Positions 1 to 64,000 of a DNA stretch of 64,000 bases are shown one piece after another; position 1 is the first letter of the stretch, and each line of letters starts with the position of its first letter. A model generated the notes under the pieces. That model was given only the letters and a program-made list of their open reading frames with translations. It was not told the DNA's origin and searched no databases. Source of the DNA: Tardiphaga alba (GTDB taxonomy: Bacteria > Pseudomonadota > Alphaproteobacteria > Rhizobiales > Xanthobacteraceae); the NCBI RefSeq assembly GCF_018279705.1, contig NZ_CP036498.1:3985001-4049000 (forward strand), given 5' to 3'. A program made the translations under genes and the position numbers.

Positions 1-867
1 CTTGTCGCTCACCAGCTTCATGGTGATCACAGCGGCACGGTGCGTGATGGTGACGTCGGTCAGCTTGCTGGCTTGCACCCGGATATCGGAACGCACGACC
101 GAATTGGCGTCGCCGTAATTGGAGATCAGGTAGTAGGTGCCCTCTTGCAGCAGCACGACATCGCCCGCGGCGACGTTCGGCAACAATGCTGCGCGTTCGC
201 CACCGTCAAACTGGCTGCCCTTGTAGATGCTGAAAGAGATCTGGTTCGACGGGATCTTGCTGGTCCCGACACGCCCTTCGATACGCAGGCCGCCGGCAGG
301 CAGCACGAAGGACTCGCGGTCGGTGTCCGACTTGATGGTGACCGGCCTGACTGCGCTTACGAGGCCGAGAGCGACATGCACGACATAGTTGCCGGGCGGC
401 AGCACGATATTCGGCGTCGCCCCCCGGTCCTCGCGGATCATCTTGAAAGCCCCGGTCTCGTCGGGCCGGTCGGAATAGACACGCCAGATCAGCCCGCCAT
501 TCACCGGCGGCAGATCCTTGCCATAGCGCGCGCTGAGAGCCAGAGTACCCTGTACCGGGGCGGCCGGGCTGACCTGCACTGGCGATGACGCTGGCGGATT
601 CACATTGGCGACGGGCGGCTGCAACAACGGCGCGGGCAGCAATGGGGCGGTGGACGGGCCGGACGGCGGTGCCAGACTTATGGCCGGCCCCGACGGGACA
701 TCCGGAATCGCGGCGGGTGGAACCGGCGCCGGACGGTCGCTGAAAAACTGAGCCGAGGCCAAGCTCGAAGTCATGACGACCTGCATCACGGCAAGGCCGA
801 GCGTCAAAGCCAGCCGCCTGTTCCGGACGGATGTCTGCAAATCATGGCCCCGTGTGGTCATTGTCAT
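1..867 (-). CDS. Conserved secreted or membrane-anchored protein, cut off by the window edge
   Basis: An open frame of 289 codons runs from an ATG at 867 to base 1 without a stop, so the C-terminus lies outside the window. Residues about 17-38 form a hydrophobic signal or anchor segment ending near ASAQF. A Pro/Ala-rich linker follows to about residue 105. The rest is beta-rich, with short recurring units such as NIVLPPGNYVVHV and VVLLQEGTYYLISNYG that suggest carboxypeptidase-regulatory-like or Ig-like folds. The family is not recognised. A periplasmic location is inferred from the signal region. The gene is divergent from the patatin gene, sharing the 868-1114 intergenic region. Confidence 0.75.
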   Translation of the reverse strand, partial: MTMTTRGHDLQTSVRNRRLALTLGLAVMQVVMTSSLASAQFFSDRPAPVPPAAIPDVPSGPAISLAPPSGPSTAPLLPAPLLQPPVANVNPPASSPVQVSPAAPVQGTLALSARYGKDLPPVNGGLIWRVYSDRPDETGAFKMIREDRGATPNIVLPPGNYVVHVALGLVSAVRPVTIKSDTDRESFVLPAGGLRIEGRVGTSKIPSNQISFSIYKGSQFDGGERAALLPNVAAGDVVLLQEGTYYLISNYGDANSVVRSDIRVQASKLTDVTITHRAAVITMKLVSDK

Positions 868-1114
868 GCTTTTCAACGAAAACGCGGCAAATTCAAGCCT
901 TGACCGCTGTTAGCCCCCTGCTTTGGCAGCCCGGCGCCACCCGCGCCCCACCTTTCCGGGGGCTTTGAGCCCAGAGGTCGCCATCCAGTCACATTGGCCA
1001 CTTAAGCCCTGGATATATTGCGTAAATGATGATCCATCGTCCGTCTGGCATGAAGGCGTTGCTGCGCTTAGATTGGCCGGCAAGCGTGAAAGGTCTTCTG
1101 TGCTGGAGATATTG

Positions 1115-2164
1115 ATGGGGCGCGGCCAGAACGGCGCGAGTGGCCGTGAGAAACCCGGTCTGGGCAGTGTTCGACGCCCGGTCGTCGGCTTGGCTTTGGG
1201 CGGAGGCGCCGCCCGCGGTTTCGCACATATCGGCGTCCTGCGAACCCTGATTGCGAATGGCATCGTCCCGAATGTAGTCGTCGGCACTTCGATCGGCGCC
1301 GTGGTCGGTGGCTGTTATGCAGCCGGCTACCTGGATACCTTCGAGGAATGGGCCCGCAGCCTTCAGCCACGAAACATTTTCGGTTATCTCGACATTCGCC
1401 TGAATGGATCAGGCCTGATCGGCGGCAATAAGCTCGCCGCCCAGCTCGAGGCCTCGATCGGCAACCAGCTCATCGAAGACCTGCCGGTGAAATTCGCCAC
1501 CGTGGCGACGGAAGTGCGTACAGGCCACGAGATCTGGCTGACCCATGGCCGGGTCGTCGATGCCATGCGCGCGTCCTACGCCCTGCCCGGCATCTTCTCG
1601 CCAATTCTGGTCGGCGACCGCTGGCTGGTGGATGGCGCACTGGTCAATCCGGTTCCGGTCTCCGCCGCCCGCGCGCTGGGCGCGGAAATCGTCATCGCCG
1701 TCAATCTCAGCAATGACGTGTTCGGCCATTCGATCACCATCTTCGACCATGGCAGCAGCGCCGAACCGGTCGAGCCGGTGGCCGAACCGGAAGAGCCGGC
1801 CAAGCCGAAGCGCAGCTTCACCAGCTTCTTTTCGGCCGAGCGCACCGTGAAGCGCGAATTCTTCGGGAGCAGCGAGCGGCCCGGAATCTCGACCGTGATG
1901 ATCGACGCCTTCAACATCATGCAGGATCGTATCACCCGCGCCCGCCTCGCCGGCGATCCGCCGGACATGCATATCGCGCCGCGCGTGGGCCAATTCGGTC
2001 TGTTCGATTTCCATCGCGCCGACGACATGATCAAGCACGGCTCGCGCGCCACCGAACGCGCCATCGAAGGCATCCAGGAGGCCATCGAGATGCTGGTGCC
2101 GGAAGCGGCCAGATCTCCTGTGCCCGCTGTTGCGCAGAAGAAGGCCGCTTCGCAGGACCAGTAA
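1115..2164 (+). CDS. Patatin-like phospholipase (RssA/NTE family)
   Basis: The protein has the full patatin signature: oxyanion-hole loop GGGAARG (residues 29-35), nucleophile elbow GTSIGA with Ser59, and catalytic Asp173 in DGA. Patatin-like proteins use a Ser-Asp dyad to hydrolyse acyl esters of phospholipids. The start at 1115 is chosen because GGAG lies 6 bases upstream; an in-frame start at 923 is possible but would run through the likely promoter region. A charged, Pro/Glu-rich insertion (about residues 208-235) follows the core domain and looks lineage-specific. The length of 349 residues is normal for bacterial RssA-like proteins. The substrate is unknown. Confidence 0.9.
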   Translation: MGRGQNGASGREKPGLGSVRRPVVGLALGGGAARGFAHIGVLRTLIANGIVPNVVVGTSIGAVVGGCYAAGYLDTFEEWARSLQPRNIFGYLDIRLNGSGLIGGNKLAAQLEASIGNQLIEDLPVKFATVATEVRTGHEIWLTHGRVVDAMRASYALPGIFSPILVGDRWLVDGALVNPVPVSAARALGAEIVIAVNLSNDVFGHSITIFDHGSSAEPVEPVAEPEEPAKPKRSFTSFFSAERTVKREFFGSSERPGISTVMIDAFNIMQDRITRARLAGDPPDMHIAPRVGQFGLFDFHRADDMIKHGSRATERAIEGIQEAIEMLVPEAARSPVPAVAQKKAASQDQ

Positions 2165-2180
2165 TGCAGATCGCGATGGC

Positions 2181-2609
2181 TTAAGCCGTCCCGATATATT
2201 CCTTCAGCGCTTCCTGCTCGTTCTCATATTCGCTGACGCGCGACTTCACGACGTCGCCGATCGAGATCAGGCCGACCACGCGACCGTCGTCGAGCACCGG
2301 CAGGTGCCTGAATTTGCCGTTGGTCATGCGCTCCATGATCCAGCCCACCGTGTCGGACGGCGAACAGGTCACGACCTTGCGCGTCATGACGGCACCGACA
2401 TCCTCATCCAGCGCGCTGGCGCCGCGTTCGGCGATCACGCGCACGATGTCGCGCTCCGAAATAATGCCGTCGATCTGCTGCTTGGTCATCACCAGCACAA
2501 CACCGATCTTTCGTTCGGCAAGCAATTTCACCACCGACGATACCTTGTCGCCCGGTGCGACGCTTTCCACGTGATGGCCCTTGCCGTCGAGAATTGCACT
2601 AACCAGCAT
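2181..2609 (-). CDS. CBS domain pair protein
   Basis: The 142-residue protein is essentially two tandem CBS motifs (about residues 8-62 and 73-130), each with the GII/LISxxDIV-type end (IDGIISERDIVRVI, VVGLISIGDVVKSR). CBS pairs bind adenosine nucleotides and act as energy or ligand sensors. There is no attached effector domain, so it probably works as a stand-alone regulatory module. It ends 17 bp from the convergent patatin gene. The target is not deducible from the neighbours. Confidence 0.88.
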   Translation of the reverse strand: MLVSAILDGKGHHVESVAPGDKVSSVVKLLAERKIGVVLVMTKQQIDGIISERDIVRVIAERGASALDEDVGAVMTRKVVTCSPSDTVGWIMERMTNGKFRHLPVLDDGRVVGLISIGDVVKSRVSEYENEQEALKEYIGTA

Positions 2610-2842
2610 TTTGTCGCCTCCTCACTGACCTGGCCCCTGCGATGAGCGCGGTCGTTCCTTCTTGTTCCAAACAAGCGGATACGGAGGCGAAGCCCGATGG
2701 TCTTGAGGTATGGGTGATCGAGCCTAACCACCGCTCACGCAGAACGGATTCGGCCTCGAGAGCCGAACCTGCCGGCGTGAGTCACCTGTCTGATTTGTAA
2801 TGATGGGGATGTGCACTGCACCCGCAAGATGCGAGCACGTTC

Positions 2843-3730
2843 TCAGCGCAAGTCCGGCATGTCCGAAGAGGATGGCTCGGAATGCGTGCGCTGCGCCCGC
2901 GGAATCGGGTCGAACAGCGAAAACAGCAGCAGTCCAGCAGCAAAACCACCAATATGCGCCTGCCAGGCTACCGTCGCGCCTTCGCTGCCCACAGCGATCG
3001 AGCCCATGCCAAAGATAATATTGACGCCGAACCATACCGCGAGAAAACCGATCACCCGCGTATCGCGCAATGCGCGGAACAATGGTTGGGCCGGCACGCG
3101 GGCCGCTTCGTCGGCATCTCCGCGATTGAAAGACAGGAAACTGCCGCGCACGAAAGCAAAGCGGATCGCCGCTGCCATCGCGCCGGAAACCGAAGCAGAA
3201 GCACCAATCATCGGAGCGAGTTCGTGCGCATGGGTGACGAGATGCGCAGCAGCCCCACCGATCGCTGTCACCGCCATGAACAGGAAGAAACGCACCGCAC
3301 CGAAGCGGCGCGCCAGCGCGCTGCCGAAGGGCAGCAGCCATAGAATATTGAAGCCGATATGGCTGAGATTGGCGTGCAGCAGCGAGTAAGTGACGAAGGT
3401 CCAGATCTCGGCACCCGTCCCGCCCGGGAACGGCATCGACAGCAGCGTCTGGTCGTAGCGCTTCGGGATGAAGCCGAACAGCTCGATTGTCCAGTATTCC
3501 AGGTCCACCGGCAGCAGCACGCGGATCAGATGAATGACCGCAAGCAGCCCGATATAGGCCGTCAGCGCGCCCGGCAGGGTCAATAGTGGTTCGCGCGGGG
3601 GATTTTCCGAAGGGTCCAAGGCGGCACGGTCTGTAACGGCTCTGGCGAGCGATGCCTCCAGATAGGCGGGTTTGGTGCCGCGATGCAAGATGGGTCCGCG
3701 AAGCGTCGAAGCGCGTACCACGAGCGCCAA
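2843..3730 (-). CDS. Rhomboid family intramembrane serine protease
   Basis: Several hydrophobic helices and the rhomboid hallmarks are present: the LLHANLSHIGFN loop/helix, the GxSx nucleophile in GASASVSG (Ser178) and the helix-6 His259 in AHIGGF. The family cleaves transmembrane substrates within the membrane using a Ser-His dyad. A soluble N-terminal extension of about 50 residues precedes the first helix. The start is uncertain: the longest frame begins with TTG at 3730, and a GTG a few codons in is equally possible. The C-terminal tail is short and charged. The substrate is unknown. Confidence 0.85.
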   Translation of the reverse strand: MALVVRASTLRGPILHRGTKPAYLEASLARAVTDRAALDPSENPPREPLLTLPGALTAYIGLLAVIHLIRVLLPVDLEYWTIELFGFIPKRYDQTLLSMPFPGGTGAEIWTFVTYSLLHANLSHIGFNILWLLPFGSALARRFGAVRFFLFMAVTAIGGAAAHLVTHAHELAPMIGASASVSGAMAAAIRFAFVRGSFLSFNRGDADEAARVPAQPLFRALRDTRVIGFLAVWFGVNIIFGMGSIAVGSEGATVAWQAHIGGFAAGLLLFSLFDPIPRAQRTHSEPSSSDMPDLR

Positions 3731-3777
3731 CCGTTGTCATGTTGACGACCGCAAACTGTATCTTATAAAATACAACC

Positions 3778-4095
3778 ATGCTGCAAGTGATCCGAACGGA
3801 GCGCTACGCATCCTGGGCTCGGTCTCTTCGAGACGACCGTGCGGCAGCTAAAATCGCCATTCGCGTGGACCGTCTCGCTCACGGCAATGCTGGCGACGTC
3901 AAACCAGTCGGCGGCGGCGTCAGCGAGATGAGGATCGACTATGGGCCTGGCTACCGGGTCTATTTCGCGCGCCGCGGCAACACACTGATCCTCCTGTTAT
4001 GTGGAGGAACGAAGAAATCGCAAACGGCAGACGTGGAAGACGCGAAGAGACTTCTTGCAGATTGGAAGACCGATGACCAAGACCGCTCCATATGA
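3778..4095 (+). CDS. RelE/HigB-type toxin (Gp49-like)
   Basis: The 105-residue protein has the pattern of the addiction-module killer (HigB/Gp49-like) family: ERYASWARSLRD, then GDVKPVGGGVSEMRIDYGPGYRVYF and ILLLCGGTKKSQ near the C-terminus. Relatives are ribosome-dependent mRNA interferases or RelE-fold toxins. The antitoxin gene starts 23 bp before this gene ends, which is the standard toxin-first order of this subtype. It starts 47 bp from the divergent rhomboid gene. Activity is inferred from family membership only. Confidence 0.85.
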   Translation: MLQVIRTERYASWARSLRDDRAAAKIAIRVDRLAHGNAGDVKPVGGGVSEMRIDYGPGYRVYFARRGNTLILLLCGGTKKSQTADVEDAKRLLADWKTDDQDRSI

Positions 4096-4402
4096 CTCTG
4101 CGGAATTCCTGAAAACGCCGGAAGCCATTGAGTTTTACATGGCCGAGGCACTGGAGACCGGCGATCCCGCATTGATTGTTCATGCCCTTGGTGTTGTCGC
4201 ACGTGCCAAAAGCATGTCCGGCATCGCAAACAAGACCGGCCTTGCGAGGGAGAACCTTTACAAGGCTCTGTCTGCCAGCGGGCGCCCGGAATTTGCGACC
4301 GTCATGCGCGTACTCAACGCGCTCGATCTGAAATTGACGCTCCAGCCGAAAGCCGGCCAGACTGCGAAAGGCGCTGGCCAAAAAAAGGCCCCAGCGCCTT
4401 GA
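4073..4402 (+). CDS. HigA-type antitoxin (addiction module antidote)
   Basis: The 109-residue protein overlaps the toxin gene by 23 bp. It has the antidote-family N-terminus (SAEFLKTPEAIEFYMAEAL) and a helix-turn-helix of the XRE kind (ARAKSMSGIANKTGLARENLYKALS). The family binds the cognate toxin and represses the operon promoter. The ATG at 4073 is preferred over an in-frame 4001 start because the homologous N-terminus begins there. The tail is Lys/Ala-rich. A self-complementary sequence covers the end of the gene. Confidence 0.85.
   Translation: MTKTAPYDSAEFLKTPEAIEFYMAEALETGDPALIVHALGVVARAKSMSGIANKTGLARENLYKALSASGRPEFATVMRVLNALDLKLTLQPKAGQTAKGAGQKKAPAP
4368..4400. terminator. Stem-loop at the end of the antitoxin gene
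   Basis: The arms AAGGCGCTGG and CCAGCGCCTT can pair, with an extra CC/GG step and an A7 tract in the loop. There is no T-run on either side, so termination is not certain. It sits between two convergent genes (antitoxin and PepSY). Confidence 0.4.
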
Positions 4403-4415
4403 GGCATTCGCGGGC

Positions 4416-4714
4416 TTAATCGGCTTTCCGCTTACCCGCCCGCCAATCGGCCGGTTTGACGATCTCACCGGATACGGGATCGATCCGAATTTCGACCTCG
4501 GCGCCATGGCTGTCGAAGCCTTCGACTTCCCAGCATCCTTTGCTGCGCTTGGCCTTCTTGACCGCATAGCCCAGCGTTTCGGCTTTCTCGATGGCCTTCT
4601 CGATCGGCATGCCCTGCCCGGCAGCTTCGGACTTGCAGACGATGTCATCGGCATGTGCGCCCCCGCGGCCAAAACAAGCGACGCGGCGATCAGGGCAATG
4701 GCTGGGTATTTCAT
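4416..4714 (-). pseudogene. Secreted PepSY-domain protein, split by a -1 shift in a G-run
   Basis: Translation from the ATG at 4714 gives a perfect signal peptide start (MKYPAIALIAASLVLAAG), then goes out of frame at a run of five G (minus strand) near 4660-4664. Adding one G restores AHADDIVCKSEAAGQGMPIEKA and the complete PepSY domain that remains open to 4416. PepSY domains are small periplasmic regulators, often beside two-component systems, as here. The mature frame is intact, so the break is either a sequencing error, recent damage or tract-length variation. An internal ATG at 4610 would give a protein without export signal. Confidence 0.75.
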
Positions 4715-4772
4715 GGTTCTTTCTCCAAATCGATGAATGACCCGGCTGATGCCATATCGTCGCCGCCGCTTT

Positions 4773-4791
4773 CCTGACACCGCCTGTCAGG
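4773..4791. promoter_or_regulatory. Inverted repeat CCTGACA-N5-TGTCAGG, candidate operator
   Basis: A perfect 7-bp inverted repeat with a 5-base spacer lies between the divergent PepSY gene (start 4714) and the operon that begins at 4849. The position fits an operator read in both directions, perhaps by the OmpR-type regulator encoded at 5488. That assignment is inferred from position. Confidence 0.45.
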
Positions 4792-4848
4792 GAGCCGTCA
4801 GCGAGGCTTCGCTAGGTTCGGGACAGCTCAACCGACCGGAGATGCCCC

Positions 4849-5103
4849 ATGATGCCCGCCATGTTCCTGCTCGCCGTTACGCTGCCTCTGATGGCAGCGG
4901 TCGAATTGCACCTCGACACATTCGTGATCCTGATGATTCTGGTCTGTGCCGTGGCCGGCTTGACGGCACCGGCAGGCGGAGGCCACGCTGCAATGAGGAC
5001 ACGCCGGCCGATGGACGCGCCGAACGATCCTGCCAACGAGACCGATGACAAGCCACTCAACAAGCCGGCACCGCGCATGCGTGAATCCGCCCTCGCTGGA
5101 TGA
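4849..5103 (+). CDS. Small membrane protein, first gene of the PepSY two-component operon
   Basis: The 84-residue frame has high-GC3 codons typical of the neighbours and a GGAG motif just upstream. Residues 3-44 are hydrophobic (one or two membrane helices) and the C-terminal half is Pro/Asp-rich and polar. The family is not recognised. Its stop overlaps a possible ATG (TGAATG) of the next gene, which argues that it is translated within the operon. Confidence 0.5.
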   Translation: MMPAMFLLAVTLPLMAAVELHLDTFVILMILVCAVAGLTAPAGGGHAAMRTRRPMDAPNDPANETDDKPLNKPAPRMRESALAG

Positions 5104-5133
5104 ATGGCCAGACACCAAAACCCGGAGCTCGCG

Positions 5134-5484
5134 ATGATCATCCGCGCCAGCGCAATCACCCGCACCGCGATGCTGATCGGCATCTTGCTGACTGCTCTGG
5201 TCGTCGGCAGCGCCGCGACGCATGTGGCGGTTGCCAAGGATGACAAGTCCGAATGCAAGCGCTCGCAAGACTGTGCCCTGCAGGCGCTCAATAGCGGGGA
5301 TATTCGTCCGTTGACAGAAGTGCTGGCCGTGGCTCGTGACAAGCTGCCTGGCGAGGTCATCAAGGTCGAGCTTGATCGCGACGATGGAGTTTGGGTCTAT
5401 GAGATCAAGGTGCTCACGGCATCCGGCAAACGGCGCGAGATCGAGATCAATGCGCAGACCCTCGCGGTCATCAAGATCGACTGA
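5134..5484 (+). CDS. Periplasmic PepSY-domain protein
   Basis: The ATG at 5134 has a GGAG ribosome site and gives a clean signal segment (residues about 8-32, ending VAVAKDD). The mature part is a PepSY domain: ALNSGDIRPLTEVLAVARDK, then GEVIKVELDRDDGVWVYEIKVL and the final strand LAVIKID. It contains two Cys near the mature N-terminus (ECKRSQDC). It lies 3 bp before the response regulator, so it is probably a co-expressed sensor accessory or a target of the kinase. A longer start at 5104 is possible. Confidence 0.85.
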   Translation: MIIRASAITRTAMLIGILLTALVVGSAATHVAVAKDDKSECKRSQDCALQALNSGDIRPLTEVLAVARDKLPGEVIKVELDRDDGVWVYEIKVLTASGKRREIEINAQTLAVIKID

Positions 5485-5487
5485 CGC

Positions 5488-6153
5488 ATGCGCATTCTGG
5501 TGGTAGAGGACGAACCGCGGATCGCCGCAGATATCCGCAGCGGACTAGAAGCTGCGAACTATGCCGTGGAAACAGTCGTCGATGGCAACGAGGCCTGGTT
5601 CAAGGGCGAGACCGAAGACTATGACGCCATCGTGCTCGATCTCGGCCTGCCCCGCCTCGATGGCCTCACGGTGCTGCGGCGCCTCCGCGAAGCCGGCATC
5701 GCGACGCCGGTTCTGGTGCTGACCGCACGCGACGGCTGGCGCGACAAGGTGGAAGGCATTGATGCCGGTGCCGATGACTATCTGGCAAAGCCGTTCCAGA
5801 TGGAGGAGCTGCTGGCCCGCCTGCGCGCGATTACACGACGCGCCGCTGGACAGGCGTCAGCACTGATCAAGGCCGGCCCGCTCGAACTCGATACCCGCTC
5901 GCAGACCGCCACCATTGATGGCCGCTCGCTTGCGCTGACGGCCATGGAATATCGCCTGCTTGCTTATCTGCTTCTGCATCGCGGGCGCACGATGTCGCAG
6001 GGCGAATTGCTCGAACATATCCATTCCGGCGATGCCGACCGCGACATCAACGCCGTCGAGGCCATCGTCGCACGTTTGCGCAAGAAGCTCGGATTTCCGC
6101 TGATCGAGACCCATCGCGGCCGCGGCTACTGCATTCCGGCGGCGCCATCGTGA
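5488..6153 (+). CDS. OmpR/PhoP-family response regulator
   Basis: The receiver domain has the acid pair Glu7/Asp8, phospho-acceptor Asp51 (VLDLGLP), Thr79 and Lys101 (KPF). It is followed by a winged-helix DNA-binding domain (SLALTAMEYRLLAYLLLHRG through VEAIVARLRKKLG). The 221-residue length is standard. The stop overlaps the kinase start by 4 bp, so the two are translationally coupled. The layout (PepSY, regulator, PhoQ-like kinase) suggests a cation or envelope sensing system. The ligand is not shown by sequence. Confidence 0.95.
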   Translation: MRILVVEDEPRIAADIRSGLEAANYAVETVVDGNEAWFKGETEDYDAIVLDLGLPRLDGLTVLRRLREAGIATPVLVLTARDGWRDKVEGIDAGADDYLAKPFQMEELLARLRAITRRAAGQASALIKAGPLELDTRSQTATIDGRSLALTAMEYRLLAYLLLHRGRTMSQGELLEHIHSGDADRDINAVEAIVARLRKKLGFPLIETHRGRGYCIPAAPS

Positions 6154-7481
6154 ATACGCGTTCGCTCTCGTTCCGGCTCAGTTGTGCAGCGGCGCTGGCC
6201 ATCGCCATCGCGCTCGGTCTCGCTGCGTTCGGCCTGAAGACCATCTTCAATCAGGAAATCGAGCGCCGTGCTGCGGCCGAACTCGGCCAGATCGTCGTCT
6301 CGATTGCGGCTCAGGTGAAGGTGGATGCGAGCGGCGCGCCCTCGCTCGAGACGCCGCTGTCCGATCCGCGCTTTGAGACGCCGTATAGTGGGCTGTATTG
6401 GCAGATCAGTCATGCCGACAATAGCGCGCGATCCCGCTCACTGTGGGACTTCTCGCTCACCGTACCGCATGACCAGCACGGTGACGCACGCTGGACGACC
6501 AATCTCGTCGGTCCCGACCGCGCAAAACTGCTGGCCGTCGTTCAAACGATTGCTGTCACGACTGCGTCGGGATCGGATGCGCGCCTGCAGATCGTCGCTG
6601 CATTGGACAGGTCGGATCTCGCAGCGTCCCAGCAATATCTGTTCAGATTGCTGGTGCTGTCGCTGAGCGCTCTCGGCATCATTCTCGTCATCGCGATGTC
6701 GATCTTCATCCGCCTCGCACTGCGCCCATTCGATGAATTGGGACGCGGGCTGCGGCGCATTCACGCCGGTAGCAGTCGTACGCTCGGCGGCGGCTTCCCG
6801 GACGAAGTGCAGCCGGTGGTCAACGATCTCAATCGCCTGATCGCATTTCAGGATGCAGCGCTGGAGCGAGCCAAAACCCATGCCGCGGATCTCGCCCATG
6901 GATTAAAGACGCCGCTGGCTGTTCTCGGAGCAGTCGCCCGACAAGCACGGCAAGATGATCGGAACGACATCGCCGATCCCATCGACGAGCAGACCTTGCT
7001 GATGAGCAAGCAGGTCGATCGCGTCCTTGCGCGCGCACGCGCTGGTGTCTCGGCCGCACTGAGCCGCGGCGCCATTCCCATAGCACCCGTCGCCGACAAG
7101 ATCGTCCGTGCGCTGCGGCGATTGCCTGACGATCGCGGGCTGCAATGGGACTGCGATATCGCAGCCGATGCCAGCTTTCACGGCGATGACGGCGATCTCA
7201 CCGAGATGCTGGCCAACTTGCTGGACAATGCGCGCAAATGGGCCACGACGCGCGTGTGTCTCATTGTGACGCAGAGCGACGGGGAAACCGTGTTGCGCGT
7301 CGAGGATGACGGCCCCGGCCTGCAGACCGAACAGATGCAGTCGATCGGGCGCGGTCAACGCTGGGACGAGACCCTGCCCGGTACCGGCTTCGGGCTCGCC
7401 ATCACACGCGATCTCGCCGAGGCCTATCGGGGCGGATCGAGCTGGAGAGCTCAAAGCTTGGCGGGCTCAGCGTCGCCGTAA
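6150..7481 (+). CDS. PhoQ-like sensor histidine kinase with a frame-shifted C-terminus
   Basis: Two membrane helices (about residues 8-29 and 165-188) flank a periplasmic sensor region. They are followed by HAMP, an H-box of the HGLKTP type (His250), an N-box (NLLDN, Asn356/Asn360), G1 DDGPG and G2 GTGFG. The last 20 residues are out of family. Adding one G in the run at about 7429-7432 would give RIELESSKLGGLSVAVILP, the normal end of an ATPase domain, with a stop at 7499-7501. The catalytic core is intact in the sequence as given, so the kinase may still work. See the findings on G-run losses. Confidence 0.9.
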   Translation: MNTRSLSFRLSCAAALAIAIALGLAAFGLKTIFNQEIERRAAAELGQIVVSIAAQVKVDASGAPSLETPLSDPRFETPYSGLYWQISHADNSARSRSLWDFSLTVPHDQHGDARWTTNLVGPDRAKLLAVVQTIAVTTASGSDARLQIVAALDRSDLAASQQYLFRLLVLSLSALGIILVIAMSIFIRLALRPFDELGRGLRRIHAGSSRTLGGGFPDEVQPVVNDLNRLIAFQDAALERAKTHAADLAHGLKTPLAVLGAVARQARQDDRNDIADPIDEQTLLMSKQVDRVLARARAGVSAALSRGAIPIAPVADKIVRALRRLPDDRGLQWDCDIAADASFHGDDGDLTEMLANLLDNARKWATTRVCLIVTQSDGETVLRVEDDGPGLQTEQMQSIGRGQRWDETLPGTGFGLAITRDLAEAYRGGSSWRAQSLAGSASP

Positions 7482-7522
7482 TCCTGCCAAGGCCGGCCTG
7501 AGGACCACCCGGCAAAGAAAAA

Positions 7523-7549
7523 GGGAGAGCCTCTGAGAAAGGCTCTCCC
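7523..7549. terminator. Stem-loop after the two-component operon
   Basis: GGGAGAGCC and GGCTCTCCC form a perfect 9-bp stem with a 9-base loop. The A-rich tract lies on the left side, so the T-run exists only on the minus strand. It may end the kinase transcript from the left, or stop transcription arriving from the right. Confidence 0.6.
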
Positions 7550-7911
7550 TGGCCTGATCGATCTTCTCGCGCCGGGCGACGTGTATCGACCATATGGCCG
7601 ACATCCCCACCCCTCCCCGCGCGGTGACCGTCTTGTTTGACGACAACCCTGTGTATCGAAGCGCGCGAAGCGAACCGCTGGAGACAGCCCGCTCCGCTCT
7701 GGAGTGCGAGAAGAATACCTGTTGTCCCCGCGATCTCAAGAACATGGTAAAAATAACCTTAACGACGGAAAGCCAAAGCGACTCAGTGGAAAACGACGTT
7801 TCGGCATGGACGCTGCAATGACCGGTCTGCACAACATGTAGCGGTCGGACATGGATGGATTCGGGACAGACTTGTCCCTGTCGCCAGCTGACCGGGTCAG
7901 GATCAGCGCGC
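7550..7911. other. Intergenic region, no convincing gene
   Basis: About 360 bases follow the stem-loop. Open frames exist on both strands, but they have poor codon use and no recognisable family. The stretch presumably carries the promoter of the PAS gene at 7912. I see no repeat or RNA gene. Confidence 0.5.
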
Positions 7912-8469
7912 ATGAAACATCCATCGAGCCGGAAGTTCTTCGCCTATTGGGACGAAAAACGCGGTTTTGCGCGTGCGCCCGATCGCAGCGAGATCGAACC
8001 CGGCCCGGTTCGGGAACTGCTCGGCGACATTTTCGTGCTCGGTTATGACAAGCCGGCAGGCTTCCCGTTCCGGGTCGCCGGTACCAGAGTTTGCGCCATG
8101 TTCGGCCGCGACTTGAAGAGCGAGTCGTTCCCGCAGCTGTTCGGCGCTGCCGGTCGGAGCGACATCGAGGAGATGGTTACGGTCGTTTCCGAGGAGCTTT
8201 TGGTGGCCGTCGCCGGCGTGACCGCGCATACCGAAACCGGCGACAAGGCCCATCTCGAAATGATGCTGCTGCCTTTCGCCGCGCGGGCCCATACGCCGAT
8301 CAGCCTGACCGGGCTGCTGGCGTCCATGACGCCGGTGATCGGCCGGCTCGGACCGCTTGAAATGACGTCTTTCCGGTATCTCGCCCATCAGCCGCAGCGC
8401 TTCGCGCCGCGTATTTTGCGCAAGCTGCAGGCGGCGCGCGGCCTGATGGTCTATGAAGGCCTGAGCTAA
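7912..8469 (+). CDS. PAS domain protein (PF07310-like, PAS_5)
   Basis: The 185-residue protein matches the compact alphaproteobacterial PAS_5 architecture: FFAYWDEKRG and RSEIEPGPVRELLGDIFVL at the N-terminus, then FPFRVAGTRVCAMFGRDLKS, and a C-terminal PQRFAPRILRKLQAARGLMVYEGL. These proteins are often encoded near PilZ proteins, as here. The start at 7912 follows an AGGA motif and matches the family N-terminus. Its signalling role is unknown. Confidence 0.85.
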   Translation: MKHPSSRKFFAYWDEKRGFARAPDRSEIEPGPVRELLGDIFVLGYDKPAGFPFRVAGTRVCAMFGRDLKSESFPQLFGAAGRSDIEEMVTVVSEELLVAVAGVTAHTETGDKAHLEMMLLPFAARAHTPISLTGLLASMTPVIGRLGPLEMTSFRYLAHQPQRFAPRILRKLQAARGLMVYEGLS

Positions 8470-8529
8470 GCTCCCCCTGGCTGCCAGGCTTGAGAGCCAC
8501 GCGACGTGGTTGCGCCGAAACGGTATTTG

Positions 8530-8545
8530 CTAACGCGCCATTAAC
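8530..8545 (+). promoter_or_regulatory. Near-consensus CtrA box before the PilZ gene
   Basis: CTAA-N7-TTAAC differs by one base from the CtrA consensus TTAA-N7-TTAAC and lies 54 bp before the PilZ start. CtrA controls cell-cycle and motility genes in alphaproteobacteria. Assignment by consensus only. Confidence 0.4.
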
Positions 8546-8598
8546 CTTGCAGGCCTTACGGTCGGTGGCAATTGCTCCGCAGGACCGGCCTGACACCG

Positions 8599-9213
8599 AT
8601 GGCGCTCGCCCAAACCAAATCGATTCTTCCTTCCGCAGAAGAACGGCGACGCTTCCAGCGCGTGAAAGTTCATCTTCTGGGCCGGTACATGCTGCCGGAC
8701 CGTCGTGAATTCCCCTGCCAGGTCATCAACATGTCCCCAGGCGGCCTTGCACTGCTCGGCCCCGGCATCGGCAATATCGGCGACCGCGTCATCGCCTATC
8801 TTGACCATATTGGCCGCGTCGAAGGGAAAGTCACCCGCATCATCGACAACGGCTTCGCCATGACCGTCGGTGCCACGCCCCGGAAACGCGACAAGCTGGC
8901 GGCGCAACTGACCTGGCTGGCCAATCGCGACATCCTCAACCTGCCCGAGGATCGTCGGCACGATCGTATCGTTCCGCGGAACCCAATCGCGGTGCTGACC
9001 CTCGAGGACGGCGTCCAGATGAATGGCCGTATCATCGATCTGTCGCTGTCCGGCGCAGCCATCGCGGCCGAGAAGCGTCCGCCGCTGAACGCCCAGGTCA
9101 TGCTCGGCCGCATCTCGTCTCGCGTGGTCCGTCATCTCGAAGAAGGCTTCGCGCTGGAGTTCGCGCATGAGCAGTCTCCGGATACGTTGGAAGACAGCGT
9201 CAACGCCCGGTAA
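8599..9213 (+). CDS. Tandem PilZ-domain protein
   Basis: Two PilZ-like domains are visible. The first has RRRFQR and INMSPGGLAL; the second has RRHDRIVPR and IIDLSLSGAAI. Both keep the RxxxR and (N/D)xSxxG pattern used to bind cyclic di-GMP. At 204 residues there is no room for an effector domain, so it is probably a soluble c-di-GMP receptor. The ATG at 8599 is preferred to a TTG 27 bp earlier. The upstream CtrA-like box suggests cell-cycle or motility control. Confidence 0.88.
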   Translation: MALAQTKSILPSAEERRRFQRVKVHLLGRYMLPDRREFPCQVINMSPGGLALLGPGIGNIGDRVIAYLDHIGRVEGKVTRIIDNGFAMTVGATPRKRDKLAAQLTWLANRDILNLPEDRRHDRIVPRNPIAVLTLEDGVQMNGRIIDLSLSGAAIAAEKRPPLNAQVMLGRISSRVVRHLEEGFALEFAHEQSPDTLEDSVNAR

Positions 9214-9489
9214 ACGGGAAAGCGCACCAAATCCCGATTTTGCAGCATTGTGAGTGCGCTATCTGCGTCAGCAGATACCGCACGCACATGATCGCCTTAA
9301 CCGCAGCGGTTAACGCGCACGATGCGGGAGATGCACACGTCCCGATTTTCCAGCATTGCAACGATTAACGCGGCAAATTTTATGCGAACTCGATTGCATA
9401 AAATTTGAATCAAGTTCGCCGCGTGTTTGAATCGTAGTCGTCTCAATTGTCGTTCGCCGACTTAGCGGCGACGAAAATCCTTCCTGCCA
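9214..9489. promoter_or_regulatory. Palindrome-rich intergenic region
   Basis: This region holds a hairpin near 9254-9284 (TATCTGC/GCAGATA core) and an odd palindrome TTAACCGCAGCGGTTAA at 9297-9313. An 18-base near-repeat, CCCGATTTTxCAGCATTG, occurs at 9233-9250 and 9341-9358. It probably contains the BTLCP promoter; the functions of the repeats are unknown. Confidence 0.4.
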
Positions 9490-9519
9490 ATGATGGTCCC
9501 AACAAAAACGGGGGCCACA

Positions 9520-10137
9520 ATGGCTGGTAACAAGGGGCGTATCACTGGATTTGTCGTTGCGGCAATCCTGTGCGGACTAACGGTTTCGGCACATGCTGCC
9601 GGCGAAAAACTCTATGCAAGCCTCGGCGACACCACGCGTGCGCCGATCGGTTGGGTCGAATTCTGTTCGGAGAATCCGGTCGAGTGCCGCGGTGGCGCCA
9701 CGCAGCCACGTGACATCGTCATCACGCAGACTGCGTGGAAGGATCTGGTGCGCGTCAATCGTTGGGTCAACGAGACGATCAAGCCGCTCACCGACATGGA
9801 TCATTGGGGCGTGATCGAGAAGTGGTCGCTGCCCGACGATGGCTACGGCGATTGCGAAGACTACGTGCTGCTGAAGCGCAAGATGCTGATCGAGGCTGGC
9901 TGGCCGCGTGAAGCACTGCTGATCACGGTGGTGCGCGACAAGAAGGGCGACGGCCATGCCGTGCTCACCGTGAAGACCAACAAGGGCGAATACGTTCTCG
10001 ATAATCAGAACGAGAATGTGCTGGCCTGGACCGAGACTGGCTACCGCTTCGTCAAGCGTCAGTCGCAGAGCGATCCCAACCAGTGGGTCTCGCTCGGTGA
10101 CAATCGCCCGGCAACCGCCACCGCCAGCGCTCGCTGA
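9520..10137 (+). CDS. Transglutaminase-like cysteine peptidase (BTLCP family)
   Basis: A signal peptide ends near SAHAAG, and the papain-like triad of the BTLCP family is visible: Cys112 in GYGDCEDY, His146 in GDGHAVLTV and Asp161 in LDNQ. Related LapG-type proteases cut large adhesins in the periplasm, often under c-di-GMP control. The tandem PilZ neighbour is suggestive, but no LapD or adhesin gene is present here. The length is normal. The start at 9520 follows a G-rich stretch; 9490 is an alternative. Confidence 0.9.
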   Translation: MAGNKGRITGFVVAAILCGLTVSAHAAGEKLYASLGDTTRAPIGWVEFCSENPVECRGGATQPRDIVITQTAWKDLVRVNRWVNETIKPLTDMDHWGVIEKWSLPDDGYGDCEDYVLLKRKMLIEAGWPREALLITVVRDKKGDGHAVLTVKTNKGEYVLDNQNENVLAWTETGYRFVKRQSQSDPNQWVSLGDNRPATATASAR

Positions 10138-10207
10138 TCACAACAGGAATTGGAGACACGCGACCCGGTCACATCCCCACCCCTCCCCGTCCCAGACCGG
10201 ATCGCGC

Positions 10208-10246
10208 GCGCCCGAGCTTCCCCCAAAGCTCGGGCGCAACTTTTTT
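10208..10246 (+). terminator. Rho-independent terminator of the BTLCP gene
   Basis: A perfect 12-bp stem (GCGCCCGAGCTT / AAGCTCGGGCGC) with a 6-base loop is followed by AAC and six T. It lies about 70 bp after the stop codon. Confidence 0.9.
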
Positions 10247-10306
10247 GACGGTTGAACTGATCTCTTCGAAGCCGCACGAAACGCGTCGCACGGAGACAGT
10301 CATGCA

Positions 10307-10501
10307 TCAGTCGCGACGCGATCGATCGCGATCAGGCTTTCCATCGATTTGATGACCGAACCGTGCAAGCGCAGCGGCCGAGACGCGCCGACCAAACCGA
10401 CGCTCAAATTCGCAAAACATCCATACGAATGCCATCGCCAATGCGCAGACGGTGGCCATGAAGAACAGCGTGAGATGAGAAATATCGAGGATCATGATCA
10501 T
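10307..10501 (-). CDS. Small single-pass membrane protein
   Basis: A 64-residue frame starts MIMILDISHLTLFFMAT. It has one strong hydrophobic helix (residues about 8-27) and a basic C-terminus (RDRSRRD). The family is not recognised. Codon use is acceptable, but the evidence is only an open frame with a membrane helix. Confidence 0.4.
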   Translation of the reverse strand: MIMILDISHLTLFFMATVCALAMAFVWMFCEFERRFGRRVSAAALARFGHQIDGKPDRDRSRRD

Positions 10502-10722
10502 GCGCTCGGTTTTGCAAATCGAAACTCGCAATTGACGAACCAGCCGACCTGACGTCCCCCTCGCGCCTATGAAGCCGCGCTGCCCCCGCAACGCGCGGAT
10601 TAAACTACCGCTGCACCGCAGGTTGCGACTTTAGTAGCACGACTTCGGAATATTCATAACTGCAACGCGCGAAAAGCTCCTCTACGCTGAATGCATAGAG
10701 ACGCGGATATGCGATCACTGCG

Positions 10723-11013
10723 TTATTCGCAGACTTCAACGCGGCGAACACGCCAGCCTTTTGCGGTACGGATGCGTTGATTGGCCAGACGACAGCCGCC
10801 CAGATCTTCATAACGGTAGATCGACGGATAGCCGAAACCATATCCGTAGCGACCATAGCCGTAATAGCCCGGATATCCCCAACCGAAACCGGGACCGCCA
10901 AAACCACGATAGAAGCCGTGTCTGTGAAAACCTCCGCCCGCCGAAGCACTCGTGGGGATCGACATTGCACAAGCAACAGTCACCAAAAATCCCAATATCG
11001 CCTTGCGGAACAT
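10723..11013 (-). CDS. Small secreted Gly/Tyr-rich protein
   Basis: A signal peptide ending ASAGGG is followed by a Gly/Tyr-rich low-complexity stretch (HRHGFYRGFGGPGFGWGYPG) and a C-terminal module with two Cys (LGGCRLANQRI and VRRVEVCE) that may form a disulfide. This is a common exported type in Bradyrhizobium relatives; its role is unknown. Confidence 0.75.
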   Translation of the reverse strand: MFRKAILGFLVTVACAMSIPTSASAGGGFHRHGFYRGFGGPGFGWGYPGYYGYGRYGYGFGYPSIYRYEDLGGCRLANQRIRTAKGWRVRRVEVCE

Positions 11014-11154
11014 TCGCTACTCTCCATCATGCGCAATCGCGCATTGATCATCAGTAGCTATCTATCCGCATTGCGACCATCGTGAAATTCGGCAACCGTC
11101 ACTTATTCGCGAGCTTGCACGCAGCGGATCATATGCGACACGACTATGCCCGCG

Positions 11155-11451
11155 TCAGCATCCCTTGCAGATGTTCTTCACCTTGCGGTCGACGTCGCGA
11201 TCCTGCTTATCGACGAGATCGTTGCCCGTGCTTGGCTTGCCATCATACGACGGCTGGCCTGTGCCGCTCGCACCGGTGGTAATGCCGGCCGGCGCCCGTC
11301 CGCCGCTGGCATTCGCCGTACCAGCGCTGTTGGTGCCAGCAGTGCCGCCGGCCGCGCCACCTCCAGCACCGCCGCTTTGTGCGAGAACCGCCCCTGGTGA
11401 CAGCAGCAAAACAGCTGCGAGGCCGGCAACGAAACGCGATGTATGAGCCAT
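11155..11451 (-). CDS. Small secreted Gly/Ala/Ser-rich protein
   Basis: The 98-residue protein has a clear signal peptide (to VLAQSG), a low-complexity Gly/Ala/Thr stretch and a conserved-looking polar end (DLVDKQDRDVDRKVKNICKG C). The start at 11451 is set by the signal peptide. No family is recognised. Confidence 0.65.
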   Translation of the reverse strand: MAHTSRFVAGLAAVLLLSPGAVLAQSGGAGGGAAGGTAGTNSAGTANASGGRAPAGITTGASGTGQPSYDGKPSTGNDLVDKQDRDVDRKVKNICKGC

Positions 11452-11553
11452 GAGAAATCTCCCTTGGCGCATCAACGGCCGGTGATAGCTAGCGTTCCGT
11501 GCCCGGAACGAATTCGGTGCGTGGCGCTTGATTTCACGACAGATGGGCGCGCC

Positions 11554-11838
11554 ATGCGGAAGCTAATCACGTTCGATGACGACACACTGGGTAGACTGAC
11601 GCAGCTCGGTCGTGATCGGGGGACAACGATGCAGCAGCTTGCTGACGAAGCTTTTGCTGATCTGCTGCAGAAGCATGGCGTCCCGACCGACCTCGATGAT
11701 GCGTTACGCAGAAGCGTGAATGAGGTTGGCCAATCCACATCGGATCGCAAAACGACAAGGCGCCGAAACAATACCCCCGCAACAAGGAAGCGACCACATG
11801 CCAAACGAGCCGCAAAGAGATCCGTTCATCGAGGGTGA
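11554..11838 (+). CDS. Ribbon-helix-helix-like small protein with basic tail
   Basis: The N-terminus (KLITFDDDTLGRLTQLGRDR then TMQQLADEAFADLLQKHG) fits a ribbon-helix-helix DNA-binding fold. The C-terminal 40 residues are Arg/Lys-rich. It may be an antitoxin-like or DNA-binding regulator, but no toxin partner is present. Its end overlaps the next gene by 41 bp. Confidence 0.6.
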   Translation: MRKLITFDDDTLGRLTQLGRDRGTTMQQLADEAFADLLQKHGVPTDLDDALRRSVNEVGQSTSDRKTTRRRNNTPATRKRPHAKRAAKRSVHRG

Positions 11839-11971
11839 AGGCGCAGCCAGCAAAAATATTCCCGCCGAAGGCAACCCGTATCAGGAGGGGACTGAAGATT
11901 ATGCGCTCTGGAGCGCGGGCCACGAACGCGTTGCCAGTGCGATAGAAGCGCGGGAGTCGGAAGGCACGTGA
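11798..11971 (+). CDS. Small acidic hypothetical protein
   Basis: The 57-residue frame starts MPNEPQRDPFIEGEGAASK and has the charged, Gly/Pro-rich look of small conserved Bradyrhizobiaceae proteins (NPYQEGTEDYALWSAGHERV). It overlaps the preceding gene in another frame. Function unknown. Confidence 0.55.
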   Translation: MPNEPQRDPFIEGEGAASKNIPAEGNPYQEGTEDYALWSAGHERVASAIEARESEGT

Positions 11972-11992
11972 GCCTTCCGACCGTAGCCGTGA

Positions 11993-12523
11993 TCAGCCGA
12001 TCTTCTTCATACCCTGCTTGAAGCGCGGGCCATTGGCGGCATAGAAGCGCGCCGCGCTGCCCATTGCCGCAACCTGCTCCGGCGAGAGCGTGCGAATGAC
12101 ACGTGCGGGCGAGCCGATGATCAGCGAGTTATCGGGAAATTCCTTGCCCTCGGTAATGACCGAGCCGGCACCGACAATGCTGTTTTTGCCGATGCGTGCA
12201 CCGTTCATCACGATCGAGCCCATGCCAACAAGCGCGCCATCTTCGATGGTGCAGCCGTGCAGGATCACATTGTGCCCGACGGTGCAGTTCTTGCCGATGG
12301 TCAGCGGAAAGCCCTTGTCGGTGTGGCAGGTGCAGTTGTCCTGCACGTTTGAACCTTCACCGATCTCGATCCATTCATTGTCGCCACGAAGCACGGCGCC
12401 GAACCAGACGCTGGCCTGTGGTTTCAGACGGATCTTGCCGATCACGTCAGCCGTCTCAGCGATGAAGTAATTTCCGTCGGCCGGAAGGTCCGGACCCTGC
12501 CCGTCGAGTTCGTAGATTGCCAT
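11993..12523 (-). CDS. Gamma-carbonic anhydrase family protein
   Basis: The left-handed beta-helix hexapeptide repeats and the three zinc-ligand histidines of the family are present: His67 (CHTD), His84 and His89 (VGHNVILHGC). These trimeric enzymes hydrate CO2, although several family members are inactive or act in other roles. The start at 12523 has GGGAG upstream. The 176-residue length is normal. It is in tail-to-tail position with the small gene at 11971. Confidence 0.9.
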   Translation of the reverse strand: MAIYELDGQGPDLPADGNYFIAETADVIGKIRLKPQASVWFGAVLRGDNEWIEIGEGSNVQDNCTCHTDKGFPLTIGKNCTVGHNVILHGCTIEDGALVGMGSIVMNGARIGKNSIVGAGSVITEGKEFPDNSLIIGSPARVIRTLSPEQVAAMGSAARFYAANGPRFKQGMKKIG

Positions 12524-12599
12524 GAGTGCGTGGTCTCCCTGTGACGAGCACACTGCCATGAAGCGGCAGGCGGAGACCAGTCTGCACTTACGATGAGGC

Positions 12600-12935
12600 C
12601 TACGCGCCGGCCAGAATGCCGAGAGCCTGCAACGTCAAAACGATGAACGTGCCGGACATCAGACTCCAGAAGCCGGCAAGCACCGTCGCGATCATCACGA
12701 ACTGGAAGCGATGCGGCTCCGGTGCGCCGGATCGCAACGTGTTGCGCATGATGACGAACGGCGCCGTGAAGACCAGCAGCGGGACGGCGGCAAAGCCTTC
12801 CGGCGTCGGTCCCTGCTGCAGCAACGCGAAGCTTGGCGGGCGGTTGACGAAAGCCTGATACGCGCTGGCGACAGCGCCTGCGATGGCAAAACCAATGGCG
12901 ATCTGAATGAAACAGTTGAGAGCAATAGGTGACAT
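12600..12935 (-). CDS. Conserved three-helix membrane protein
   Basis: The 111-residue protein has hydrophobic segments at about 7-28, 50-65 and 82-107, with the motif TAPFVIMRNTLRSG between them. I recognise the type as common in Bradyrhizobiaceae but not its function. A consensus CtrA box lies 74 bp upstream of its start. Confidence 0.7.
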   Translation of the reverse strand: MSPIALNCFIQIAIGFAIAGAVASAYQAFVNRPPSFALLQQGPTPEGFAAVPLLVFTAPFVIMRNTLRSGAPEPHRFQFVMIATVLAGFWSLMSGTFIVLTLQALGILAGA

Positions 12936-13008
12936 AAGAAGTTTTTCTAGGGCAATTGAATGTTCTCGCTTGCAATGCACCATATTGCGACGGAACGCCA
13001 CACTAACG

Positions 13009-13024
13009 TTAAAAAATCGTTAAC
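13009..13024. promoter_or_regulatory. Consensus CtrA box in a divergent promoter region
   Basis: TTAA-N7-TTAAC matches the CtrA consensus exactly. It lies between the minus-strand membrane gene (start 12935) and the plus-strand gene at 13174, so it could act on either. Confidence 0.5.
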
Positions 13025-13173
13025 GCGGGACCTGCGGTTGCACCTCCTGCATGGCTCGAATGGAATTGCGGCGCCGCGCAAGCAGGCCGTTAACCAATCA
13101 AGTGCATGTTCAACCAGTTGATTCGCCGTGGCATGCCGCGGAACTCTGTTGAGTGGTAGTTGCTTACGCGCGC

Positions 13174-13935
13174 ATGTCCCTGCTGTTCCCGACACACCCG
13201 ACGACGCGGCCACGCCGCCGCCAGCGCCGTCACAGCAATCTCGTACCGACATTGTTTGGTTTGGGTCTCGCCGCCCCTGCCGTCGCGGTCGTCGCCTATC
13301 TGCTATGGCCGACCTGGCACAGCCAGAAGCCCGGCGACCCCGATCGCATTCCGGTGAGCGTCGGCTCCACGCTGTTCAACGTCGAGGGCCATGCCTTCCG
13401 CCGCAAGGTGCAGAAGCATTCCGGCCCGCAGGAGCGCGTCGATCTCAGCTACACATACCCTGCGCTGGAGGCCAACGAAGCGCCGCGTCATGTGACAGTG
13501 GAGAATTTCGACGAGCACGTGCAGCCGATCGACCGCATTTTCCTGTCGATCTCGGCGCATCACAATGCGACGTCGCCGGATGCGCGCTTGCGCACGATCT
13601 ATCCGCTCTATGCGGATCAGGCGTCACGCAGCGCCGACGGACTGACTATTCAGCCCTTCTACGACAGCACGCCATACGCGAAGGAAGATCTGTTTCTCGG
13701 CAGCGCGCCCACACTGGTTGCGCGCTGCACGCGGGATGGGGCCACGCCGGGCATGTGCATGAGTGAACGCCGCGTCGGCGGCGCCGATCTCGTCTTCCGT
13801 TTCCCGCGCGCCTGGCTCGATGACTGGCGCACGGTCGGTGATGCCATGGACCGGCTGACGGTCCGCCTTGGGGACGATAAGTCGCCTTACTCGCTATCGG
13901 CGAGATCTTCTTCCAGGATCGCCATCTGGAACTGA
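13174..13935 (+). CDS. Membrane-anchored conserved hypothetical protein
   Basis: The 253-residue protein has a basic N-terminus (RPRRRQRRH), one membrane helix (about residues 24-46, LFGLGLAAPAVAVVAYLLW) and a large extracytoplasmic domain that includes TLVARCTRDGATPGMCMSERRV with two Cys. No family is recognised. The last 16 codons overlap the convergent DUF3126 gene by 49 bp; since that overlap is unusual, the true end may be earlier in homologues. Confidence 0.7.
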   Translation: MSLLFPTHPTTRPRRRQRRHSNLVPTLFGLGLAAPAVAVVAYLLWPTWHSQKPGDPDRIPVSVGSTLFNVEGHAFRRKVQKHSGPQERVDLSYTYPALEANEAPRHVTVENFDEHVQPIDRIFLSISAHHNATSPDARLRTIYPLYADQASRSADGLTIQPFYDSTPYAKEDLFLGSAPTLVARCTRDGATPGMCMSERRVGGADLVFRFPRAWLDDWRTVGDAMDRLTVRLGDDKSPYSLSARSSSRIAIWN

Positions 13936-14117
13936 AACGAGCGATCATCGTCTTCGTCGTCGACGAACAACACCCCGACGAATTCCTCGCCGATATAGAC
14001 TTCGGCCGAGTCATCCTTCTTCGGGCGCGGCACGACGCGGATCTTCTGGTTGCCGAATACACGCTTGAGATAGGCGTCGAGTTTTCTGACTTCCTGAACG
14101 TCCACAGGCGTCTCCAA
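13887..14117 (-). CDS. DUF3126 family protein
   Basis: The 76-residue protein matches DUF3126 along its whole length (EVRKLDAYLKRVFGN, then VRVVPRPKKDDSAEVYIGEEF and a Glu/Asp-rich end). The family lies next to cysE in many alphaproteobacteria, as it does here, which hints at a link to cysteine synthesis. No biochemical function is known to me. Confidence 0.85.
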   Translation of the reverse strand: METPVDVQEVRKLDAYLKRVFGNQKIRVVPRPKKDDSAEVYIGEEFVGVLFVDDEDDDRSFQFQMAILEEDLADSE

Positions 14118-14235
14118 TGCAGGTGATGTGGGATGAGTTGATGGAGAAACGTTTAATCCCAGATGACGCGCGCGGCTAGGCCGTTTGTCGAAAATTCACA
14201 TCATCCACTGCAGTGCGATACCGAAAAAATTCGAT

Positions 14236-14356
14236 TGTCATCGCCCGCCCTGGCGCGCAATTGCGCGCTTGGAGCGGGCGATCCAGTAGACACAAGTTGC
14301 GAGAATTGAACCGGTCGGTCGCCGTATACTGGATCCCCGCTTTCGCGGGGATGACA
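14236..14356. repeat. REP-like composite inverted-repeat element
   Basis: An outer arm GATCCAGTA is inverted as TACTGGATC, and two strong hairpins occur: CGCCCGC...GCGGGCG around GCGCGCAATTGCGCGC (14241-14283), and ATCCCCGC-TTTC-GCGGGGAT (14333-14352). The second hairpin is typical of short intergenic palindromes dispersed in Bradyrhizobium and Rhodopseudomonas genomes. No second full copy is in this window. Confidence 0.65.
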
Positions 14357-14379
14357 CAAGGAGCGTATTCGCGCGTTGC

Positions 14380-15207
14380 TTACAAGCCTAGCGCGTTGAG
14401 CATCTGGTTCATGGTGCGCGATGGCTCTGAACATCCCGCCTCGCCCACGATCTTCGCCGGCACGCCCGCCACAGTGACGTTGTGCGGCACAGGCTTCACA
14501 ACGACAGAGCCCGCAGCGATGCGCGCGCAATGGCCGACTTCGATATTGCCGAGAATTTTTGCGCCCGCACCGATCAACACGCCGCGACGGATCTTCGGGT
14601 GACGATCTTCGTTTTCCTTGCCCGTGCCGCCAAGCGTCACACCATGCAGGATCGAGACATCGTCCTCGATCACAGCGGTTTCACCGACGACGAAGCCGGT
14701 GGCGTGATCCAGGAAAATGCCGCGGCCAATCTGTGCAGCCGGGTTGATATCAGTCTGGAATGCACCGGACGCGCGGCTCTGCATATACCACGCAAAATCC
14801 TTGCGGCCCTTGTTGTAGAGCCAATGCGCAAGGCGATGCGCCTGAATGGCGTGAAAGCCCTTGAAGTAGAGCAGCGGGTCGATGAAGCGCGAGGTCGCCG
14901 GGTCGCGGTCGAACACTGCAACGAGATCCGCGCGGAAGGCGTTGCCGATATCGGGATCGTCGCGCAGCGCTTCGCTATAGGTCTGACGGATCAGATCGCC
15001 GGACAGCGCCGCATGATCGAGACGCTCGGACACGCGATGCACCACCGAGTCCTCGAGGCGACTGTGGTGCAACACCGTTGAATAGATGAAGGACGCGAGC
15101 TCTGGCTCGCGATGGACGATGTCCTCAGCCTCGCTGCGGATACGATCCCAGATCGGGTCCAGGGTTGCGAGTTTCGCGGTGGTAGGATTGGTGCTCTGCA
15201 CGGCCAT
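14380..15207 (-). CDS. cysE: Serine O-acetyltransferase
   Basis: This enzyme transfers acetyl from acetyl-CoA to L-serine, the first step of cysteine synthesis. The N-terminal helical domain (SEAEDIVHREPELASFIYST) and the C-terminal left-handed beta-helix (AAQIGRGIFLDHATGFVVGE, VSILHGVTLGGTGKENEDRH, GVLIGAGAKILGNIEVG) are complete. His166 and the GxTLGGTGK loop are the active-site landmarks. The 275-residue length is normal. It lies beside DUF3126, the usual arrangement. Confidence 0.96.
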   Translation of the reverse strand: MAVQSTNPTTAKLATLDPIWDRIRSEAEDIVHREPELASFIYSTVLHHSRLEDSVVHRVSERLDHAALSGDLIRQTYSEALRDDPDIGNAFRADLVAVFDRDPATSRFIDPLLYFKGFHAIQAHRLAHWLYNKGRKDFAWYMQSRASGAFQTDINPAAQIGRGIFLDHATGFVVGETAVIEDDVSILHGVTLGGTGKENEDRHPKIRRGVLIGAGAKILGNIEVGHCARIAAGSVVVKPVPHNVTVAGVPAKIVGEAGCSEPSRTMNQMLNALGL

Positions 15208-15441
15208 GGCGGACTCGCAAATTCATCAAACAGGCGAAGATTATAGCACAGTGCCCCATGCTGTCGTGGCGGGCCTCATGCCATCGTGAATGCCGGCCTA
15301 CCCGATACTTGCATGCTAACACCTTGAATTAGCACACGTTCCCGGCGACGGCCCGGCACGCCCAATAACCGGGCGTGCGGAAGAAGTGGGCGCTGATACG
15401 GTGAAAACAAGGCCTCGGCATCGTCGCCGCGGCTCACATGA

Positions 15442-16194
15442 TCAGCTCTGGCGCGACAGGAAGTCGAGAACGCCTTCCTTGTAGACCCGGTCGCCGACCG
15501 CACGCATGTGGTCGCGGTTGGGAATGTCCAGCACTTGCGAGCCGGGGATCACCTTTTCAAGCTCATGCGCTGAACCCGCCACATCGTCGGTGGTACCGAC
15601 CGCAATCAATACCGGCACCTTGATGGACGCGGCTTCCTCATTCGTCATCAGGCGACGCGAACCGCGCAAACACGCCGCGAGCGCGCGGCGGTCGGAGCGG
15701 GTTTGATCTGCGAAGGCCCGGAAGGTCCGCCCCATGGGATCGTTAACATCCTCGAGCGACGCTGCTTCGAGCGCGGACGCGACATTCTCGCCGGGGCCAC
15801 CGCCCTTGATCAAGCCAATGCCGATGCCACCGAGGATCGCACAGCGCAGCAATTCCGGATGACTATAGGCGATATAGGCGGTGATACGTCCACCCATTGA
15901 ATAGCCCATCATATCGGTGCGCGCGATGTTCAGATGCTTGAGCAGCGCGCGCACATCGGCGGCCATGATGCCGATGCCATATTGTTCGGAATCGTAGAGC
16001 TTGGTGGAATCGCCATGTCCGCGATTGTCGAGCGCGATCACGCGGCGATTGTGCTTCTTCAGCTCGGACACCCAGGTCGGGTACACCCAGTTGACATTCT
16101 TGCTCGATGCGAAACCGTGCACGAGCACGATCGGCTCGCCCTCGCCTTCATCGAGATAAGAGATTTCGACTGCGCCGTTGTGAAAGCTCGGCAT
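15442..16194 (-). CDS. Alpha/beta-fold hydrolase
   Basis: The classic fold signatures are present: oxyanion HGFASS, DNRGHGDS, nucleophile elbow GYSMGG (Ser99), TTDDVAG near the acid residue and a catalytic His in NRDHMRAV. The 250-residue length fits esterases and lactonases of the superfamily. No lid domain or substrate signature is clear. It stands alone between cysE and a membrane protein gene on the same strand. Confidence 0.9.
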   Translation of the reverse strand: MPSFHNGAVEISYLDEGEGEPIVLVHGFASSKNVNWVYPTWVSELKKHNRRVIALDNRGHGDSTKLYDSEQYGIGIMAADVRALLKHLNIARTDMMGYSMGGRITAYIAYSHPELLRCAILGGIGIGLIKGGGPGENVASALEAASLEDVNDPMGRTFRAFADQTRSDRRALAACLRGSRRLMTNEEAASIKVPVLIAVGTTDDVAGSAHELEKVIPGSQVLDIPNRDHMRAVGDRVYKEGVLDFLSRQS

Positions 16195-16254
16195 CCAGGA
16201 TTCCGTTGTAATTGAGACATGCGATGTGGGTGGGAAGTGGCGAATTTAGCCTTG

Positions 16255-17424
16255 CTAGGCAGCCTGCGCCAGTGCGGGAGCCGGCGAAGTCTGCTTTGCC
16301 GCCATGTTCTGGAGTAATACGTCCTGGCGCACCGCGAGTTCGCGCCTGATGCGGCGCGCCTTGGATCGCTGCAGCCAGGACCAGGTAATGCGCTCGGTGG
16401 TCGCCTTGATGGAGATGACGAGACCGATCAGCATCCACAGCGCCCAGAGCAGCCACATGCTGAGATGGAAAGCACCCGCTGCGAGAACGACGGCGCCACG
16501 TCCGAACAATTTGATGATCGCGCGGGTCTGCCCGCCTTTGGCGACCGCAAGCTTCGATGCGCGGGCCACATCCTTCGGCCCCTGCGCGATGCGGAGCGTA
16601 TCCAGCGCGCCGCGCGTGCCGGCCTTTTCGCCGACGCGGCCGACATCCTTGGCAAATCGTACGATGTCGCCGGCCTTCTCGGCGCGAAAGGCGGTCTTCA
16701 TGGCCGCCAAGGTCTGGCCGGGACGAAACACGGACACATTCATCATCGCCTCCTTGAGCACCGGCCCATCCACCATGCCACGGGCCGAACGCGCCGCCCA
16801 AGCAGTAAGCCCCTCGCCGATGCGTCCGGCCTTTCGCGCGTCCTTCACCAGCGTCAGTCCGGCCCGCACCGGCGTCATGCCGCCCGCACTGGCATAGGTG
16901 GCCGCGGTCACGGCGAGACCTGCCGCTGCGAGCCCCAGGATCAGGTGATCGGTATCCTCCCCCATCACCAAATGCTTGCCTTCGCGAACGGCGTCGCGGA
17001 TATCACCGAAGACAAACAGGTCGCCGGCGACCGTGCCGGACAACGTGGCGAGATCGTCGGCATTGCCGGTCACGAAACCAGTGGCGAAACGCTTGGCAAA
17101 GTTAGCGGCCGAAGCATCCACCGCCACGGCCTCGTTCACCCGCTGCACGAGACCGTCCGGCAGCCTGACGTTGCGGGCCTCCGCGAGATCGACAAAGCTC
17201 TTGGCGAGATCGGCATCCTGGGCCGTCAATGCGTCCTCGGCCTGCTTCGCCAGCATGTCGGGGTCGCGACGCAGCGCGGCGGTGACCTGGGCATCCGCCA
17301 GCGCCACCGGATCGTCCTGCGCAATCAGCACAGCACCCGCATCCCGGGCATGCGGCCACAGCAACAGACCTGCGGTCATGCAGACCGCAATCCCTGTCAA
17401 AGCCGTACTAAGCCGAAACCGCAT
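16255..17424 (-). CDS. Conserved membrane protein of unknown function
   Basis: The 389-residue protein begins with a signal-anchor (residues 5-25) and ends with a strong membrane helix region (about 316-343, LAAGAFHLSMWLLWALWMLI) followed by a basic tail. The middle part is helical and Ala-rich, with one more hydrophobic stretch (LGLAAAGLAVTAATYASAGG). No family is recognised. It is similar in style to large periplasmic/membrane proteins conserved among Bradyrhizobiaceae. Confidence 0.75.
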   Translation of the reverse strand: MRFRLSTALTGIAVCMTAGLLLWPHARDAGAVLIAQDDPVALADAQVTAALRRDPDMLAKQAEDALTAQDADLAKSFVDLAEARNVRLPDGLVQRVNEAVAVDASAANFAKRFATGFVTGNADDLATLSGTVAGDLFVFGDIRDAVREGKHLVMGEDTDHLILGLAAAGLAVTAATYASAGGMTPVRAGLTLVKDARKAGRIGEGLTAWAARSARGMVDGPVLKEAMMNVSVFRPGQTLAAMKTAFRAEKAGDIVRFAKDVGRVGEKAGTRGALDTLRIAQGPKDVARASKLAVAKGGQTRAIIKLFGRGAVVLAAGAFHLSMWLLWALWMLIGLVISIKATTERITWSWLQRSKARRIRRELAVRQDVLLQNMAAKQTSPAPALAQAA

Positions 17425-17650
17425 CCCAAATCCTTATTGGTGCACCTCCATTCAAGTGGTGCGTCACGGTTCGGACACAACCGCCCCGACGAAAGAAGGG
17501 CTATCGTGAGGCACCCAAACTGTGTCGAATTTGCAGGACTGAATGCCAGTTCCGCGGTCTAGGAATCAGCATCCGGGCCGGTATGGTGCGCCGCACTGAA
17601 CGGTCGTGGACGCTGGGAGCGCGCGGCTGTTGCAAGCAAAGGTAGATACG

Positions 17651-17896
17651 ATGTCCGACCACGTGGTTCCGCACTTTCACAATGACGCCGGCGTTCCGAT
17701 CATCGAGATCGGCTCGAAGGAGTTCATGTGCGTGGGCGCCAACCCGCCGTTCGACCATCCGCATGTGTTTCTCGACCTCGGCGACGATAACGAGATCATC
17801 TGCCCCTATTGCTCGACCCTGTATCGCTACGCCAGCGACCTCGGCGCTGGCCAGGCTCGCCCGCCGGAATGCGTGGTGAAGGACAAGGCGGCCTGA
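17651..17896 (+). CDS. NDUFS6-like zinc-finger protein (zf-CHCC)
   Basis: The 81-residue protein carries the CHCC zinc pattern: MCVGANPPFDHPHVFLD gives Cys and His, and ICPYCSTLY gives the last Cys pair. This is the bacterial homologue of complex I subunit NDUFS6 found across alphaproteobacteria. The ATG at 17651 is the family start. It precedes the FAD monooxygenase by 10 bp and is probably co-transcribed. Confidence 0.9.
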   Translation: MSDHVVPHFHNDAGVPIIEIGSKEFMCVGANPPFDHPHVFLDLGDDNEIICPYCSTLYRYASDLGAGQARPPECVVKDKAA

Positions 17897-17906
17897 TTTT
17901 CCAGCT

Positions 17907-19073
17907 ATGACGTCGTCGAGGACCATTGTCGTCGCCGGTGCAGGCATCGGCGGTCTGACAGCTGCACTGGCGCTTGCCGCCAAGGGTTTTCGTGTCACCG
18001 TTCTCGAAAAGGCCGCCCGGCTGGAAGAAGTCGGCGCCGGGTTGCAGCTGTCTCCCAATGCCAGCCGCATCCTGATTTCACTCGGACTTGCCGAACGTCT
18101 CGGACCCCATGTGGTCACACCACGTGCGGTGACCATCATGACGGCGCGCAGCGGCGGCGAGGTGACACGGCTGTCGCTCACGGCCAGCGCCCGGCCTGAC
18201 GCCCCCTATTGGCTAGCTCACCGCGCCGACCTGCAGGCCGCGCTGCTGGCCGAAGCACAAAGCCGCCCGGAGATCGACCTTCGCCTCGGCATGCCGGTCG
18301 AGAACATCGAAGCCACGGCCTCAGGCGTGCGCATCGGCGGGGCCGAAGCCGGTTGCCTGATCGGCGCGGACGGCGCGTGGTCGGTGATACGGGGCAAGCT
18401 GTTCCCGCATTTGCAGCCGCAATTTTCGGGCCTGATCGCCTGGCGCGGCACCTGCGATGCCGCAAGCCTGCCGAAAGAGATCCGGCCGTCCGGCGTTCAA
18501 TTGTGGATGGGCCCTCGCGCGCATCTGGTCGTCTATCCGATGTCGGCGGGTGAACGGATCAATATGGTGGCGATCGTCCCCGGCGCGCCGCTCGCCCCCG
18601 GCTGGCACACCCCTGGCGCCAGCGACGACATCAATGGACATTTCAGCCAGGCGCGCTGGCCGGCCAACGCACGCGCCATGATCGCGGCGATCGACAATTG
18701 GGGATGTTGGCCGCTCTATACGATGCCGGACGGCGGCGCCTGGCATGCGGGCCATGTTGCCCTGCTCGGTGATGCCGCGCATGCGATGGTGCCCTTTGCA
18801 GCCCAGGGCGCCGGCATGGCCATCGAGGACGCAGCCGTTCTGGCGGAGTGCCTCGGCGCGACCACGGACGATCGCGACGTCCCGGCCGCTCTGGCGCGCT
18901 ACGCCACCCTCCGCAAGCCACGCGTCACCCGCGTGCAGCAGACCGCACGGCGATCTGGAGAAATTTATCACCTGCGCGGCCCGATGGCGCTCGCACGCGA
19001 CGTCACGATGCGGCTGCTCGGCCCTCAACGCCTGCAGGCGCGACAAAACTGGATTTATAACTGGCAGCTCTAG
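17907..19073 (+). CDS. FAD-dependent monooxygenase (salicylate hydroxylase/UbiH-like)
   Basis: The Rossmann GAGIGG motif (residues 11-16), a later LIGADGAWSVIR (DG motif) and the FAD-binding GDAAHAMVPFAAQGAGMAIED (GD motif) mark a class A flavoprotein hydroxylase. Such enzymes hydroxylate aromatic rings using NAD(P)H and O2. The 388-residue length is standard. Neither a catabolic cluster nor ubiquinone genes adjoin it, so the substrate is open. It follows the zinc-finger gene by 10 bp. Confidence 0.92.
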   Translation: MTSSRTIVVAGAGIGGLTAALALAAKGFRVTVLEKAARLEEVGAGLQLSPNASRILISLGLAERLGPHVVTPRAVTIMTARSGGEVTRLSLTASARPDAPYWLAHRADLQAALLAEAQSRPEIDLRLGMPVENIEATASGVRIGGAEAGCLIGADGAWSVIRGKLFPHLQPQFSGLIAWRGTCDAASLPKEIRPSGVQLWMGPRAHLVVYPMSAGERINMVAIVPGAPLAPGWHTPGASDDINGHFSQARWPANARAMIAAIDNWGCWPLYTMPDGGAWHAGHVALLGDAAHAMVPFAAQGAGMAIEDAAVLAECLGATTDDRDVPAALARYATLRKPRVTRVQQTARRSGEIYHLRGPMALARDVTMRLLGPQRLQARQNWIYNWQL

Positions 19074-19141
19074 CGCCTGACGATCCAGCCAAGCGATAGC
19101 CGGCTTTCGGATCAGCCGATGCTTCCATCAGAGGCGCATCA

Positions 19142-19546
19142 TCAGCGCCTGGAAGAACGGTTGGCGGGCATCGCCGACGGGGGCGCTGGGGGCGGCGCCG
19201 ATGCGATGCATCGGTTCTTCTGCCACTGCTCCTCGGCCAACTTTGCCTGAGCGCGCGCGGAAATATAATCGTTGCGATAGGCCACTTCACCGACCACGCT
19301 TCCGGCCGTGCCTGTTTGCGCTTTGTCGATCAGCCCCTGCAATTCGGCCGTGCGCCGCGCCAGGCGATTGCGTTCCGCCTCGAGCTGTGAGCAATCGCTC
19401 AGGTCATAGATCGACGGGTCAACAAACGCTCCGGACAACGGCCCATCACCCATGCCGGCACAGCCGCCAAGGTGAACGGCAAGCAGCAGCGCAGCCGCCG
19501 CAGCAATGCGGGACGGCAGACGGGAGCGAGAGATGTCAGCGATCAT
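19142..19546 (-). CDS. Small lipoprotein
   Basis: A signal segment ends in the lipobox LGGC (Cys29), so the 134-residue protein is predicted to be lipidated. The mature part has a helical stretch (CSQLEAERNRLARRTAELQG) with two more Cys (DCSQ, NRC) and a Pro-rich tail. It is a common Bradyrhizobiaceae lipoprotein type of unknown role. Confidence 0.75.
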   Translation of the reverse strand: MIADISRSRLPSRIAAAAALLLAVHLGGCAGMGDGPLSGAFVDPSIYDLSDCSQLEAERNRLARRTAELQGLIDKAQTGTAGSVVGEVAYRNDYISARAQAKLAEEQWQKNRCIASAPPPAPPSAMPANRSSRR

Positions 19547-19698
19547 CGGGACTTTCTAGGCGGGCTTTATTGAGGTTGCGTAAAGCAGCCCCCGGTGGCC
19601 GGATTGAGGCCGAGCTGACAAGGCTCACTCCCGACAAGGCTTACTGGCGAACTTCCGATTTGGCGCGGCGCGCATTTACAGCTATGGAGACGCAGCCT

Positions 19699-19784
19699 GC
19701 CCCCTTGATGGAATTGGTAGACATACAAGACTTAAAATCTTGAGTCCTCTGGGCGTGCCGGTTCGAGTCCGGCAGGGGGCACCA
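19699..19784 (+). tRNA. tRNA-Leu (anticodon UAA)
   Basis: The acceptor stem GCCCCCT/AGGGGGC, the anticodon arm CAAGA-CTTAAAA-TCTTG with anticodon TAA, a long class II variable arm, the TTCGAGTCC T-loop and an encoded CCA are all present. The 86-base length suits a leucine tRNA. An integrase gene starts 197 bp downstream, so the 3' half is the probable attachment site. Confidence 0.95.
19751..19784 (+). other. Probable attL (3' end of tRNA-Leu)
   Basis: P4-type integrases usually use the T-arm and 3' end of a tRNA gene as attachment core, and this tRNA abuts the integrase gene. The assignment is by position. I found no second copy of this sequence in the window, so the right end is either outside or lost. 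Confidence 0.5.
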
Positions 19785-19980
19785 GTGGTTGATCCGAGGT
19801 GGTTTTTCGGGCGCGGCGAATCGGCCAAAATCCATCGACAACCTTTTGATAATGTGCGATTTTAGCCAAACTACCGCGTCCACCGTCGTCCTCGGTTGTC
19901 CAGCGACATCCACGATTTTTGTTGGTCTTTGTGTTGGTCCGGGCGACCAATGTGTTGGTCCAGCGCTTTGGATTGCTTGA

Positions 19981-21174
19981 ATGCTCACTGACGCCAAATG
20001 TAGAAACGCAAAGGCTAGGGAGTCGGCCTACAAACTCTCCGACAGCGAAGGTCTCCACCTACTTGTCCGTCCTAGTGGCACAAAGGCTTGGCGCCTTTCC
20101 TACCGTTTCCTTCGCAAACAGAAGTCCCTTGCACTGGGGACTTATCCCGCAGTCGGATTGAGCGCAGCGCGGACAGCCAAGGATGAAGCAAAGCAGTTGC
20201 TGGCGCGCGGCGTTGACCCATCCCACCAGCGCAAGCTTGATCGCAGTGCAACTGAACGATCATACGCGACTACTTTCAAAGCCGTGGCGGATGAGCTCAT
20301 TGCCAAATTCGAGAAGGAGAACTACTCCGCAGTTACCCTGCAGAAAAAGCGATGGCTCGTTTCTTTGGCCGAACCAGAAATCGGCAGTCGCCCCGTAGCA
20401 AGCATCTCTCCACCCGAGTTGCTTGACGCTCTACGGAAAGTTGAGAAGCGAGGCACCTACGAAACTGCAAATCGCCTGCGATCATTTGCGGGATCGGTAT
20501 TCCGGTTCGCGATTGCCACGGGACGAGCCGACCGCGATCCAGCTCAAGATCTCCGGGGCGCACTTATTACCCCTACCGTCAAACATCATGCCGCGATTAC
20601 AGATCCTAAAAAGCTCGGTGCCCTGCTCCGCGCCATCGACGGAATCGATGGCTCATTCATTGTCAAACAAGCACTAAAATTTACACCGTTGGTGTTCGTT
20701 CGTCCTGGCGAACTCCGAGGTGCGAAGTGGACAGAATTCGACCACAAGAGCGCCGTTTGGAGAATTCCGGCCGAACGCATGAAGATGGACCGGGAGCACC
20801 GCGTTCCTCTCGCGCCCCAAGCGCTGCAAATACTTGCGGAGCTGCATCCGATCACTGGCAGCTCGCCGTTCGTGTTTCCCTCGGTCCGCTCTTGGCATCG
20901 ACCGATGTCAGAAAATACGATCAATGCGGCGTTGCGTCGTCTTGGTTACACGGGCGAAGAAATGACGGCTCATGGTTTTAGGACAACGGCATCGACGCTA
21001 CTGAACGAAATGCAAGAATGGTCCCCCGATGTAATAGAAAGGCAGCTCGCCCATCAAGAGCCGAACGAAGCTCGCCGCGCTTACATGCACGCCGCCGAAT
21101 TTTGGAAGGAGCGAGTGAGCATGATGTCGGCTTGGGCGGACTATCTTGACGGAGCTAGACACTTCCCGGCCTGA
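19981..21174 (+). CDS. int: P4-type tyrosine integrase
   Basis: The N-terminal arm-binding domain (DUF4102 type: MLTDAKCRNAKARESAYKLS, then GLHLLVRPSGTKAWRLSYR) is followed by a core-binding domain. The catalytic domain has Arg241 (RPGEL), His331-x-x-Arg334 (HGFR), His358 (LAHQE) and Tyr368. The set is complete, so the enzyme is predicted active. It lies 3' of tRNA-Leu(UAA) in the standard orientation for an integrative element. It would mark the left end of the island. Confidence 0.95.
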   Translation: MLTDAKCRNAKARESAYKLSDSEGLHLLVRPSGTKAWRLSYRFLRKQKSLALGTYPAVGLSAARTAKDEAKQLLARGVDPSHQRKLDRSATERSYATTFKAVADELIAKFEKENYSAVTLQKKRWLVSLAEPEIGSRPVASISPPELLDALRKVEKRGTYETANRLRSFAGSVFRFAIATGRADRDPAQDLRGALITPTVKHHAAITDPKKLGALLRAIDGIDGSFIVKQALKFTPLVFVRPGELRGAKWTEFDHKSAVWRIPAERMKMDREHRVPLAPQALQILAELHPITGSSPFVFPSVRSWHRPMSENTINAALRRLGYTGEEMTAHGFRTTASTLLNEMQEWSPDVIERQLAHQEPNEARRAYMHAAEFWKERVSMMSAWADYLDGARHFPA

Positions 21175-21300
21175 GCCGTATTTTTCCGTTGACCTGTCTG
21201 GGTCAGGCTCTTCATTGGCAGATCGCCGATTTGCATGCGTTGCGATGTGGCCCGCTAGAGCCTTCACCTGACCATAAAGTTCAGCGCGACCTTTTGTCGA

Positions 21301-21325
21301 GGAACGAAGCAGACACCCCCCTGTT
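21301..21325 (+). promoter_or_regulatory. EcfG-type general stress promoter
   Basis: GGAAC-N17-GTT matches the alphaproteobacterial EcfG consensus and ends 31 bp before the PRC-barrel start. Consensus match only. Confidence 0.5.
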
Positions 21326-21356
21326 CTACCGCCACACAAGCCAAGGGAGGACAATC

Positions 21357-21713
21357 ATGGGTGAACGTGAAACCGGCAATCTCATCGGCACCGACAAGGT
21401 CGACGGCACCGCGGTGTATGGCCCTGATCGCGAGAAGATCGGCTCCATCGAGCGCGTTATGCTCGAAAAGGTCAGCGGCAAAGCTTCATACGCCGTGCTC
21501 AGCTTCGGCGGCTTCTTCGGGATTGGCGATGACCACTACCCGCTTCCGTGGCAGACGCTGAAGTATGACACCGAGCTGGGTGGTTACCTGACCAATGTGA
21601 CCAAGGATCAGCTCGAAGGTGCCCCTAAGTACAGCAACGAAGCGGATTGGGACTGGCAGGACACCGGTCGCTACCGCAAGGTGGACGACTATTACGGAAC
21701 TCCATTCGTTTAA
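21357..21713 (+). CDS. PRC-barrel domain protein
   Basis: The 118-residue protein has the PRC-barrel strands GTAVYGPDREKIGSIERVML, ASYAVLSFGGFFGIGDDHYP and LPWQTLKYDTELGGY, with a C-terminal acidic/aromatic tail. Such proteins are common in general stress regulons of rhizobia. GGGAGG lies 7 bases before the ATG. An EcfG-like promoter is upstream and a strong terminator follows, so it is a single-gene unit. A related PRC-barrel gene lies at 49597. Confidence 0.88.
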   Translation: MGERETGNLIGTDKVDGTAVYGPDREKIGSIERVMLEKVSGKASYAVLSFGGFFGIGDDHYPLPWQTLKYDTELGGYLTNVTKDQLEGAPKYSNEADWDWQDTGRYRKVDDYYGTPFV

Positions 21714-21720
21714 TCTGGTT

Positions 21721-21749
21721 GGCCCCGGTTCGCCGGGGCCTTTTTCTTT
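21721..21749 (+). terminator. Rho-independent terminator after the PRC-barrel gene
   Basis: GGCCCCGG-TTCG-CCGGGGCC is an 8-bp stem with a UUCG tetraloop, followed by TTTTTCTTT. Confidence 0.92.
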
Positions 21750-21759
21750 GGAGGAAGCC

Positions 21760-21942
21760 ATGGCGAAATCTGATCAGGACATAACCCTGGACGAGAAGAG
21801 CCAGGAGCAGCCGCAAACCAAGGAACGGGCACGTGACCCAAGTTCGAAGGATCAGCCCCAGCCTCCCACACGGGAGGAGGAGAAAACCGGCAAGGTGGCG
21901 CCGGGCCAGAAGCACCAAAGGCACCTGGGCGATAAGAGCTGA
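21760..21942 (+). CDS. Small hydrophilic, probably disordered protein
   Basis: The 60-residue protein (MAKSDQDITLDEKSQEQPQT onward) is made almost wholly of charged residues, Gln and Pro, and is likely unfolded. GGAGG precedes the ATG. It sits 11 bp before the copper-storage gene and may be co-transcribed. Function unknown. Confidence 0.6.
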   Translation: MAKSDQDITLDEKSQEQPQTKERARDPSSKDQPQPPTREEEKTGKVAPGQKHQRHLGDKS

Positions 21943-21953
21943 AGGAAAACACA

Positions 21954-22280
21954 ATGCAATCAGCAGAGATGAAGAGCTGCATCGAAGCCTGTCTCGCCTG
22001 CTACAAGACCTGCACCAGCATGGCGATGAATCACTGCCTGGAGATGGGCGGCGAGCACACAGAGCCCGATCACTTTCGGCTGATGATGGCGTGCGCAGAG
22101 ATGTGCCGGACGTCAGCCCACTTCATGCTGATCGGAACGCCCCATCATAAGCACACTTGCCGCGAGTGCGCGGAGATCTGTGCGGAGTGCGCAAAGGACT
22201 GCGAGCGCATCGGGGACATGGATGAATGCGTCGCTGCCTGCCGGGCTTGCGCCGAGTCCTGTCAGAAGATGGCCGCCTGA
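21954..22280 (+). CDS. Four-helix-bundle copper-storage protein (Csp family)
   Basis: The 108-residue protein has 16 Cys, mostly spaced CxxxC or CxxC on four helices (CIEACLACYKTC, CAEMC, CRECAEICAECAKDC, CVAACRACAESC), plus a His-rich turn (HHKH). This is the Csp (DUF326) pattern, in which Cys line a helical bundle to hold many Cu(I) ions. There is no export signal, so it matches the cytosolic Csp3 type. It lies inside the integrated element as likely metal-tolerance cargo. Confidence 0.9.
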   Translation: MQSAEMKSCIEACLACYKTCTSMAMNHCLEMGGEHTEPDHFRLMMACAEMCRTSAHFMLIGTPHHKHTCRECAEICAECAKDCERIGDMDECVAACRACAESCQKMAA

Positions 22281-22354
22281 AACCTTTTCAGGTCAGCGCC
22301 ATTGCCAAGGCAGCATACGCCGGGTGTCAACCGGCCCTAACGGGGATGATGGAC

Positions 22355-22407
22355 GCGGCGGTTTTGCCGGTTTCTCGTCGCGACAGCAACGCATAGGTAC
22401 GCGTGGC
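22355..22407 (+). repeat. 53-bp direct repeat, copy A
   Basis: This sequence matches 36437-36489 at about 87% with no gaps, including the shared core CGTCGCGACAGCAACGCAT. It lies in a gene-free stretch between the Csp gene and the frameshifted gene at 22494. Confidence 0.7.
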
Positions 22408-22493
22408 AATCTAACCTGTTCCCGGCGTATGCGCTCCCCACAACCTTCAGTAAACTGCCCGGCGTAAACACCTCGATTCGCGCTGGGCAGGGC

Positions 22494-23275
22494 ATGCTAT
22501 CCCGTTTCAATCGGCTACCATTCGAGCTACGCGTCGCGCTCCTCGCCAATATCGCCGTCCTGATCCCAAACCTCCTGTGGTTTGGATCGCAACTCGGCGC
22601 GAGGATCGACCCTGGACTGGCCACCCTTCTGGGCGCCGTCGTGGGTCTGGGCGTCGTAGGATGGCAGACCAACCGCGGCTTCAAGAACCTCATCCGGTCT
22701 CAAGAAAACCAATCGAAGATCGAGCAGGACGCCAGGCTGCACAGATACGAGCTGGAGCAAAAGGCAGCAAAAGACGCCGAAGACCGAGCACGACGTCAGT
22801 TACTGTCCGGCCTTCGAGCCGAAATCGTCTCTCTGCATTCGTCTGCATTTACAAGTGCGCAATCTCACAGGCAATTTGCGCTGCTTTACAAAGCATGCAT
22901 GAACATAACTCTCCGGCGACAATCAAAGAATTCACCATCGCCGGCTTCAAGGCACCCTTCTACAAAGAAAATATCGGCAAGCTGGGGTTGCTCGATGTTC
23001 ACATCGCCGCTGACATCATCAAGGTTCACTCGATGGTTCACGACGAGAAAAAGATTGTATGGGAGAATGCGGCGCCCAACTCTGTGGTTTGCATCGCGTA
23101 CGCGACCAGCGCGGCCCTCGCTTACAAATTCAACGCAGACCTCTATCACGTGGCGATGCGCATACGCTCTTTCGAAGAGGGGACGGCTGACCCCGGTAGC
23201 CTGTCATCTACGGAGGCAGCTCGGCACGCCGACCTTCCCAAATTTGAAGATATGATACCGGAAAAGATTGTCTGA
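22494..23275 (+). pseudogene. Membrane/coiled-coil hypothetical protein, split by a frameshift
   Basis: The first frame, from 22494, gives two membrane helices (about residues 12-60) and a charged coiled coil (ENQSKIEQDARLHRYELEQK through LSGLRAEIVSLH). A second frame, offset by -1, continues to 23275 with well-formed protein (TIKEFTIAGFKAPFYKENIG, LGLLDVHIAADIIKVHSMV). The switch is between about 22840 and 22910. The two halves together look like one membrane protein of a type seen in mobile elements. No G-run marks the break. Confidence 0.65.
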
Positions 23276-23289
23276 GTGAGAGCGAGAGA

Positions 23290-23913
23290 ATGAATATCAA
23301 CGAGGAGCAAGACCTATTTTACGCTAACCTTGGCAGATGCATCGCGCAGTGGTCTCATGTCGAAGACGCCTTGTACGGAGTCTTCAGTACGGCAATCGCC
23401 AAACCAAATGAGGAGCGACAGGCAAATCTCGCGGTGCAGGCCTCGTTCTACTCCGTCAATCTTTCGGAGGGGAAATTCAACATCACAAACGCTGCGGTAC
23501 GGTTTCGCGTTATCGAGGGCATGACAAATGAACTGACTGACCCGCGGCGGCGTTTGCTCGGCATTTGGGAGCTGTTGATGAAAAAGGCTGATAAGCGACG
23601 AACGAAGAGAAATCAGATTGCCCACTTCCAGGTGCTCACCGATGTTCATGCAGCAGAAGGGAAGCGTTTGGCCCTTCGTCCTGCCATCTTTAACCCGAAC
23701 GGCATCTTGAGGCCTTCACGCCCGTTCCACTGCGCCGAGCTGCACGCCATATGCAGATCATTCGGACGGCTCGGTCAAGACCTGAGCGCGTTCTCTTATG
23801 CGCTTGGCCTGACGTTCGGGCAACGCGCACGTGAAGACGACTACGAAGAGCAGTGGGCAGGCCTGACATCAAGACTGTCTGGCCGCGTCTATGAGGGCCA
23901 AGCATCAGCTTAG
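23290..23913 (+). CDS. Hypothetical protein with HEPN-like RN(x)3H motif
   Basis: The 207-residue helical protein starts 15 bp after the frameshifted gene and is probably in its operon. It contains KRRTKRNQIAHFQVL, in which RNQIAH has the Arg-x4-His form of HEPN ribonuclease folds, preceded by helices like AQWSHVEDALYGVFSTAI. No partner nucleotidyltransferase is present. The HEPN reading is a pattern match, not proof; no other family is recognised. Confidence 0.6.
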   Translation: MNINEEQDLFYANLGRCIAQWSHVEDALYGVFSTAIAKPNEERQANLAVQASFYSVNLSEGKFNITNAAVRFRVIEGMTNELTDPRRRLLGIWELLMKKADKRRTKRNQIAHFQVLTDVHAAEGKRLALRPAIFNPNGILRPSRPFHCAELHAICRSFGRLGQDLSAFSYALGLTFGQRAREDDYEEQWAGLTSRLSGRVYEGQASA

Positions 23914-23993
23914 CTTAAAGGATTCGCAAGAGCGTCCTCCCTATCATCCTTCTAGCGGGAACGCGCCAGCTGAATGCTTCTAAGCGGTTCTGA

Positions 23994-24371
23994 CTATCGG
24001 CGTCGTCGGCCGACGCCAAAGCCCCTGGATGCAGGCTGCGGTCTAACTGTTTCGCGCTGGGTGCTGCTCACAAGGACAAGTGTGCTGGAGCCAGAAGCGG
24101 ACGACGAAGTCCGAGCTGGGGTAGGCGCAGATTTTGCCGGCGTCACCAGCGAAGAAAGCGGAAGCGGAGCCGGCATGTTGACCCGGATCGCCGGTTCGGC
24201 GGATACCTCTTTCCGGGAACGGGTCTCACCCCAACTGCTGGGTTTCCCGTCATTCAGGTCAAGGTAGGACGGAAACGGTCCTTGCTGCGGTGCCGACAAA
24301 TCCACGACGGAGCCCGCATGAGCAGGACCACTCAACAGAACAACGGATGCAACAAGCGATGCACGGATCAT
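23994..24371 (-). CDS. Secreted hypothetical protein
   Basis: The ATG at 24371 starts a clean signal peptide (MIRASLVASVVLLSGPAHAG). The mature 105 residues are Pro/Ser/Thr-rich and end in basic residues (GFGVGRRRR). An in-frame extension upstream to 24509 is unlikely. The family is not recognised; the Ser/Thr-rich end suggests a low-complexity surface or periplasmic protein. Confidence 0.55.
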   Translation of the reverse strand: MIRASLVASVVLLSGPAHAGSVVDLSAPQQGPFPSYLDLNDGKPSSWGETRSRKEVSAEPAIRVNMPAPLPLSSLVTPAKSAPTPARTSSSASGSSTLVLVSSTQRETVRPQPASRGFGVGRRRR

Positions 24372-24462
24372 CTGGGCTCCTCCTGCCCTCAACGAAGCAT
24401 GTACCGCTTTCCGCCGCGTCAACGGACTGGATAAATCGACCGTAAATACAACCGGAAGAATT

Positions 24463-24696
24463 TTACGGCTTGGAGCCAGGTGCCACGCTCGCGGTATCCA
24501 GCGTAACACATGTCCGCTTCCGCAGGCGCCGATCCATCCCCGTCACCTTCATCACCTTCCCTGCCGAGCAATTGCCGCCCTGGACGTAGACCACGGCGAA
24601 CGGATTCAGGGTGTGAGGTTCACGGGAAAGGATTGTTTGTGCCGAGGCCGACCCGGCAAGGGTCAGGAAGCCGACACACAGAACGATGGTACGCAT
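24463..24696 (-). CDS. Small secreted protein with Cys pair
   Basis: The 77-residue protein has a signal peptide (MRTIVLCVGFLTLAGSASAQ) and a short mature domain (PFAVVYVQGGNCSAGKVMKV, KRTCVTLD) with two Cys that may pair. The type is frequent in Bradyrhizobiaceae mobile regions; its function is unknown. Confidence 0.65.
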   Translation of the reverse strand: MRTIVLCVGFLTLAGSASAQTILSREPHTLNPFAVVYVQGGNCSAGKVMKVTGMDRRLRKRTCVTLDTASVAPGSKP

Positions 24697-24783
24697 AACT
24701 CATCTCCACAGCCGACGATGGCCTACAACATCGGCGTTGAGATTTGGTTGCTCAGCGCAAATGTCGCAGGCCTCGGCGGCGGG

Positions 24784-24972
24784 TTAGCGGGCGCCGCCAC
24801 GCACCCGTTTGCGCCGTTCGTCGCGCAGGCGCTGGTCACGGCCCGCGAGCTGAGACACACGCCTCTGAGCCCGGCGCCGGGAAGCGAATGGGCCGCCCAC
24901 CTCAATGAAGTCGGTCGGCTTGACCTTCTTATGCTGGTTGAACGAGGCGTATTGCTCGATGACGGTCAGCAT
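24784..24972 (-). CDS. Small basic hypothetical protein
   Basis: The 62-residue frame (MLTVIEQYASFNQHKKVKPT then EVGGPFASRRRAQRRVSQLA) uses the preferred GC-rich codons throughout and has a GAG motif before the ATG. It is very Arg-rich at the C-terminus. It overlaps the 5' end of the plus-strand gene at 24959 by 14 bp. Function unknown. Confidence 0.5.
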   Translation of the reverse strand: MLTVIEQYASFNQHKKVKPTDFIEVGGPFASRRRAQRRVSQLAGRDQRLRDERRKRVRGGAR

Positions 24973-25144
24973 CTCACCCGAGAGCGACTACGAAATCCAT
25001 TGCCTGGCGAAGGCTTGGGACATTCCAGTTACGCAGGCACGCGAGCGCGCTTACCATTATGCCGCCTTCCATCAATTGAACAGCACGCCGGAGATGGAGC
25101 GGGCCGCGGCAATTCGCCAGGCGGAGGCGGCAGTGGAGATGTAA
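24959..25144 (+). CDS. Small hypothetical protein
   Basis: The 61-residue frame begins MTVSISPESDYEIHCLAKAW. It resembles other short mobile-element proteins (IPVTQARERAYHYAAFHQLN, then AIRQAEAAVEM), with an acidic helical end. A longer in-frame start at 24905 would run over the opposite-strand gene. No family is assigned. Confidence 0.5.
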   Translation: MTVSISPESDYEIHCLAKAWDIPVTQARERAYHYAAFHQLNSTPEMERAAAIRQAEAAVEM

Positions 25145-25203
25145 AAGCAGGCTTAGAGAGAATCAGGCACGCTGCCTGCGACACGGAGAGCAACGGAGCC
25201 CCC

Positions 25204-25353
25204 ATGGCCAAGAAGGCAGCAGCCAAAGTCCCGAAGAAGGCGGTCAAAAAGGCGTCGAGAAAGCCCGTCGTTGGTGAGATTCTCGCGCCTTCGCCGAGAA
25301 AAGCTCCCCCTGGCAAAAAATCAGCCGTGAAGAAGTCTCATCGCTTTAAATAA
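25204..25353 (+). CDS. Lysine/alanine-rich histone-like small protein
   Basis: The 49-residue protein (MAKKAAAKVPKKAVKKASRK then a basic Ser/Pro-rich end) resembles the basic tails of histone H1-like or HU-like proteins. GGAGAGC lies upstream. It could bind DNA. It overlaps the end of the convergent membrane gene by 16 bp. A similar larger protein is encoded at 33207. Confidence 0.6.
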   Translation: MAKKAAAKVPKKAVKKASRKPVVGEILAPSPRKAPPGKKSAVKKSHRFK

Positions 25354-25589
25354 TCCGAGGATTGGCGGTTGCTGGAAGCCCGCTCTCGGAAATAGACCAC
25401 GCCGTAAATCAAAGCCATCACCAAGAGTGCGATAGCCGACATCCATAGGGCGATTGGTACGCTCTGAATGCCCACGTCTTCGTCCGCGATTGCATCCCAG
25501 ACGACGTAACCGAGCATTCCGCCGCCTACGACAAGGCACCCCGCCAGGATCATCAAGCCGACGTTTCGTTCGTATCGAGATTGAGCCAT
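25338..25589 (-). CDS. Two-helix membrane protein
   Basis: The 83-residue protein starts MAQSRYERNVGLMILAGCLV and has helices at about 11-31 and 47-68 with an acidic loop (DAIADEDVGIQS) between them. It is hypothetical, in the same minus-strand phage-like block as the resolvase gene. Confidence 0.55.
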   Translation of the reverse strand: MAQSRYERNVGLMILAGCLVVGGGMLGYVVWDAIADEDVGIQSVPIALWMSAIALLVMALIYGVVYFRERASSNRQSSDYLKR

Positions 25590-25614
25590 GCCGCTCTCCG
25601 TCGAGACGTTCGCC

Positions 25615-26064
25615 CTAAACGAACAGGTTGCTATCCATCGCGTATGCGGCGGCCCAGCTTGCATCCGCCTCATCTTCCTTCAACGAAACGCCCCAGCGCT
25701 CCTTAGCGGCAGCCTGCATCTCAGGCTTCTTGGCATTCCCCTTCCCGGTCGCGTGGATCTTCAGTCGAGAGAGATGGACTGCCGACCACGGGAGCCCCTC
25801 CAGCTCGCAGGCGAGGATGGCAGCTCCAAGCATAGGGAAGAGCGCTTTGACGCTGGAGAACTGTCCGGAGAATGGCTCTTCAATACAGACGCCGATGCAG
25901 TCAGGTCCGGCGAAGCGTTTGACGATCCCGGCGACGCCGACCGTGCGAGCGCCGATTGTTGCTTCAAGCCAAACTGTCTGGGCATCGATCTCTCCATCAG
26001 TGAATAGCCTAGCAACGCCGAGCGACGTCCCAAGATCCAGGCCGAGCACGTACTTACGCCCCAC
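25615..26064 (-). CDS. RuvC-like phage Holliday junction resolvase
   Basis: The 149-residue protein shows the RNase H-fold motifs of phage RuvC-like resolvases: GLDLGTSLG (Asp10), IEEP (Glu62/63), LKIHATGKGNAKKPEM in the third conserved segment and EDEADASWAAAYA (Asp131/Asp134). These supply four metal-binding acids. Relatives cut branched DNA during phage replication. It overlaps the upstream gene by 11 bp, so the two are coupled. Confidence 0.85.
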   Translation of the reverse strand: MGRKYVLGLDLGTSLGVARLFTDGEIDAQTVWLEATIGARTVGVAGIVKRFAGPDCIGVCIEEPFSGQFSSVKALFPMLGAAILACELEGLPWSAVHLSRLKIHATGKGNAKKPEMQAAAKERWGVSLKEDEADASWAAAYAMDSNLFV

Positions 26065-26266
26065 TCACGGGCGCATTCCATTGGTGCATATCGATGAGAG
26101 CAAGCTTGCGCGGGCCAAGCTCTAAGAGGCGGCGCACGGGAAGGATCAGGCTGATAGGAATCCGAACAGGAAGGGTAGGCTCACCGTAACGACCAGAAGC
26201 GCGAGGACGCCCAGCACCAGGCCGTCGCCCTCCTCTAGGCTTTTTGGCGGTGTTGGTCCGATCCAT
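26054..26266 (-). CDS. Small basic phage-type protein
   Basis: The 70-residue protein has an Arg/Gly-rich start (GGRRPGAGRPRASGRYGEPT), then PVRIPISLILPVRRLLELG, as in small DNA-binding phage proteins. It overlaps the resolvase gene start by 11 bp and is transcribed with it. Confidence 0.6.
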   Translation of the reverse strand: MDRTNTAKKPRGGRRPGAGRPRASGRYGEPTLPVRIPISLILPVRRLLELGPRKLALIDMHQWNAPVSGA

Positions 26267-26289
26267 TCAAGAATGATGCGCCACATCTC

Positions 26290-26547
26290 TTAGCCTGACA
26301 ACCCAGCTGCAACATCGACGTCACGGTTGAGCTTGTAGCGTTGATACCAGGAGATGGCCTTGTTCGAGAGCACAAGCCGGCTGGTCACGCCCTGACGCAG
26401 CATGCTCTCGACGGCGTGGAGCAATAGCTGGCTACAGGTGTCGGGATCATCGATCTCACCTGTACGTTCGAGATAATCCCACGCGATCTGGATCGCCTCT
26501 TCCATGAGGATCGCCGCGGGAGGAATGTGTACAGAATGAGAATTCAT
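26290..26547 (-). CDS. Hypothetical phage-region protein
   Basis: The 85-residue helical protein (IPPAAILMEEAIQIAWDYLE, DPDTCSQLLLHAVESMLRQG, SNKAISWYQRYKLNRDV) is typical of small early phage proteins in rhizobial elements. The ATG at 26547 is set by the family-like start MNSHSVHIPP. It lies 23 bp upstream of the next gene in the operon. Function unknown. Confidence 0.55.
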   Translation of the reverse strand: MNSHSVHIPPAAILMEEAIQIAWDYLERTGEIDDPDTCSQLLLHAVESMLRQGVTSRLVLSNKAISWYQRYKLNRDVDVAAGLSG

Positions 26548-26665
26548 ACGGGACAAGCAACGAGGAGACGCCTTCGTTCCTGCACCAAGCTGACCGCGAC
26601 GGATAACCACGGCTCAGCCAAAACAGTATTTATGCAGCCATCGAAATCGGCTATTTTTCCAAGCT

Positions 26666-26863
26666 ATGCCGCATACGAGAACACCGCCCTGTCCAGAATG
26701 TCAGTCGCCGACAACATCGGTTCGCTCTGCTCCGTCGAAACCGGGGTTTGTCGCGCACACTTACGATTGTGCGAAGTGTTTGCAGGTTCACACCATCATC
26801 GAGCCCGATCCAATGAAGAAGACCGAGGGCTGGTTGAAAAGCGAACTCAAGCCACCGGAATAA
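26666..26863 (+). CDS. Small zinc-ribbon protein
   Basis: The 65-residue protein has two CxxC pairs (CPECQSPTTS and CAKC) like a zinc ribbon. It is a paralogue of the protein at 28300 (same N-terminal PHT..CPEC, similar length and C-terminal PP-E/D). It lies on the opposite strand to its neighbours, so it has its own promoter. Function unknown. Confidence 0.6.
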   Translation: MPHTRTPPCPECQSPTTSVRSAPSKPGFVAHTYDCAKCLQVHTIIEPDPMKKTEGWLKSELKPPE

Positions 26864-26868
26864 AGAGC

Positions 26869-27126
26869 TTAAATTCTGCGATGAGACGGGACGCCACGAA
26901 TGGCCTTGCCGCTGGCATAGGTGTGCTGATCAGCCACCCTCGCCTCACCGGTCAGCCGATTGCGCTCGCCAATCAGTTCGTCGGTCTTGTTCTGCATGCG
27001 CTCCAGTAAGGCAATGGCCGATGAGGTCGGAATGCCTGCCCGCTGAAGGTCAAGGATGTCGCGTTGCTGCCGTTTGATCTGCACGCGCATGCGGGCGATC
27101 TCGGCCTTAATGTGGTCGAGCTTCAT
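26869..27126 (-). CDS. Coiled-coil hypothetical protein
   Basis: The 85-residue protein is largely a charged helix (MKLDHIKAEIARMRVQIKRQ, QRDILDLQRAG, ALLERMQNKTDELIGERN), likely a short coiled coil. Its role is unknown. Confidence 0.55.
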   Translation of the reverse strand: MKLDHIKAEIARMRVQIKRQQRDILDLQRAGIPTSSAIALLERMQNKTDELIGERNRLTGEARVADQHTYASGKAIRGVPSHRRI

Positions 27127-27174
27127 GAGCCAAATCCTGATGATGGCCCATAGAACAAAAACAGAACGATAGAG

Positions 27175-27432
27175 TCAAGCTAAACGGGATCCGTCGTTCC
27201 GGCGCGAGCCTTTTGGCAGGTCACGCTCAGCTTTCTCAACTTCCTGCCGGTAGTCAGCTTTGACCGCGCGGACGCCCCGAAGCTCCACACCAAGCTTGCT
27301 GGCTGTTTTGGTCACAGACGAAGACGACCGGTTCAGGGCGGCCGAGCAACGAAGCGCAGAGGCTCCTTGTGCGGCGAGCGCCTTGAGTTTTTCAATCTCT
27401 TCGTCAGTCCAACGGCGGACAACCGGCTTCAT
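27175..27432 (-). CDS. SANT/Myb-like helix-turn-helix protein
   Basis: The 85-residue protein begins KPVVRRWTDEEIEKLKALAA and has a second helix pair (SALRCSAALNRSSSSVTKTA), fitting the GcrA/Myb-like DNA-binding fold common in Bradyrhizobium. A second member is encoded at 49220. It overlaps the start codon region of the upstream DUF3606 gene by 4 bp (ATGA), so translation is coupled. Confidence 0.7.
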   Translation of the reverse strand: MKPVVRRWTDEEIEKLKALAAQGASALRCSAALNRSSSSVTKTASKLGVELRGVRAVKADYRQEVEKAERDLPKGSRRNDGSRLA

Positions 27433-27692
27433 GCTGCCAACTGCTTGCGAACGGCTGCGGCAGAGTTTCCGACCTTATCGATGACCCTTTGAAGCTCATC
27501 CTTTGAGACGCCCAGCTCATGCGTCCAGTATCTGACTTCGTGGTCCTCGTTCATATTGATCTTGCTGCGATCCGGCTGGCCCCGGTTGGAGAGATTATCC
27601 ACTGGCGTTCCCCTTTCGGTGCTGAAGCAGAAAGCATCGAGCATTCCTTCTGCTTTGCGAACGGCATCATTTGGATTGCGATGGGGCGTCAT
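27429..27692 (-). CDS. DUF3606-domain protein
   Basis: The C-terminal half (DRSKINMNEDHEVRYWTHEL, then GVSKDELQRVIDKVGNSAAA) is a complete DUF3606 domain, a short helical unit of unknown function. The N-terminal 40 residues vary in length between homologues. It is coupled to the HTH gene by a 4-bp overlap. Confidence 0.8.
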   Translation of the reverse strand: MTPHRNPNDAVRKAEGMLDAFCFSTERGTPVDNLSNRGQPDRSKINMNEDHEVRYWTHELGVSKDELQRVIDKVGNSAAAVRKQLAA

Positions 27693-27751
27693 CACGCGCT
27701 CCTCTGCATCCGGAGGAACGCATGGAAGGAACAATTGTTCCGACTCTAAAA

Positions 27752-28108
27752 TCAGCGGCGCGCGGCTACGTTGAGCGCGGTCAGGATATCCACTGACAGG
27801 TACGGCTTTGGCAGGAAAACCGCTTCCGAGGGCATTTCCCCCGCAACGGGCCGATGCTTGCCGCTGGCGACAATGATGTAGACGGGTGGCCAGCGGTCAC
27901 GAACGACCGCGGCCAGCCTCAGCCCGTCCATCGACCCCGGCATATCAATGTCAGTGAATACGATGCGGACTTCCGTATCCCCCTCAAGGATGTCGATTGC
28001 CTCATCAGCGTTCGAGGCGGTGACGACAGAGTAGCCGGCATCTCGGAGGGCGTCCTCAACCCACATCATGATAAGGAATTCGTCTTCGACGACAAGAACT
28101 TTGGGCAC
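27752..28108 (-). CDS. Single-domain response regulator (CheY/FixJ-like receiver)
   Basis: The 118-residue receiver has Glu8/Asp9 (VVEDE), phospho-acceptor Asp53 (FTDIDMPG), Ser/Ala in VASGKH and the Lys-Pro KPY. There is no output domain and no nearby kinase, so it is an orphan partner. This FixJ-like subtype (SMDGLRLA) is frequent in Bradyrhizobium mobile islands. Confidence 0.88.
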   Translation of the reverse strand: MPKVLVVEDEFLIMMWVEDALRDAGYSVVTASNADEAIDILEGDTEVRIVFTDIDMPGSMDGLRLAAVVRDRWPPVYIIVASGKHRPVAGEMPSEAVFLPKPYLSVDILTALNVAARR

Positions 28109-28299
28109 GGAGCCCTCCGCGAGTGATGCTGCTCAGCGTCACAGAACTGTCAATTGTATGCTTCGTTCCCGCAGTGCGGGAAGTTTGAGCACGGGTGTCA
28201 AAAGCGCGCGTTGCGCGGTTCCCAAACGGCGGATACGGTCAACGCATTCGAACCTGATGAGAGTTCTCGCTTCGCCCTCATCCAATTGCGAAGAACCTC

Positions 28300-28509
28300 A
28301 TGCTTCCGAATACGCCTCACATTGTTCGACCGGATTGCCCTGAGTGCAAAGGTCGGACTTCGCTCATGCGAATCACTCCGATTTCAGGCTCACGAGAGAC
28401 GCGCCTGTTTGAGTGCGTAGACTGCGGACGTGTCATCGAGCAAACGGTCAAATCACCAAAGATTCCGCACTCTCCCTGGGTGAGCAGCGGCCTGCATCCG
28501 CCGGACTAA
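28300..28509 (+). CDS. Small zinc-ribbon protein
   Basis: The 69-residue protein has CPECKG and CVDCGR zinc-knuckle pairs and the same plan as the protein at 26666. Its stop overlaps the end of the convergent 52-residue gene. Function unknown. Confidence 0.6.
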   Translation: MLPNTPHIVRPDCPECKGRTSLMRITPISGSRETRLFECVDCGRVIEQTVKSPKIPHSPWVSSGLHPPD

Positions 28510-28664
28510 TCGAACCGCATGTGCGGCGGCCAGGGATCAATCGGCTTTGGCTTCTGATACGGCACGAACGGCGGCGGGTAGCCCTGCTTCGCTTCTTTCT
28601 GAAGCTGTTTGATGTTCTCGGCAGTCTCGCCGTACTCACCGAGGAAGAGTTCAAGCTGCATCAT
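28506..28664 (-). CDS. Small phage-type protein
   Basis: A 52-residue frame (MMQLELFLGEYGETAENIKQ, then a Pro-rich end FVPYQKPKPIDPWPPHMRFD) overlaps the end of the upstream gene by 14 bp, as in compact phage operons. Codon use and the overlap support it. Function unknown. Confidence 0.6.
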   Translation of the reverse strand: MMQLELFLGEYGETAENIKQLQKEAKQGYPPPFVPYQKPKPIDPWPPHMRFD

Positions 28665-29121
28665 CGGACAAGCCCACCAGTTGGCGTTTTCGCTCTAGCA
28701 CACGGTAGCCCGTCGCCGTTCTCACACTTCCCACGAACTCGGCGATACTCGGCTCCTTTGCCTCCCCCATAAGCGACCATCGAACTGCCTTCTCCACAGC
28801 ATACATCGGAAAATCTCCTACTGCTTCGCACCAGATCTTGAGGTTCATCTTCACGTTTTCCTCGCCGCCGAAGGTGCGCCACTTATGCCCGGTCAGCAGT
28901 GTCTGGATCAGGTCCAGCAACGCGGGCATGTCTTCCCGGCTCGGCTTGGTCACCTTGTCCAGAACCCATAGGGATTGCCTCAGCCCGTCTGACAATTCCG
29001 GCGTCAGGGCCGGCGGGGTAACTGGTGAAAGCAGCCTCCCCTCCCAATCCCTCGGGGCGCTGTCCAGTGAGTTCAGCCAGTGCTGCACGCTTTGCGGAAG
29101 CCATGACGTCACGGCTGCCAT
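28651..29121 (-). CDS. Phage replication-region protein of unknown function
   Basis: The 156-residue reading from the ATG at 29121 looks coding throughout (SVQHWLNSLDSAPRDWEGRL, EENVKMNLKIWCEAVGDFPM, EKAVRWSLMGEAKEPSIAEF). It follows the YdaU/DUF1376 gene, where helicase-loader or replication partners are common. The open frame extends upstream to 29382, but that part overlaps the DnaT-like region and is low-complexity. No specific family is claimed. Confidence 0.6.
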   Translation of the reverse strand: MAAVTSWLPQSVQHWLNSLDSAPRDWEGRLLSPVTPPALTPELSDGLRQSLWVLDKVTKPSREDMPALLDLIQTLLTGHKWRTFGGEENVKMNLKIWCEAVGDFPMYAVEKAVRWSLMGEAKEPSIAEFVGSVRTATGYRVLERKRQLVGLSDDAA

Positions 29122-29840
29122 TGCCGCCTTGTCCGGCTGATCTCGGACGAGTGCCAGGGCCTCTTGCGGCGAACCGGGCCGAGTTACGGCACCAGGTGTC
29201 CCAGCAAAGATCAAGGCGAGTGTGCTTGGAGCGGACGCTGATGTGGTGATTGCGGAACCGCGCCCACTCGTCATCGATGACGGTTGGGTCAACGTGTCTG
29301 CTGGCTCGGTAACGGAGATCGTCGGGGATTGTAACAAGGTCTTCGAGAAGGACTGCAATACTTGTGAGAGGCGTTGATCCACGACGGGAGACTTTCGTTG
29401 GTTTTACATTCTCGCTTACAGATACTTCAGTATCTGTATTAGGGGTTGGGGTTGGGTTAGTTGGATTCTGGTTGGCGTCTGGTTGAACATCCGTTGAATG
29501 CCTTCCCTGTCTTTTCAAAGCACTAGACCTGCCAGCTTGCGCATTCTTCGCACGTCTATCTTCAGCATGATGGCGTTCGTCGGAGAGTTGGTTGCTGCCA
29601 TTTGCCGTCAGGCATCACCTTCCAGAAGGCCATAACTACATCACGGTTGCGCAGCCAGGTGCGCAGATCCATGGAAGCCCAGCGGCTCAGTGTCTCGTCA
29701 TTGTTCGGAAGCGCACAATCAGGCTGGCGCCAGGCCATCATCAGCAAATGGAGATATGCCCCGTGCTGCGCGGAGGTGAGATGTCGCGTGTCGGCTAGAT
29801 ACGCGTCGGTGTAGAGGGGGATGGCGGGAGACTTTGCCAC
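28883..29840 (-). pseudogene. YdaU/DUF1376 phage replication protein, split by a frameshift
   Basis: The first piece starts at a GTG (29840) and has the DUF1376 domain (AKSPAIPLYTDAYLADTRHL, TSAQHGAYLHLLMMAWRQP). It runs into a stop at 29562. A frame offset by +1 (or -2) then carries the expected continuation (DERHHAEDRRAKNAQAGR, a linker with NPTNPTPTPNTDTE, and the DnaT-like IDDEWARFRNHHISVRSKHT and LDLCWDTWCRNSAR) to 28883. The pieces form one YdaU-type protein of a replication module. The C-terminal part overlaps the next gene in another frame. Confidence 0.7.
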
Positions 29841-30151
29841 ATGACGAGCTTTCCTTCTTGTTTGTCCACCCACGGGTTTCTCAAATGGACGACGGCAACG
29901 AGGGAAAGACCGTGAGGTAAAGCTCGCTTTCAGGCTATTGCGTTCGCACGCCCTAGCCGTCACAGCCAAGGTGAGTCACGTCGGCTTATCGGTCAATCAG
30001 GATTGTTTGCCACACGCCGGTGCGGAATTGTCACAAGCGGTTGAGCCGTGCGCAAAACGCGCGATTTAACTTGCGAACATCCCGCGCCGGGATACCGTGC
30101 GCGCACTCCCGGCTGGCCAAGAGAAGCCATTGCAGGGCGCAGGGGTTGGAC

Positions 30152-30328
30152 ATGAGGAATATTGGCCGGGTGCCTGACGACGAGGCGTTACGCCTTGTTT
30201 CGGCTTTTCTCCAGATTCATGAGCCCGAGCGGCGCCAGAAGCTGCTGGACATAGCCGAGCGCATGGCCCGTCGCAGCATCAAGCCAGTCGGCACCTATCC
30301 TCTCGTCTCGCAAGACAACGAGATGTAA
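30152..30328 (+). CDS. Small helical hypothetical protein
   Basis: The 58-residue protein (MRNIGRVPDDEALRLVSAFL, HEPERRQKLLDIAERMARRS) resembles short rhizobial phage-region proteins. It is divergent from the YdaU block and tail-to-tail with the next minus gene, 2 bp apart. It might be a small regulator; not shown. Confidence 0.55.
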   Translation: MRNIGRVPDDEALRLVSAFLQIHEPERRQKLLDIAERMARRSIKPVGTYPLVSQDNEM

Positions 30329-30329
30329 T

Positions 30330-30605
30330 TCAAATCTGCTCCTGTCGTTGACGGAGCTGTTCGACCGCTGCCATACCGGCGGACACCATCCCGCCGAATG
30401 TCCGCTCACCGCCGCCCACACGGGCGAGGATGCTACGAGCGATGAAACAACGGTTCTCGTGGGTGTCGAGTTCGGGCTTTAGCACCTCGCAAGCCTTCTG
30501 GAGCGCCATCTCCATCTCGAAGACGGTTCGATTGCCGAACATCTCGGTTACGAGTGGCGGGGCTTCGGCGGACGGCAGTTCGACAGCAGCGGGCTCGGTT
30601 GACAT
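30330..30605 (-). CDS. Hypothetical protein, paralogue of 30764
   Basis: The 91-residue protein contains FEMEMALQKACEVLKPELDT and HENRCFIARSILARVGGGER. The pattern ALxxACxxL..HExRxxIAxxIL is shared with the protein at 30764, so the pair are diverged duplicates. No known domain is recognised. Confidence 0.6.
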   Translation of the reverse strand: MSTEPAAVELPSAEAPPLVTEMFGNRTVFEMEMALQKACEVLKPELDTHENRCFIARSILARVGGGERTFGGMVSAGMAAVEQLRQRQEQI

Positions 30606-30763
30606 TGCGATCCTCCCTGTTTTTCTGATTATTGCGGAGATTTTGTTTTTGTTCCGAGCCGCGTCTCACTGCGGACGCACCCCGTCGAAGCGGGGTGGAG
30701 TGGTCGTACGCGATACGTTCATCGCCGCTCCAGTTCGACGCGTAACCGATCTGCATTTCTGCC

Positions 30764-30982
30764 TCAGTGCGCCGACCGCAAATCGACCACGGCCTGGCGT
30801 CCTGCTTCCGTCAGTTTGGTCAAGGTACGGTGGCCATTGTGCGCAGCATCAAGGATCTGCTGCGCGATATAGGCCCTTGTCTCATGCGAGCTGGCCTTCT
30901 CGCCGGGCAGTAACGAGCATGCGCGGTCGAGCGCGATTTCGATATTGGCCTTGGTGTTATCACTGAAATCTTGGATCGACAC
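30764..30982 (-). CDS. Hypothetical protein, paralogue of 30330
   Basis: The 72-residue protein (NIEIALDRACSLLPGEKASS, HETRAYIAQQILDAAHNGHR) aligns with 30330 over about 50 residues. The upstream minus-strand sequence has TCCTCTT-type purine runs (GAGGAGAAAG) as a ribosome site. Function unknown. Confidence 0.6.
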   Translation of the reverse strand: MSIQDFSDNTKANIEIALDRACSLLPGEKASSHETRAYIAQQILDAAHNGHRTLTKLTEAGRQAVVDLRSAH

Positions 30983-31086
30983 TTTCTCCTCCTCTGTGGA
31001 CCATCCATGCTAGGAGTGTCAGTGCATCGGCGTCTGACCGCTAGGCGACAAATAGAAGCTGCGGTATACGATTTATTGCGTCAGCA

Positions 31087-32352
31087 TTGCTGTCTCACTC
31101 ATCATCAGAGACATCATCATGCTTGAGCGCATCAGCTTTCAGCTTGCGAACAACCGTGGCCGTTACAGCCACTTCATCGAGGCCGGCGGTGCCGTCGCCA
31201 GTCTCTATCCGCAAGCGGTTCTTCCTCATCGCGCGCCGCGACGGCAAGGCGATTGTCTGGCCGAAGCCCACGCACGGCAAGAAGGGCTCCGGCCTCTCTC
31301 CGTACCGCACGGCGGCGGACATCATTGATTGGAGCATTCCTTGCCCCAGCATCTTTGAGCGTTCTCGCCCGCTGGCGGAGAACACCCTTCGTCGTATCGC
31401 CCGCGGAATTCAGCGTTATGTCATCGACAACGCCGAGCCTTTCATCGTGGAGATTGCCAACAGCAGCAATCCCAATGGCGTCAGCAGCGTGAGTGACCCG
31501 CTCCGCACCGTGACAGCTATGACCAAGGGCGGGACGTTTGCCCTTGCAAGCCCAACCCTGATTCAGACCGGATACGGCGAACGCGAAGGTCAGTCACCGC
31601 GCGTGCCGGGATTAGACAAGCCCCTTGGGACTGTGGTGGCTGGCGGCCAGAAGCATGCACTCGTGTCGGCATTCTTGGCGAAACACTACGGCGGCGTTGT
31701 TGGAATTACCGTTGACGTGCCCACCGGTACCGTGACCACCGCCGACCATCACAGCCTCGTCACCGCTCACATCACGAAATTCCGAACCGGCGCTACCGGC
31801 TCCGCGATTGACGAACCACTTCACACCATCACCGCAGGCGGCTTTCAGAAGCGCGAGGGCGGCAATGGTCATGCGATGGGTTTGGTGAGCGCCTGTCTCA
31901 TGAATATGAAGGGAAAGAGCGTCGGTCAGAAAGCAGGGGAGCCAGCTCGAACAATCACTGCCGGAGCGCCCCATCTCGCAGAGGTGCGCGCCTTCCTCGT
32001 GAAGTATTTCGGGACTGACCAAGATCCACGTCTAGAAGAGCCCCTACACACCGTGACGACAAAGGATCGCTTCGGACTGGTGATGGTGAATGGGGTCGAA
32101 TATCAGATCGTGGACATCGGCATGAGAATGCTTTCGCCGCGAGAGCTGTACCGCGCTCAGGGTTTCCCCGACTCCTACATCATCGACCGCACGAAGGACG
32201 GCAAGCAGCTTTCCAAGGCCGCGCAGGTGCGCATGTGTGGCAACTCGGTGAGCCCGGTGTTGGCGGAGGTGCTGGTGAAAGCAAACCTCTCTGAGAGCAG
32301 CCTTTTCGACATGCCCGCGAACGACGACCTCAAAGCAAGCGCAGCAGCATAG
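31087..32352 (+). pseudogene. 5'-truncated DNA cytosine-5 methyltransferase
   Basis: From about 31195 the frame encodes the C-terminal part of a phage C5-methyltransferase: IRKRFFLIARRDG (motif VIII region), six imperfect repeats of the form (D/E)PL.T(V/I)TA, then RELYRAQGFPDSY (motif IX) and GNSVSPVLAEVL (motif X). Motifs I, IV (PC) and VI (ENV) are absent, so it cannot be an active methylase as it stands. The first 35 codons are Ser-rich and look like the antisense of another gene fragment, marking the junction of a deletion. Confidence 0.7.
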
Positions 32353-32361
32353 CAAAGAAAA

Positions 32362-32388
32362 AGCCCGGCATTGCCGGGCTTCTCTTTA
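32362..32388. terminator. Bidirectional terminator between convergent genes
   Basis: AGCCCGGCA and TGCCGGGCT form the stem. On the plus strand TCTCTTT follows; on the minus strand TTTTTCTTT follows. It sits between the methyltransferase remnant and the Gly/Tyr-rich gene. Confidence 0.85.
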
Positions 32389-32667
32389 CCAACCGTGATA
32401 GTGGCGATGGCGCCAACCGCGACGCGGGCCGTAATAAGGACGGTCGTAGTAAGCATAGGGGCCGCCGCCATAGTAACCGTAGCGAGGGCCGTATCCGTAG
32501 CCGTACCCGCCATAGGCGCCGTTCGCGACTGCTGCCGCGCCGAGAACGCCCGCCGCTACACCGAAGCCGACCGCAGCATTTCTGCCGCCGCGTGCCTCGG
32601 CCGGAGTAACTGCCGCCGCCGTCGCAAGCGCTGCGACTGCTGAGAATGCAATTGCCATCTTACGCAT
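32386..32667 (-). CDS. Secreted Gly/Tyr-rich small protein
   Basis: A signal peptide (MRKMAIAFSAVAALATAAAV, cleavage near AEA-RGG) precedes repeats of Gly and Tyr (YGGYGYGYGPRYGYYGG) and a His/Arg end. It resembles the protein at 10723 in style. AAGGAGA lies before the ATG at 32667. Probably a surface or periplasmic protein; role unknown. Confidence 0.7.
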   Translation of the reverse strand: MRKMAIAFSAVAALATAAAVTPAEARGGRNAAVGFGVAAGVLGAAAVANGAYGGYGYGYGPRYGYYGGGPYAYYDRPYYGPRRGWRHRHYHGW

Positions 32668-32800
32668 GTGTGTCTCCTTGTTTGCGTGTGGCCAATACAT
32701 GTGCAGCAGCATCGTTGCGACTAAACGCGCTCTATTATTTTCGAGAGAAGTGAAACGTTTCCGAGAAGACAGCCTTACCTTCCAAACTCCGGAGGCATGC

Positions 32801-33019
32801 ATGCCATACGCTCTATTCGACGATGACAAGAAACTCAGCCGAGATTTTGACACCTACGAAGCCGCGTGGGCACACGCAGAAGAGGCAGGGCTGACGGACT
32901 CGACCGGAGGCAAGACCGTGCTGTTCGACGGCTACCGCATTGAGCACTGTGAGCCAGACGAGCCAGCCGCAAGTGACGAGACGGCCAAGGAGTGGACGCA
33001 GCCTGCGCGGATAAACTAG
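32801..33019 (+). CDS. Small acidic hypothetical protein
   Basis: The 72-residue protein (MPYALFDDDKKLSRDFDTYE, then AAWAHAEEAGLTDSTGGKTV and LFDGYRIEHC) has an ideal GGAGG ribosome site 6 bases before the ATG. It is acidic with one Cys. No family is assigned. Confidence 0.65.
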   Translation: MPYALFDDDKKLSRDFDTYEAAWAHAEEAGLTDSTGGKTVLFDGYRIEHCEPDEPAASDETAKEWTQPARIN

Positions 33020-33206
33020 GCGATTATCAAAGCCCGTTCGCCTTTAGGCGGACCTCCCCACGTCCTCCCGCCCTTGCGGCTTAAAGGCCGCTTGGAGACA
33101 CTGTGCTCATTGAGAGGTTTGAGTGCTGGACGGGTGCCTGCGCCATCCAGGGAACTTGGACGTAATTTTATCGATTGGTCATCGCTATCAATCGAGAGGA
33201 AGCCTC

Positions 33207-33473
33207 ATGGCGAAGAAAGCGAAGAAGGCTAAGTCGGCGAAGAAGACCACCAAGAAGACGACGACGAAAAAGACGAAGAAGGCGGCCAAGCGCAAATACT
33301 CGAAGAGCGCCGGCAAGGAAGTCGAACGGGAGATGCACCGTACCAAGAAGGGGACGGCAAAGAGCGGCCCCGGCGGAAAAGGCGGCAAGGTGAAAAGCAA
33401 GAAGCAGGCTATCGCAATCGGCCTGTCCAAAGCCCGCAAAAAGGGCAAGAAAGTCCCGAAGAAAAAATCCTGA
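33207..33473 (+). CDS. Lysine-rich histone-like protein (DUF6496-like)
   Basis: The 88-residue protein begins with an Ala/Lys/Thr-rich repeat tail, then a more conserved part (KYSKSAGKEVEREMHRTKKG, KVKSKKQAIAIGLSKARKKG). The arrangement matches the DUF6496 small basic proteins of alphaproteobacteria, likely DNA- or RNA-binding. GAGG lies before the ATG. A strong terminator follows. Confidence 0.8.
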   Translation: MAKKAKKAKSAKKTTKKTTTKKTKKAAKRKYSKSAGKEVEREMHRTKKGTAKSGPGGKGGKVKSKKQAIAIGLSKARKKGKKVPKKKS

Positions 33474-33541
33474 CCGGAACGTGGTGTGATATGCGGGAGT
33501 TGGCTGTCCGGAGTGTCTTAGCCCTCCCGATATTCCCACCT

Positions 33542-33566
33542 GCCCCGCTTCGGCGGGGCTTTTCTT
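33542..33566 (+). terminator. Rho-independent terminator after the lysine-rich gene
   Basis: GCCCCGC-TTCG-GCGGGGC is followed by TTTTCTT, about 70 bp past the stop codon. Confidence 0.9.
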
Positions 33567-33678
33567 GCTTGCAAGGAACAGGTTGTGAAGGGCCGGATTG
33601 ACCACGTGAGCAGTCGATCCCTCTGCTCAGTGGGAGTAGCTCCGTCGTTCTGGTTGGTGCTCGGGCGGCGGGGTCCAC

Positions 33679-33852
33679 CTATCCATCGAGTTTCTTTCGG
33701 AAACCCATAGCCTGCCGGACATCGAGGATGGCCATGCGCAAGAGAGCTGAAGTGGTCTCCACCCCGGCCTCCACGGCCAGCACCTGAAGGTCACACAAGC
33801 TATCCTCCAGTTTCAGCAGCTTATCCCGCCTCTCCGCGTCCTCATCGCCCAT
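33679..33852 (-). CDS. Small hypothetical protein
   Basis: The 57-residue frame (MGDEDAERRDKLLKLEDSLC, LQVLAVEAGVETTSALLRM, DVRQAMGFRKKLDG) is a well-behaved helical sequence in the GC-rich codon style of the genome. Function unknown. Confidence 0.5.
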   Translation of the reverse strand: MGDEDAERRDKLLKLEDSLCDLQVLAVEAGVETTSALLRMAILDVRQAMGFRKKLDG

Positions 33853-34066
33853 GCCAGCCTCCGGTTTTCAGCGGATTACGCGTGACGAGGCCGCCGGTTT
33901 CAGGACTGGCGCATTTTGCCGCAATGCTCGCTATGCGGGAACGCCGTAGCAAGCGTCTGATTGATATTTGGGCGGGGTCGCTTCCGCCCCGGAAGCCCTG
34001 TCTGTCCGCAATTCCCCCGGGCGGCGGGGTTTCTGTTGAAACCATTCCGACGATTGTACGTCTCTT

Positions 34067-34094
34067 GGTTGAGCGGTCCCCAACCCGCTCAACC
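34067..34094 (+). other. Perfect 10-bp stem-loop
   Basis: GGTTGAGCGG and CCGCTCAACC pair with an 8-base loop. No T-run follows, but a second hairpin starts 13 bases later. Together they may be the 3' part of a small structured RNA. Confidence 0.45.
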
Positions 34095-34106
34095 CTCAGC
34101 CTGGTT

Positions 34107-34134
34107 GAAAGCCCCGTTGCCCCAGCGGGGCTTT
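34107..34134 (+). terminator. Terminator-like hairpin
   Basis: AAAGCCCCG and CGGGGCTTT pair with a short loop, and the arm ends in TTTC. It looks like a weak intrinsic terminator, with no protein gene just upstream. Confidence 0.55.
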
Positions 34135-34530
34135 CGCTCGTTAGGACAAAGAAAAGGCCCCCTGGGGAAGGCGCCTTGCAACTTGGAGGGTTGAGCAGCG
34201 GGCATGCTGCGGAGGTTATAGGCTGCGCGCTTCTGCGAGCGCATCAGGAGTCGGAGGGCAACCGACAAAGGGGTTTAGCCGCCCGTTCTGGCGAACCTTG
34301 CCACCGCCGCCGCCCGCCGCTTCTACGGCGTTCTCAGATGCTGCGGAGGCAAGACACAGGGCTTGATGATACGGGTGCAACGAGACTGCAACGGCGCGTT
34401 AAATGACCGGGCTGATTTTTCAGCACTTTTAGCCATCGTTACGCACCGTTGCCCGGAGCGATTGTTGAGTGTTTTCAATCTCAAAGACGATAGAGAATTT
34501 GGTCGGTCCAGAAACTCTCGACTAGCGCAG

Positions 34531-35073
34531 CTATTTCACGCGGCTGATCGTGTTAGGCGATACATTGTAGGTGCGAGCAATCTCTCGAACGGACTCGCCC
34601 TGCGCCTTCCGATCGCGAACTTCGCGCTGCTGGTGAGCTGTAAGCTTATGTTTTCGCCCCATTCGCACACCACGTGCCTTCGCACGATCTCTTCCCTCGG
34701 TCGTGCGAGCTTTGATTAGCTCACGTTCGAATTCGGCGAGGCCGCCAATCACCGTTAACATTAGCCGGCCGGCTGGAGTGGTCGTGTCTGCCCATTGCTC
34801 AGCCAGGGACAGAAACGATGCGCCACGGTCGGCGATGGCTTTTAAAATGGTGAGTAAGTCGATTGTTGAGCGGGCTAGCCGGTCAAGGCGTGTGACGACG
34901 AGGACGTCGCCCTGCCCGAGCGATGACAAAAGCTTCGCCAGCGCTTGCCGGTCCGACTTAGCGCCACTTGCTGTTTCCTGAACAACCCGACCGCAACCCG
35001 CAGCCTTCAACTGAACGGCCTGATTATCCGATGATTGGCCTGTGGTGCTAACTCGCGCGTAACCGATTTTCAT
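34531..35073 (-). CDS. Serine recombinase (resolvase/invertase family)
   Basis: The 180-residue protein has the catalytic N-terminal domain (IGYARVSTTGQ with the nucleophile Ser, DVLVVTRLDRLARS, AGRLMLTVIGGLAEFERELI) and a C-terminal Hin-like helix-turn-helix (LTAHQQREVRDR, REIARTYNVSPNTISR). Such small enzymes resolve or invert DNA between short sites. It sits near the right side of the element, but no crossover sites were identified. Confidence 0.92.
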   Translation of the reverse strand: MKIGYARVSTTGQSSDNQAVQLKAAGCGRVVQETASGAKSDRQALAKLLSSLGQGDVLVVTRLDRLARSTIDLLTILKAIADRGASFLSLAEQWADTTTPAGRLMLTVIGGLAEFERELIKARTTEGRDRAKARGVRMGRKHKLTAHQQREVRDRKAQGESVREIARTYNVSPNTISRVK

Positions 35074-35284
35074 GTCGAATTATGACACGGATATATGACA
35101 CAGTCAATCCTTTGAAATGTTTGTGGCTCGGCTGCGTGTCATTTTTGTTGATTTATGGAGCAGGCAGCGAGGCGCCTAATGCCCGCCCTCGCCCCCAAAA
35201 GGAGGCAAACGCGCGCCAAGGCCCACTTTGCACCATCAATGGACGTTTCGGGCTCCAGGTCTAATGAGCGCTTGGAGGCCTGGA

Positions 35285-36322
35285 TCACGCGTCAAATGAC
35301 AAGACGATCTTGCCGAAATGACTTCCGTTCTCCATTTCCTCGATCGCTCTTCTCGCCTCTGTCCACGGCATGACGCGATCGATCACGGGACGAATCTGAT
35401 GAAGGGCCAAAGCGCGGCACATGGCCTCGAACATTTCCCGGGACCCGACAGAGAGGCCCTGCACTCGTGCGGAAGTTCCGATCATTACTGACGCCGATAA
35501 CTTCGCGGGCGGTGCCGTCGCATCCGTCAGCACACCGATTACGGCAATGTGGCCGGCGAGACGGACCGACTTCAAGCTCTCGCTCAGTGTTCCCGCGCCG
35601 CCCACCTCCATGACAAAGTCCGCCCCGCGACCGTTTGTGAAATCGCGAACGGCCTTGTGCCATTCGGGCGTGCGTTTGTAGTTCACCACGTGGCTCGCGC
35701 CGAGTTGCTCTGCCCGAGCCAGCTTCTCGTCAGACGACGAGGTGACGATTGTGCGCAGCCCCGCCGCGCGAGCGAACTGCAGACCGAAGATCGAGACGCC
35801 TCCGGTTCCTTGAAGCACGACGGTATCCCCTGGCTCGAGGCGCGCATCGACAAACATTGCCCGCCATGCGGTGAGCGCTGCACATGGCAACGTGGCAACT
35901 TCCTGATCGGACAGATAATCAGGCACCTTGGATACAGCGATTTCCGGAAAGAGCGCTAAGTCGCGTCCCGCTCCTTCAGCGCCTGGAGACCCCAGTGGCC
36001 CCTCGCGCTTAGCGGGCGTCGGTGGGCCTCCGTCCCAGTTGGGAAAGAACAGGGTCGAGACGCGATCACCAACCGCGACCCGCGTCACGCCTGCGCCGAC
36101 AGCCTCGACGATGCCGCAACCGTCGGAAAAAGGAACAACCGGCGGCGCATCCTTCCCGCCCGCCGAATAGCCACCCTTCGCGATGATGACCGTGTCTCGG
36201 AAGTTCAGCGAGATCGCCCGCATCCGGACAACGATTTCGCCATGAGCAGGCTTCGGGTCTGGCCGCTCGACTATGTTCAAGTTGTTCGATCCCCAAGGAT
36301 ACGAAAGCTCGATAGCGCGCAT
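35285..36322 (-). CDS. MDR-superfamily NAD(P)-dependent oxidoreductase (quinone-reductase-like)
   Basis: The 345-residue protein has the GroES-like N-terminal domain (SLNFRDTVIIAKGGY) and a Rossmann domain (VLQGTGGVSIFGLQFARAAG). The structural-zinc Cys cluster is absent, and the catalytic position is the NFRD type rather than a zinc ligand, which fits zinc-free quinone oxidoreductases. It reads in the same direction as the TRAP genes but is separated from them by 500 bp. Substrate unknown. Confidence 0.9.
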   Translation of the reverse strand: MRAIELSYPWGSNNLNIVERPDPKPAHGEIVVRMRAISLNFRDTVIIAKGGYSAGGKDAPPVVPFSDGCGIVEAVGAGVTRVAVGDRVSTLFFPNWDGGPPTPAKREGPLGSPGAEGAGRDLALFPEIAVSKVPDYLSDQEVATLPCAALTAWRAMFVDARLEPGDTVVLQGTGGVSIFGLQFARAAGLRTIVTSSSDEKLARAEQLGASHVVNYKRTPEWHKAVRDFTNGRGADFVMEVGGAGTLSESLKSVRLAGHIAVIGVLTDATAPPAKLSASVMIGTSARVQGLSVGSREMFEAMCRALALHQIRPVIDRVMPWTEARRAIEEMENGSHFGKIVLSFDA

Positions 36323-36826
36323 GCGATCTTCTCCAGTTCGTCGTTTGAAAGGCCATTTTGCCTCAGGTAGGTAGACCGCCTCAATGCCGCCCGGAGCTCA
36401 TCCCAGTAAGTGGAATGATATATCAAGGAGCCGACTGCGGCGGTCTTTCCGGTTTCGCGTCGCGACAGCAACGCATCAGTACGCGCGGCCACTGCCCAGA
36501 ACCTTCGAAAGCTGGCAAAACTGATCCCGCCAGCGGATCCGATGCACATCTGAACTGGGACAGATACCTGCACGCCGCTCACTTGCGCACGGGCCGATGG
36601 CCAACTGGCTGACTTCTTCCACACAATCCGCCAAGAGCGGCCCCACCTCATTCTTTAGGCGGCAAGTGCGGCTTTCGGTCGTTCAAAACCATTTCGGAAA
36701 GCCCGACGCGCCGCAGCGGGACTCTCAGGTAATGCCACAATGGATGATGGGACGCCTCCCGATTGAGCAATACTCAGCTAACCTGCCGCTTTCCCCAATC
36801 CGTTTGCTCGAATTCGTGAAGGGACG
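36323..36826. other. Intergenic region containing repeat copy B
   Basis: About 500 bases without a convincing gene. It contains the 53-bp repeat copy at 36437-36489. A minus-strand frame (…LLSRRETGKTAAVG…) passes through the repeat, but its start and end are not credible as a gene. Confidence 0.5.
36437..36489 (+). repeat. 53-bp direct repeat, copy B
   Basis: About 87% identical, ungapped, to 22355-22407 in the same orientation. The two copies bracket 14 kb of mobile DNA. See findings. Confidence 0.7.
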
Positions 36827-38149
36827 CTACTTTACCGGACCAAAGAACAGGTTCGGGAAATACAGCGCGATGTCTGGATACAAGATGATGATGAGGACGC
36901 CGAGCATCGTCACGAGCACATATGGAATGACCGACCAATAGATGTCGCTCATGGTGACTTCCGGCGGTGCAACGCTCTTTAGATAGAACAGGTTGAACCC
37001 GAATGGCGGCGTCATGTACCCGATTTCCATCATGATGATGAAAATCACGCCGAACCAGATCGCATCAAATCCATAGGACTGAACGACCGGGAGGAACACC
37101 GGCAGCGTGATCAGCATAATGCCGACCGGGTCGAGCACCATTCCGAGGATCAGCAGCACGACGAGCATGAATGCCAGCGCCCCCCATTTGCCGCCCGGCA
37201 CCAGGGTCATCAGGTGGTTCATCAACTCATTGGCTCCGAGGGTCGTATAGGCCGTCGAAAAGGCATGCGCCGCGAACAGTATCCACATCACCAGGGCAGT
37301 GAGCCGCAGCGTCTGGATTGCGGCGTCGCTTAGCACGGCGACCGTCAGTTTGCGATGGACCGCAGAGGCTACCAGCGCACCGAACACGCCGAGCGCAGCC
37401 GCTTCGGTCGGCGTCGCGAACCCGCCGAAGATGGCGCCGAGTACAAGAAACACGATGAAGAGCGGCAGGAATACAGCCTTTAGCGACTCCAGCTTCAGGC
37501 GCCAGTCGCCCCGCTCCTCTACCGGCAGCGCCGGCGCAAGCGATGGCTGAAGCCAGGCGCGGACCCCGATATAAATCGACACCAGCGCGAACAGCAGAAT
37601 TCCAGGGCCGATGCCTGATGCGAAGAGGCGCCCGACCGAGACCTCGGTGAGCATGGCATAGAGCACCATCAGGATCGACGGCGGAATGAGGATGCCCCAG
37701 CCACCGCCGCAATTGATCGCACCCACCGCAAGGCGCTTGTCATAGCCGCGCTCAAGCATTCGCGGCAGCGCGATTGTGCCCATGGTGACCACAGCGGCGC
37801 CGCTGATGCCGCTCATCGCGGCGAACACCGCGCAGATCGCGACGGTCCCGATGGCAAGGCCGCCGCGAAAGCCGCCGAACCAGACATGCATCATCCGGTA
37901 CAGATTATTGGCGACGCCGGATTTCTCCAGCAGCATCGCCATGAAAACATACATCGGGATGGCGATGAGCGTGAAACTCATCATCGAGTCCCAGAACTTG
38001 GACGCTACGATATAGAAGCCGACCGGCCCCATCGTGAAATACAGGAAGATGCAGGAGATGCCGCCCAGGGTGAAGACGAGCGGAGTTCCGACAAAAAGGA
38101 AGAATAGCAGAGAGCCGAAGAACAGCAGTGTGAGAAGCTCGACTGACAC
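36827..38149 (-). CDS. TRAP transporter large permease (DctM)
   Basis: The 440-residue protein has about 12 hydrophobic helices and the DctM markers (AAMSGISGAAVVTMGTIALP, GGWGILIPPSILMVLYAML, EIGYMTPPFGFNLFYLKSVA). It forms the transport channel, using an ion gradient to move a substrate-loaded receptor's ligand. It starts 15 bp downstream of the DctQ stop. Its N-terminal region (GTPLVFTLGG) and length are normal. Confidence 0.95.
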   Translation of the reverse strand: MSVELLTLLFFGSLLFFLFVGTPLVFTLGGISCIFLYFTMGPVGFYIVASKFWDSMMSFTLIAIPMYVFMAMLLEKSGVANNLYRMMHVWFGGFRGGLAIGTVAICAVFAAMSGISGAAVVTMGTIALPRMLERGYDKRLAVGAINCGGGWGILIPPSILMVLYAMLTEVSVGRLFASGIGPGILLFALVSIYIGVRAWLQPSLAPALPVEERGDWRLKLESLKAVFLPLFIVFLVLGAIFGGFATPTEAAALGVFGALVASAVHRKLTVAVLSDAAIQTLRLTALVMWILFAAHAFSTAYTTLGANELMNHLMTLVPGGKWGALAFMLVVLLILGMVLDPVGIMLITLPVFLPVVQSYGFDAIWFGVIFIIMMEIGYMTPPFGFNLFYLKSVAPPEVTMSDIYWSVIPYVLVTMLGVLIIILYPDIALYFPNLFFGPVK

Positions 38150-38164
38150 GATGGGTCCGTTCGT

Positions 38165-38707
38165 TCAATGAGTGGGATCGTCGGAGGCCTGCTTGCCGAA
38201 CGTGACCGGATCGTTCTCCACCCCTTTCACAGTGCGGATGTCCGATACTGTTCGCACGATCCCCTGCAGAAGCAGGAGGATGCCGGCGACCGGAATGATG
38301 ATCTTTACAGGCCAGATATAAGGATCCCAGATACTCGACGACGTCTCTAGCTGCGCCGCCGATTCCCAGGCCATATCGATACCCTGATAGATCAGCACGC
38401 CCATGAAAATGTAGAACAGAAACGATGTCGCGAGATCGACGATAGCCTTCTTCACGCGATTAAAGCGGCCATAGATGATGTCGACATTGACATGCGCGCG
38501 TTCAACCAACAGATAGCCGCCCGCGATGACAGCATAGACGCCGAAAATGAGCTGGGCAAATTCCGCCGTCCAGATCGCGGCCCGACCCACCACATAGCGC
38601 ATGACGACATCGGCGAGCAGAAGGACGAACATCGGCACGATCAGCCATGAGGCAACCCGTCCGATCACCGCATTCAGCGATGTCACAGCTCTGGCCAGTT
38701 TCAGCAT
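38165..38707 (-). CDS. TRAP transporter small permease (DctQ)
   Basis: The 180-residue protein has four membrane helices and the DctQ pattern (LLLADVVMRYVVGRAAIWTA, ERAHVNVDIIYGRF). The start at 38707 follows the conserved N-terminus. It is the small membrane partner of DctM. Confidence 0.93.
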   Translation of the reverse strand: MLKLARAVTSLNAVIGRVASWLIVPMFVLLLADVVMRYVVGRAAIWTAEFAQLIFGVYAVIAGGYLLVERAHVNVDIIYGRFNRVKKAIVDLATSFLFYIFMGVLIYQGIDMAWESAAQLETSSSIWDPYIWPVKIIIPVAGILLLLQGIVRTVSDIRTVKGVENDPVTFGKQASDDPTH

Positions 38708-38811
38708 CTCGTCATCCGAACCTCTTGAGCGGCAGCGGGGATGCGGATCGAACCCGCCTCCCCTGCGCGCAGCCATGTATGCTCGCGGTGATGTCATCGA
38801 CAGGTCCGTCG

Positions 38812-39861
38812 TCAGACGTAGCCGAGGTCGCCCCTCAGCTTGTTCATCGCTTCGGCGCCTGCTGCCGCGATGGGCCCCTTGTCGATCTCTTTCTGCATGA
38901 TGACCTTGGAGGCTTCGGAAAGTTTCTTCAGAACGTCATCGGGAAAACGGACGACCTCGACATTCATCTTTGCCCGGCCCGTGCTCAGGGCCACGGCTTC
39001 CTGCTGTAGGTATTCGATCGTCCGCCGGTAATAGCGCTCCTCAACGAGGGACGTCAGGATGAGCCGAAGATCGGCGGGAAGCTTGTTCAGCGCCGCCAGA
39101 TTGAAGACATAGACGTCGTTCGTGAAGCCCAGTGCAGGCTTCATGTGAAATGGCGCGACTTCCCAGAACTTCATCGACAACGCACCAACCGCAGCGCCCC
39201 AATGGGCACCATCGACCACCCCCGTCGACATTGCCTGATAGATCTCGGGCCCGGCGACTTGCTGCGGCGCCATTCCTGCTGCGGCAAGATATTCAAGCAT
39301 CGTCCCCGCGGAACGAACCTTTAACGAGCCAAGATCCGCGACCGACGTGATCTTTTTCTTCAACACGATCTCTGTCGGATAAGCCTTGTCCCCGAGCATC
39401 ATCACACCTTTCGGCTGCAGCTCGTCATTCACCATCTTCTCGATGCCGAGATTTTTGGTGACATGCATCATTTCCCAGCTCTCGCGCAGCGCACCCGGGA
39501 CGCCGTAATACAGGCCCATCGCCTGCGCCTCGCCGAGCACATAGCCGGGTGAGATCGTCCCCATCGGCACGACCCCGCGGCGCACGATATTGTAGATCTC
39601 GCGATCCTTGGCGATCTCGCCGGCACCGAACAATTCAAGCTTGAAGCGGCCGCCGGTTCGCTGCTCAAGCTCCTTCTGCAACACGACGAGACTGTCGTTG
39701 TAAGACCCCGACGCCTTTGGCCAATGCGCCTGTACCTTCCAGGACACTTTCTCCTGAGCGTTGGCCGAGCTTACAATCGCAGGCAATGTCAATGCCGCTG
39801 CCGCTGCCAGCGATCCCCCCACAAGGTTACGTCGGTTGATCGTCTTGCCATGTTCGGGCAT
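38812..39861 (-). CDS. TRAP transporter substrate-binding protein (DctP family)
   Basis: The 349-residue protein has a Tat-like signal (NRRNLVGGSLAAAAALTLP, cleavage at ANA-QEK) and the DctP fold (FGAGEIAKDREIYNIVRRGV, STGVVDGAHWGA, PLGF-like). The acid or other small ligand cannot be deduced. It is the first gene of the TRAP operon (P, Q, M order on the minus strand). Confidence 0.95.
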   Translation of the reverse strand: MPEHGKTINRRNLVGGSLAAAAALTLPAIVSSANAQEKVSWKVQAHWPKASGSYNDSLVVLQKELEQRTGGRFKLELFGAGEIAKDREIYNIVRRGVVPMGTISPGYVLGEAQAMGLYYGVPGALRESWEMMHVTKNLGIEKMVNDELQPKGVMMLGDKAYPTEIVLKKKITSVADLGSLKVRSAGTMLEYLAAAGMAPQQVAGPEIYQAMSTGVVDGAHWGAAVGALSMKFWEVAPFHMKPALGFTNDVYVFNLAALNKLPADLRLILTSLVEERYYRRTIEYLQQEAVALSTGRAKMNVEVVRFPDDVLKKLSEASKVIMQKEIDKGPIAAAGAEAMNKLRGDLGYV

Positions 39862-40080
39862 CGAGGCGTCCTCCTGAATTTCTCGTCGAGCGAGACATGT
39901 TTATTTTTCGAAATCAGATCATGCGATCCAAGGCGAAGTCAACATACTGACCAATGAGATAACTTCTCTCTCGTTGGAAGGATCGGTGATTGCTGCGAGG
40001 TTTGGCATGCATGCGCTGATACATCGCACCGAACGTCGATCTATGTTGCTTCACCTCGGAAGGATGCGTCGGCTGCGAGT

Positions 40081-40296
40081 TCATGCTGCGTTGCTGGCAA
40101 AATCGCAGCAGGTCCGGTTCAGCCAGTCACAAATCAACTGAGCCTCTCCTCGCAGGATGGCATCGCCCTGCCCTTGGATAACCGGCACGATCGTGTCGCC
40201 TTCCTTGTCCCATATTTTCCAGCAATCAGCCTGACGACGCACCTCAAACCGATCGGGCGGCTGCAGAATGTGTTGATGGTCTACGAATCTATCCAC
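40081..40296 (-). CDS. Small hypothetical protein
   Basis: The 71-residue frame (RFEVRRQADCWKIWDKEGDT, GEAQLICDWLNRTCCDFASN) overlaps the end of the large channel gene by 8 bp. It could be co-translated with it. No family is recognised. Confidence 0.45.
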   Translation of the reverse strand: MDRFVDHQHILQPPDRFEVRRQADCWKIWDKEGDTIVPVIQGQGDAILRGEAQLICDWLNRTCCDFASNAA

Positions 40297-42817
40297 TCGC
40301 CCCCTCGCTCTTGGAGTCAGGTTTTCCCGCCTGATGAAAGATCGCCTCGATCCGATCGAGGTCGCGCAGTCGGAGATCGCGCTGCGCTAACGGGATCTCG
40401 ATGCCTTCGCGCCTGAATCGTCTCAGTATCTCCAACCGGACGTCATTGGCGACGCCCGCATCGGTGCTGATATTGCCGACATGGAAGAACACGGTGAATT
40501 CCAGCGCATCCGCGCCAAAATTGCCAAGAATTGCGAAAGGCTCGGGCGTCTTCAGTGCCCGCTCGTGTTGGCCGACGATATCGAGCAGGATGGCGATGAC
40601 CTGATCGGGGTCCGTGTCATATGCGGTGCCAACCATGACCGACAGGCGGGCGGAATAGCTGCCGTGCATCCAGTTGACGACCTGGCCGCTGATGAGATCA
40701 GCATTTGGCACGATGACCGAAACATTGTCGTAGGTCGCGATCTCGGTGGCGCGGACATTAATGCGTTTGACGACGCCCATACGGGCACCAACCTCGATCC
40801 GGTCCCCAACCTTGATGGGTCGCTCGACCAACAAGATCAATCCCGAGACGAAGTTGTTGATGATGGACTGCAGACCGAAGCCGATGCCGACAGACAGCGC
40901 GCCCGCGACGATCGCGATGTTCTGCAGGTTGAGGCCGACATATGACAGCGCGACAATCACAGCCAGGATGATGCCGAGATAGCCGACGCCGGTGCGGATC
41001 GAACTGCGGACGCCGAGATCCAGATTGGTTTCGGGAAGGAAGCGGCCATCGAGCCATCGTTGCAACGCCCTTGTCGCTGCCATGCCAACGATCAGAACGA
41101 CGATGGCGCCGAGAATGGCCGAAGGCGAGATGGTGAATTGCCCGATCGAGAAGCCGAAGAAAGCCGAAGAGACGGAGCCGAGAACATCATCGGAGTTGAT
41201 GCCCCATGTGGCCAGCACCGCGAACGCGGCCATGCCGATCAGGGCCAGTTGCAGCAATCCGCTGATCAGCGTAGCGATTTGACGGACCGCCGCATTGCCC
41301 AGACCGGCAGTCTGCCGGAGAAACCGTCCTGTCCGCCCCTGGAAGGCGAAGGTTGCGCTGACGAGCGCGTCACTGAGCTGGCTCAGCAGGATCAGGCTCA
41401 TCAGCACCGCGCAGATGATCGTCATTTCCCCGGTCACGAAGCGCGCAAAGGCCACATATCCGCTCATGGCGGCGAGGACCGTGGCCACGGCCGCCAGCCA
41501 TCCGAGCGGAATGAGTAGCCGCCACGCCGAGCGACCGCGAAGATCCGCAGCGGCCGTTTCATCCTCATCGGTCGTGGCCGGCGCAAATGCACGCAACACC
41601 GCGATAAACAGGAAGGCCTTGATCAAAGCGATGCTGGCCTGACTAAAGGTCAACAGCGCGGTCGGTGCCGCGATCGTTCGATTGGTCGCGTCGATGAGCA
41701 CGCCGGCGGCCGCGGCAAAACCGAGCAAGACGGCCAACGGCACGACTCCCTCGGCGACGGCATCTTCGATTTCGATCAATCGCCATGATGGACGTCCCGG
41801 TGCCAGCACAGCGGTCGCAAGGCTGGAGAAAAATGCCGCAAATGTCGTTCCCACGAAAAGTGCGCGGACGATTCCGGCAACATCGAGTGGCAGCACGCCG
41901 AGCGCGATCAAGGCGTGATAAAGCACAAGTAGCGCGACACCGGGGATCACAGTGCCAACGAAAACAATCGCCGCCGCACTGCCTGCCTTGCGCAATTCCG
42001 GCAGAGTGGCGACTTGCGGGTCGCGCGACGTCCAGCGCGACTGCCAACGGCGGCCGGGCGGAAGAAAGAATCCCAAGACAACAAGAGCCGCGATCGCAAC
42101 GCCCGAGAAAGCACGCAACGGCTGCGACGCGAGACTGTTGACCCAGCGTGACACAAGCTCGCGCAGTTGCGAGACGGAGTCGGGAACGGTCGCGGCAAGG
42201 TCCAGCCAGAATGAAGGGTTCAGAACGCTGGGCGAGCGTTCTGTAACTGAGTCCGTGAAAATTGCGCGGCGACGGTCCGAGATGGCGTCAGAAACTTGCT
42301 GCGCGCGCACGTTCAGCAGTCTGGCCTGTTGAACGATTCCTTGTTGCGCCACTTTCTCCGCCAAAAGCTTGGCGCGCTCCAGCTTGATGTCATCGGACTG
42401 CGATGCCGTATCCGCTGCGCTCGGCGCCAGTTCCGCAGCGCGTTGCGTGACTTCGTCAAGTTTTGGCGTCATTTCACCGATGAGTTCGCGGACACCTGCT
42501 TGAACGAGACCAGCGCGATCGCGCAGGTCATCGAGCGTTGTCTCGGAAATCACGCGAAATCGGAGCGCCTGCTCCGCCGTGTCCAATGCCTCCTTCCAGG
42601 AATTCAACTTGCCTTGAGCATCGGGAAACACCGGCGCTGGAACTGTCGGAAGATCTTCGTCTCGTTTTGGAGAGACCGCTTCCTTAGCCGAGGTTGTAGG
42701 TGCGGCTTGGGATTCGCCCGGCGCGGCAGCGGCTGGAGAAACCCTGCCATCCAACCCAAAGGGCGATGGCGATACAAGCAGAAGGACCGCGATTACAACG
42801 AGCCGCGAAAGATTCAT
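40289..42817 (-). CDS. Large MscS-family mechanosensitive channel with DUF3772 N-terminal region
   Basis: The 842-residue protein has a signal peptide, a periplasmic helical region (DUF3772-like, with SWKEALDTAEQALRFRVISE), about 11 membrane helices and a MscS pore/beta-domain (GALSVGIGFGLQSIINNFVS, ERPIKVGDRIEVGARMGVVK). This matches MscK/YbiO-type large channels that protect against osmotic downshock. It is divergent from no close partner; the promoter lies in the gene-free region upstream. Confidence 0.92.
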   Translation of the reverse strand: MNLSRLVVIAVLLLVSPSPFGLDGRVSPAAAAPGESQAAPTTSAKEAVSPKRDEDLPTVPAPVFPDAQGKLNSWKEALDTAEQALRFRVISETTLDDLRDRAGLVQAGVRELIGEMTPKLDEVTQRAAELAPSAADTASQSDDIKLERAKLLAEKVAQQGIVQQARLLNVRAQQVSDAISDRRRAIFTDSVTERSPSVLNPSFWLDLAATVPDSVSQLRELVSRWVNSLASQPLRAFSGVAIAALVVLGFFLPPGRRWQSRWTSRDPQVATLPELRKAGSAAAIVFVGTVIPGVALLVLYHALIALGVLPLDVAGIVRALFVGTTFAAFFSSLATAVLAPGRPSWRLIEIEDAVAEGVVPLAVLLGFAAAAGVLIDATNRTIAAPTALLTFSQASIALIKAFLFIAVLRAFAPATTDEDETAAADLRGRSAWRLLIPLGWLAAVATVLAAMSGYVAFARFVTGEMTIICAVLMSLILLSQLSDALVSATFAFQGRTGRFLRQTAGLGNAAVRQIATLISGLLQLALIGMAAFAVLATWGINSDDVLGSVSSAFFGFSIGQFTISPSAILGAIVVLIVGMAATRALQRWLDGRFLPETNLDLGVRSSIRTGVGYLGIILAVIVALSYVGLNLQNIAIVAGALSVGIGFGLQSIINNFVSGLILLVERPIKVGDRIEVGARMGVVKRINVRATEIATYDNVSVIVPNADLISGQVVNWMHGSYSARLSVMVGTAYDTDPDQVIAILLDIVGQHERALKTPEPFAILGNFGADALEFTVFFHVGNISTDAGVANDVRLEILRRFRREGIEIPLAQRDLRLRDLDRIEAIFHQAGKPDSKSEGASG

Positions 42818-42860
42818 GGGTGATCCAAAGGCTTAGAGATTCTGAATGCGCGAGCCGGGA

Positions 42861-43094
42861 TCAGCGGAGCATGGATTTTTGACGATTGATGGGTACTCGC
42901 CCCCGGCGCGAAGACGGTTGGCGACGCCTGTTGACGCATAATGTTCCGCCGGCTGCCTGCCTCGCTACTTGGCGGCATCGCTCAATCATCCTGAATGCAG
43001 CGCTTGCGGTCCGACGCGCCGCCTCCTCGACCATTGCGTCGATAGTTGCCCTGATCTTGGTGGCACTATCCCAAGTCCCTTCAGTCCGTTTCAT
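42861..43094 (-). CDS. Small basic hypothetical protein
   Basis: The 77-residue frame (MKRTEGTWDSATKIRATIDA, RTASAAFRMIERCRQVARQA) has a strong GGAGGGAG ribosome site before the ATG. The C-terminal part is Arg-rich and less convincing. Function unknown. Confidence 0.45.
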   Translation of the reverse strand: MKRTEGTWDSATKIRATIDAMVEEAARRTASAAFRMIERCRQVARQAAGGTLCVNRRRQPSSRRGRVPINRQKSMLR

Positions 43095-43117
43095 ACTCCC
43101 TCCTCATCGCTTCACGC

Positions 43118-43318
43118 TCAGATCAGCAAGAACGGTAACAATGTGATCAGTGTTAGAATTGCGAGCACCACTACGACTGCGTCGCGGTTGCTCTCCTGCC
43201 TGTTGCTCATTCGGAGATCATGTACGTTGATGCGATTGTCGTTACCCGCCTCGCGAGACGTTTCCATCGTCATCGAAGCGAGGGTCTTAGCGGCCGTGTT
43301 TCGCTTTGCATTACTCAT
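43118..43318 (-). CDS. Small single-pass membrane protein
   Basis: The 66-residue protein ends in a strong hydrophobic helix (AVVVVLAILTLITLLPFLLI) after a polar N-terminal half. Its start overlaps the Crp/Fnr gene stop (4 bp), so it may be co-translated and in the same operon. Confidence 0.55.
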   Translation of the reverse strand: MSNAKRNTAAKTLASMTMETSREAGNDNRINVHDLRMSNRQESNRDAVVVVLAILTLITLLPFLLI

Positions 43319-44169
43319 GAGTGCAGCTGAGGAGGCTCGATCAGCAGGGACGACCTGCGCTTAACCTGCGAAGTTTCAACAGTACGAAGTGCATCACACC
43401 GACTTTGCGCCTGAGTAGAGCTAATTAAGTTTGAGCTTCCGGCTCTCAGCAGCCGATGGCAAGCGCAAGAGGTCGCTTCAAGTCCCTTGCGATTCTCAAT
43501 AAGTATGGCGCCCCTACTTCGCCGAATGAGGCCGACCTGCTCCATACGACCCATCTCAGTGGTGACACCTGCGCGTCGGACTGCAATTGCTCGGCTTAAT
43601 CCGTCATGAGTGATGTCGATACGATCTGCTCCCAATCGGGAGCTCGCGACGAGGAGCCAGCGGGCGAGACGCTGTCGCAGGTTATGCTTTGTATTGCATG
43701 CGATCAGTTGCGATGCATGCACGGCCACCTCATGTGAATAACGTAGCAGGAGCTTTTGAAACTCCGGCTGCGCCAAAAGAATTTCCCTAAATGTCCTTGC
43801 ATCGATGCGAAGCGCCATTCCGGCAGCCCGCACAATACATCGGTGAGGAGACGCTTCGACACCGTGCAATAGTGGCAAGCCAACAAAATCGTGGACACCC
43901 AGAGTCTGGACCTCCACTGTCGAGCGCCCCTCATCGGCCTTGGCCACCATCGAAGCCATGCCGCTCTCGATCAGATAAACATTCTGCAACTGAACATTCC
44001 GCTCCTGAAGCATCTGACGTGTCTCCAGCGGTGTCGGTTCCGCGTGACGCAAGATGGCCGCCCGACAGGCCCCCGAAAGACGTGCGACGAGTTGGTTGTT
44101 ACAGAACGCCGGCACGCTCTCGCGCGCGACATTCGGCTTGCGGTGACGTGCATCATCCAAAGCGAGCAT
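43315..44169 (-). CDS. Crp/Fnr-family transcriptional regulator
   Basis: An N-terminal cyclic-nucleotide-binding-like domain (LQNVYLIESGMASMVAKADE, GVHDFVGLPLLHGVEASPHR) is joined to a C-terminal helix-turn-helix (DITHDGLSRAIAVRRAGVTT). There are no N-terminal Fe-S cysteines, so it is not a classical Fnr. Crp/Fnr proteins of this type sense small molecules or redox state; the ligand is unknown. The start is MLALDD at 44169 with an AAGG motif (44187 possible). It is divergent from the kinase gene, and its stop overlaps the next small gene by 4 bp. Confidence 0.88.
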   Translation of the reverse strand: MLALDDARHRKPNVARESVPAFCNNQLVARLSGACRAAILRHAEPTPLETRQMLQERNVQLQNVYLIESGMASMVAKADEGRSTVEVQTLGVHDFVGLPLLHGVEASPHRCIVRAAGMALRIDARTFREILLAQPEFQKLLLRYSHEVAVHASQLIACNTKHNLRQRLARWLLVASSRLGADRIDITHDGLSRAIAVRRAGVTTEMGRMEQVGLIRRSRGAILIENRKGLEATSCACHRLLRAGSSNLISSTQAQSRCDALRTVETSQVKRRSSLLIEPPQLHS

Positions 44170-44273
44170 CAGATTCCTTCGCTTCAAGGCAAAGATTCTG
44201 TTCTAAGCCTTCAAAACATGAACCTAAGCGCCGAAATGATGCCTACCAGTCAGGCGCAGCGTGCCTCCGGGTC

Positions 44274-44290
44274 GGGGAAATCCTGACAAT
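44274..44290. promoter_or_regulatory. GGGGAAATCCTGACAAT motif in the crp/kinase divergent region
   Basis: The TCCTGACA core (44281-44288) lies 92 bp before the histidine kinase start. Similar sequences are at 47569 and 49504. Candidate regulatory site. Confidence 0.4.
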
Positions 44291-44372
44291 CGCGTGCGGT
44301 GACACCGATCACAGCGCGAATTGATTATCCGAAGCGCATCGTTAACGTCGTCGGGCCGATCAAAGGGACATC

Positions 44373-46397
44373 ATGGCCTCTCACTCACACGTTGCTCGCC
44401 ACTCATTGATTCTACTCGTCATGGCGGCAGCAATTCCATTGCTGGTGTTTGGGGGCTGGGTGATATTTCTCAGCGCCCGTGAGGAGCGCACGGCGTCGCT
44501 GAACGCAGCCTTCGATACGCTCGATCGTGTTGTGACGCGGGTCTCTTCGGAACTCGTGACGCAGATCGAGGTCGCCGAAACACTCGCAGCATCCGCTTCA
44601 CTCGACCAACCGGACCTTCCCATGTTCTACCGTGAGGCCAAGCGTCTCAAGGACGCTCGTCCGTTGTGGGAGACCATCGAGCTTGTGGACCGCGATGGCA
44701 GCCAGGTACTGAACCTCCTCAGACCCATGGGCTCGGAACTTGGTGCGACCGCCGATCGCGACAATTTCGACAAGGTCATGGAAACAAAAAAGGCTGCCAT
44801 CGGTGGGATCGGGCCGCTGGGACCGATTTCAGGAAAGCGACTTATCGCGCTCCGTGCTCCTGTGGAGCGTGGTGGCAAGGTCAACTACGTTCTTACCGTT
44901 GCGCTCGTGCCGGACGCTGTCAGTCAGATCCTGCGCAGCGCGGGAGCGCCGAAGGGATGGGTTGGCGAAGTCGTGGACGCCAAAGGCAACATCGTCGCGC
45001 GCACAATGGCCAAGCATTTTGAACTCGGGAGCGCTGCGAGCCCTTCAGTCCGAGCCGCAATCGAGCGCGCCCCGGAAGGCTCATATGTAGGCCACTCGCT
45101 GGAGGGGATCGAGGTAGATACGATCTATCGCACCTTGCCCGGCACCGGTGGTTGGTCAGTCCATTTCGGTATCCCATCCGACGCGTTAAATGCGCCGGTG
45201 AAGCGATCAGGATACCTGCTTGCTGCAGGTGGAACCGTTAGTCTCTGTCTTGCCGTCATACTTGCCTGGCTAACAGGCCGTGATATCGCCCAAAGGAGAC
45301 TTGATCAGGAGGCCAAAGCGGCGCTTGAGCTCGGTCTGAGCGAAGAGCGGCGACGACTGGCCATCGACACCGCCGCGATGGGCGTGTTCAATTGGAACAC
45401 GCAAGGTAGTCACGTGGTGGCCTCCACGCGATCGCGAGATCTACTTAATCTGCCCGACGCTCCGCAGCTCGGTAGCGATCGACGCTACAGTCGGGAAGCA
45501 TTTCTGAAAGGTGTTGCGCCCGCCGATCGAGCTATCGTCGCCGATGCATTTGACCAATGCTTTGCGGACGGATTGGTCGATGTCGAGTTTCGAACAGTCT
45601 CGGCTGGCGGCGAACTCCAATGGCGTCGCGCTACAGGGCGACCATCGCAGATCGACACCACGCGAACCGTCCTCGGCGTCATCATCGATATTGATGCGGG
45701 GAAAAGAGCTGAAGCTGAACGCCAGCAACTGCTGTTGAGGCTGGCCCAGGCAGAGGAAAACGAACGTCGCCGAATCGCGCGTGAACTACATGATCAGATC
45801 GGCCAGAGCGTGACAGGACTGCTTCTCGGGCTCAAGAACCTTGAGCAGTCGATCGAAACAGGTGACGGCAAGCCCGGATATGACCGCATCGCTTGGTTGC
45901 GGGAACTCGCCAACGACATTGGCCGCGACATCCATCGCGTTGCGGCAGATCTGAGACCAACTGCGCTCGATGATCTCGGCTTGTATGACGCCTTGCGTGC
46001 GCTTGCTGCGGAATGGAGCACACGTTTCGACATCGTGCTCGATCTACAGATCTCTGGTGAGGTCTCCAGAGTGCCATCCGACATCGAGATTGTCGTCTAC
46101 CGGGTGGTTCAGGAGGCGTTGACCAATATCCTCAAGCATGCGAGGGCCAAGAACGTCAGCCTCTTGATCGACAGGCGGGCGACAGAACTGCGGATCATCG
46201 TCGAGGATGACGGGATTGGGTTCAATCCCATCCCCTCCGAGCCTGCAGGTCAACCTATGCCGGTGAGGCTCGGTCTTTCGGGAATGCACGAACGTTTGAG
46301 CCTGATTTCGGGGACCATGACCATCGAATCCGAGCCAAACGCGGGAACGACCATATTCATCGTAATTTCGCTTATCACTGCAGCAGGTCCGACATGA
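44373..46397 (+). CDS. dCACHE-PAS sensor histidine kinase (NarL-system type)
   Basis: The N-terminal membrane helix (about 12-33) and a second (about 281-300) enclose an extracellular dCACHE-like region. A PAS fold (about 325-445) then leads to a HisKA_3 domain with His473 in RIARELHDQIGQSVT, and an ATPase domain (EALTNILKHARAKNV, VEDDGIGFNP, GLSGMHERL). Such kinases phosphorylate LuxR-type regulators. The next gene is one, and the stop overlaps its start by 4 bp. The signal is unknown; dCACHE domains often bind amino acids or other small molecules. Confidence 0.95.
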   Translation: MASHSHVARHSLILLVMAAAIPLLVFGGWVIFLSAREERTASLNAAFDTLDRVVTRVSSELVTQIEVAETLAASASLDQPDLPMFYREAKRLKDARPLWETIELVDRDGSQVLNLLRPMGSELGATADRDNFDKVMETKKAAIGGIGPLGPISGKRLIALRAPVERGGKVNYVLTVALVPDAVSQILRSAGAPKGWVGEVVDAKGNIVARTMAKHFELGSAASPSVRAAIERAPEGSYVGHSLEGIEVDTIYRTLPGTGGWSVHFGIPSDALNAPVKRSGYLLAAGGTVSLCLAVILAWLTGRDIAQRRLDQEAKAALELGLSEERRRLAIDTAAMGVFNWNTQGSHVVASTRSRDLLNLPDAPQLGSDRRYSREAFLKGVAPADRAIVADAFDQCFADGLVDVEFRTVSAGGELQWRRATGRPSQIDTTRTVLGVIIDIDAGKRAEAERQQLLLRLAQAEENERRRIARELHDQIGQSVTGLLLGLKNLEQSIETGDGKPGYDRIAWLRELANDIGRDIHRVAADLRPTALDDLGLYDALRALAAEWSTRFDIVLDLQISGEVSRVPSDIEIVVYRVVQEALTNILKHARAKNVSLLIDRRATELRIIVEDDGIGFNPIPSEPAGQPMPVRLGLSGMHERLSLISGTMTIESEPNAGTTIFIVISLITAAGPT

Positions 46398-47053
46398 GCG
46401 TCATCCGAATCACTCTGGCCGATGATCATCCGGTGGTATTGGCAGGGATCAAGGCTCTCTTGGATAATGTCAGCGATATTGATGTCGTGGGCGAAGCGAC
46501 AACAGGAACCGAAGCGATCCAGCTCATCAGCGACCGCAAGCCCGACATCGCGGTCATCGACATATCGTTGCCAGAGATCAACGGCCTTGAATTAGCAAAG
46601 CAAGTTGCGGAAAAAGTGCCGAGCGTCAAATTGCTCGCACTTACCGTTCACGAAGATCGTGCCTATGTCCAGCCGCTGCTCAAGGCCGGAGCTAAGGGAT
46701 ATCTCCTCAAGCGCTCTGCTGCAGACGAGCTGATCCGTGCCATCCGTGCCATCGACGGTGGCGGCGTCTATCTCGATCCAGCAATCGCAGGCAAAGCGAT
46801 CCCTGATCTACCCGGCGACAGCGGCGGTCTTGGTAAGATTGCGGCGGCGGAGCTAAGCCAGCGCGAGACCGAAGTTCTTCAGTTGATATCTCAAGGACTT
46901 AGCAACAAGGAGATCGGAGGCCGTCTGGAGATCAGCGTCAAGACCGTAGAGACTCACAAGGCGCGCGCCCTGGAGAAACTTGGCTTGCGCACGCGGGCGG
47001 AAATCGTCCGATACGGGATTGCTCATAGATGGCTGGACAACCTGAGCGAATAG
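46394..47053 (+). CDS. NarL/LuxR-family response regulator
   Basis: The 219-residue regulator has a receiver with Asp10/Asp11 (LADDHP), phospho-acceptor Asp56 (VIDISLP) and Lys109 (KRS), and a LuxR helix-turn-helix (LSQRETEVLQLISQGLSNKE, VKTVETHKARALEKLGL). It is translationally coupled to the kinase. It may control the neighbouring stress genes; this is an inference from proximity. Confidence 0.95.
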   Translation: MSVIRITLADDHPVVLAGIKALLDNVSDIDVVGEATTGTEAIQLISDRKPDIAVIDISLPEINGLELAKQVAEKVPSVKLLALTVHEDRAYVQPLLKAGAKGYLLKRSAADELIRAIRAIDGGGVYLDPAIAGKAIPDLPGDSGGLGKIAAAELSQRETEVLQLISQGLSNKEIGGRLEISVKTVETHKARALEKLGLRTRAEIVRYGIAHRWLDNLSE

Positions 47054-47157
47054 CCAACGCAACATAGTGTACGCCAGCGTACCGGCTTTATCTGAAACTC
47101 TTGATGTCTCCGGGGTTTGTCGTCGCGTCAATCGGCACACAGACAGGAGATAACGGC

Positions 47158-47537
47158 ATGAGATTAACCTTGGTACTCGCAGCCACTTTGCTGGCCGCCT
47201 CAAGCGCCTTCCCAAGTGCCGGGCCAGCGTCAGCCGCGCCCCTTCTGGCACAGGCTGCACACGCGGACCGGAACGACAACGTCGTCGATATCCGCTGGAG
47301 GGGCGTGGATGGCATCATGGGCATCGTGGGTGGCGCCACGGTTATTATAATCGGGGCCCGGGATGGGGACCGGCTCTCGGCGGCCTTGCTGCAGGAGCGA
47401 TCATTGGTGGAGCGATTGCAAACAGCAACGCGCGAGCGGCCAACGACGAGGCTTACTGCATGAACCGCTACAAGTCGTACGATCCGGGCTCTGGCACCTA
47501 TCTGGGATACGATGGCAACCGGCATCCGTGCCCATAG
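47158..47537 (+). pseudogene. BA14K-family secreted protein, split by a -1 shift in a G-run
   Basis: From the ATG at 47158 comes a signal peptide (MRLTLVLAATLLAASSAFPS and onward). The frame breaks near 47352-47363. One extra G in GCCCGGGATGGGG would give RGWGPALGGLAAGAIIGGA, then YCMNRYKSYDPGSGTYLGYD and RHPCP, the hallmark C-terminus of BA14K/lectin-like proteins. The second part is complete to the stop at 47535-47537. The function of the family is unsettled (surface/immunoreactive proteins in Brucella). A stem-loop follows. Confidence 0.75.
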
Positions 47538-47559
47538 CCAGTACTCACCTGAGCCGGCC

Positions 47560-47588
47560 GGGGATGTCAGGAAAATCCTGACATCCCC
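47560..47588. terminator. Perfect 13-bp stem-loop
   Basis: GGGGATGTCAGGA and TCCTGACATCCCC pair with a 3-base loop. No T-run follows, but the stem is strong. Its right arm carries the TCCTGACA motif found before other genes in the cluster. Confidence 0.55.
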
Positions 47589-47666
47589 TCGCGCCGCCTG
47601 ACTGGTGGTCAGCCTCTTGAAGCATCAACCTGGTCCCGAATGCTGAAGACGCCGATCGAGGGACAG

Positions 47667-47864
47667 ATGCACAATCCGCTGTTGCTGGGACTACTACTCA
47701 TGATGTCAGGCGCTGCGCTCGCCTATAGCGGCCTGCCGAACCGGTACGGACAAAGTCCTTTCTTCATGACGCGGAGCGGCCTTACCCTGATATATCCTGC
47801 CATCATTGCCTCGTTGCTGGCGATCGGGGCTGTCCAGATCGTGGCAGCCGTTGCTGCGCACTGA
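47667..47864 (+). CDS. Small two-helix membrane protein
   Basis: The 65-residue protein starts MHNPLLLGLLLMMSGAALAY and has helices at about 5-24 and 41-63. A start at 47640 with an extra 9 residues is possible. The TCCTGACA motif lies 91 bp upstream. Function unknown. Confidence 0.6.
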   Translation: MHNPLLLGLLLMMSGAALAYSGLPNRYGQSPFFMTRSGLTLIYPAIIASLLAIGAVQIVAAVAAH

Positions 47865-47957
47865 CGCATCGTTCGCGCAAATATGGAAGGACCCGGACCT
47901 TTCAGCGCCGATTTCCGCTCAGCAAGAGATCGGCGTTCGGCCTTTGAGGAACCGTTT

Positions 47958-48806
47958 ATGTCGATCAAATCTCTCATCGTATTTCTCGACGCAACCTCCG
48001 GAATGAATGCGCGGATGACATATGCGCTCAATCTGGCAGAGCAGCACGAAGCACATCTCATCGGCATTTCCGTATCGCCGCCGCTCTGGACGCGAACCAA
48101 CGGAGCGATTGATTACACGCGAGGGACTTCTGCCGTTGAGGAGATGGTTGAGCGCCACAGCGCGCAGGAAGGCGCCACTCACGAAACGTCGAAACGCGCT
48201 TTCGATGAGTTGCTCAGGCCAACGGGCCTTAGTCATGAGTTTCGCGCTATTCGTGAGATGGAGGCGGATCAGATCGCGAGACTTCACGCATTACATGCCG
48301 ATCTTGTCATTGTCGGCCACTCCCGACCGGACGGCTTGCCCCATGCGTCTTCGCCCGACGCAATGCTGGTCAAGACCGGCGTGCCCTTCTTAATCGTCCC
48401 AGACGACTGGCATCGGACCGCGCCGGTTGCACAGAACATCATGATCGCATGGAACGCCAGTCGAGAGGCACGCAGAGCTATCACAGACACGTTGCCGCTT
48501 CTCAAAGCGGCCAAGTCTGTCACCGTTACAGTTGTCGATGCTCATGACAATGCCTCATATGGTGAACAACCGGGGGCAGACGTCGCACAGTATCTCTGTC
48601 GTCATGGGGCCAATGTCAGTGTCGAGCAGAGACAATCAGCCGGCCTGCCTATCGCTACCGTATTACGAAAAACTGCGCATGACCTGCAATGTGACCTGAT
48701 TGCGATCGGCGCTTACAGCCATAACCGGCTCAAGCAACTGGTTTTCGGCGGCGTGACACGCTCGATCTTATCCCACGTGGAGGTGCCAACAGTCATTGCA
48801 CATTGA
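47958..48806 (+). CDS. Universal stress protein with two USP domains
   Basis: The 282-residue protein contains two USP folds. The first is SIKSLIVFLDATSGMNARMT; the second starts about residue 160 (QNIMIAWNASREARRAITDT) and ends GAYSHNRLKQLVFGGVTRSI, with the G-2x-G-9x-G(S/T) ATP-loop-like motif. Tandem USPs are typical of stress response clusters. The start at 47958 has GAGGAA upstream; a longer start at 47883 exists. Confidence 0.9.
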   Translation: MSIKSLIVFLDATSGMNARMTYALNLAEQHEAHLIGISVSPPLWTRTNGAIDYTRGTSAVEEMVERHSAQEGATHETSKRAFDELLRPTGLSHEFRAIREMEADQIARLHALHADLVIVGHSRPDGLPHASSPDAMLVKTGVPFLIVPDDWHRTAPVAQNIMIAWNASREARRAITDTLPLLKAAKSVTVTVVDAHDNASYGEQPGADVAQYLCRHGANVSVEQRQSAGLPIATVLRKTAHDLQCDLIAIGAYSHNRLKQLVFGGVTRSILSHVEVPTVIAH

Positions 48807-48853
48807 TGGCTGCGTTCGCTCGATGGCGGACACGACCGCTGCCGCGAACCAAC

Positions 48854-49129
48854 TCAAGATTTCCTGCTGAGCAGTCGAAGTTGCCGATATTCCACCCAGC
48901 CAATACTCCCACGCCATATGACCCTGCACCAGCGATTGCTGATGCAGTATCGTGTATCGACACGTGCTCCTCCCGGAATGACGTCGATCACTGCAAAGCT
49001 CGCGTCCGGTGCTGCGCGTAGCTTGACCGGTCCCCGGGAACGCGCCGGATCAGCTTCGGCTTCGACTATGAATACCGAACCAAACATCACGACAATTGCC
49101 GATCTAACTATCAAATTCTTCACATTCAC
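48854..49129 (-). CDS. Secreted SH3-like protein
   Basis: A signal peptide precedes a bacterial SH3 fold (VKLRAAPDASFAVIDVIPGG, WCRVIWRGSIGWVEYRQL) with two Cys (CISNRWC). Such domains bind cell wall or peptide ligands. 91 residues. It overlaps no gene of its own strand. Confidence 0.75.
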   Translation of the reverse strand: MNVKNLIVRSAIVVMFGSVFIVEAEADPARSRGPVKLRAAPDASFAVIDVIPGGARVDTRYCISNRWCRVIWRGSIGWVEYRQLRLLSRKS

Positions 49130-49219
49130 CTGCGTCGGCTCGCTCTCTGCTTCTCACGGGGAGATGGTACAGGCTGATCTCGCTGATATGCAGCGCGGTC
49201 TGACGCTTCCCGGGCGTCG

Positions 49220-49444
49220 CTAATCGTCCTTGCCAAACGTCTGCATAGCACTGACGACGTCGGCACCTGAAAGAGCCTTCGTCGCGCTCGGCAAAAACCT
49301 GCCCAGCACCGCTGCTTGTCGTCGCACCGAGATCTGCGGTCTGTTGAGGATAGCTGCGGCTCGTATCAGGGTCGCCCCGCTATCGGCGAGTTCGATCAGC
49401 TTGGCAATTTCGTCCGGTGTCCACGGCGACTGAAACTTTCGCAT
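49220..49444 (-). CDS. SANT/Myb-like helix-turn-helix protein
   Basis: The 74-residue protein (MRKFQSPWTPDEIAKLIELA, ATLIRAAAILNRPQISVRRQ) shares the WT.DEI.KL pattern of the protein at 27175. Both are small DNA-binding-like proteins. It is divergent from the PRC-barrel gene, about 150 bp apart. Confidence 0.7.
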   Translation of the reverse strand: MRKFQSPWTPDEIAKLIELADSGATLIRAAAILNRPQISVRRQAAVLGRFLPSATKALSGADVVSAMQTFGKDD

Positions 49445-49503
49445 GACGCCTCTATGCAATTCATTCCACCGTAACAGGGCTACATCGGCGAGAAAATCAA
49501 TTG

Positions 49504-49520
49504 CGGAAAATCCTGACAAG
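49504..49520. promoter_or_regulatory. GGAAAATCCTGACA motif before the PRC-barrel gene
   Basis: TCCTGACA lies at 49511-49518, 86 bp before the start codon of the PRC-barrel gene. It lies in the divergent region with the HTH gene. Confidence 0.4.
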
Positions 49521-49527
49521 GCCGCGA

Positions 49528-49552
49528 GGAACGATAAGCCAGGCGGTCGGTT
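49528..49552 (+). promoter_or_regulatory. EcfG-type general stress promoter
   Basis: GGAAC-N17-GTT ends 44 bp before the PRC-barrel start codon. It is the same motif found before the other PRC-barrel gene at 21357. Confidence 0.45.
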
Positions 49553-49596
49553 GCCAAACCATCGATCCTACCTTCTGGATCGAAATGGAGAAGACT

Positions 49597-49997
49597 ATGA
49601 ATAAACTGCTTTTGACCGCTGCATCGCTGGCCCTGCTCGCATCTCCCGCTCTCGCACAGACTGCGACGACGACACCAGCCGCCCCGGCAGCTACTGCCGC
49701 CAAGTTTGCCACGGTCACAAAGGACGAGATGTTCACGTCGAAGCTCAAGGGGCTCAACGTCATGAACAATCAAAAGGAGACGATTGGCGAAATCAGCGAC
49801 ATTGCCTTTAAGGGCAAGGAGATCAGCGCCTTGATTCTGTCTGTTGGCGGCTTCCTTGGGTAGGAGAGCGCTATGTCGCCGTGGCTCCGGATTCGGTGAA
49901 GATGATGTACGATGCGAAGGCGGAGAAGTGGACCGCCACCATGGATACAAATAAGGACACCCTGAAGAACGCGCCTGAGTTCAAATATCCGAAGTAA
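49597..49997 (+). pseudogene. Secreted PRC-barrel protein, split by a -1 shift in a G-run
   Basis: A signal peptide (MNKLLLTAASLALLASPALA) precedes a PRC-barrel domain (FTSKLKGLNVMNNQKETIGE, KEISALILSVGGFLG). A TAG then follows at 49861. With one extra G in the GGG before it, translation would continue GVGERYVAVAPDSVKMMYDA to a stop at 49995-49997, the full family length. An EcfG-type promoter lies upstream. The gene may be intact in the real genome. Confidence 0.75.
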
Positions 49998-50262
49998 GCC
50001 TATCGATCTACATGGCCGCCGGAATATCCGTCCGACGGCCATGTCGCCCTCGGTGATCAATCGTTGGCAAGATGCCGCTTTCAATTCCTTCCAGCACTCA
50101 TGCAACCGCCCTTCTTTCAACAGTAAGCTTTGATGCGCGAACTATTGCGGTGCATGTATGTCCCTGATTCATCGCGACGTACGCGGAACCAATTGTGCCC
50201 TTGGCCAAAGAATGGCTTTGCGCCTACAGCGTTGATCTCCTGACTTCGAGACGATGGTGCCG

Positions 50263-51507
50263 TTACGTGTCCCTGGTCGAAGCGCTGCTCAACCTTTGGA
50301 TGTCGGGAGCAAAGCTGAGGGCTTGTCTGGCACGAGCAAGAGCCAGTTCCGCATGCGCCGTCGCGGCTTCGGTCATCTCTGCGTTGCCAAGATTCGCCAA
50401 TGCCTGCATCGCCTTCTGCAGACGCATACCCACCTCCACCAGTCCGGCACCATCCCTGGCAATCGGGGCGACAGCGTCGTCAAGCAAATCACGCGCTGCC
50501 ACGGCTGGCACAAATATCCTCGGATACTTGATCTCATCGCGCGGACAATCAGCTCCATCCGTCCAGTTCGAAAGTACGCGCACCATCGTCCCTATGACGT
50601 CTATAGCAGTGCCGGGATCATTGACTGCCGGTGACAGCGCCCGCGACGCCACCTCCGACAGAACGATCAACCCGAAGCGTGGGTCCTGTTCGTATGATCG
50701 CTGGTCGCCAATCTGGAAACAATTGGCGACCTCCCGTGCGATCTCGTCGTCGTGACACGCGACCATGACCGCAAGCCTGCGGTCCAATGTCGCAAAGGTT
50801 CCTGGAAGCGCCGTGACGCAGATGTCGAATTGGCCGCGTTCTGCAATGCGTGAGAGCCCACCCATATCGATCCGCCGGACATATCCAATCTTCCGAGAGA
50901 CGACGGGCGTTCCGGGCGGCTCCAGCAATGGAGCCCGCCTGCCGCCGAGACAAGGGTTTTGGCGACGATCATCAATCGCCTTGTTCACCGCTCGCTCGAC
51001 CTGATCTATGGTTTCACCAAGCCGCCCGAGTCGCGACAAACGATGGATCCAGCGCAGCAGCATCACAACGATCAGTACAACGACGACGACAGTGGCTGCG
51101 AACAAGATCAATCGCCCGCTTGAGCCATAAGCGCCTGTAGACAGCGCGATCAATCCGACCAAACTGAATACAAAAGCGCCGATAAAGGTAGCAAGGGCGC
51201 GCTGAGCCGTCCTGTCTTCGACTACCAGTTGGGCCGCGCGCGGTGTCGCTCCCGTGGCCGCCGAAGCAAAGGCCTGAACCATCGTAGAGATGGAGAATGT
51301 CGCGACAGCGAGCATACTGGCTGCAATAATGCCGAGAATGCGATCGACGGCGTCGGCGCCCACGCGGCTCGACACGGCGTCAGGAATGAGGCGATCGAGA
51401 AAAAGCGCACTGAGGGCGGCTGTGACGCCGAGCAAGCAATAAAGTCCGACGGTGAACCAAAGCTGATTTGCAACGTCCCTGGCGATCCAATCCAGTTTCA
51501 GTCTCAT
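50263..51507 (-). CDS. DUF2254 membrane protein
   Basis: The 414-residue protein begins with four hydrophobic helices (LYCLLGVTAALSALF, ASMLAVATFSISTMVQ and following), then a soluble domain (NCFQIGDQRSYEQDPRFGLI, LSEVASRALSPAVNDPGTAI). This is the DUF2254 plan. The role is unknown; some relatives adjoin ion transporters, as here with NhaA. It is read opposite to its neighbours. Confidence 0.85.
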   Translation of the reverse strand: MRLKLDWIARDVANQLWFTVGLYCLLGVTAALSALFLDRLIPDAVSSRVGADAVDRILGIIAASMLAVATFSISTMVQAFASAATGATPRAAQLVVEDRTAQRALATFIGAFVFSLVGLIALSTGAYGSSGRLILFAATVVVVVLIVVMLLRWIHRLSRLGRLGETIDQVERAVNKAIDDRRQNPCLGGRRAPLLEPPGTPVVSRKIGYVRRIDMGGLSRIAERGQFDICVTALPGTFATLDRRLAVMVACHDDEIAREVANCFQIGDQRSYEQDPRFGLIVLSEVASRALSPAVNDPGTAIDVIGTMVRVLSNWTDGADCPRDEIKYPRIFVPAVAARDLLDDAVAPIARDGAGLVEVGMRLQKAMQALANLGNAEMTEAATAHAELALARARQALSFAPDIQRLSSASTRDT

Positions 51508-51806
51508 TGAATACCCCGAGATCTAATCTGACAACCGGTGTGATGCGAAGCCAATCGCTGCAACTCCTATAGACCACGTATTGCGCCGAGGCGAACTCGT
51601 CATGCCAAATGTCACATTCTGAAAAGCAGGACTGCCAAGCTCATGAATGTCGGCTTTGCGCCTATTGCCTTCACGAAATGACGCAAACCCAAACGCGTGA
51701 CCAGTGAATTCGCTGCACCTTGGCTATGCGCTCCCAAGGATCCAAAAGTCGTTCTCGCCAGGGATCGTTTGTGTTTCTCTGCATTACAAAATCACTGGAG
51801 GTAAAA

Positions 51807-52249
51807 ATGACTCAAGGTTTCGTTGATCCGACTAAGGAAACATTTTCGCTCTTTCGCAAGAATGATCGGCCTGGCGCGATACAGATGTTGAACTTGGTGC
51901 GGCTGCTACCTGAAGCCAAGTATCCGGATTTACGCACAGCGACCGGCGCGGAAGCCTACGCGCGTTACGGCGAAGAAAGTGGCCCCGTCTTTCGGCGCCT
52001 GGGCGGGCGAATAATTTGGCAAGGTCGATTCGAGCTGATGCTCATCGGACCTGCGCATGAACGCTGGGACCACTGTTTCATTCCGAATACCCAAGCGTCG
52101 ATGCCTTTGTTCAGATGCTTAGGGATCCGGTATACCGCGAAGCGGTGAAGCACCGCCAAGCTGCGGTTGAAGATTCTCGTTTGATCCGAACTGCACCCTT
52201 ACCGATTGGCGAAAACTTCGGAGAAATTCCTGTTCAGTCGGAGACATAA
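51807..52249 (+). pseudogene. DUF1330 protein, split by a -1 shift
   Basis: The first part (DRPGAIQMLNLVRLLPEAKY, GAEAYARYGEESGPVFRRLG) is a DUF1330-type fold. The frame breaks near 52080-52083 (TTCATTCC). One added base would give EYPSVDAFVQMLRDPVYREA and VKHRQAAVEDSRLIRTAPL, the usual C-terminal half, ending at 52247-52249. The break is not in a G-run. The family is small and of unknown function; some homologues are linked to lipid metabolism. Confidence 0.75.
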
Positions 52250-52474
52250 GCCGCCCGACAACCACAGCCTCGCCCTCATGCGGATTGAACGCGCTACCTT
52301 TCTAGGCGGCCCCTCACTGAATTTGCGGGCGATGCGGGGCGCGCTTTCCAACGCTGGCTCACAGAAGCGGCCGATACCTGCGGCTTTGCGATCGCGTCAT
52401 GCTGACGCGTTCGTCCAACAATTTACAGAGCATTAACCATAAACATGGAGGTAACAGCTTACAGAGGTGATGGC

Positions 52475-52558
52475 ATGCAGCGTTTTTTTGGAATACTCAG
52501 CGTTGGCAGTTTCTTGCTGATCTTCGTCCAGATTGTCACGGGGATCAGCTTCCGCTGA
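52475..52558 (+). CDS. Very small membrane protein
   Basis: A 27-residue frame (MQRFFGILSVGSFLLIFVQI) is almost entirely one hydrophobic helix, with AGAGG before the ATG. The length is too short for strong support. Confidence 0.35.
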   Translation: MQRFFGILSVGSFLLIFVQIVTGISFR

Positions 52559-52613
52559 AGTTGCAAAAGTGACAATGAGCCACACTGATTAGGGTTGTCC
52601 AAACAGCAGGTGC

Positions 52614-53807
52614 ATGCGACCCAGCCGCATGACTTTACTCCGTTCCGGTCCGACCTCGGCGCTACGCGCTCTGCTTGCCAATGAGGCCGCTGGCGGCATC
52701 GTTTTGATGTTAGCCGCAGCCGTCGCCTTGCTTGTCGCCAACTCGCGGCTGGCGCCTCTGTATTTCGATGCTCTCCATGTGAAGATCGCGGGGCTATCCG
52801 CTCTGCACTGGATCAACGATGGGCTCATGGCAGTTTTTTTTCTGCTGGTAGGCCTGGAGATCAAGCGCGAGCTTTTGGAAGGCCAATTGGCGAAGTGGGA
52901 AGACCGGATCTTGCCGGGTGTCGCTGCGCTTGGCGGCATGCTTGTTCCAGCACTCGTCTATCTTTTCATCAACGGCATTTCTGCTCCTACCGCGAGAGGA
53001 TGGGCGATACCCACGGCGACAGACATTGCATTCGCGCTCGGTGCGATTGCGATACTGGGCAAACGTGTCCCAGTCTCGCTCAAGATATTCCTTACAGCCC
53101 TTGCCATACTCGACGACTTGGGCGCGATTACGATTATTGCGCTGGTCTATACGGACAACTTGCAGATGAGCTGGCTGATGGCTGCCGGCGCTATTGTCGT
53201 AATGCTTTTCGCCTTTCAACTGATCGGGCGGCAGTCGCTCTGGCTCTATCTGATCCTAGGTGTCTTCTTGTGGTTCTTTACGCTCAAATCCGGCGTTCAC
53301 GCGACCTTAGCCGGCGTGCTGCTCGCCTTTGCGATCCCGCTGCCGCGCAAGACAGAGGGCGGCGAAGATCACCGGCCGCTCATCGTTCTCGAACACGCCC
53401 TTCAACCATGGGTCGCTTACCTTGTGGTTCCGATCTTCGGTTTCGCAAACGCAGGTGTGTCTTTTGCAGGCATGACAGCATCGGTACTGATGGCGCCGGT
53501 CACGCTTGGCATTGCGGCGGGCTTGTTCTTCGGCAAGCAGATCGGTGTGTTCCTCGCAAGTTGGGGAGTGGTTGCGTTAAAGCTGGCACGGCCCCCGGCG
53601 GGCGCGAGCTGGCCTCAGGTCTATGGAGTTTCTTTGCTCTGCGGCATCGGTTTCACGATGAGCCTCTTCATCGGATTGCTGGCGTTCCCGGATGACGAGC
53701 TCCTACAGAACGAAGTCAAAGTCGGCGTCCTCCTCGGATCGCTCGCTGCAGGGATGGTCGGCGTAGCCGTGCTTGCCATCAGTAATACGCCAACGCGGCC
53801 GACGTGA
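52614..53807 (+). CDS. nhaA: Na+/H+ antiporter NhaA
   Basis: The 397-residue protein has about 12 helices and the NhaA landmarks: [15 protein letters not shown] with Asp137, and [11 protein letters not shown] with the Asp167-Asp168 pair that carries ion exchange. NhaA exports Na+ in exchange for 2 H+ and supports growth at high salt or pH. The start may be at 52614 or at the Met 15 bases later. It follows the stress cluster with no overlap. Confidence 0.96.
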
Positions 53808-53908
53808 CTGCAACTCACATTTGAGGCAGGTCTACGGTCAAAATGACGCGCCGAAGGCCCTTTGTTTTCTAGGCGAACAGGGATAGCCAGTCGGCGATTG
53901 GAGCAACG

Positions 53909-54163
53909 ATGTCCGGCAACAACAAGCCAAATACAATACACTGGCCGAGTATCCTCACCGTCATCTCCGCGGCGATCCTCATCGGCGCCGAGGTTTTCGG
54001 GGCGGCGTTCGCCGGCGGCTGGGCATTTGGCATCCTGCTCGGGCTGAGCGACAACGCGACATACATCTTGCAGGCGGTGTTGATGTGTCTGGGTGTTGTG
54101 GTGATGACAATATTCATCCGCAATGCGCAGCGCATCGAACCGTTTTGGAGCCGCAAACGGTGA
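53909..54163 (+). CDS. Two-helix membrane protein
   Basis: The 84-residue protein (WPSILTVISAAILIGAEVFG, NATYILQAVLMCLGVVVMTI) is a conserved-looking small membrane protein of alphaproteobacteria. Function unknown. It is 7 bp from the next small gene, probably an operon. Confidence 0.7.
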   Translation: MSGNNKPNTIHWPSILTVISAAILIGAEVFGAAFAGGWAFGILLGLSDNATYILQAVLMCLGVVVMTIFIRNAQRIEPFWSRKR

Positions 54164-54169
54164 TCAACG

Positions 54170-54313
54170 ATGGGACAGCACTGGCGTCACCAGCAAGATG
54201 ATGGACGTGCGAGACGGGGAGCAGGCGCTGTGCTCGTGGCTCTTTGCATCGGCATAGCAGCGACTGTGGCCTCGACGACCGCGCTGGCCTTCTTGGTGCA
54301 ACTTCTACGTTGA
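54170..54313 (+). CDS. Small membrane protein
   Basis: The 47-residue frame starts MGQHWRHQQDDGRARRGAGA and ends in a hydrophobic helix (VLVALCIGIAATVASTTALA). It starts 7 bp after the preceding gene. Good codon use; unknown role. Confidence 0.5.
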   Translation: MGQHWRHQQDDGRARRGAGAVLVALCIGIAATVASTTALAFLVQLLR

Positions 54314-54327
54314 TCGGAGGAGACACG

Positions 54328-54546
54328 ATGCGCCTGCTCGCCGTATGCTCCATATCTGCACTGTCGGTGGCGACGGCCGCATATCCGCAAGGAACCGCCG
54401 AGCAAAGACGTGCATGCACTCGCGACGCAGTCACCTTGTGCTTCGATGCCATTCCGGACACCAGGCGTGTCTCGGAGTGTCTCCACGACAACCGGGAGCG
54501 CCTGAGCCGCAGCTGCGCTGCGTCCTTCCGCCGAGGGATACTGTGA
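54328..54546 (+). CDS. Small secreted Cys-rich repeat protein
   Basis: A signal peptide (MRLLAVCSISALSVATAAYP) leads to a domain with spaced Cys (RRACTRDAVTLCFDAIPDTR, VSECLHDNRERLSRSCAASF) like the bacterial Cys-rich/GLG1-like repeat. A strong GGAGGAG ribosome site precedes the ATG. Last gene of the small-membrane-protein operon. Confidence 0.65.
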   Translation: MRLLAVCSISALSVATAAYPQGTAEQRRACTRDAVTLCFDAIPDTRRVSECLHDNRERLSRSCAASFRRGIL

Positions 54547-55081
54547 CCAAGGAAAAGACGCCGCAAGCCGGATGAAGTGCGAGTACGTCGTTGCCGCAAC
54601 TGCTCGGCTCACACCGTATATCCGCATTTCAGAAGAATGTCGGCTTTGCCAGAAGCGGCAGCGCCTCGAATTCTGCTGCGTTTTTTTGTATGGCTAAAAG
54701 TGGCGCCCTGCTTGCGTTTAAATCTGGCTACCTGAGATCACAGCGAGATGCGCCAAACATCTCGCTCCATCTAAAAGCTTTTTATAAAAACTATTATCGC
54801 CTTAGCGGTATCATGGAACCATCCCGGCATTTGGCGACCTAGCGTATGCTCAAATGGCGGCCCTACAGTCGCGCCCCTGCTCGCACGTGGGGTAGTAGCC
54901 CTATAGCCCCCTCCCCTTGCCAGCGACTCGCCCTGTCGGTTTGCGGGCCTATCCAATGCCATCGGCAAGGCACCATTATTGCCCACCCCACCCTGGCTGT
55001 CGGCAACCATAGGAAATCATAAAATCCTACCTAATTACCGCCAGGGCCAGGGTGGAGGGCCACCCTGGCCGGTGACGGGGC
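54547..55081. other. Gene-free region, likely boundary of the right accessory region
   Basis: About 530 bases contain no convincing gene. Part is AT-rich (TTTTTATAAAAACTATTATC) and unlike the flanking GC-rich DNA, which suggests a boundary between core and accessory DNA. A stem-loop lies at 55046-55071. Confidence 0.5.
55046..55071 (-). terminator. Stem-loop 3' of the minus-strand gene at 55082
   Basis: GGCCAGGGTGG and CCACCCTGGCC make an 11-bp stem with a 4-base loop, just past the stop of the minus gene. The following minus-strand sequence is not T-rich until about 20 bases later. Confidence 0.6.
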
Positions 55082-55540
55082 TCATCGCAAGTTTTTGGCG
55101 CCCGGGAAGTCGAGTATCCGGACCGCTATACTTCCAGAGGCCGTTTCAGCGACTTGATAGGTCAAACGCTGTACCAACGGCTTTCCCGGTGATGTTGCAG
55201 CGGCCACCATCACGTTCGGCAGCATCGCCATGGCCCAAGTGTAAGTCTCCATTTCCGCTGGAGTAGTCGGAGCGCTTCCGATGACCTCTTCTGGGTTCCC
55301 CTTGGCTGCAGCCAACGCAAAGCTGACCGAGCAAATGAGGTCGTTACCCCGCTTGCCGTGGACTGCGAAGTCGTCGAGCAGCTTGCCTCCCAACCTAGAT
55401 AGCTTGCTCGTGAACACTCGATGCAACTCCGCCACGGTTTTCGTTTTGGAGCACAGGTTCGAGGTTGTAGAACGACCTGCGATGACTGCGACGAGGCCAA
55501 GCGCGGCCAATCCGCCAATAATCCAATAGCGCTTTTTCAT
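55082..55540 (-). CDS. Membrane-anchored hypothetical protein
   Basis: The 152-residue protein begins MKKRYWIIGGLAALGLVAVI, a signal-anchor, and has a soluble part (VAELHRVFTSKLSRLGGKLL, DLICSVSFALAAAKGNPEEV). It has two Cys. Start at 55540 by the anchor; unknown family. Confidence 0.6.
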   Translation of the reverse strand: MKKRYWIIGGLAALGLVAVIAGRSTTSNLCSKTKTVAELHRVFTSKLSRLGGKLLDDFAVHGKRGNDLICSVSFALAAAKGNPEEVIGSAPTTPAEMETYTWAMAMLPNVMVAAATSPGKPLVQRLTYQVAETASGSIAVRILDFPGAKNLR

Positions 55541-55553
55541 ACCCGTTCCTCGT

Positions 55554-55916
55554 TCACCACTCATCGGCTCGTAAAATTGTCAAAACGCGCATCGTTACTG
55601 ACGGGTCAAGCGGATCAGGTGAGCCAAACTCCATTTGGCGGTCGTAGGCGTCGATCTTCCAAAAGAAGCGCTCGCCATTCTGCTCGACTGCTCCGAAGTC
55701 GTGCTCACCATGCGGATCGTTGTCGGCCGTGAAATCGGAGAAATCGCGGATCGCCATAATCAATGCGGTCAACTCGTGCTCACGCAGTCGCTGCACACCA
55801 GCCGTGAGGAGCACGCGACTGCCGGGCTGAGCTAAAGGCAGCCGGCGCCGTAATTGATCGTTGAATTCTCGGATCGTTACTGGGCGGGATGTGTTCTCGC
55901 TGAATGGCTTTGCCAT
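55554..55916 (-). CDS. DUF3768 protein
   Basis: The 120-residue protein has the DUF3768 core: REFNDQLRRRLPLAQPGSRV, LLTAGVQRLREHELTALIMA, FTADNDPHGEHDFGAVEQNG and ERFFWKIDAYD. The family is typical of alphaproteobacterial plasmids and integrative elements; its function is unknown. GGAGG lies before the ATG at 55916. It is in the same operon direction as 55082. Confidence 0.88.
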   Translation of the reverse strand: MAKPFSENTSRPVTIREFNDQLRRRLPLAQPGSRVLLTAGVQRLREHELTALIMAIRDFSDFTADNDPHGEHDFGAVEQNGERFFWKIDAYDRQMEFGSPDPLDPSVTMRVLTILRADEW

Positions 55917-55933
55917 GGCTGTTACAACCTCCA

Positions 55934-56326
55934 TCACGATTTCACCGATGGATGAAGGAGCGCGACTTGCTCAACCTTGCGCGTGAACTTGGCTGTGTCC
56001 TCGTCGTACTTGTGCCATCGCATGGTGAGCTTGCCATCGCTCATCGCAACGATCATGGCCGGAAAATATCCGGCACCTCGTTTATCGAACGCTGCCACGA
56101 TGTGACCAATGGTTAGCTCGGACCATGGCTCCACAGAGATCGGCTTCGGTGGTTCGATGACTGGCATCGGACTGGTAGCCTCGACATCGGAAGCGGGGTC
56201 GGCCTCGATTTGATTGGCAATTGCCTTAACGGGCTTCGATTTTTTTGACGCGGCCTTATTCGCGGTAAGTTTGGATTTTGGCTTCGAGGGTTTCCCCTTG
56301 GCGTTGACTTTCTTCGCGGTCACCAT
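55934..56326 (-). CDS. Basic protein with a Tudor/Agenet-like C-terminus
   Basis: The 130-residue protein has a Lys/Ala-rich tail (VTAKKVNAKGKPSKPKSKLT) followed by a compact domain (LTIGHIVAAFDKRGAGYFPA then MIVAMSDGKLTMRWHKYDED). The pattern G-x-Y-x-A..V.W..Y resembles Tudor or chromo-like folds. The call is only a shape match. Confidence 0.5.
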   Translation of the reverse strand: MVTAKKVNAKGKPSKPKSKLTANKAASKKSKPVKAIANQIEADPASDVEATSPMPVIEPPKPISVEPWSELTIGHIVAAFDKRGAGYFPAMIVAMSDGKLTMRWHKYDEDTAKFTRKVEQVALLHPSVKS

Positions 56327-56544
56327 GGGTTCAAGCCCTTCCAATAAATAAGACCCCGGAAGGGGCCTTTTGAAATCGATTGATCGGGCGTGCGGCACTG
56401 CGGTGGCGGAAAGCGCCTATAGGGCGCGGCCGTTGAGGACAGTTTCGACGGGACATTAGGGGCTCCTAGCGGGCGCGAAATGCGCCCTGTCGGGATTATA
56501 TCAGTGGCCCAATGCCTTGTCAAGAATAAAATCCTATTATTCTG

Positions 56545-56817
56545 ATGGGGAATTCAGATACTTCCGTCGATGTCCCCGTGCAACCACCGCAGCCACTACG
56601 GAGGACACCAGCGATTTACCCTGCGCTCAACTCAGCCCTTGCTTCAAACCGGGATGGTGCGGCTATGATCGAGGAAAGTACTGGGGGAGGCTTACGCATG
56701 GGCTTGGTTCTAATGCTCAACAGCCTAGCGGCTGTCGCAATGCTCACAGCACCTCTTGCAAACAGCCACGATGGCCGCTCGATTCCCCAAGCGATGCCGG
56801 AGGCGAGCAATGGCTGA
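56545..56817 (+). CDS. Small membrane protein ahead of the GIY-YIG nuclease
   Basis: The 90-residue frame has a Pro-rich start and one hydrophobic helix (MGLVLMLNSLAAVAMLTAPL). Its stop overlaps the next gene's start by 8 bp. Its start is uncertain and could be one of the internal ATGs. Confidence 0.4.
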   Translation: MGNSDTSVDVPVQPPQPLRRTPAIYPALNSALASNRDGAAMIEESTGGGLRMGLVLMLNSLAAVAMLTAPLANSHDGRSIPQAMPEASNG

Positions 56818-58267
56818 TTATGCGGCGGGAGAGCCCAGTGGCGACGTGCCTTGGTGGGGCGCACGCAAATACGCGCGGGCCTTGCTCGGTGAGGTGAGTA
56901 AACTCGCCCACGAGGTTGAAGCGGAAAAGGTGAAGACGCGACGGTTGGGTGAAATTGCGCAGAACCTACTCAACGACGCGAAGGAAATTCAGAAAGAGAA
57001 CGAGCAACTGAAAGCTCAGATGGACAGACTCGGCTTCCTGTCGGCGATGGAGTTACAGGAAAGCCGATTAGTCCTGCAAGCCGAAACGGAGGCCTTGACC
57101 AAGCAGATCTCTGCACAGCGGTCGTTGATCGAAAGCGAACGTGAGCAGTTGAAGCAGCAAGTTTTGACCGCACGAACGAAAATCGTTGAGACCAACGAGA
57201 TTGCGCTGCTGCAAGAAGCCGGGATCTATGAATATCGGCATCCGCTCCAAGATGTCGTCGCCTATCAAAGCGCGCTGAAGCGGCTTGATGATAGCATCAA
57301 GGCAGCTGTGAAACGTGATGGGCACGCCATTCAGGCAACGACCGACTGGACAGTCAACGGCTCGAAATCTGAGGGGCAGCGCATGGTGCGCGAAACCTCC
57401 AAACTGATGCTAAGAGCCTTCAATGCTGAAGCTGAGGCGATCATCCGTGGCTTGAAACCTTATAAGCGCGATAGTGCGGTTGATAGACTGCAGAAAGTTG
57501 AGGAGACGATCCGTCGCCTTGGCACCAGTATGAATATCCAAATATCGCGCGCGTATCTCCAGCTTCGTATCGACGAAATCGACCTCACGTCGGACTATTT
57601 GCAAAAGCAAGCCGAGCAGAAGGAAGCCGACCGGCAGGAACGCGAGCGGTTACGAGAGGAGCGGAAGGTTCTTCAGGAAATTGAACGTGAACGCGCCAAA
57701 CTCGAAAAGGAACGTCAGCACTTCGCGAACGCCCTGCAAGTTCTGGAAGATAAAGGCGACGTCGAGGCTGCCGAGCGGGTCCGTGAACAGCTCAATGACG
57801 TCGCCAAGTCCATCGAGGACGTCGACTTCCGCGCGACGCACACTCGTGCAGGCTTTGTGTACGTCATCTCGAATGTGGGATCTTTTGGAGAGAGCGTCGT
57901 CAAAGTTGGCATGACCCGTCGTCTAGAACCCCGAGACCGCATCAAGGAGTTGGGCGACGCTTCCGTGCCGTTTGACTTCGATGTTCATGCTCTTTTCTTT
58001 TCAAAGGACGCTGTCGGCATCGAATCAGCCATGCACGACCGGCTAGCTGCCTTCCGGGTGAACGCTATTAACACAAGGCGCGAATTCTTTAGCGTATCTA
58101 TCTCCGACGCCAAGGTGCATTTAAGCGAACTGGCTGGAGAGCTTCTTGAATTCAACGAGTTCGCTGAGGCTGACGAATATCGCCAAACACTTCGCCTTAG
58201 TGGATCGGTCTCGGAACAGCTCTCGATTTCGGTCATTGAGCCGCAGTTCGTCACAGCGACAGGATGA
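56810..58267 (+). CDS. DUF4041 coiled-coil protein with C-terminal GIY-YIG nuclease
   Basis: The 485-residue protein has a long N-terminal coiled coil (AQNLLNDAKEIQKENEQLKA onward), a DUF4041-like middle region (EAGIYEYRHPLQDVVAYQSA), a second charged helix and a GIY-YIG-type nuclease (GFVYVISNVG, VVKVGMTRRLEPRDRIKELG, ESAMHDRLAAFRVN and REFF). Such proteins are frequent in phages and mobile elements and may cut DNA. It starts after GGAGG. It is followed 3 bp later by the GrlR-like gene. Confidence 0.88.
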   Translation: MADYAAGEPSGDVPWWGARKYARALLGEVSKLAHEVEAEKVKTRRLGEIAQNLLNDAKEIQKENEQLKAQMDRLGFLSAMELQESRLVLQAETEALTKQISAQRSLIESEREQLKQQVLTARTKIVETNEIALLQEAGIYEYRHPLQDVVAYQSALKRLDDSIKAAVKRDGHAIQATTDWTVNGSKSEGQRMVRETSKLMLRAFNAEAEAIIRGLKPYKRDSAVDRLQKVEETIRRLGTSMNIQISRAYLQLRIDEIDLTSDYLQKQAEQKEADRQERERLREERKVLQEIERERAKLEKERQHFANALQVLEDKGDVEAAERVREQLNDVAKSIEDVDFRATHTRAGFVYVISNVGSFGESVVKVGMTRRLEPRDRIKELGDASVPFDFDVHALFFSKDAVGIESAMHDRLAAFRVNAINTRREFFSVSISDAKVHLSELAGELLEFNEFAEADEYRQTLRLSGSVSEQLSISVIEPQFVTATG

Positions 58268-58270
58268 CCA

Positions 58271-58591
58271 ATGTTGCCCGAGGGACGCTACTCTGCATGG
58301 TTCCGAACTGATGATGCCGAAGGAATGGGTGTTATCGAGTTGAAGGCTGGCCGGATTACAGGTGGCGATACCGGCTTGAGCTATTTCGGCACGTATACGC
58401 AGGACCAGGACCAGTTCACGGCGACCATACGAACCGAACGACATTCGCCGGGTGGCATCGCGCTATTCGGTCTGGATGAAATCAACATTACCCTTGCCGG
58501 CAAGTTCAAAGATCGAACAGGTTCGGGCACCGGCCGCGTGAAGCAGGTGCCCGATGTAATATTCAACGTGACGCTAGTACGTATCGACTAA
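58271..58591 (+). CDS. GrlR-like small protein
   Basis: The 106-residue protein is a beta-barrel-like pattern (MLPEGRYSAWFRTDDAEGMG, GVIELKAGRITGGDTGLSYF, GTYTQDQDQF, ALFGLDEINITLAGKF) as in GrlR-type proteins (PF16518-like), known from T3SS regulation in E. coli pathogens but widespread in alphaproteobacteria with unclear roles. It starts 3 bp after the nuclease gene, so both are likely one operon. Confidence 0.75.
   Translation: MLPEGRYSAWFRTDDAEGMGVIELKAGRITGGDTGLSYFGTYTQDQDQFTATIRTERHSPGGIALFGLDEINITLAGKFKDRTGSGTGRVKQVPDVIFNVTLVRID
58461..58556 (+). repeat. Duplicated grlR-end sequence, copy A
   Basis: Two short identical-spacing segments (58461-58478 and 58518-58556) match 59424-59441 and 59481-59519. 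It lies in the end of the GrlR-like gene. Confidence 0.65.
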
Positions 58592-58592
58592 G

Positions 58593-59105
58593 CTACGTGA
58601 TCTCTAAGGCAGTCTTGATGTCATCAAGCGTGACGTCGCCTATAACCCACCAGAAGTAAAGCGAGTCCTCATTCCAATCAATCAGCAGGCCGTCCATCGG
58701 ATAGCGTCCGTCGGACATCTCGTCATATATGCCGTTCCAGACACCGCCGGTCGAAAGCACTGCCGCGCATGTAAAGAGCGAGGCCGAGCACAAATATGCT
58801 TTAGGGTCTTTCGGATCGCTGAGGGGCGCGGGCCCCTCGAAACGACCCACGATAGCCTTCATTAGATAATCGACAAACGTCGTAATTTGCGAGACGGCTT
58901 TTGCCGATAAGCGTTCGATTTCGACCCTTAGTAGTGCGTCGACTGCGACAAAGCACACCGATCCAAAGTTCGGTTCATCTCTATCTTCATCTAGATCTCC
59001 CCAACCGAGTGCGAGCATGGCTCGGCGTGATGATCGAAGTTTCTCTTTTAACTTCACCCGCGTGGCACGCTTCAGAAGCTTTTTCGGAGTTCGTTTATCG
59101 GACAT
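58593..59105 (-). CDS. Hypothetical protein
   Basis: The 170-residue protein starts with a basic stretch (MSDKRTPKKLLKRATRVKLK) followed by a mixed domain (VSQITTFVDYLMKAIVGRF, AYLCSASLFTCAAVLSTGGV, WNEDSLYFWWVIGDVTLDDI). It is not recognised. It ends convergent with the GrlR-like gene, 1 bp apart. Confidence 0.6.
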   Translation of the reverse strand: MSDKRTPKKLLKRATRVKLKEKLRSSRRAMLALGWGDLDEDRDEPNFGSVCFVAVDALLRVEIERLSAKAVSQITTFVDYLMKAIVGRFEGPAPLSDPKDPKAYLCSASLFTCAAVLSTGGVWNGIYDEMSDGRYPMDGLLIDWNEDSLYFWWVIGDVTLDDIKTALEIT

Positions 59106-59196
59106 ATAGTTCTCCTTTTATGGTTAGACCCCGCCCACACTTCCTTTACGCGCGCCTCATTCGGAATCGCGCGATCTGGAAGCTCTGGCCATTCCT

Positions 59197-59403
59197 TCAA
59201 TCGGAGAAGGAAAAGCGGAGCGCGATGGGTGAATAACCTTGGCCGCTTCCTGTCCGCTGGAAACCGATGACCGACATCAGATCATCGGTGCCAGCAGGTG
59301 CGCCGTACTTTGGTGCGCCCTGCTCGGTGACGGTGAACATTAGTTGGCCATCACGATTCCAGCGCTCGGCGATGAGCTCGCCGTTGCAGGCAGGCGCGAT
59401 CAT
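59197..59403 (-). CDS. Small hypothetical protein
   Basis: The 68-residue frame (MIAPACNGELIAERWNRDGQ, LMFTVTEQGAPKYGAPAGTD, DLMSVIGFQRTGSGQGYSPI) looks coding on the minus strand. It adjoins a decayed copy of the GrlR end. Start uncertain. Confidence 0.45.
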   Translation of the reverse strand: MIAPACNGELIAERWNRDGQLMFTVTEQGAPKYGAPAGTDDLMSVIGFQRTGSGQGYSPIALRFSFSD

Positions 59404-59423
59404 TCTGCGCGACAAATCGACAG

Positions 59424-59519
59424 CGCTATTCGGCCTGGATGCAGCCGAACATCGAGCTATCGGGAATCCAAAGAAACAAGCAGGCTCGGGCACCGGCCGT
59501 GTGAAGCAGGTGCCCGATG
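59424..59519 (+). repeat. Duplicated grlR-end sequence, copy B (decayed)
   Basis: ALFGLD-like and GSGTGRVKQVPD-like codons occur at the same 57-bp spacing as in the intact gene. The rest is diverged, so it is probably a degenerate duplicate. Confidence 0.6.
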
Positions 59520-59523
59520 GGTT

Positions 59524-60015
59524 TCACACGCTGGCTAGTTCGCTTACGTCGTCATCACACAATTCCTCAACATCAGCTGCCGCATACGCCTCTTCATCAA
59601 AGTATTCGTATGCGGCCATGAGGTCATCCAGTTCGGCCGGTATCGGATCGTGGCCCCTGTAGAGTTCTGTTCCGAACTCTATCCACGTGGCGCCCGACAA
59701 GGTGATGATCATAAATTTCATAAGCTCTGTACCTGCGCACAGCAGCTCATATCGCTTGTCATTGAAGTAGTCGCGAACATCTCGAGCTTCCACCGATTGC
59801 ACTAGGAAATTGAACGCAATCAATTCAGATCGAAGCCTTCGCAGTTTGCGGCCTCTTTGGGAAACGATGTTCTCAAACAAACGTACGTCGGCAGCGATCC
59901 ACAATAGTCGGTTCGAAAAGAGTGCGAACGCCTTTAGCTCATTGCCAACTTCAAGATGCTCATTGATGCGTCGACCCGTGCTCAGATACTTTCTTCTCAT
60001 CTCGTTTGTCTCCAT
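59524..60015 (-). CDS. Hypothetical protein, paralogue of 60330
   Basis: The 163-residue protein is helical (RINEHLEVGNELKAFALFSN, RLLWIAADVRLFENIVSQR) with an acidic end (AAADVEELCDDDVSELASV). It aligns with 60330 over the N-terminal half. The family is unknown. Confidence 0.6.
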   Translation of the reverse strand: METNEMRRKYLSTGRRINEHLEVGNELKAFALFSNRLLWIAADVRLFENIVSQRGRKLRRLRSELIAFNFLVQSVEARDVRDYFNDKRYELLCAGTELMKFMIITLSGATWIEFGTELYRGHDPIPAELDDLMAAYEYFDEEAYAAADVEELCDDDVSELASV

Positions 60016-60329
60016 TCAGGTTAAAAGCAGCCCACGAAGCTTTTACCTATCGCATCGACCCGAATGAGCTTAGCGCACGCCCTGTGATCGGCGACACCAC
60101 AGCGAGCACCTGCCGATCCGATAGGTCAATGCGATGGAGCTTCACAGGGCTGGATTTCGAGCCATTTCTTTTTCGCGTTAGATATTTTCCGTACGCGCGA
60201 AATGACCGCTGAATGTGGATTGGCGCTTCGAGCCCTCCATGTTCTCTGACAAAATAGGCGGGCAATCATGCCCGCCCAGCCATTTTGCTCGAACTGATTT
60301 AGCTCAATTTAGAAAGATCAGGAATGAGC
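60016..60329. other. Spacer between the paralogous genes
   Basis: About 310 bases hold a terminator near 60252-60276. One minus-strand frame (60047-60265) is open for 72 codons but starts inside the terminator stem, so I do not call it. Confidence 0.5.
60252..60276 (-). terminator. Terminator after the 60330 gene
   Basis: GGCGGGCA and TGCCCGCC pair with a 4-base loop; on the minus strand TATTTTG follows. Confidence 0.75.
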
Positions 60330-60737
60330 TTATGATTCGAAGAATTCGCAATGCACCATTAGGTCCTTGATATCTTGCGGTACAGCCTCCTCCCCTAACT
60401 CAAAATCGACAGCATCGATCGTCCATCGACCGCCAGACGACGTCGTCTGCAAGAAGTTTGCGAGTTGGCTTGCGCAGAAAAATAATCGACGCTGTCTCTC
60501 GATGTAGTGACGCTTGAGTGGCGCCTTCGGTAGAGATTTCGCGATGGTCAAGAATTCGGTGACTTCCTGCTGCATCTGCTCCAATTTGCGGCGATCAGCG
60601 GCATCAACTTTCTCCACAAGGCTATGCCGTGCCATGAGGCACAACACCTTGCTGCTGAATAAAAATAGCGCCTTCATTGAGTTGCCCTTACCTAATTGGT
60701 CGAGAAGTTCTTCATTGAAGGTCATCACGTCGATCAT
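60330..60737 (-). CDS. Hypothetical protein, paralogue of 59524
   Basis: The 135-residue protein (FNEELLDQLGKGNSMKALFL, FSSKVLCLMARHSLVEKVDA) shares the pattern L..G...KA..LFS..LL/VL with 59524. A terminator lies between the two. The upstream region holds the promoter. Confidence 0.6.
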   Translation of the reverse strand: MIDVMTFNEELLDQLGKGNSMKALFLFSSKVLCLMARHSLVEKVDAADRRKLEQMQQEVTEFLTIAKSLPKAPLKRHYIERQRRLFFCASQLANFLQTTSSGGRWTIDAVDFELGEEAVPQDIKDLMVHCEFFES

Positions 60738-60868
60738 GTTTTCTCTCCTTGCGTGGTTGCGCGACCAAATTAGTTCGGTCGATATCCTTTACTTGCGTGT
60801 ACATGCCCGGGGATGCGATCTGTCAGTCAACCATTCTTGCGGTTCACCACCTGAGCGGATCCAACGTG

Positions 60869-61768
60869 TTAAGAGTCTTCTTCAGGCGTGAAGTGATCGC
60901 GGAATGCTGACTGACGCTTGGAGCGCAAACGATGGGGCAACCGGCGCAACGCTTCCTCTTTGATTGCTTTCAGGATGGGTTTTCCTGCACCGCCAGCGAA
61001 TACCCACTTGTCGAGGTGTGCATTCTGCATGAGCGCCCGAACCTTGATCGCCAGGCCGGGATTGGCAGGTTTATCTCGCTGACGGAACGCCCCGGTAGGC
61101 TCTTTCTGCACCATGCCATCCTCGTCGACACGCTCGCGCATGACGGGATAAGCACGATAGTTTTTGACAATGCCCTTCAACGGATACAGTAGGACCCACT
61201 TCAGGTCGCTCGCTGCGATTAGCTCTTTGTGAAAGGCTGGGCGGCTTGGAAGCAAGCTCGAATAGGCGCGATTGGCCTCCGCAAACCGCTGCTCCAGCGC
61301 GACAATATCAGGCGAAAACACGATCGCGTGGACGTGATAATGATAAGCGTGACCGCGAAGCAGCAGATATTGCCAATTCGTGTACGGAGCGATCTCCACG
61401 TTGGCGATGTAATCGAAGCCAGTCAGAACCCTCTTTGCCCAACGGTGGATGTGGCGAACGTCGAACTCCATCGCGTGATCGAAGGACATGGCGAAGTCGC
61501 TAGGTGTCAGCGTGACGAGGTAGCATTGCCGACGGTGGCCATACTTGAACCCTTCGCGCAGCCAAATTTTTGCAAAATTAACCCGCGCTTGAAGGTTATT
61601 GGCGGCCAGAAAAGGCGCATCGCGCTTCCGCAGCTCCCTCAGCAACGCCTTCTTCTCCTTCCGGGTTTTTCGGCAGTACCCTGATCGGATATGCTTCTTC
61701 AGCTTCTGGAATTGCTCATTATGCTTGGCCCAGAAAACGGGCCATGCGACATCGTTTCGTGGATGCAT
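60869..61768 (-). CDS. Candidate HUH-type Rep protein
   Basis: The 299-residue protein has motif-1-like YLVTLTPSDF (about 83-92), a clear HUH (HAYHYHVHAIV, His145-Val-His147) and motif-3-like YPLKGIVKNY with Tyr195/Lys198 and Tyr204. It fits rolling-circle Rep or relaxase-like initiators. These nick DNA and stay covalently linked through Tyr. It is next to the AlpA-like gene by operon direction. The assignment is motif-based. Confidence 0.65.
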   Translation of the reverse strand: MHPRNDVAWPVFWAKHNEQFQKLKKHIRSGYCRKTRKEKKALLRELRKRDAPFLAANNLQARVNFAKIWLREGFKYGHRRQCYLVTLTPSDFAMSFDHAMEFDVRHIHRWAKRVLTGFDYIANVEIAPYTNWQYLLLRGHAYHYHVHAIVFSPDIVALEQRFAEANRAYSSLLPSRPAFHKELIAASDLKWVLLYPLKGIVKNYRAYPVMRERVDEDGMVQKEPTGAFRQRDKPANPGLAIKVRALMQNAHLDKWVFAGGAGKPILKAIKEEALRRLPHRLRSKRQSAFRDHFTPEEDS

Positions 61769-61920
61769 GAGGCACCTATCGATTGAGGATTGTGTACGGG
61801 GGTGTGGTCAACAGGGCCTAGCGGGCTTAATCGATAAGCTGGATAGGCCTATTGGTGAGGTGTCGGTGGGGGAAGTGGGGTTACAGGTAACCGCCCCACC
61901 AAAGGTCCTTTACCTGCCGA

Positions 61921-62517
61921 TTAGCCGGGAGGAGCACGGCCGGGTACGCGCTGGATAACTTTCTCTGCGTCTAAATTGTAACCGTCATCAACACATCGGC
62001 GGCGTCGGCGATGAGGGCGGACGGGCGCGGTCACCGATATGAAAATGCGCGTTCGCTGGTCGGCTATAACTTCGAAATTCCGGCGCTCGCCGATCTCAAG
62101 AGTCTCCTCAAAACTCCGATGACCTGCCTCACCGCCGATGCGAACAACCGTCTGGGCCATTTCGACGACCTTCAGCGCCGCCCTAGTTTTGCGTTTCGAC
62201 GTGTTAATCTGCGCAGAGGCTTCAAGAAAAGCCGGTATTTGTTCGGCCGGAATCCGCTTCTCAAATGCGGGCTCCAAGCGCTTCGCCCACTCGCTTGCCC
62301 ATGCACGCTGAGCTTTGGAGTTTCCACGTATCGCGATTAGTGCAAACCGCAGAACGTTATCGCCATTCGCCTTTGGCCGTGGGTACCCTTCCCAAAACTG
62401 ATCGTCTCGAAACTTAAGCAGCGCCTCAGTATCCTGCCGAAGCGTATTCGCCACTTCATAAGCTGACGCGATTAGATTGCGTCTAGCAACGGTCTCAGCT
62501 TGGTCGAGTGCACTCAT
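61921..62517 (-). CDS. Hypothetical protein
   Basis: The 198-residue protein begins MSALDQAETVARRNLIASAY and contains RFALIAIRGNSKAQRAWASE and KTRAALKVVEMAQTVVRIGG, then a basic region. It starts 12 bases after GGGGAGG. A mobile-element type of unknown role. Confidence 0.55.
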   Translation of the reverse strand: MSALDQAETVARRNLIASAYEVANTLRQDTEALLKFRDDQFWEGYPRPKANGDNVLRFALIAIRGNSKAQRAWASEWAKRLEPAFEKRIPAEQIPAFLEASAQINTSKRKTRAALKVVEMAQTVVRIGGEAGHRSFEETLEIGERRNFEVIADQRTRIFISVTAPVRPHRRRRRCVDDGYNLDAEKVIQRVPGRAPPG

Positions 62518-62525
62518 TGCATTGT

Positions 62526-62729
62526 TCAACCTCCCCAACATTTGGAGGGGCCAACGCGAGCGATATCGGCATTAGCAATTATCCGCGTCTGCAGTTCAAT
62601 TGCATCGGCGAAATCTTCCGGCTCGATAATCGGGAATCCGGAATTTTTCCCGAGCTTTTCGCCAATCTGCGCCGCGTGCGGCTCCGGATTGCCGCGACCA
62701 GCCGAGCTTTTGATGGACTCACTTGTCAT
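62526..62729 (-). CDS. Small hypothetical protein
   Basis: The 67-residue frame (SAGRGNPEPHAAQIGEKLGK, FPIIEPEDFADAIELQTRII) ends just before the gene at 62517. TCCTGACA is present near 62737 upstream. Unknown function. Confidence 0.5.
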   Translation of the reverse strand: MTSESIKSSAGRGNPEPHAAQIGEKLGKNSGFPIIEPEDFADAIELQTRIIANADIARVGPSKCWGG

Positions 62730-62793
62730 CGCTGTGTCCTGACAATTATTTTACTGATGGTATTACGGAGGATCTCCGCTGACCGCCCACCTG

Positions 62794-63114
62794 TCAGTCC
62801 GAATCTAACTTCGTGCCGCTGCTCATATTGCTGGCTGGCGATGAGTTGCCGTCGTACAGAGCACGCACGTTGGCGTGTCGCGCTCGATCGCTCGCCGCCT
62901 TCAGGAAGGCGCGAACGCTCGCGACCTGTACTACAGTCACGCGCTCAGACAACTTGAGGGTCGCGAGCCTTCCTTCGGCGATCCATTTCCATACTGTCGA
63001 TCGTGACACGCCATGGACAGGGCCACCAACAGCGTACAGCCGCTCGATACGCACGGTGCCAGTAGCTGGCAGCCCGTCATCAAGTATTTTCGGAATTTGA
63101 GATTCATCATCCAT
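62794..63114 (-). CDS. AlpA-like helix-turn-helix protein (excisionase type)
   Basis: The 106-residue protein contains the winged-helix excisionase core (IERLYAVGGPVHGVSRSTVW, KWIAEGRLATLKLSERVTVV). AlpA/Xis-type proteins control excision of integrative elements. It supports a mobile-element origin of the right region. The start is 63114. Confidence 0.8.
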   Translation of the reverse strand: MDDESQIPKILDDGLPATGTVRIERLYAVGGPVHGVSRSTVWKWIAEGRLATLKLSERVTVVQVASVRAFLKAASDRARHANVRALYDGNSSPASNMSSGTKLDSD

Positions 63115-63200
63115 ACCTGAACGATGAACCAATTCTGCAGAGAGTATTAGCTGTTTCTAATTCCGCGAATTCTGAGAATTTCCCAGATTTTTTCTGCGGA

Positions 63201-64000
63201 TTATTCTGCCAGGAAAGGGGTATTGATAAATTTCCCAACCAATTCACGAAGTTCTTCGCGAGAATTATGGAAGCCAACCACAACGGATTTCTTTCTCCGT
63301 CCCCCGCCTCCCGTAGGCAATGCACAGCGCAGTTTCATGTAGATTGACGTATTGAACAGGTCACGGCCCATATGCCGACTAAGATGGGGGCGGAGCAAAT
63401 CCCAAAGCGGTTCAAAGGGAATCAGGGTCCCATGTTCTTCGGCGAATTCCTCTATCAGTGTGACGAGGCCGTCGATTTCAAACTCGCACAGTTCTGTTCG
63501 TTTCTTCTTTGACTTCTTAGCCCGCAAAAGGCGGGCAATTTGGGCCTGCTTAAGTACCACGTACAGCATGGAGCGCTTCGGCCAGGTCTCGGGGTCACGA
63601 ACAACTCCAGCGAACAGAACTAACCGCAGATCGTCGAGCCAATAAGGCAGCGACTTGATATCGAACGGTCGTGGAGGGCCCTTACCATCCCAGCCAAAGG
63701 CCGTTGCTTTTCCCGAATTGATTGCATCGAACAACACACGACAAGATGCAGCGAACGTCCTTCCGACCGTAAGATAGTGCCGCCCTCGATAAGCGACCTT
63801 CTTTGCAGTAAGATTTTTCGAAAGCGGCGAATACACGTCCCGCGCTAATGTCCGCTCTCCCATTACACGATATGGCAACAGCCTCCAGGCTCGCCCTGCC
63901 CCCAAGATCGCCCATGCATCCCCTCACCAATAATGTTCAACGCATCGTGTACTGCGACGAAGGTCTTGGGCGCCTGTTTGTTGATGTACTTCAGCAAATG
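63201..64000 (-). pseudogene. Hypothetical mobile-element protein, split by a -1 shift in a G-run and cut by the window edge
   Basis: The right-hand piece (KYINKQAPKTFVAVHDALNI and IGEGMHGRSWG) is in frame from 64000. The left piece, from about 63905, continues GRAWRLLPYRVMGERTLARD to 63201. The join is a run of five G (minus strand) at about 63901-63905; a sixth would restore WGAGRAWRLLP. No family is recognised. The N-terminus lies outside the window. Confidence 0.65.

Follow-up and report, generated by a model that had tools for sequence, protein, structure and literature searches.

False homopolymer deletions are a known residue of long-read assemblies. In a Pseudomonas nanopore assembly, the errors fall at homopolymers of two to eight, most of them after four to five, and A/T runs carry about twice the errors of G/C runs, according to the available part of that report (PMC12007338). 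Bacteria deficient in mismatch repair offer the second comparison: in mutS-deficient Vibrio, one species has a slight deletion bias and the other has slightly more insertions, in the available excerpt of PMC5854121.

The window analysed here is a stretch of 64,000 nucleotides of the Tardiphaga alba record (genome G000), positions 3985001-4049000 of a single-contig chromosome of 5.86 Mb, which is rated 99.7% complete. Its frame breaks resemble those of the Pseudomonas assembly, as far as the latter is described in the available part of PMC12007338, in being mostly deletions at homopolymers, in splitting many genes and in leaving the relatives whole, and differ from them in that A/T runs are not enriched in T. 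alba and are hit more in Pseudomonas. With the mismatch-repair-deficient bacteria they share single-base homopolymer events at a rate that rises with run length, whereas the indels there are near-balanced and those of T. alba are deletion-dominated and confined to G/C runs, with mutS and mutL intact (PMC5854121, same excerpt). Almost certainly, the T. alba breaks are single-base deletions left over in the deposited consensus, in which homopolymer length was undercalled at short G/C runs.

The original prediction was that five genes of the window each lack one base at a G run, through sequencing error or real slippage. It holds at four of the five, which are sites 1, 2 and 4 and, with a corrected place, site 3; site 5, near 63.9 kb, is unconfirmed. 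Table 1 gives the positions of the five sites and of the other features discussed.

Table 1. Features of the T. alba window, in window coordinates
Feature	Position	Strand	Remark
Segment missing in four relatives	3695-4438		about 0.74 kb
Addiction-module antidote protein (dnstrm_HI1420)	4001-4402		inside the segment above
Site 1, PepSY gene	4416..4714	-	two frames joined at a G/C run, near 4.66 kb
Site 2, sensor histidine kinase	6150..7501	+	C-terminus changes frame after about 7.43 kb
Genomic island	19699-64000		about 44 kb; continues to L191 2174-2193, just beyond the window
tRNA-Leu	19699-19784	+	left end of island
tRNA-Leu 3' end, left border repeat	19764..19784	+	second copy beyond window one G shorter
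Tyrosine integrase	19981-21174		downstream of tRNA-Leu
Rhizobiales sRNA Atu_At1 (RF02496)	22315-22426		85.6 bits
C5-cytosine methylase-like frame	31087-32352		421 aa
Site 3, BA14K-like gene	47158..47537	+	signal-peptide-like start and BA14K domain in different frames
Site 4, PRC-barrel gene	49597..49997	+	two frames meeting at 49860, short G run
Site 5, hypothetical gene	63201..64000	-	possible frame switch near 63.9 kb, unconfirmed

The stretch around sites 1 and 2 is common to four members of the genus, with DNA identity of 77-82%. At both sites, alignment with the four relatives L051-L054 leaves T. alba alone one base short, as had been proposed for the PepSY gene and for the kinase end. 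The signal peptide of the PepSY gene is in one frame and its PepSY_2/PepSY domains are in the next, in the downstream piece. The kinase retains its HisKA and HATPase_c domains, and the last 20 or so residues alone are in a different frame; the proteins of genomes G012 and G009 likewise need two frames to match T. alba there. The segment next to site 1 that is missing at the same place in four relatives is probably an inserted toxin-antitoxin pair, since it contains the antidote protein. Loci of Afipia, Nitrobacter and the other named loci show no break in the gene at 40-43 kb and match little else of the window.

Site 4 is mapped by its homologues, which have 60-71% identity and whose orthology is unproven. 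Fifteen of 16 homologous loci, one of them an intact T. alba paralogue (L027), match in tblastn in two collinear pieces, one in frame 1 and one in frame 3, which join at 49860, where the PRC-barrel break had been predicted, and cut the PRC domain; the sixteenth, the partial contig L017, gives no match. The BA14K gene of site 3 is also broken, with its Pfam BA14K domain (E 4.5e-15) in the downstream frame only. This frame is matched in tblastn by all six homologous loci at 41-63% identity and the upstream frame by one of the six (L020, 37% identity). When the two pieces are scored separately against four homologues, the switch falls at about 47.26-47.30 kb, which is some 50-90 bases before the predicted 47.35 kb; the upstream piece is short and signal-peptide-like and scores low (48-91 against 230-245 for the other). 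At site 5, the codon-usage frame preference changes weakly near 63.9 kb, and no homologue is found in 17 genus relatives, 296 other genomes of the order and 72,556 plasmid records. Broken forms in relatives, which had been named beforehand as the sign that would speak against recent damage or error, are absent at sites 1, 2 and 4.

Sites 3, 4 and 5 are on a genomic island that is inserted at tRNA-Leu and bordered by a repeat of 20-21 bases. The last 21 bases of the tRNA-Leu, which as a whole is 100% identical in eight relatives, recur 44.4 kb downstream, alike in all but one G of the five-G run. Between the two ends of a single island there is thus a difference of the kind seen at the frame breaks, here outside protein-coding DNA, which supports the undercalling of G/C runs and is not proof of it, as the right border is unconstrained and a real change there is possible. 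The island carries genes for a TRAP transporter, a mechanosensitive channel, two-component, universal stress and DUF2254 proteins and an NhaA-type antiporter, besides the sRNA Atu_At1. The match of its 421-aa frame to the C5-cytosine methylase family is limited to about the final 53 positions of the profile, and the frame is either degenerate, divergent or another frame-broken gene.

With sites 3, 4 and 5 on the island and the other two outside, the breaks take no account of its border. This bears on the reading that a few dispensable or island genes are simply decaying as pseudogenes, which would suit the mobile setting of sites 3-5 and the dispensable look of the PepSY, BA14K and PRC-barrel genes. 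Its probability is close to nil, given the two sites outside the island and the same breaks in core genes across the chromosome; decay would also be expected to leave stops and indels of every size.

The survey of the chromosome covered five stretches and the matching stretches of genome G013. It used two-frame tblastn to pick out genes with a single frame in either genome and two adjacent frames in the other one; a minus break is a net shift of -1 modulo 3. In 616 gene comparisons over 600.9 kb of coding sequence, T. alba shows 37 breaks of the minus type and 5 of the plus type. With the reading frames of T. alba as queries, G013 has 7 minus and 13 plus (633 comparisons, 599.9 kb), and at least some of these plus events mirror T. 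alba losses, because the queries are the broken frames of T. alba itself. Events in the first 45 residues take in some start-site noise; without them, the counts are 32 minus and 4 plus in T. alba and 3 minus and 7 plus in G013. Of the minus events of T. alba, 27 of 37 have a net shift of exactly -1, and of its plus events three of five have one of exactly +1; the corresponding numbers in G013 are three of seven and seven of 13. Minus events occur in every one of the five stretches (15, 2, 3, 7 and 10 in 190, 75, 87, 105 and 145 kb). Neutral queries point the same way, with six exactly -1 events in T. alba and none in G013 for the proteins of G012, and seven and two, respectively, for those of G009.

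The raw blastn gap listing (101 events in T. alba, 97 in G013) is noisy at gene ends and starts, and the two-frame search was therefore adopted in its place. After filtering, the blastn gaps are 20 of -1, 9 of +1 and 1 of +2 in T. alba, and 8 of -1 and 12 of +1 in G013. A comparison of runs between exact anchors, which kept few runs, finds coding G/C runs of three or more shorter in T. alba eight times and in G013 three times, and A/T runs of three or more shorter in T. alba once and in G013 four times; its direction agrees with G/C-run loss in T. alba and is weak alone.

The breaks exceed chance as a chromosome-wide pattern, with one break in roughly every 16-19 kb of coding sequence. Extrapolation from 32 to 37 breaks per 601 kb puts the total for all coding sequence of the chromosome at about 270-310. 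The window is expected to hold about 2.9 breaks, and since five or more have a probability of 0.17, five breaks in 64 kb are no local excess. The pattern is genome-wide rather than a trait of the five genes. A local hot spot of six breaks in about 34 kb, at 3.958-3.992 Mb, was post hoc and was set aside.

The run context separates the two base classes. Thirty of the 37 minus breaks lie at a G/C run of at least three (8.4 expected at random places in the same stretches) and 19 at one of at least four (1.7 expected). Two touch an A/T run of three or more (5.5 expected), so A/T runs are not enriched. By called length, broken runs number 11 of 20271 for length three, 11 of 3571 for four, 6 of 644 for five and 2 of 46 for six, and the rate climbs with length; the absolute per-run rates are underestimates, because runs beyond the compared genes are counted in the denominators. 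The broken runs are 15 G and 15 C on the plus strand. G/C runs of six or more also seem rarer in T. alba, with counts of about 38 in 864 kb, compared with 63 in 800 kb of G013 (three stretches), a scarcity that A/T runs of six or more do not have and that is in line with shortened G/C runs.

The methylase-like gene in the window prompted a test of a methylation motif as the cause. Nothing is prominent among 454 4- and 5-mers near the broken runs, the top one being GCCGC (8 seen, 3.1 expected, nominal P 0.014), and this cause was rejected.

Programmed frameshifting or transcriptional slippage could make full-length protein from the broken genes, and a -1 ribosome shift has the right direction. 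There is next to no probability of it: the genes involved are of unrelated kinds and are single-frame in the relatives, so the shift is not conserved, and they share no slippery motif, their contexts being alike only in the G/C run.

Conserved genes are not simply spared. By rising class of amino-acid identity, minus breaks number 1, 8, 7 and 3 in 47.0, 114.5, 99.5 and 98.4 kb of three stretches, the top class (3 in 98 kb) being identity of 95% or more; purifying selection could also give the mild dip in this class, though the class of lowest identity has just the one break in its 47 kb. Ribosomal protein L11 (rplK) needs two frames in T. alba. Of 17 relatives, 16 pass the family cut-off with it, and the remaining one has it in two pieces on two contigs. 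XerD is likewise split in T. alba; 16 of 17 relatives pass the cut-off for it, and the exception, a genome of 680 contigs, also has it in two pieces. ClpA is split too, the two sides of the break having 99 and 97% identity, and GlnD is hit near its start, the region in which the method is least reliable. A ribonucleotide reductase alpha gene is broken in T. alba and a single frame in ten relatives; its loss alone need not be lethal, because T. alba has a second, whole reductase-like frame of 1320 aa. L11 and ClpA are dispensable in E. coli, and the argument from core genes is therefore a sum of cases; none of the broken genes is proven lethal when lost. The hits to conserved genes, together with one non-coding border repeat that differs by one G, would be compatible with damage blind to gene importance and to coding or non-coding DNA, the non-coding sample being small. 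The family search listed no 23S gene in T. alba nor in 13 of 17 other genomes, and seems unsuited as an rRNA control.

Real slippage at G tracts would mean a mutator lineage or culture that deletes single G/C bases in short runs, with about 300 genes truly broken. In its favour, the breaks are confined to T. alba, and in the available excerpt of PMC5854121 the rate rises with run length in mutS-deficient Vibrio too and wild-type Vibrio indels favour deletions two- to threefold. A mutator of this kind would be expected to have a broken or missing mutS or mutL, but the open frames of T. alba are whole, at 912 aa for mutS and 641 aa for mutL, both without internal stops. Insertions would be expected too, but the sign is nearly pure (37 against 5, and 27 exactly -1 against 3 exactly +1), A/T runs are spared and the breaks extend to conserved single-copy genes, rplK and xerD among them. 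In-frame stops are without excess: candidates number 7 in T. alba with G013 queries and 12 in G013 with T. alba queries, and several resemble antisense or leader frames. Taken together, these results make real slippage highly improbable. A variant in which a G/C-specific process made real deletions at about 300 runs despite intact mutS and mutL, with L11, XerD and ClpA made via slippage, is extremely improbable.

Systematic homopolymer error, one of the two causes first put forward, is thus well supported. It brings together the single sign, the G/C runs, the dependence on run length, the spread over the chromosome and over core genes and mobile island alike, the intact relatives, the intact mutS and mutL and the hits in conserved single-copy genes. 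Against undercalling count the completeness rating of 99.7%, the sparing of A/T runs, unlike the nanopore case in the available part of PMC12007338, the fact that no broken gene is proven lethal when lost, and the mild dip of the breaks in the most conserved class. Sequencing or assembly would undercall the length of G/C homopolymers and leave single-base deletions in the consensus along the chromosome, and intact genes would then appear frame-broken on paper. The broken-looking genes are most likely alive in the organism, and from sequence comparison we infer that the fault is in the record rather than in the DNA. As a guess, an imperfectly polished long-read assembly would fit as its source.

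The breaks are very probably an artefact, ordinary in kind and useful as a warning about this genome. By extrapolation, about 270-310 of its genes look broken, and pseudogene counts, inferred lost functions and searches for phase variation or odd small genes would be misled. Other T. alba findings that rest on frame breaks or on fused or short frames should be discounted pending a check of the reads, and a frame test based on relatives can flag such genomes. Apart from the breaks, mutS and mutL are at 1.10 and 4.71 Mb in T. alba and at 4.92 and 1.43 Mb in G013, in opposite orientation and mirrored places, and the two genomes are collinear at 2.3 and 3.6-4.0 Mb, which points to a large inversion across the start of the record.
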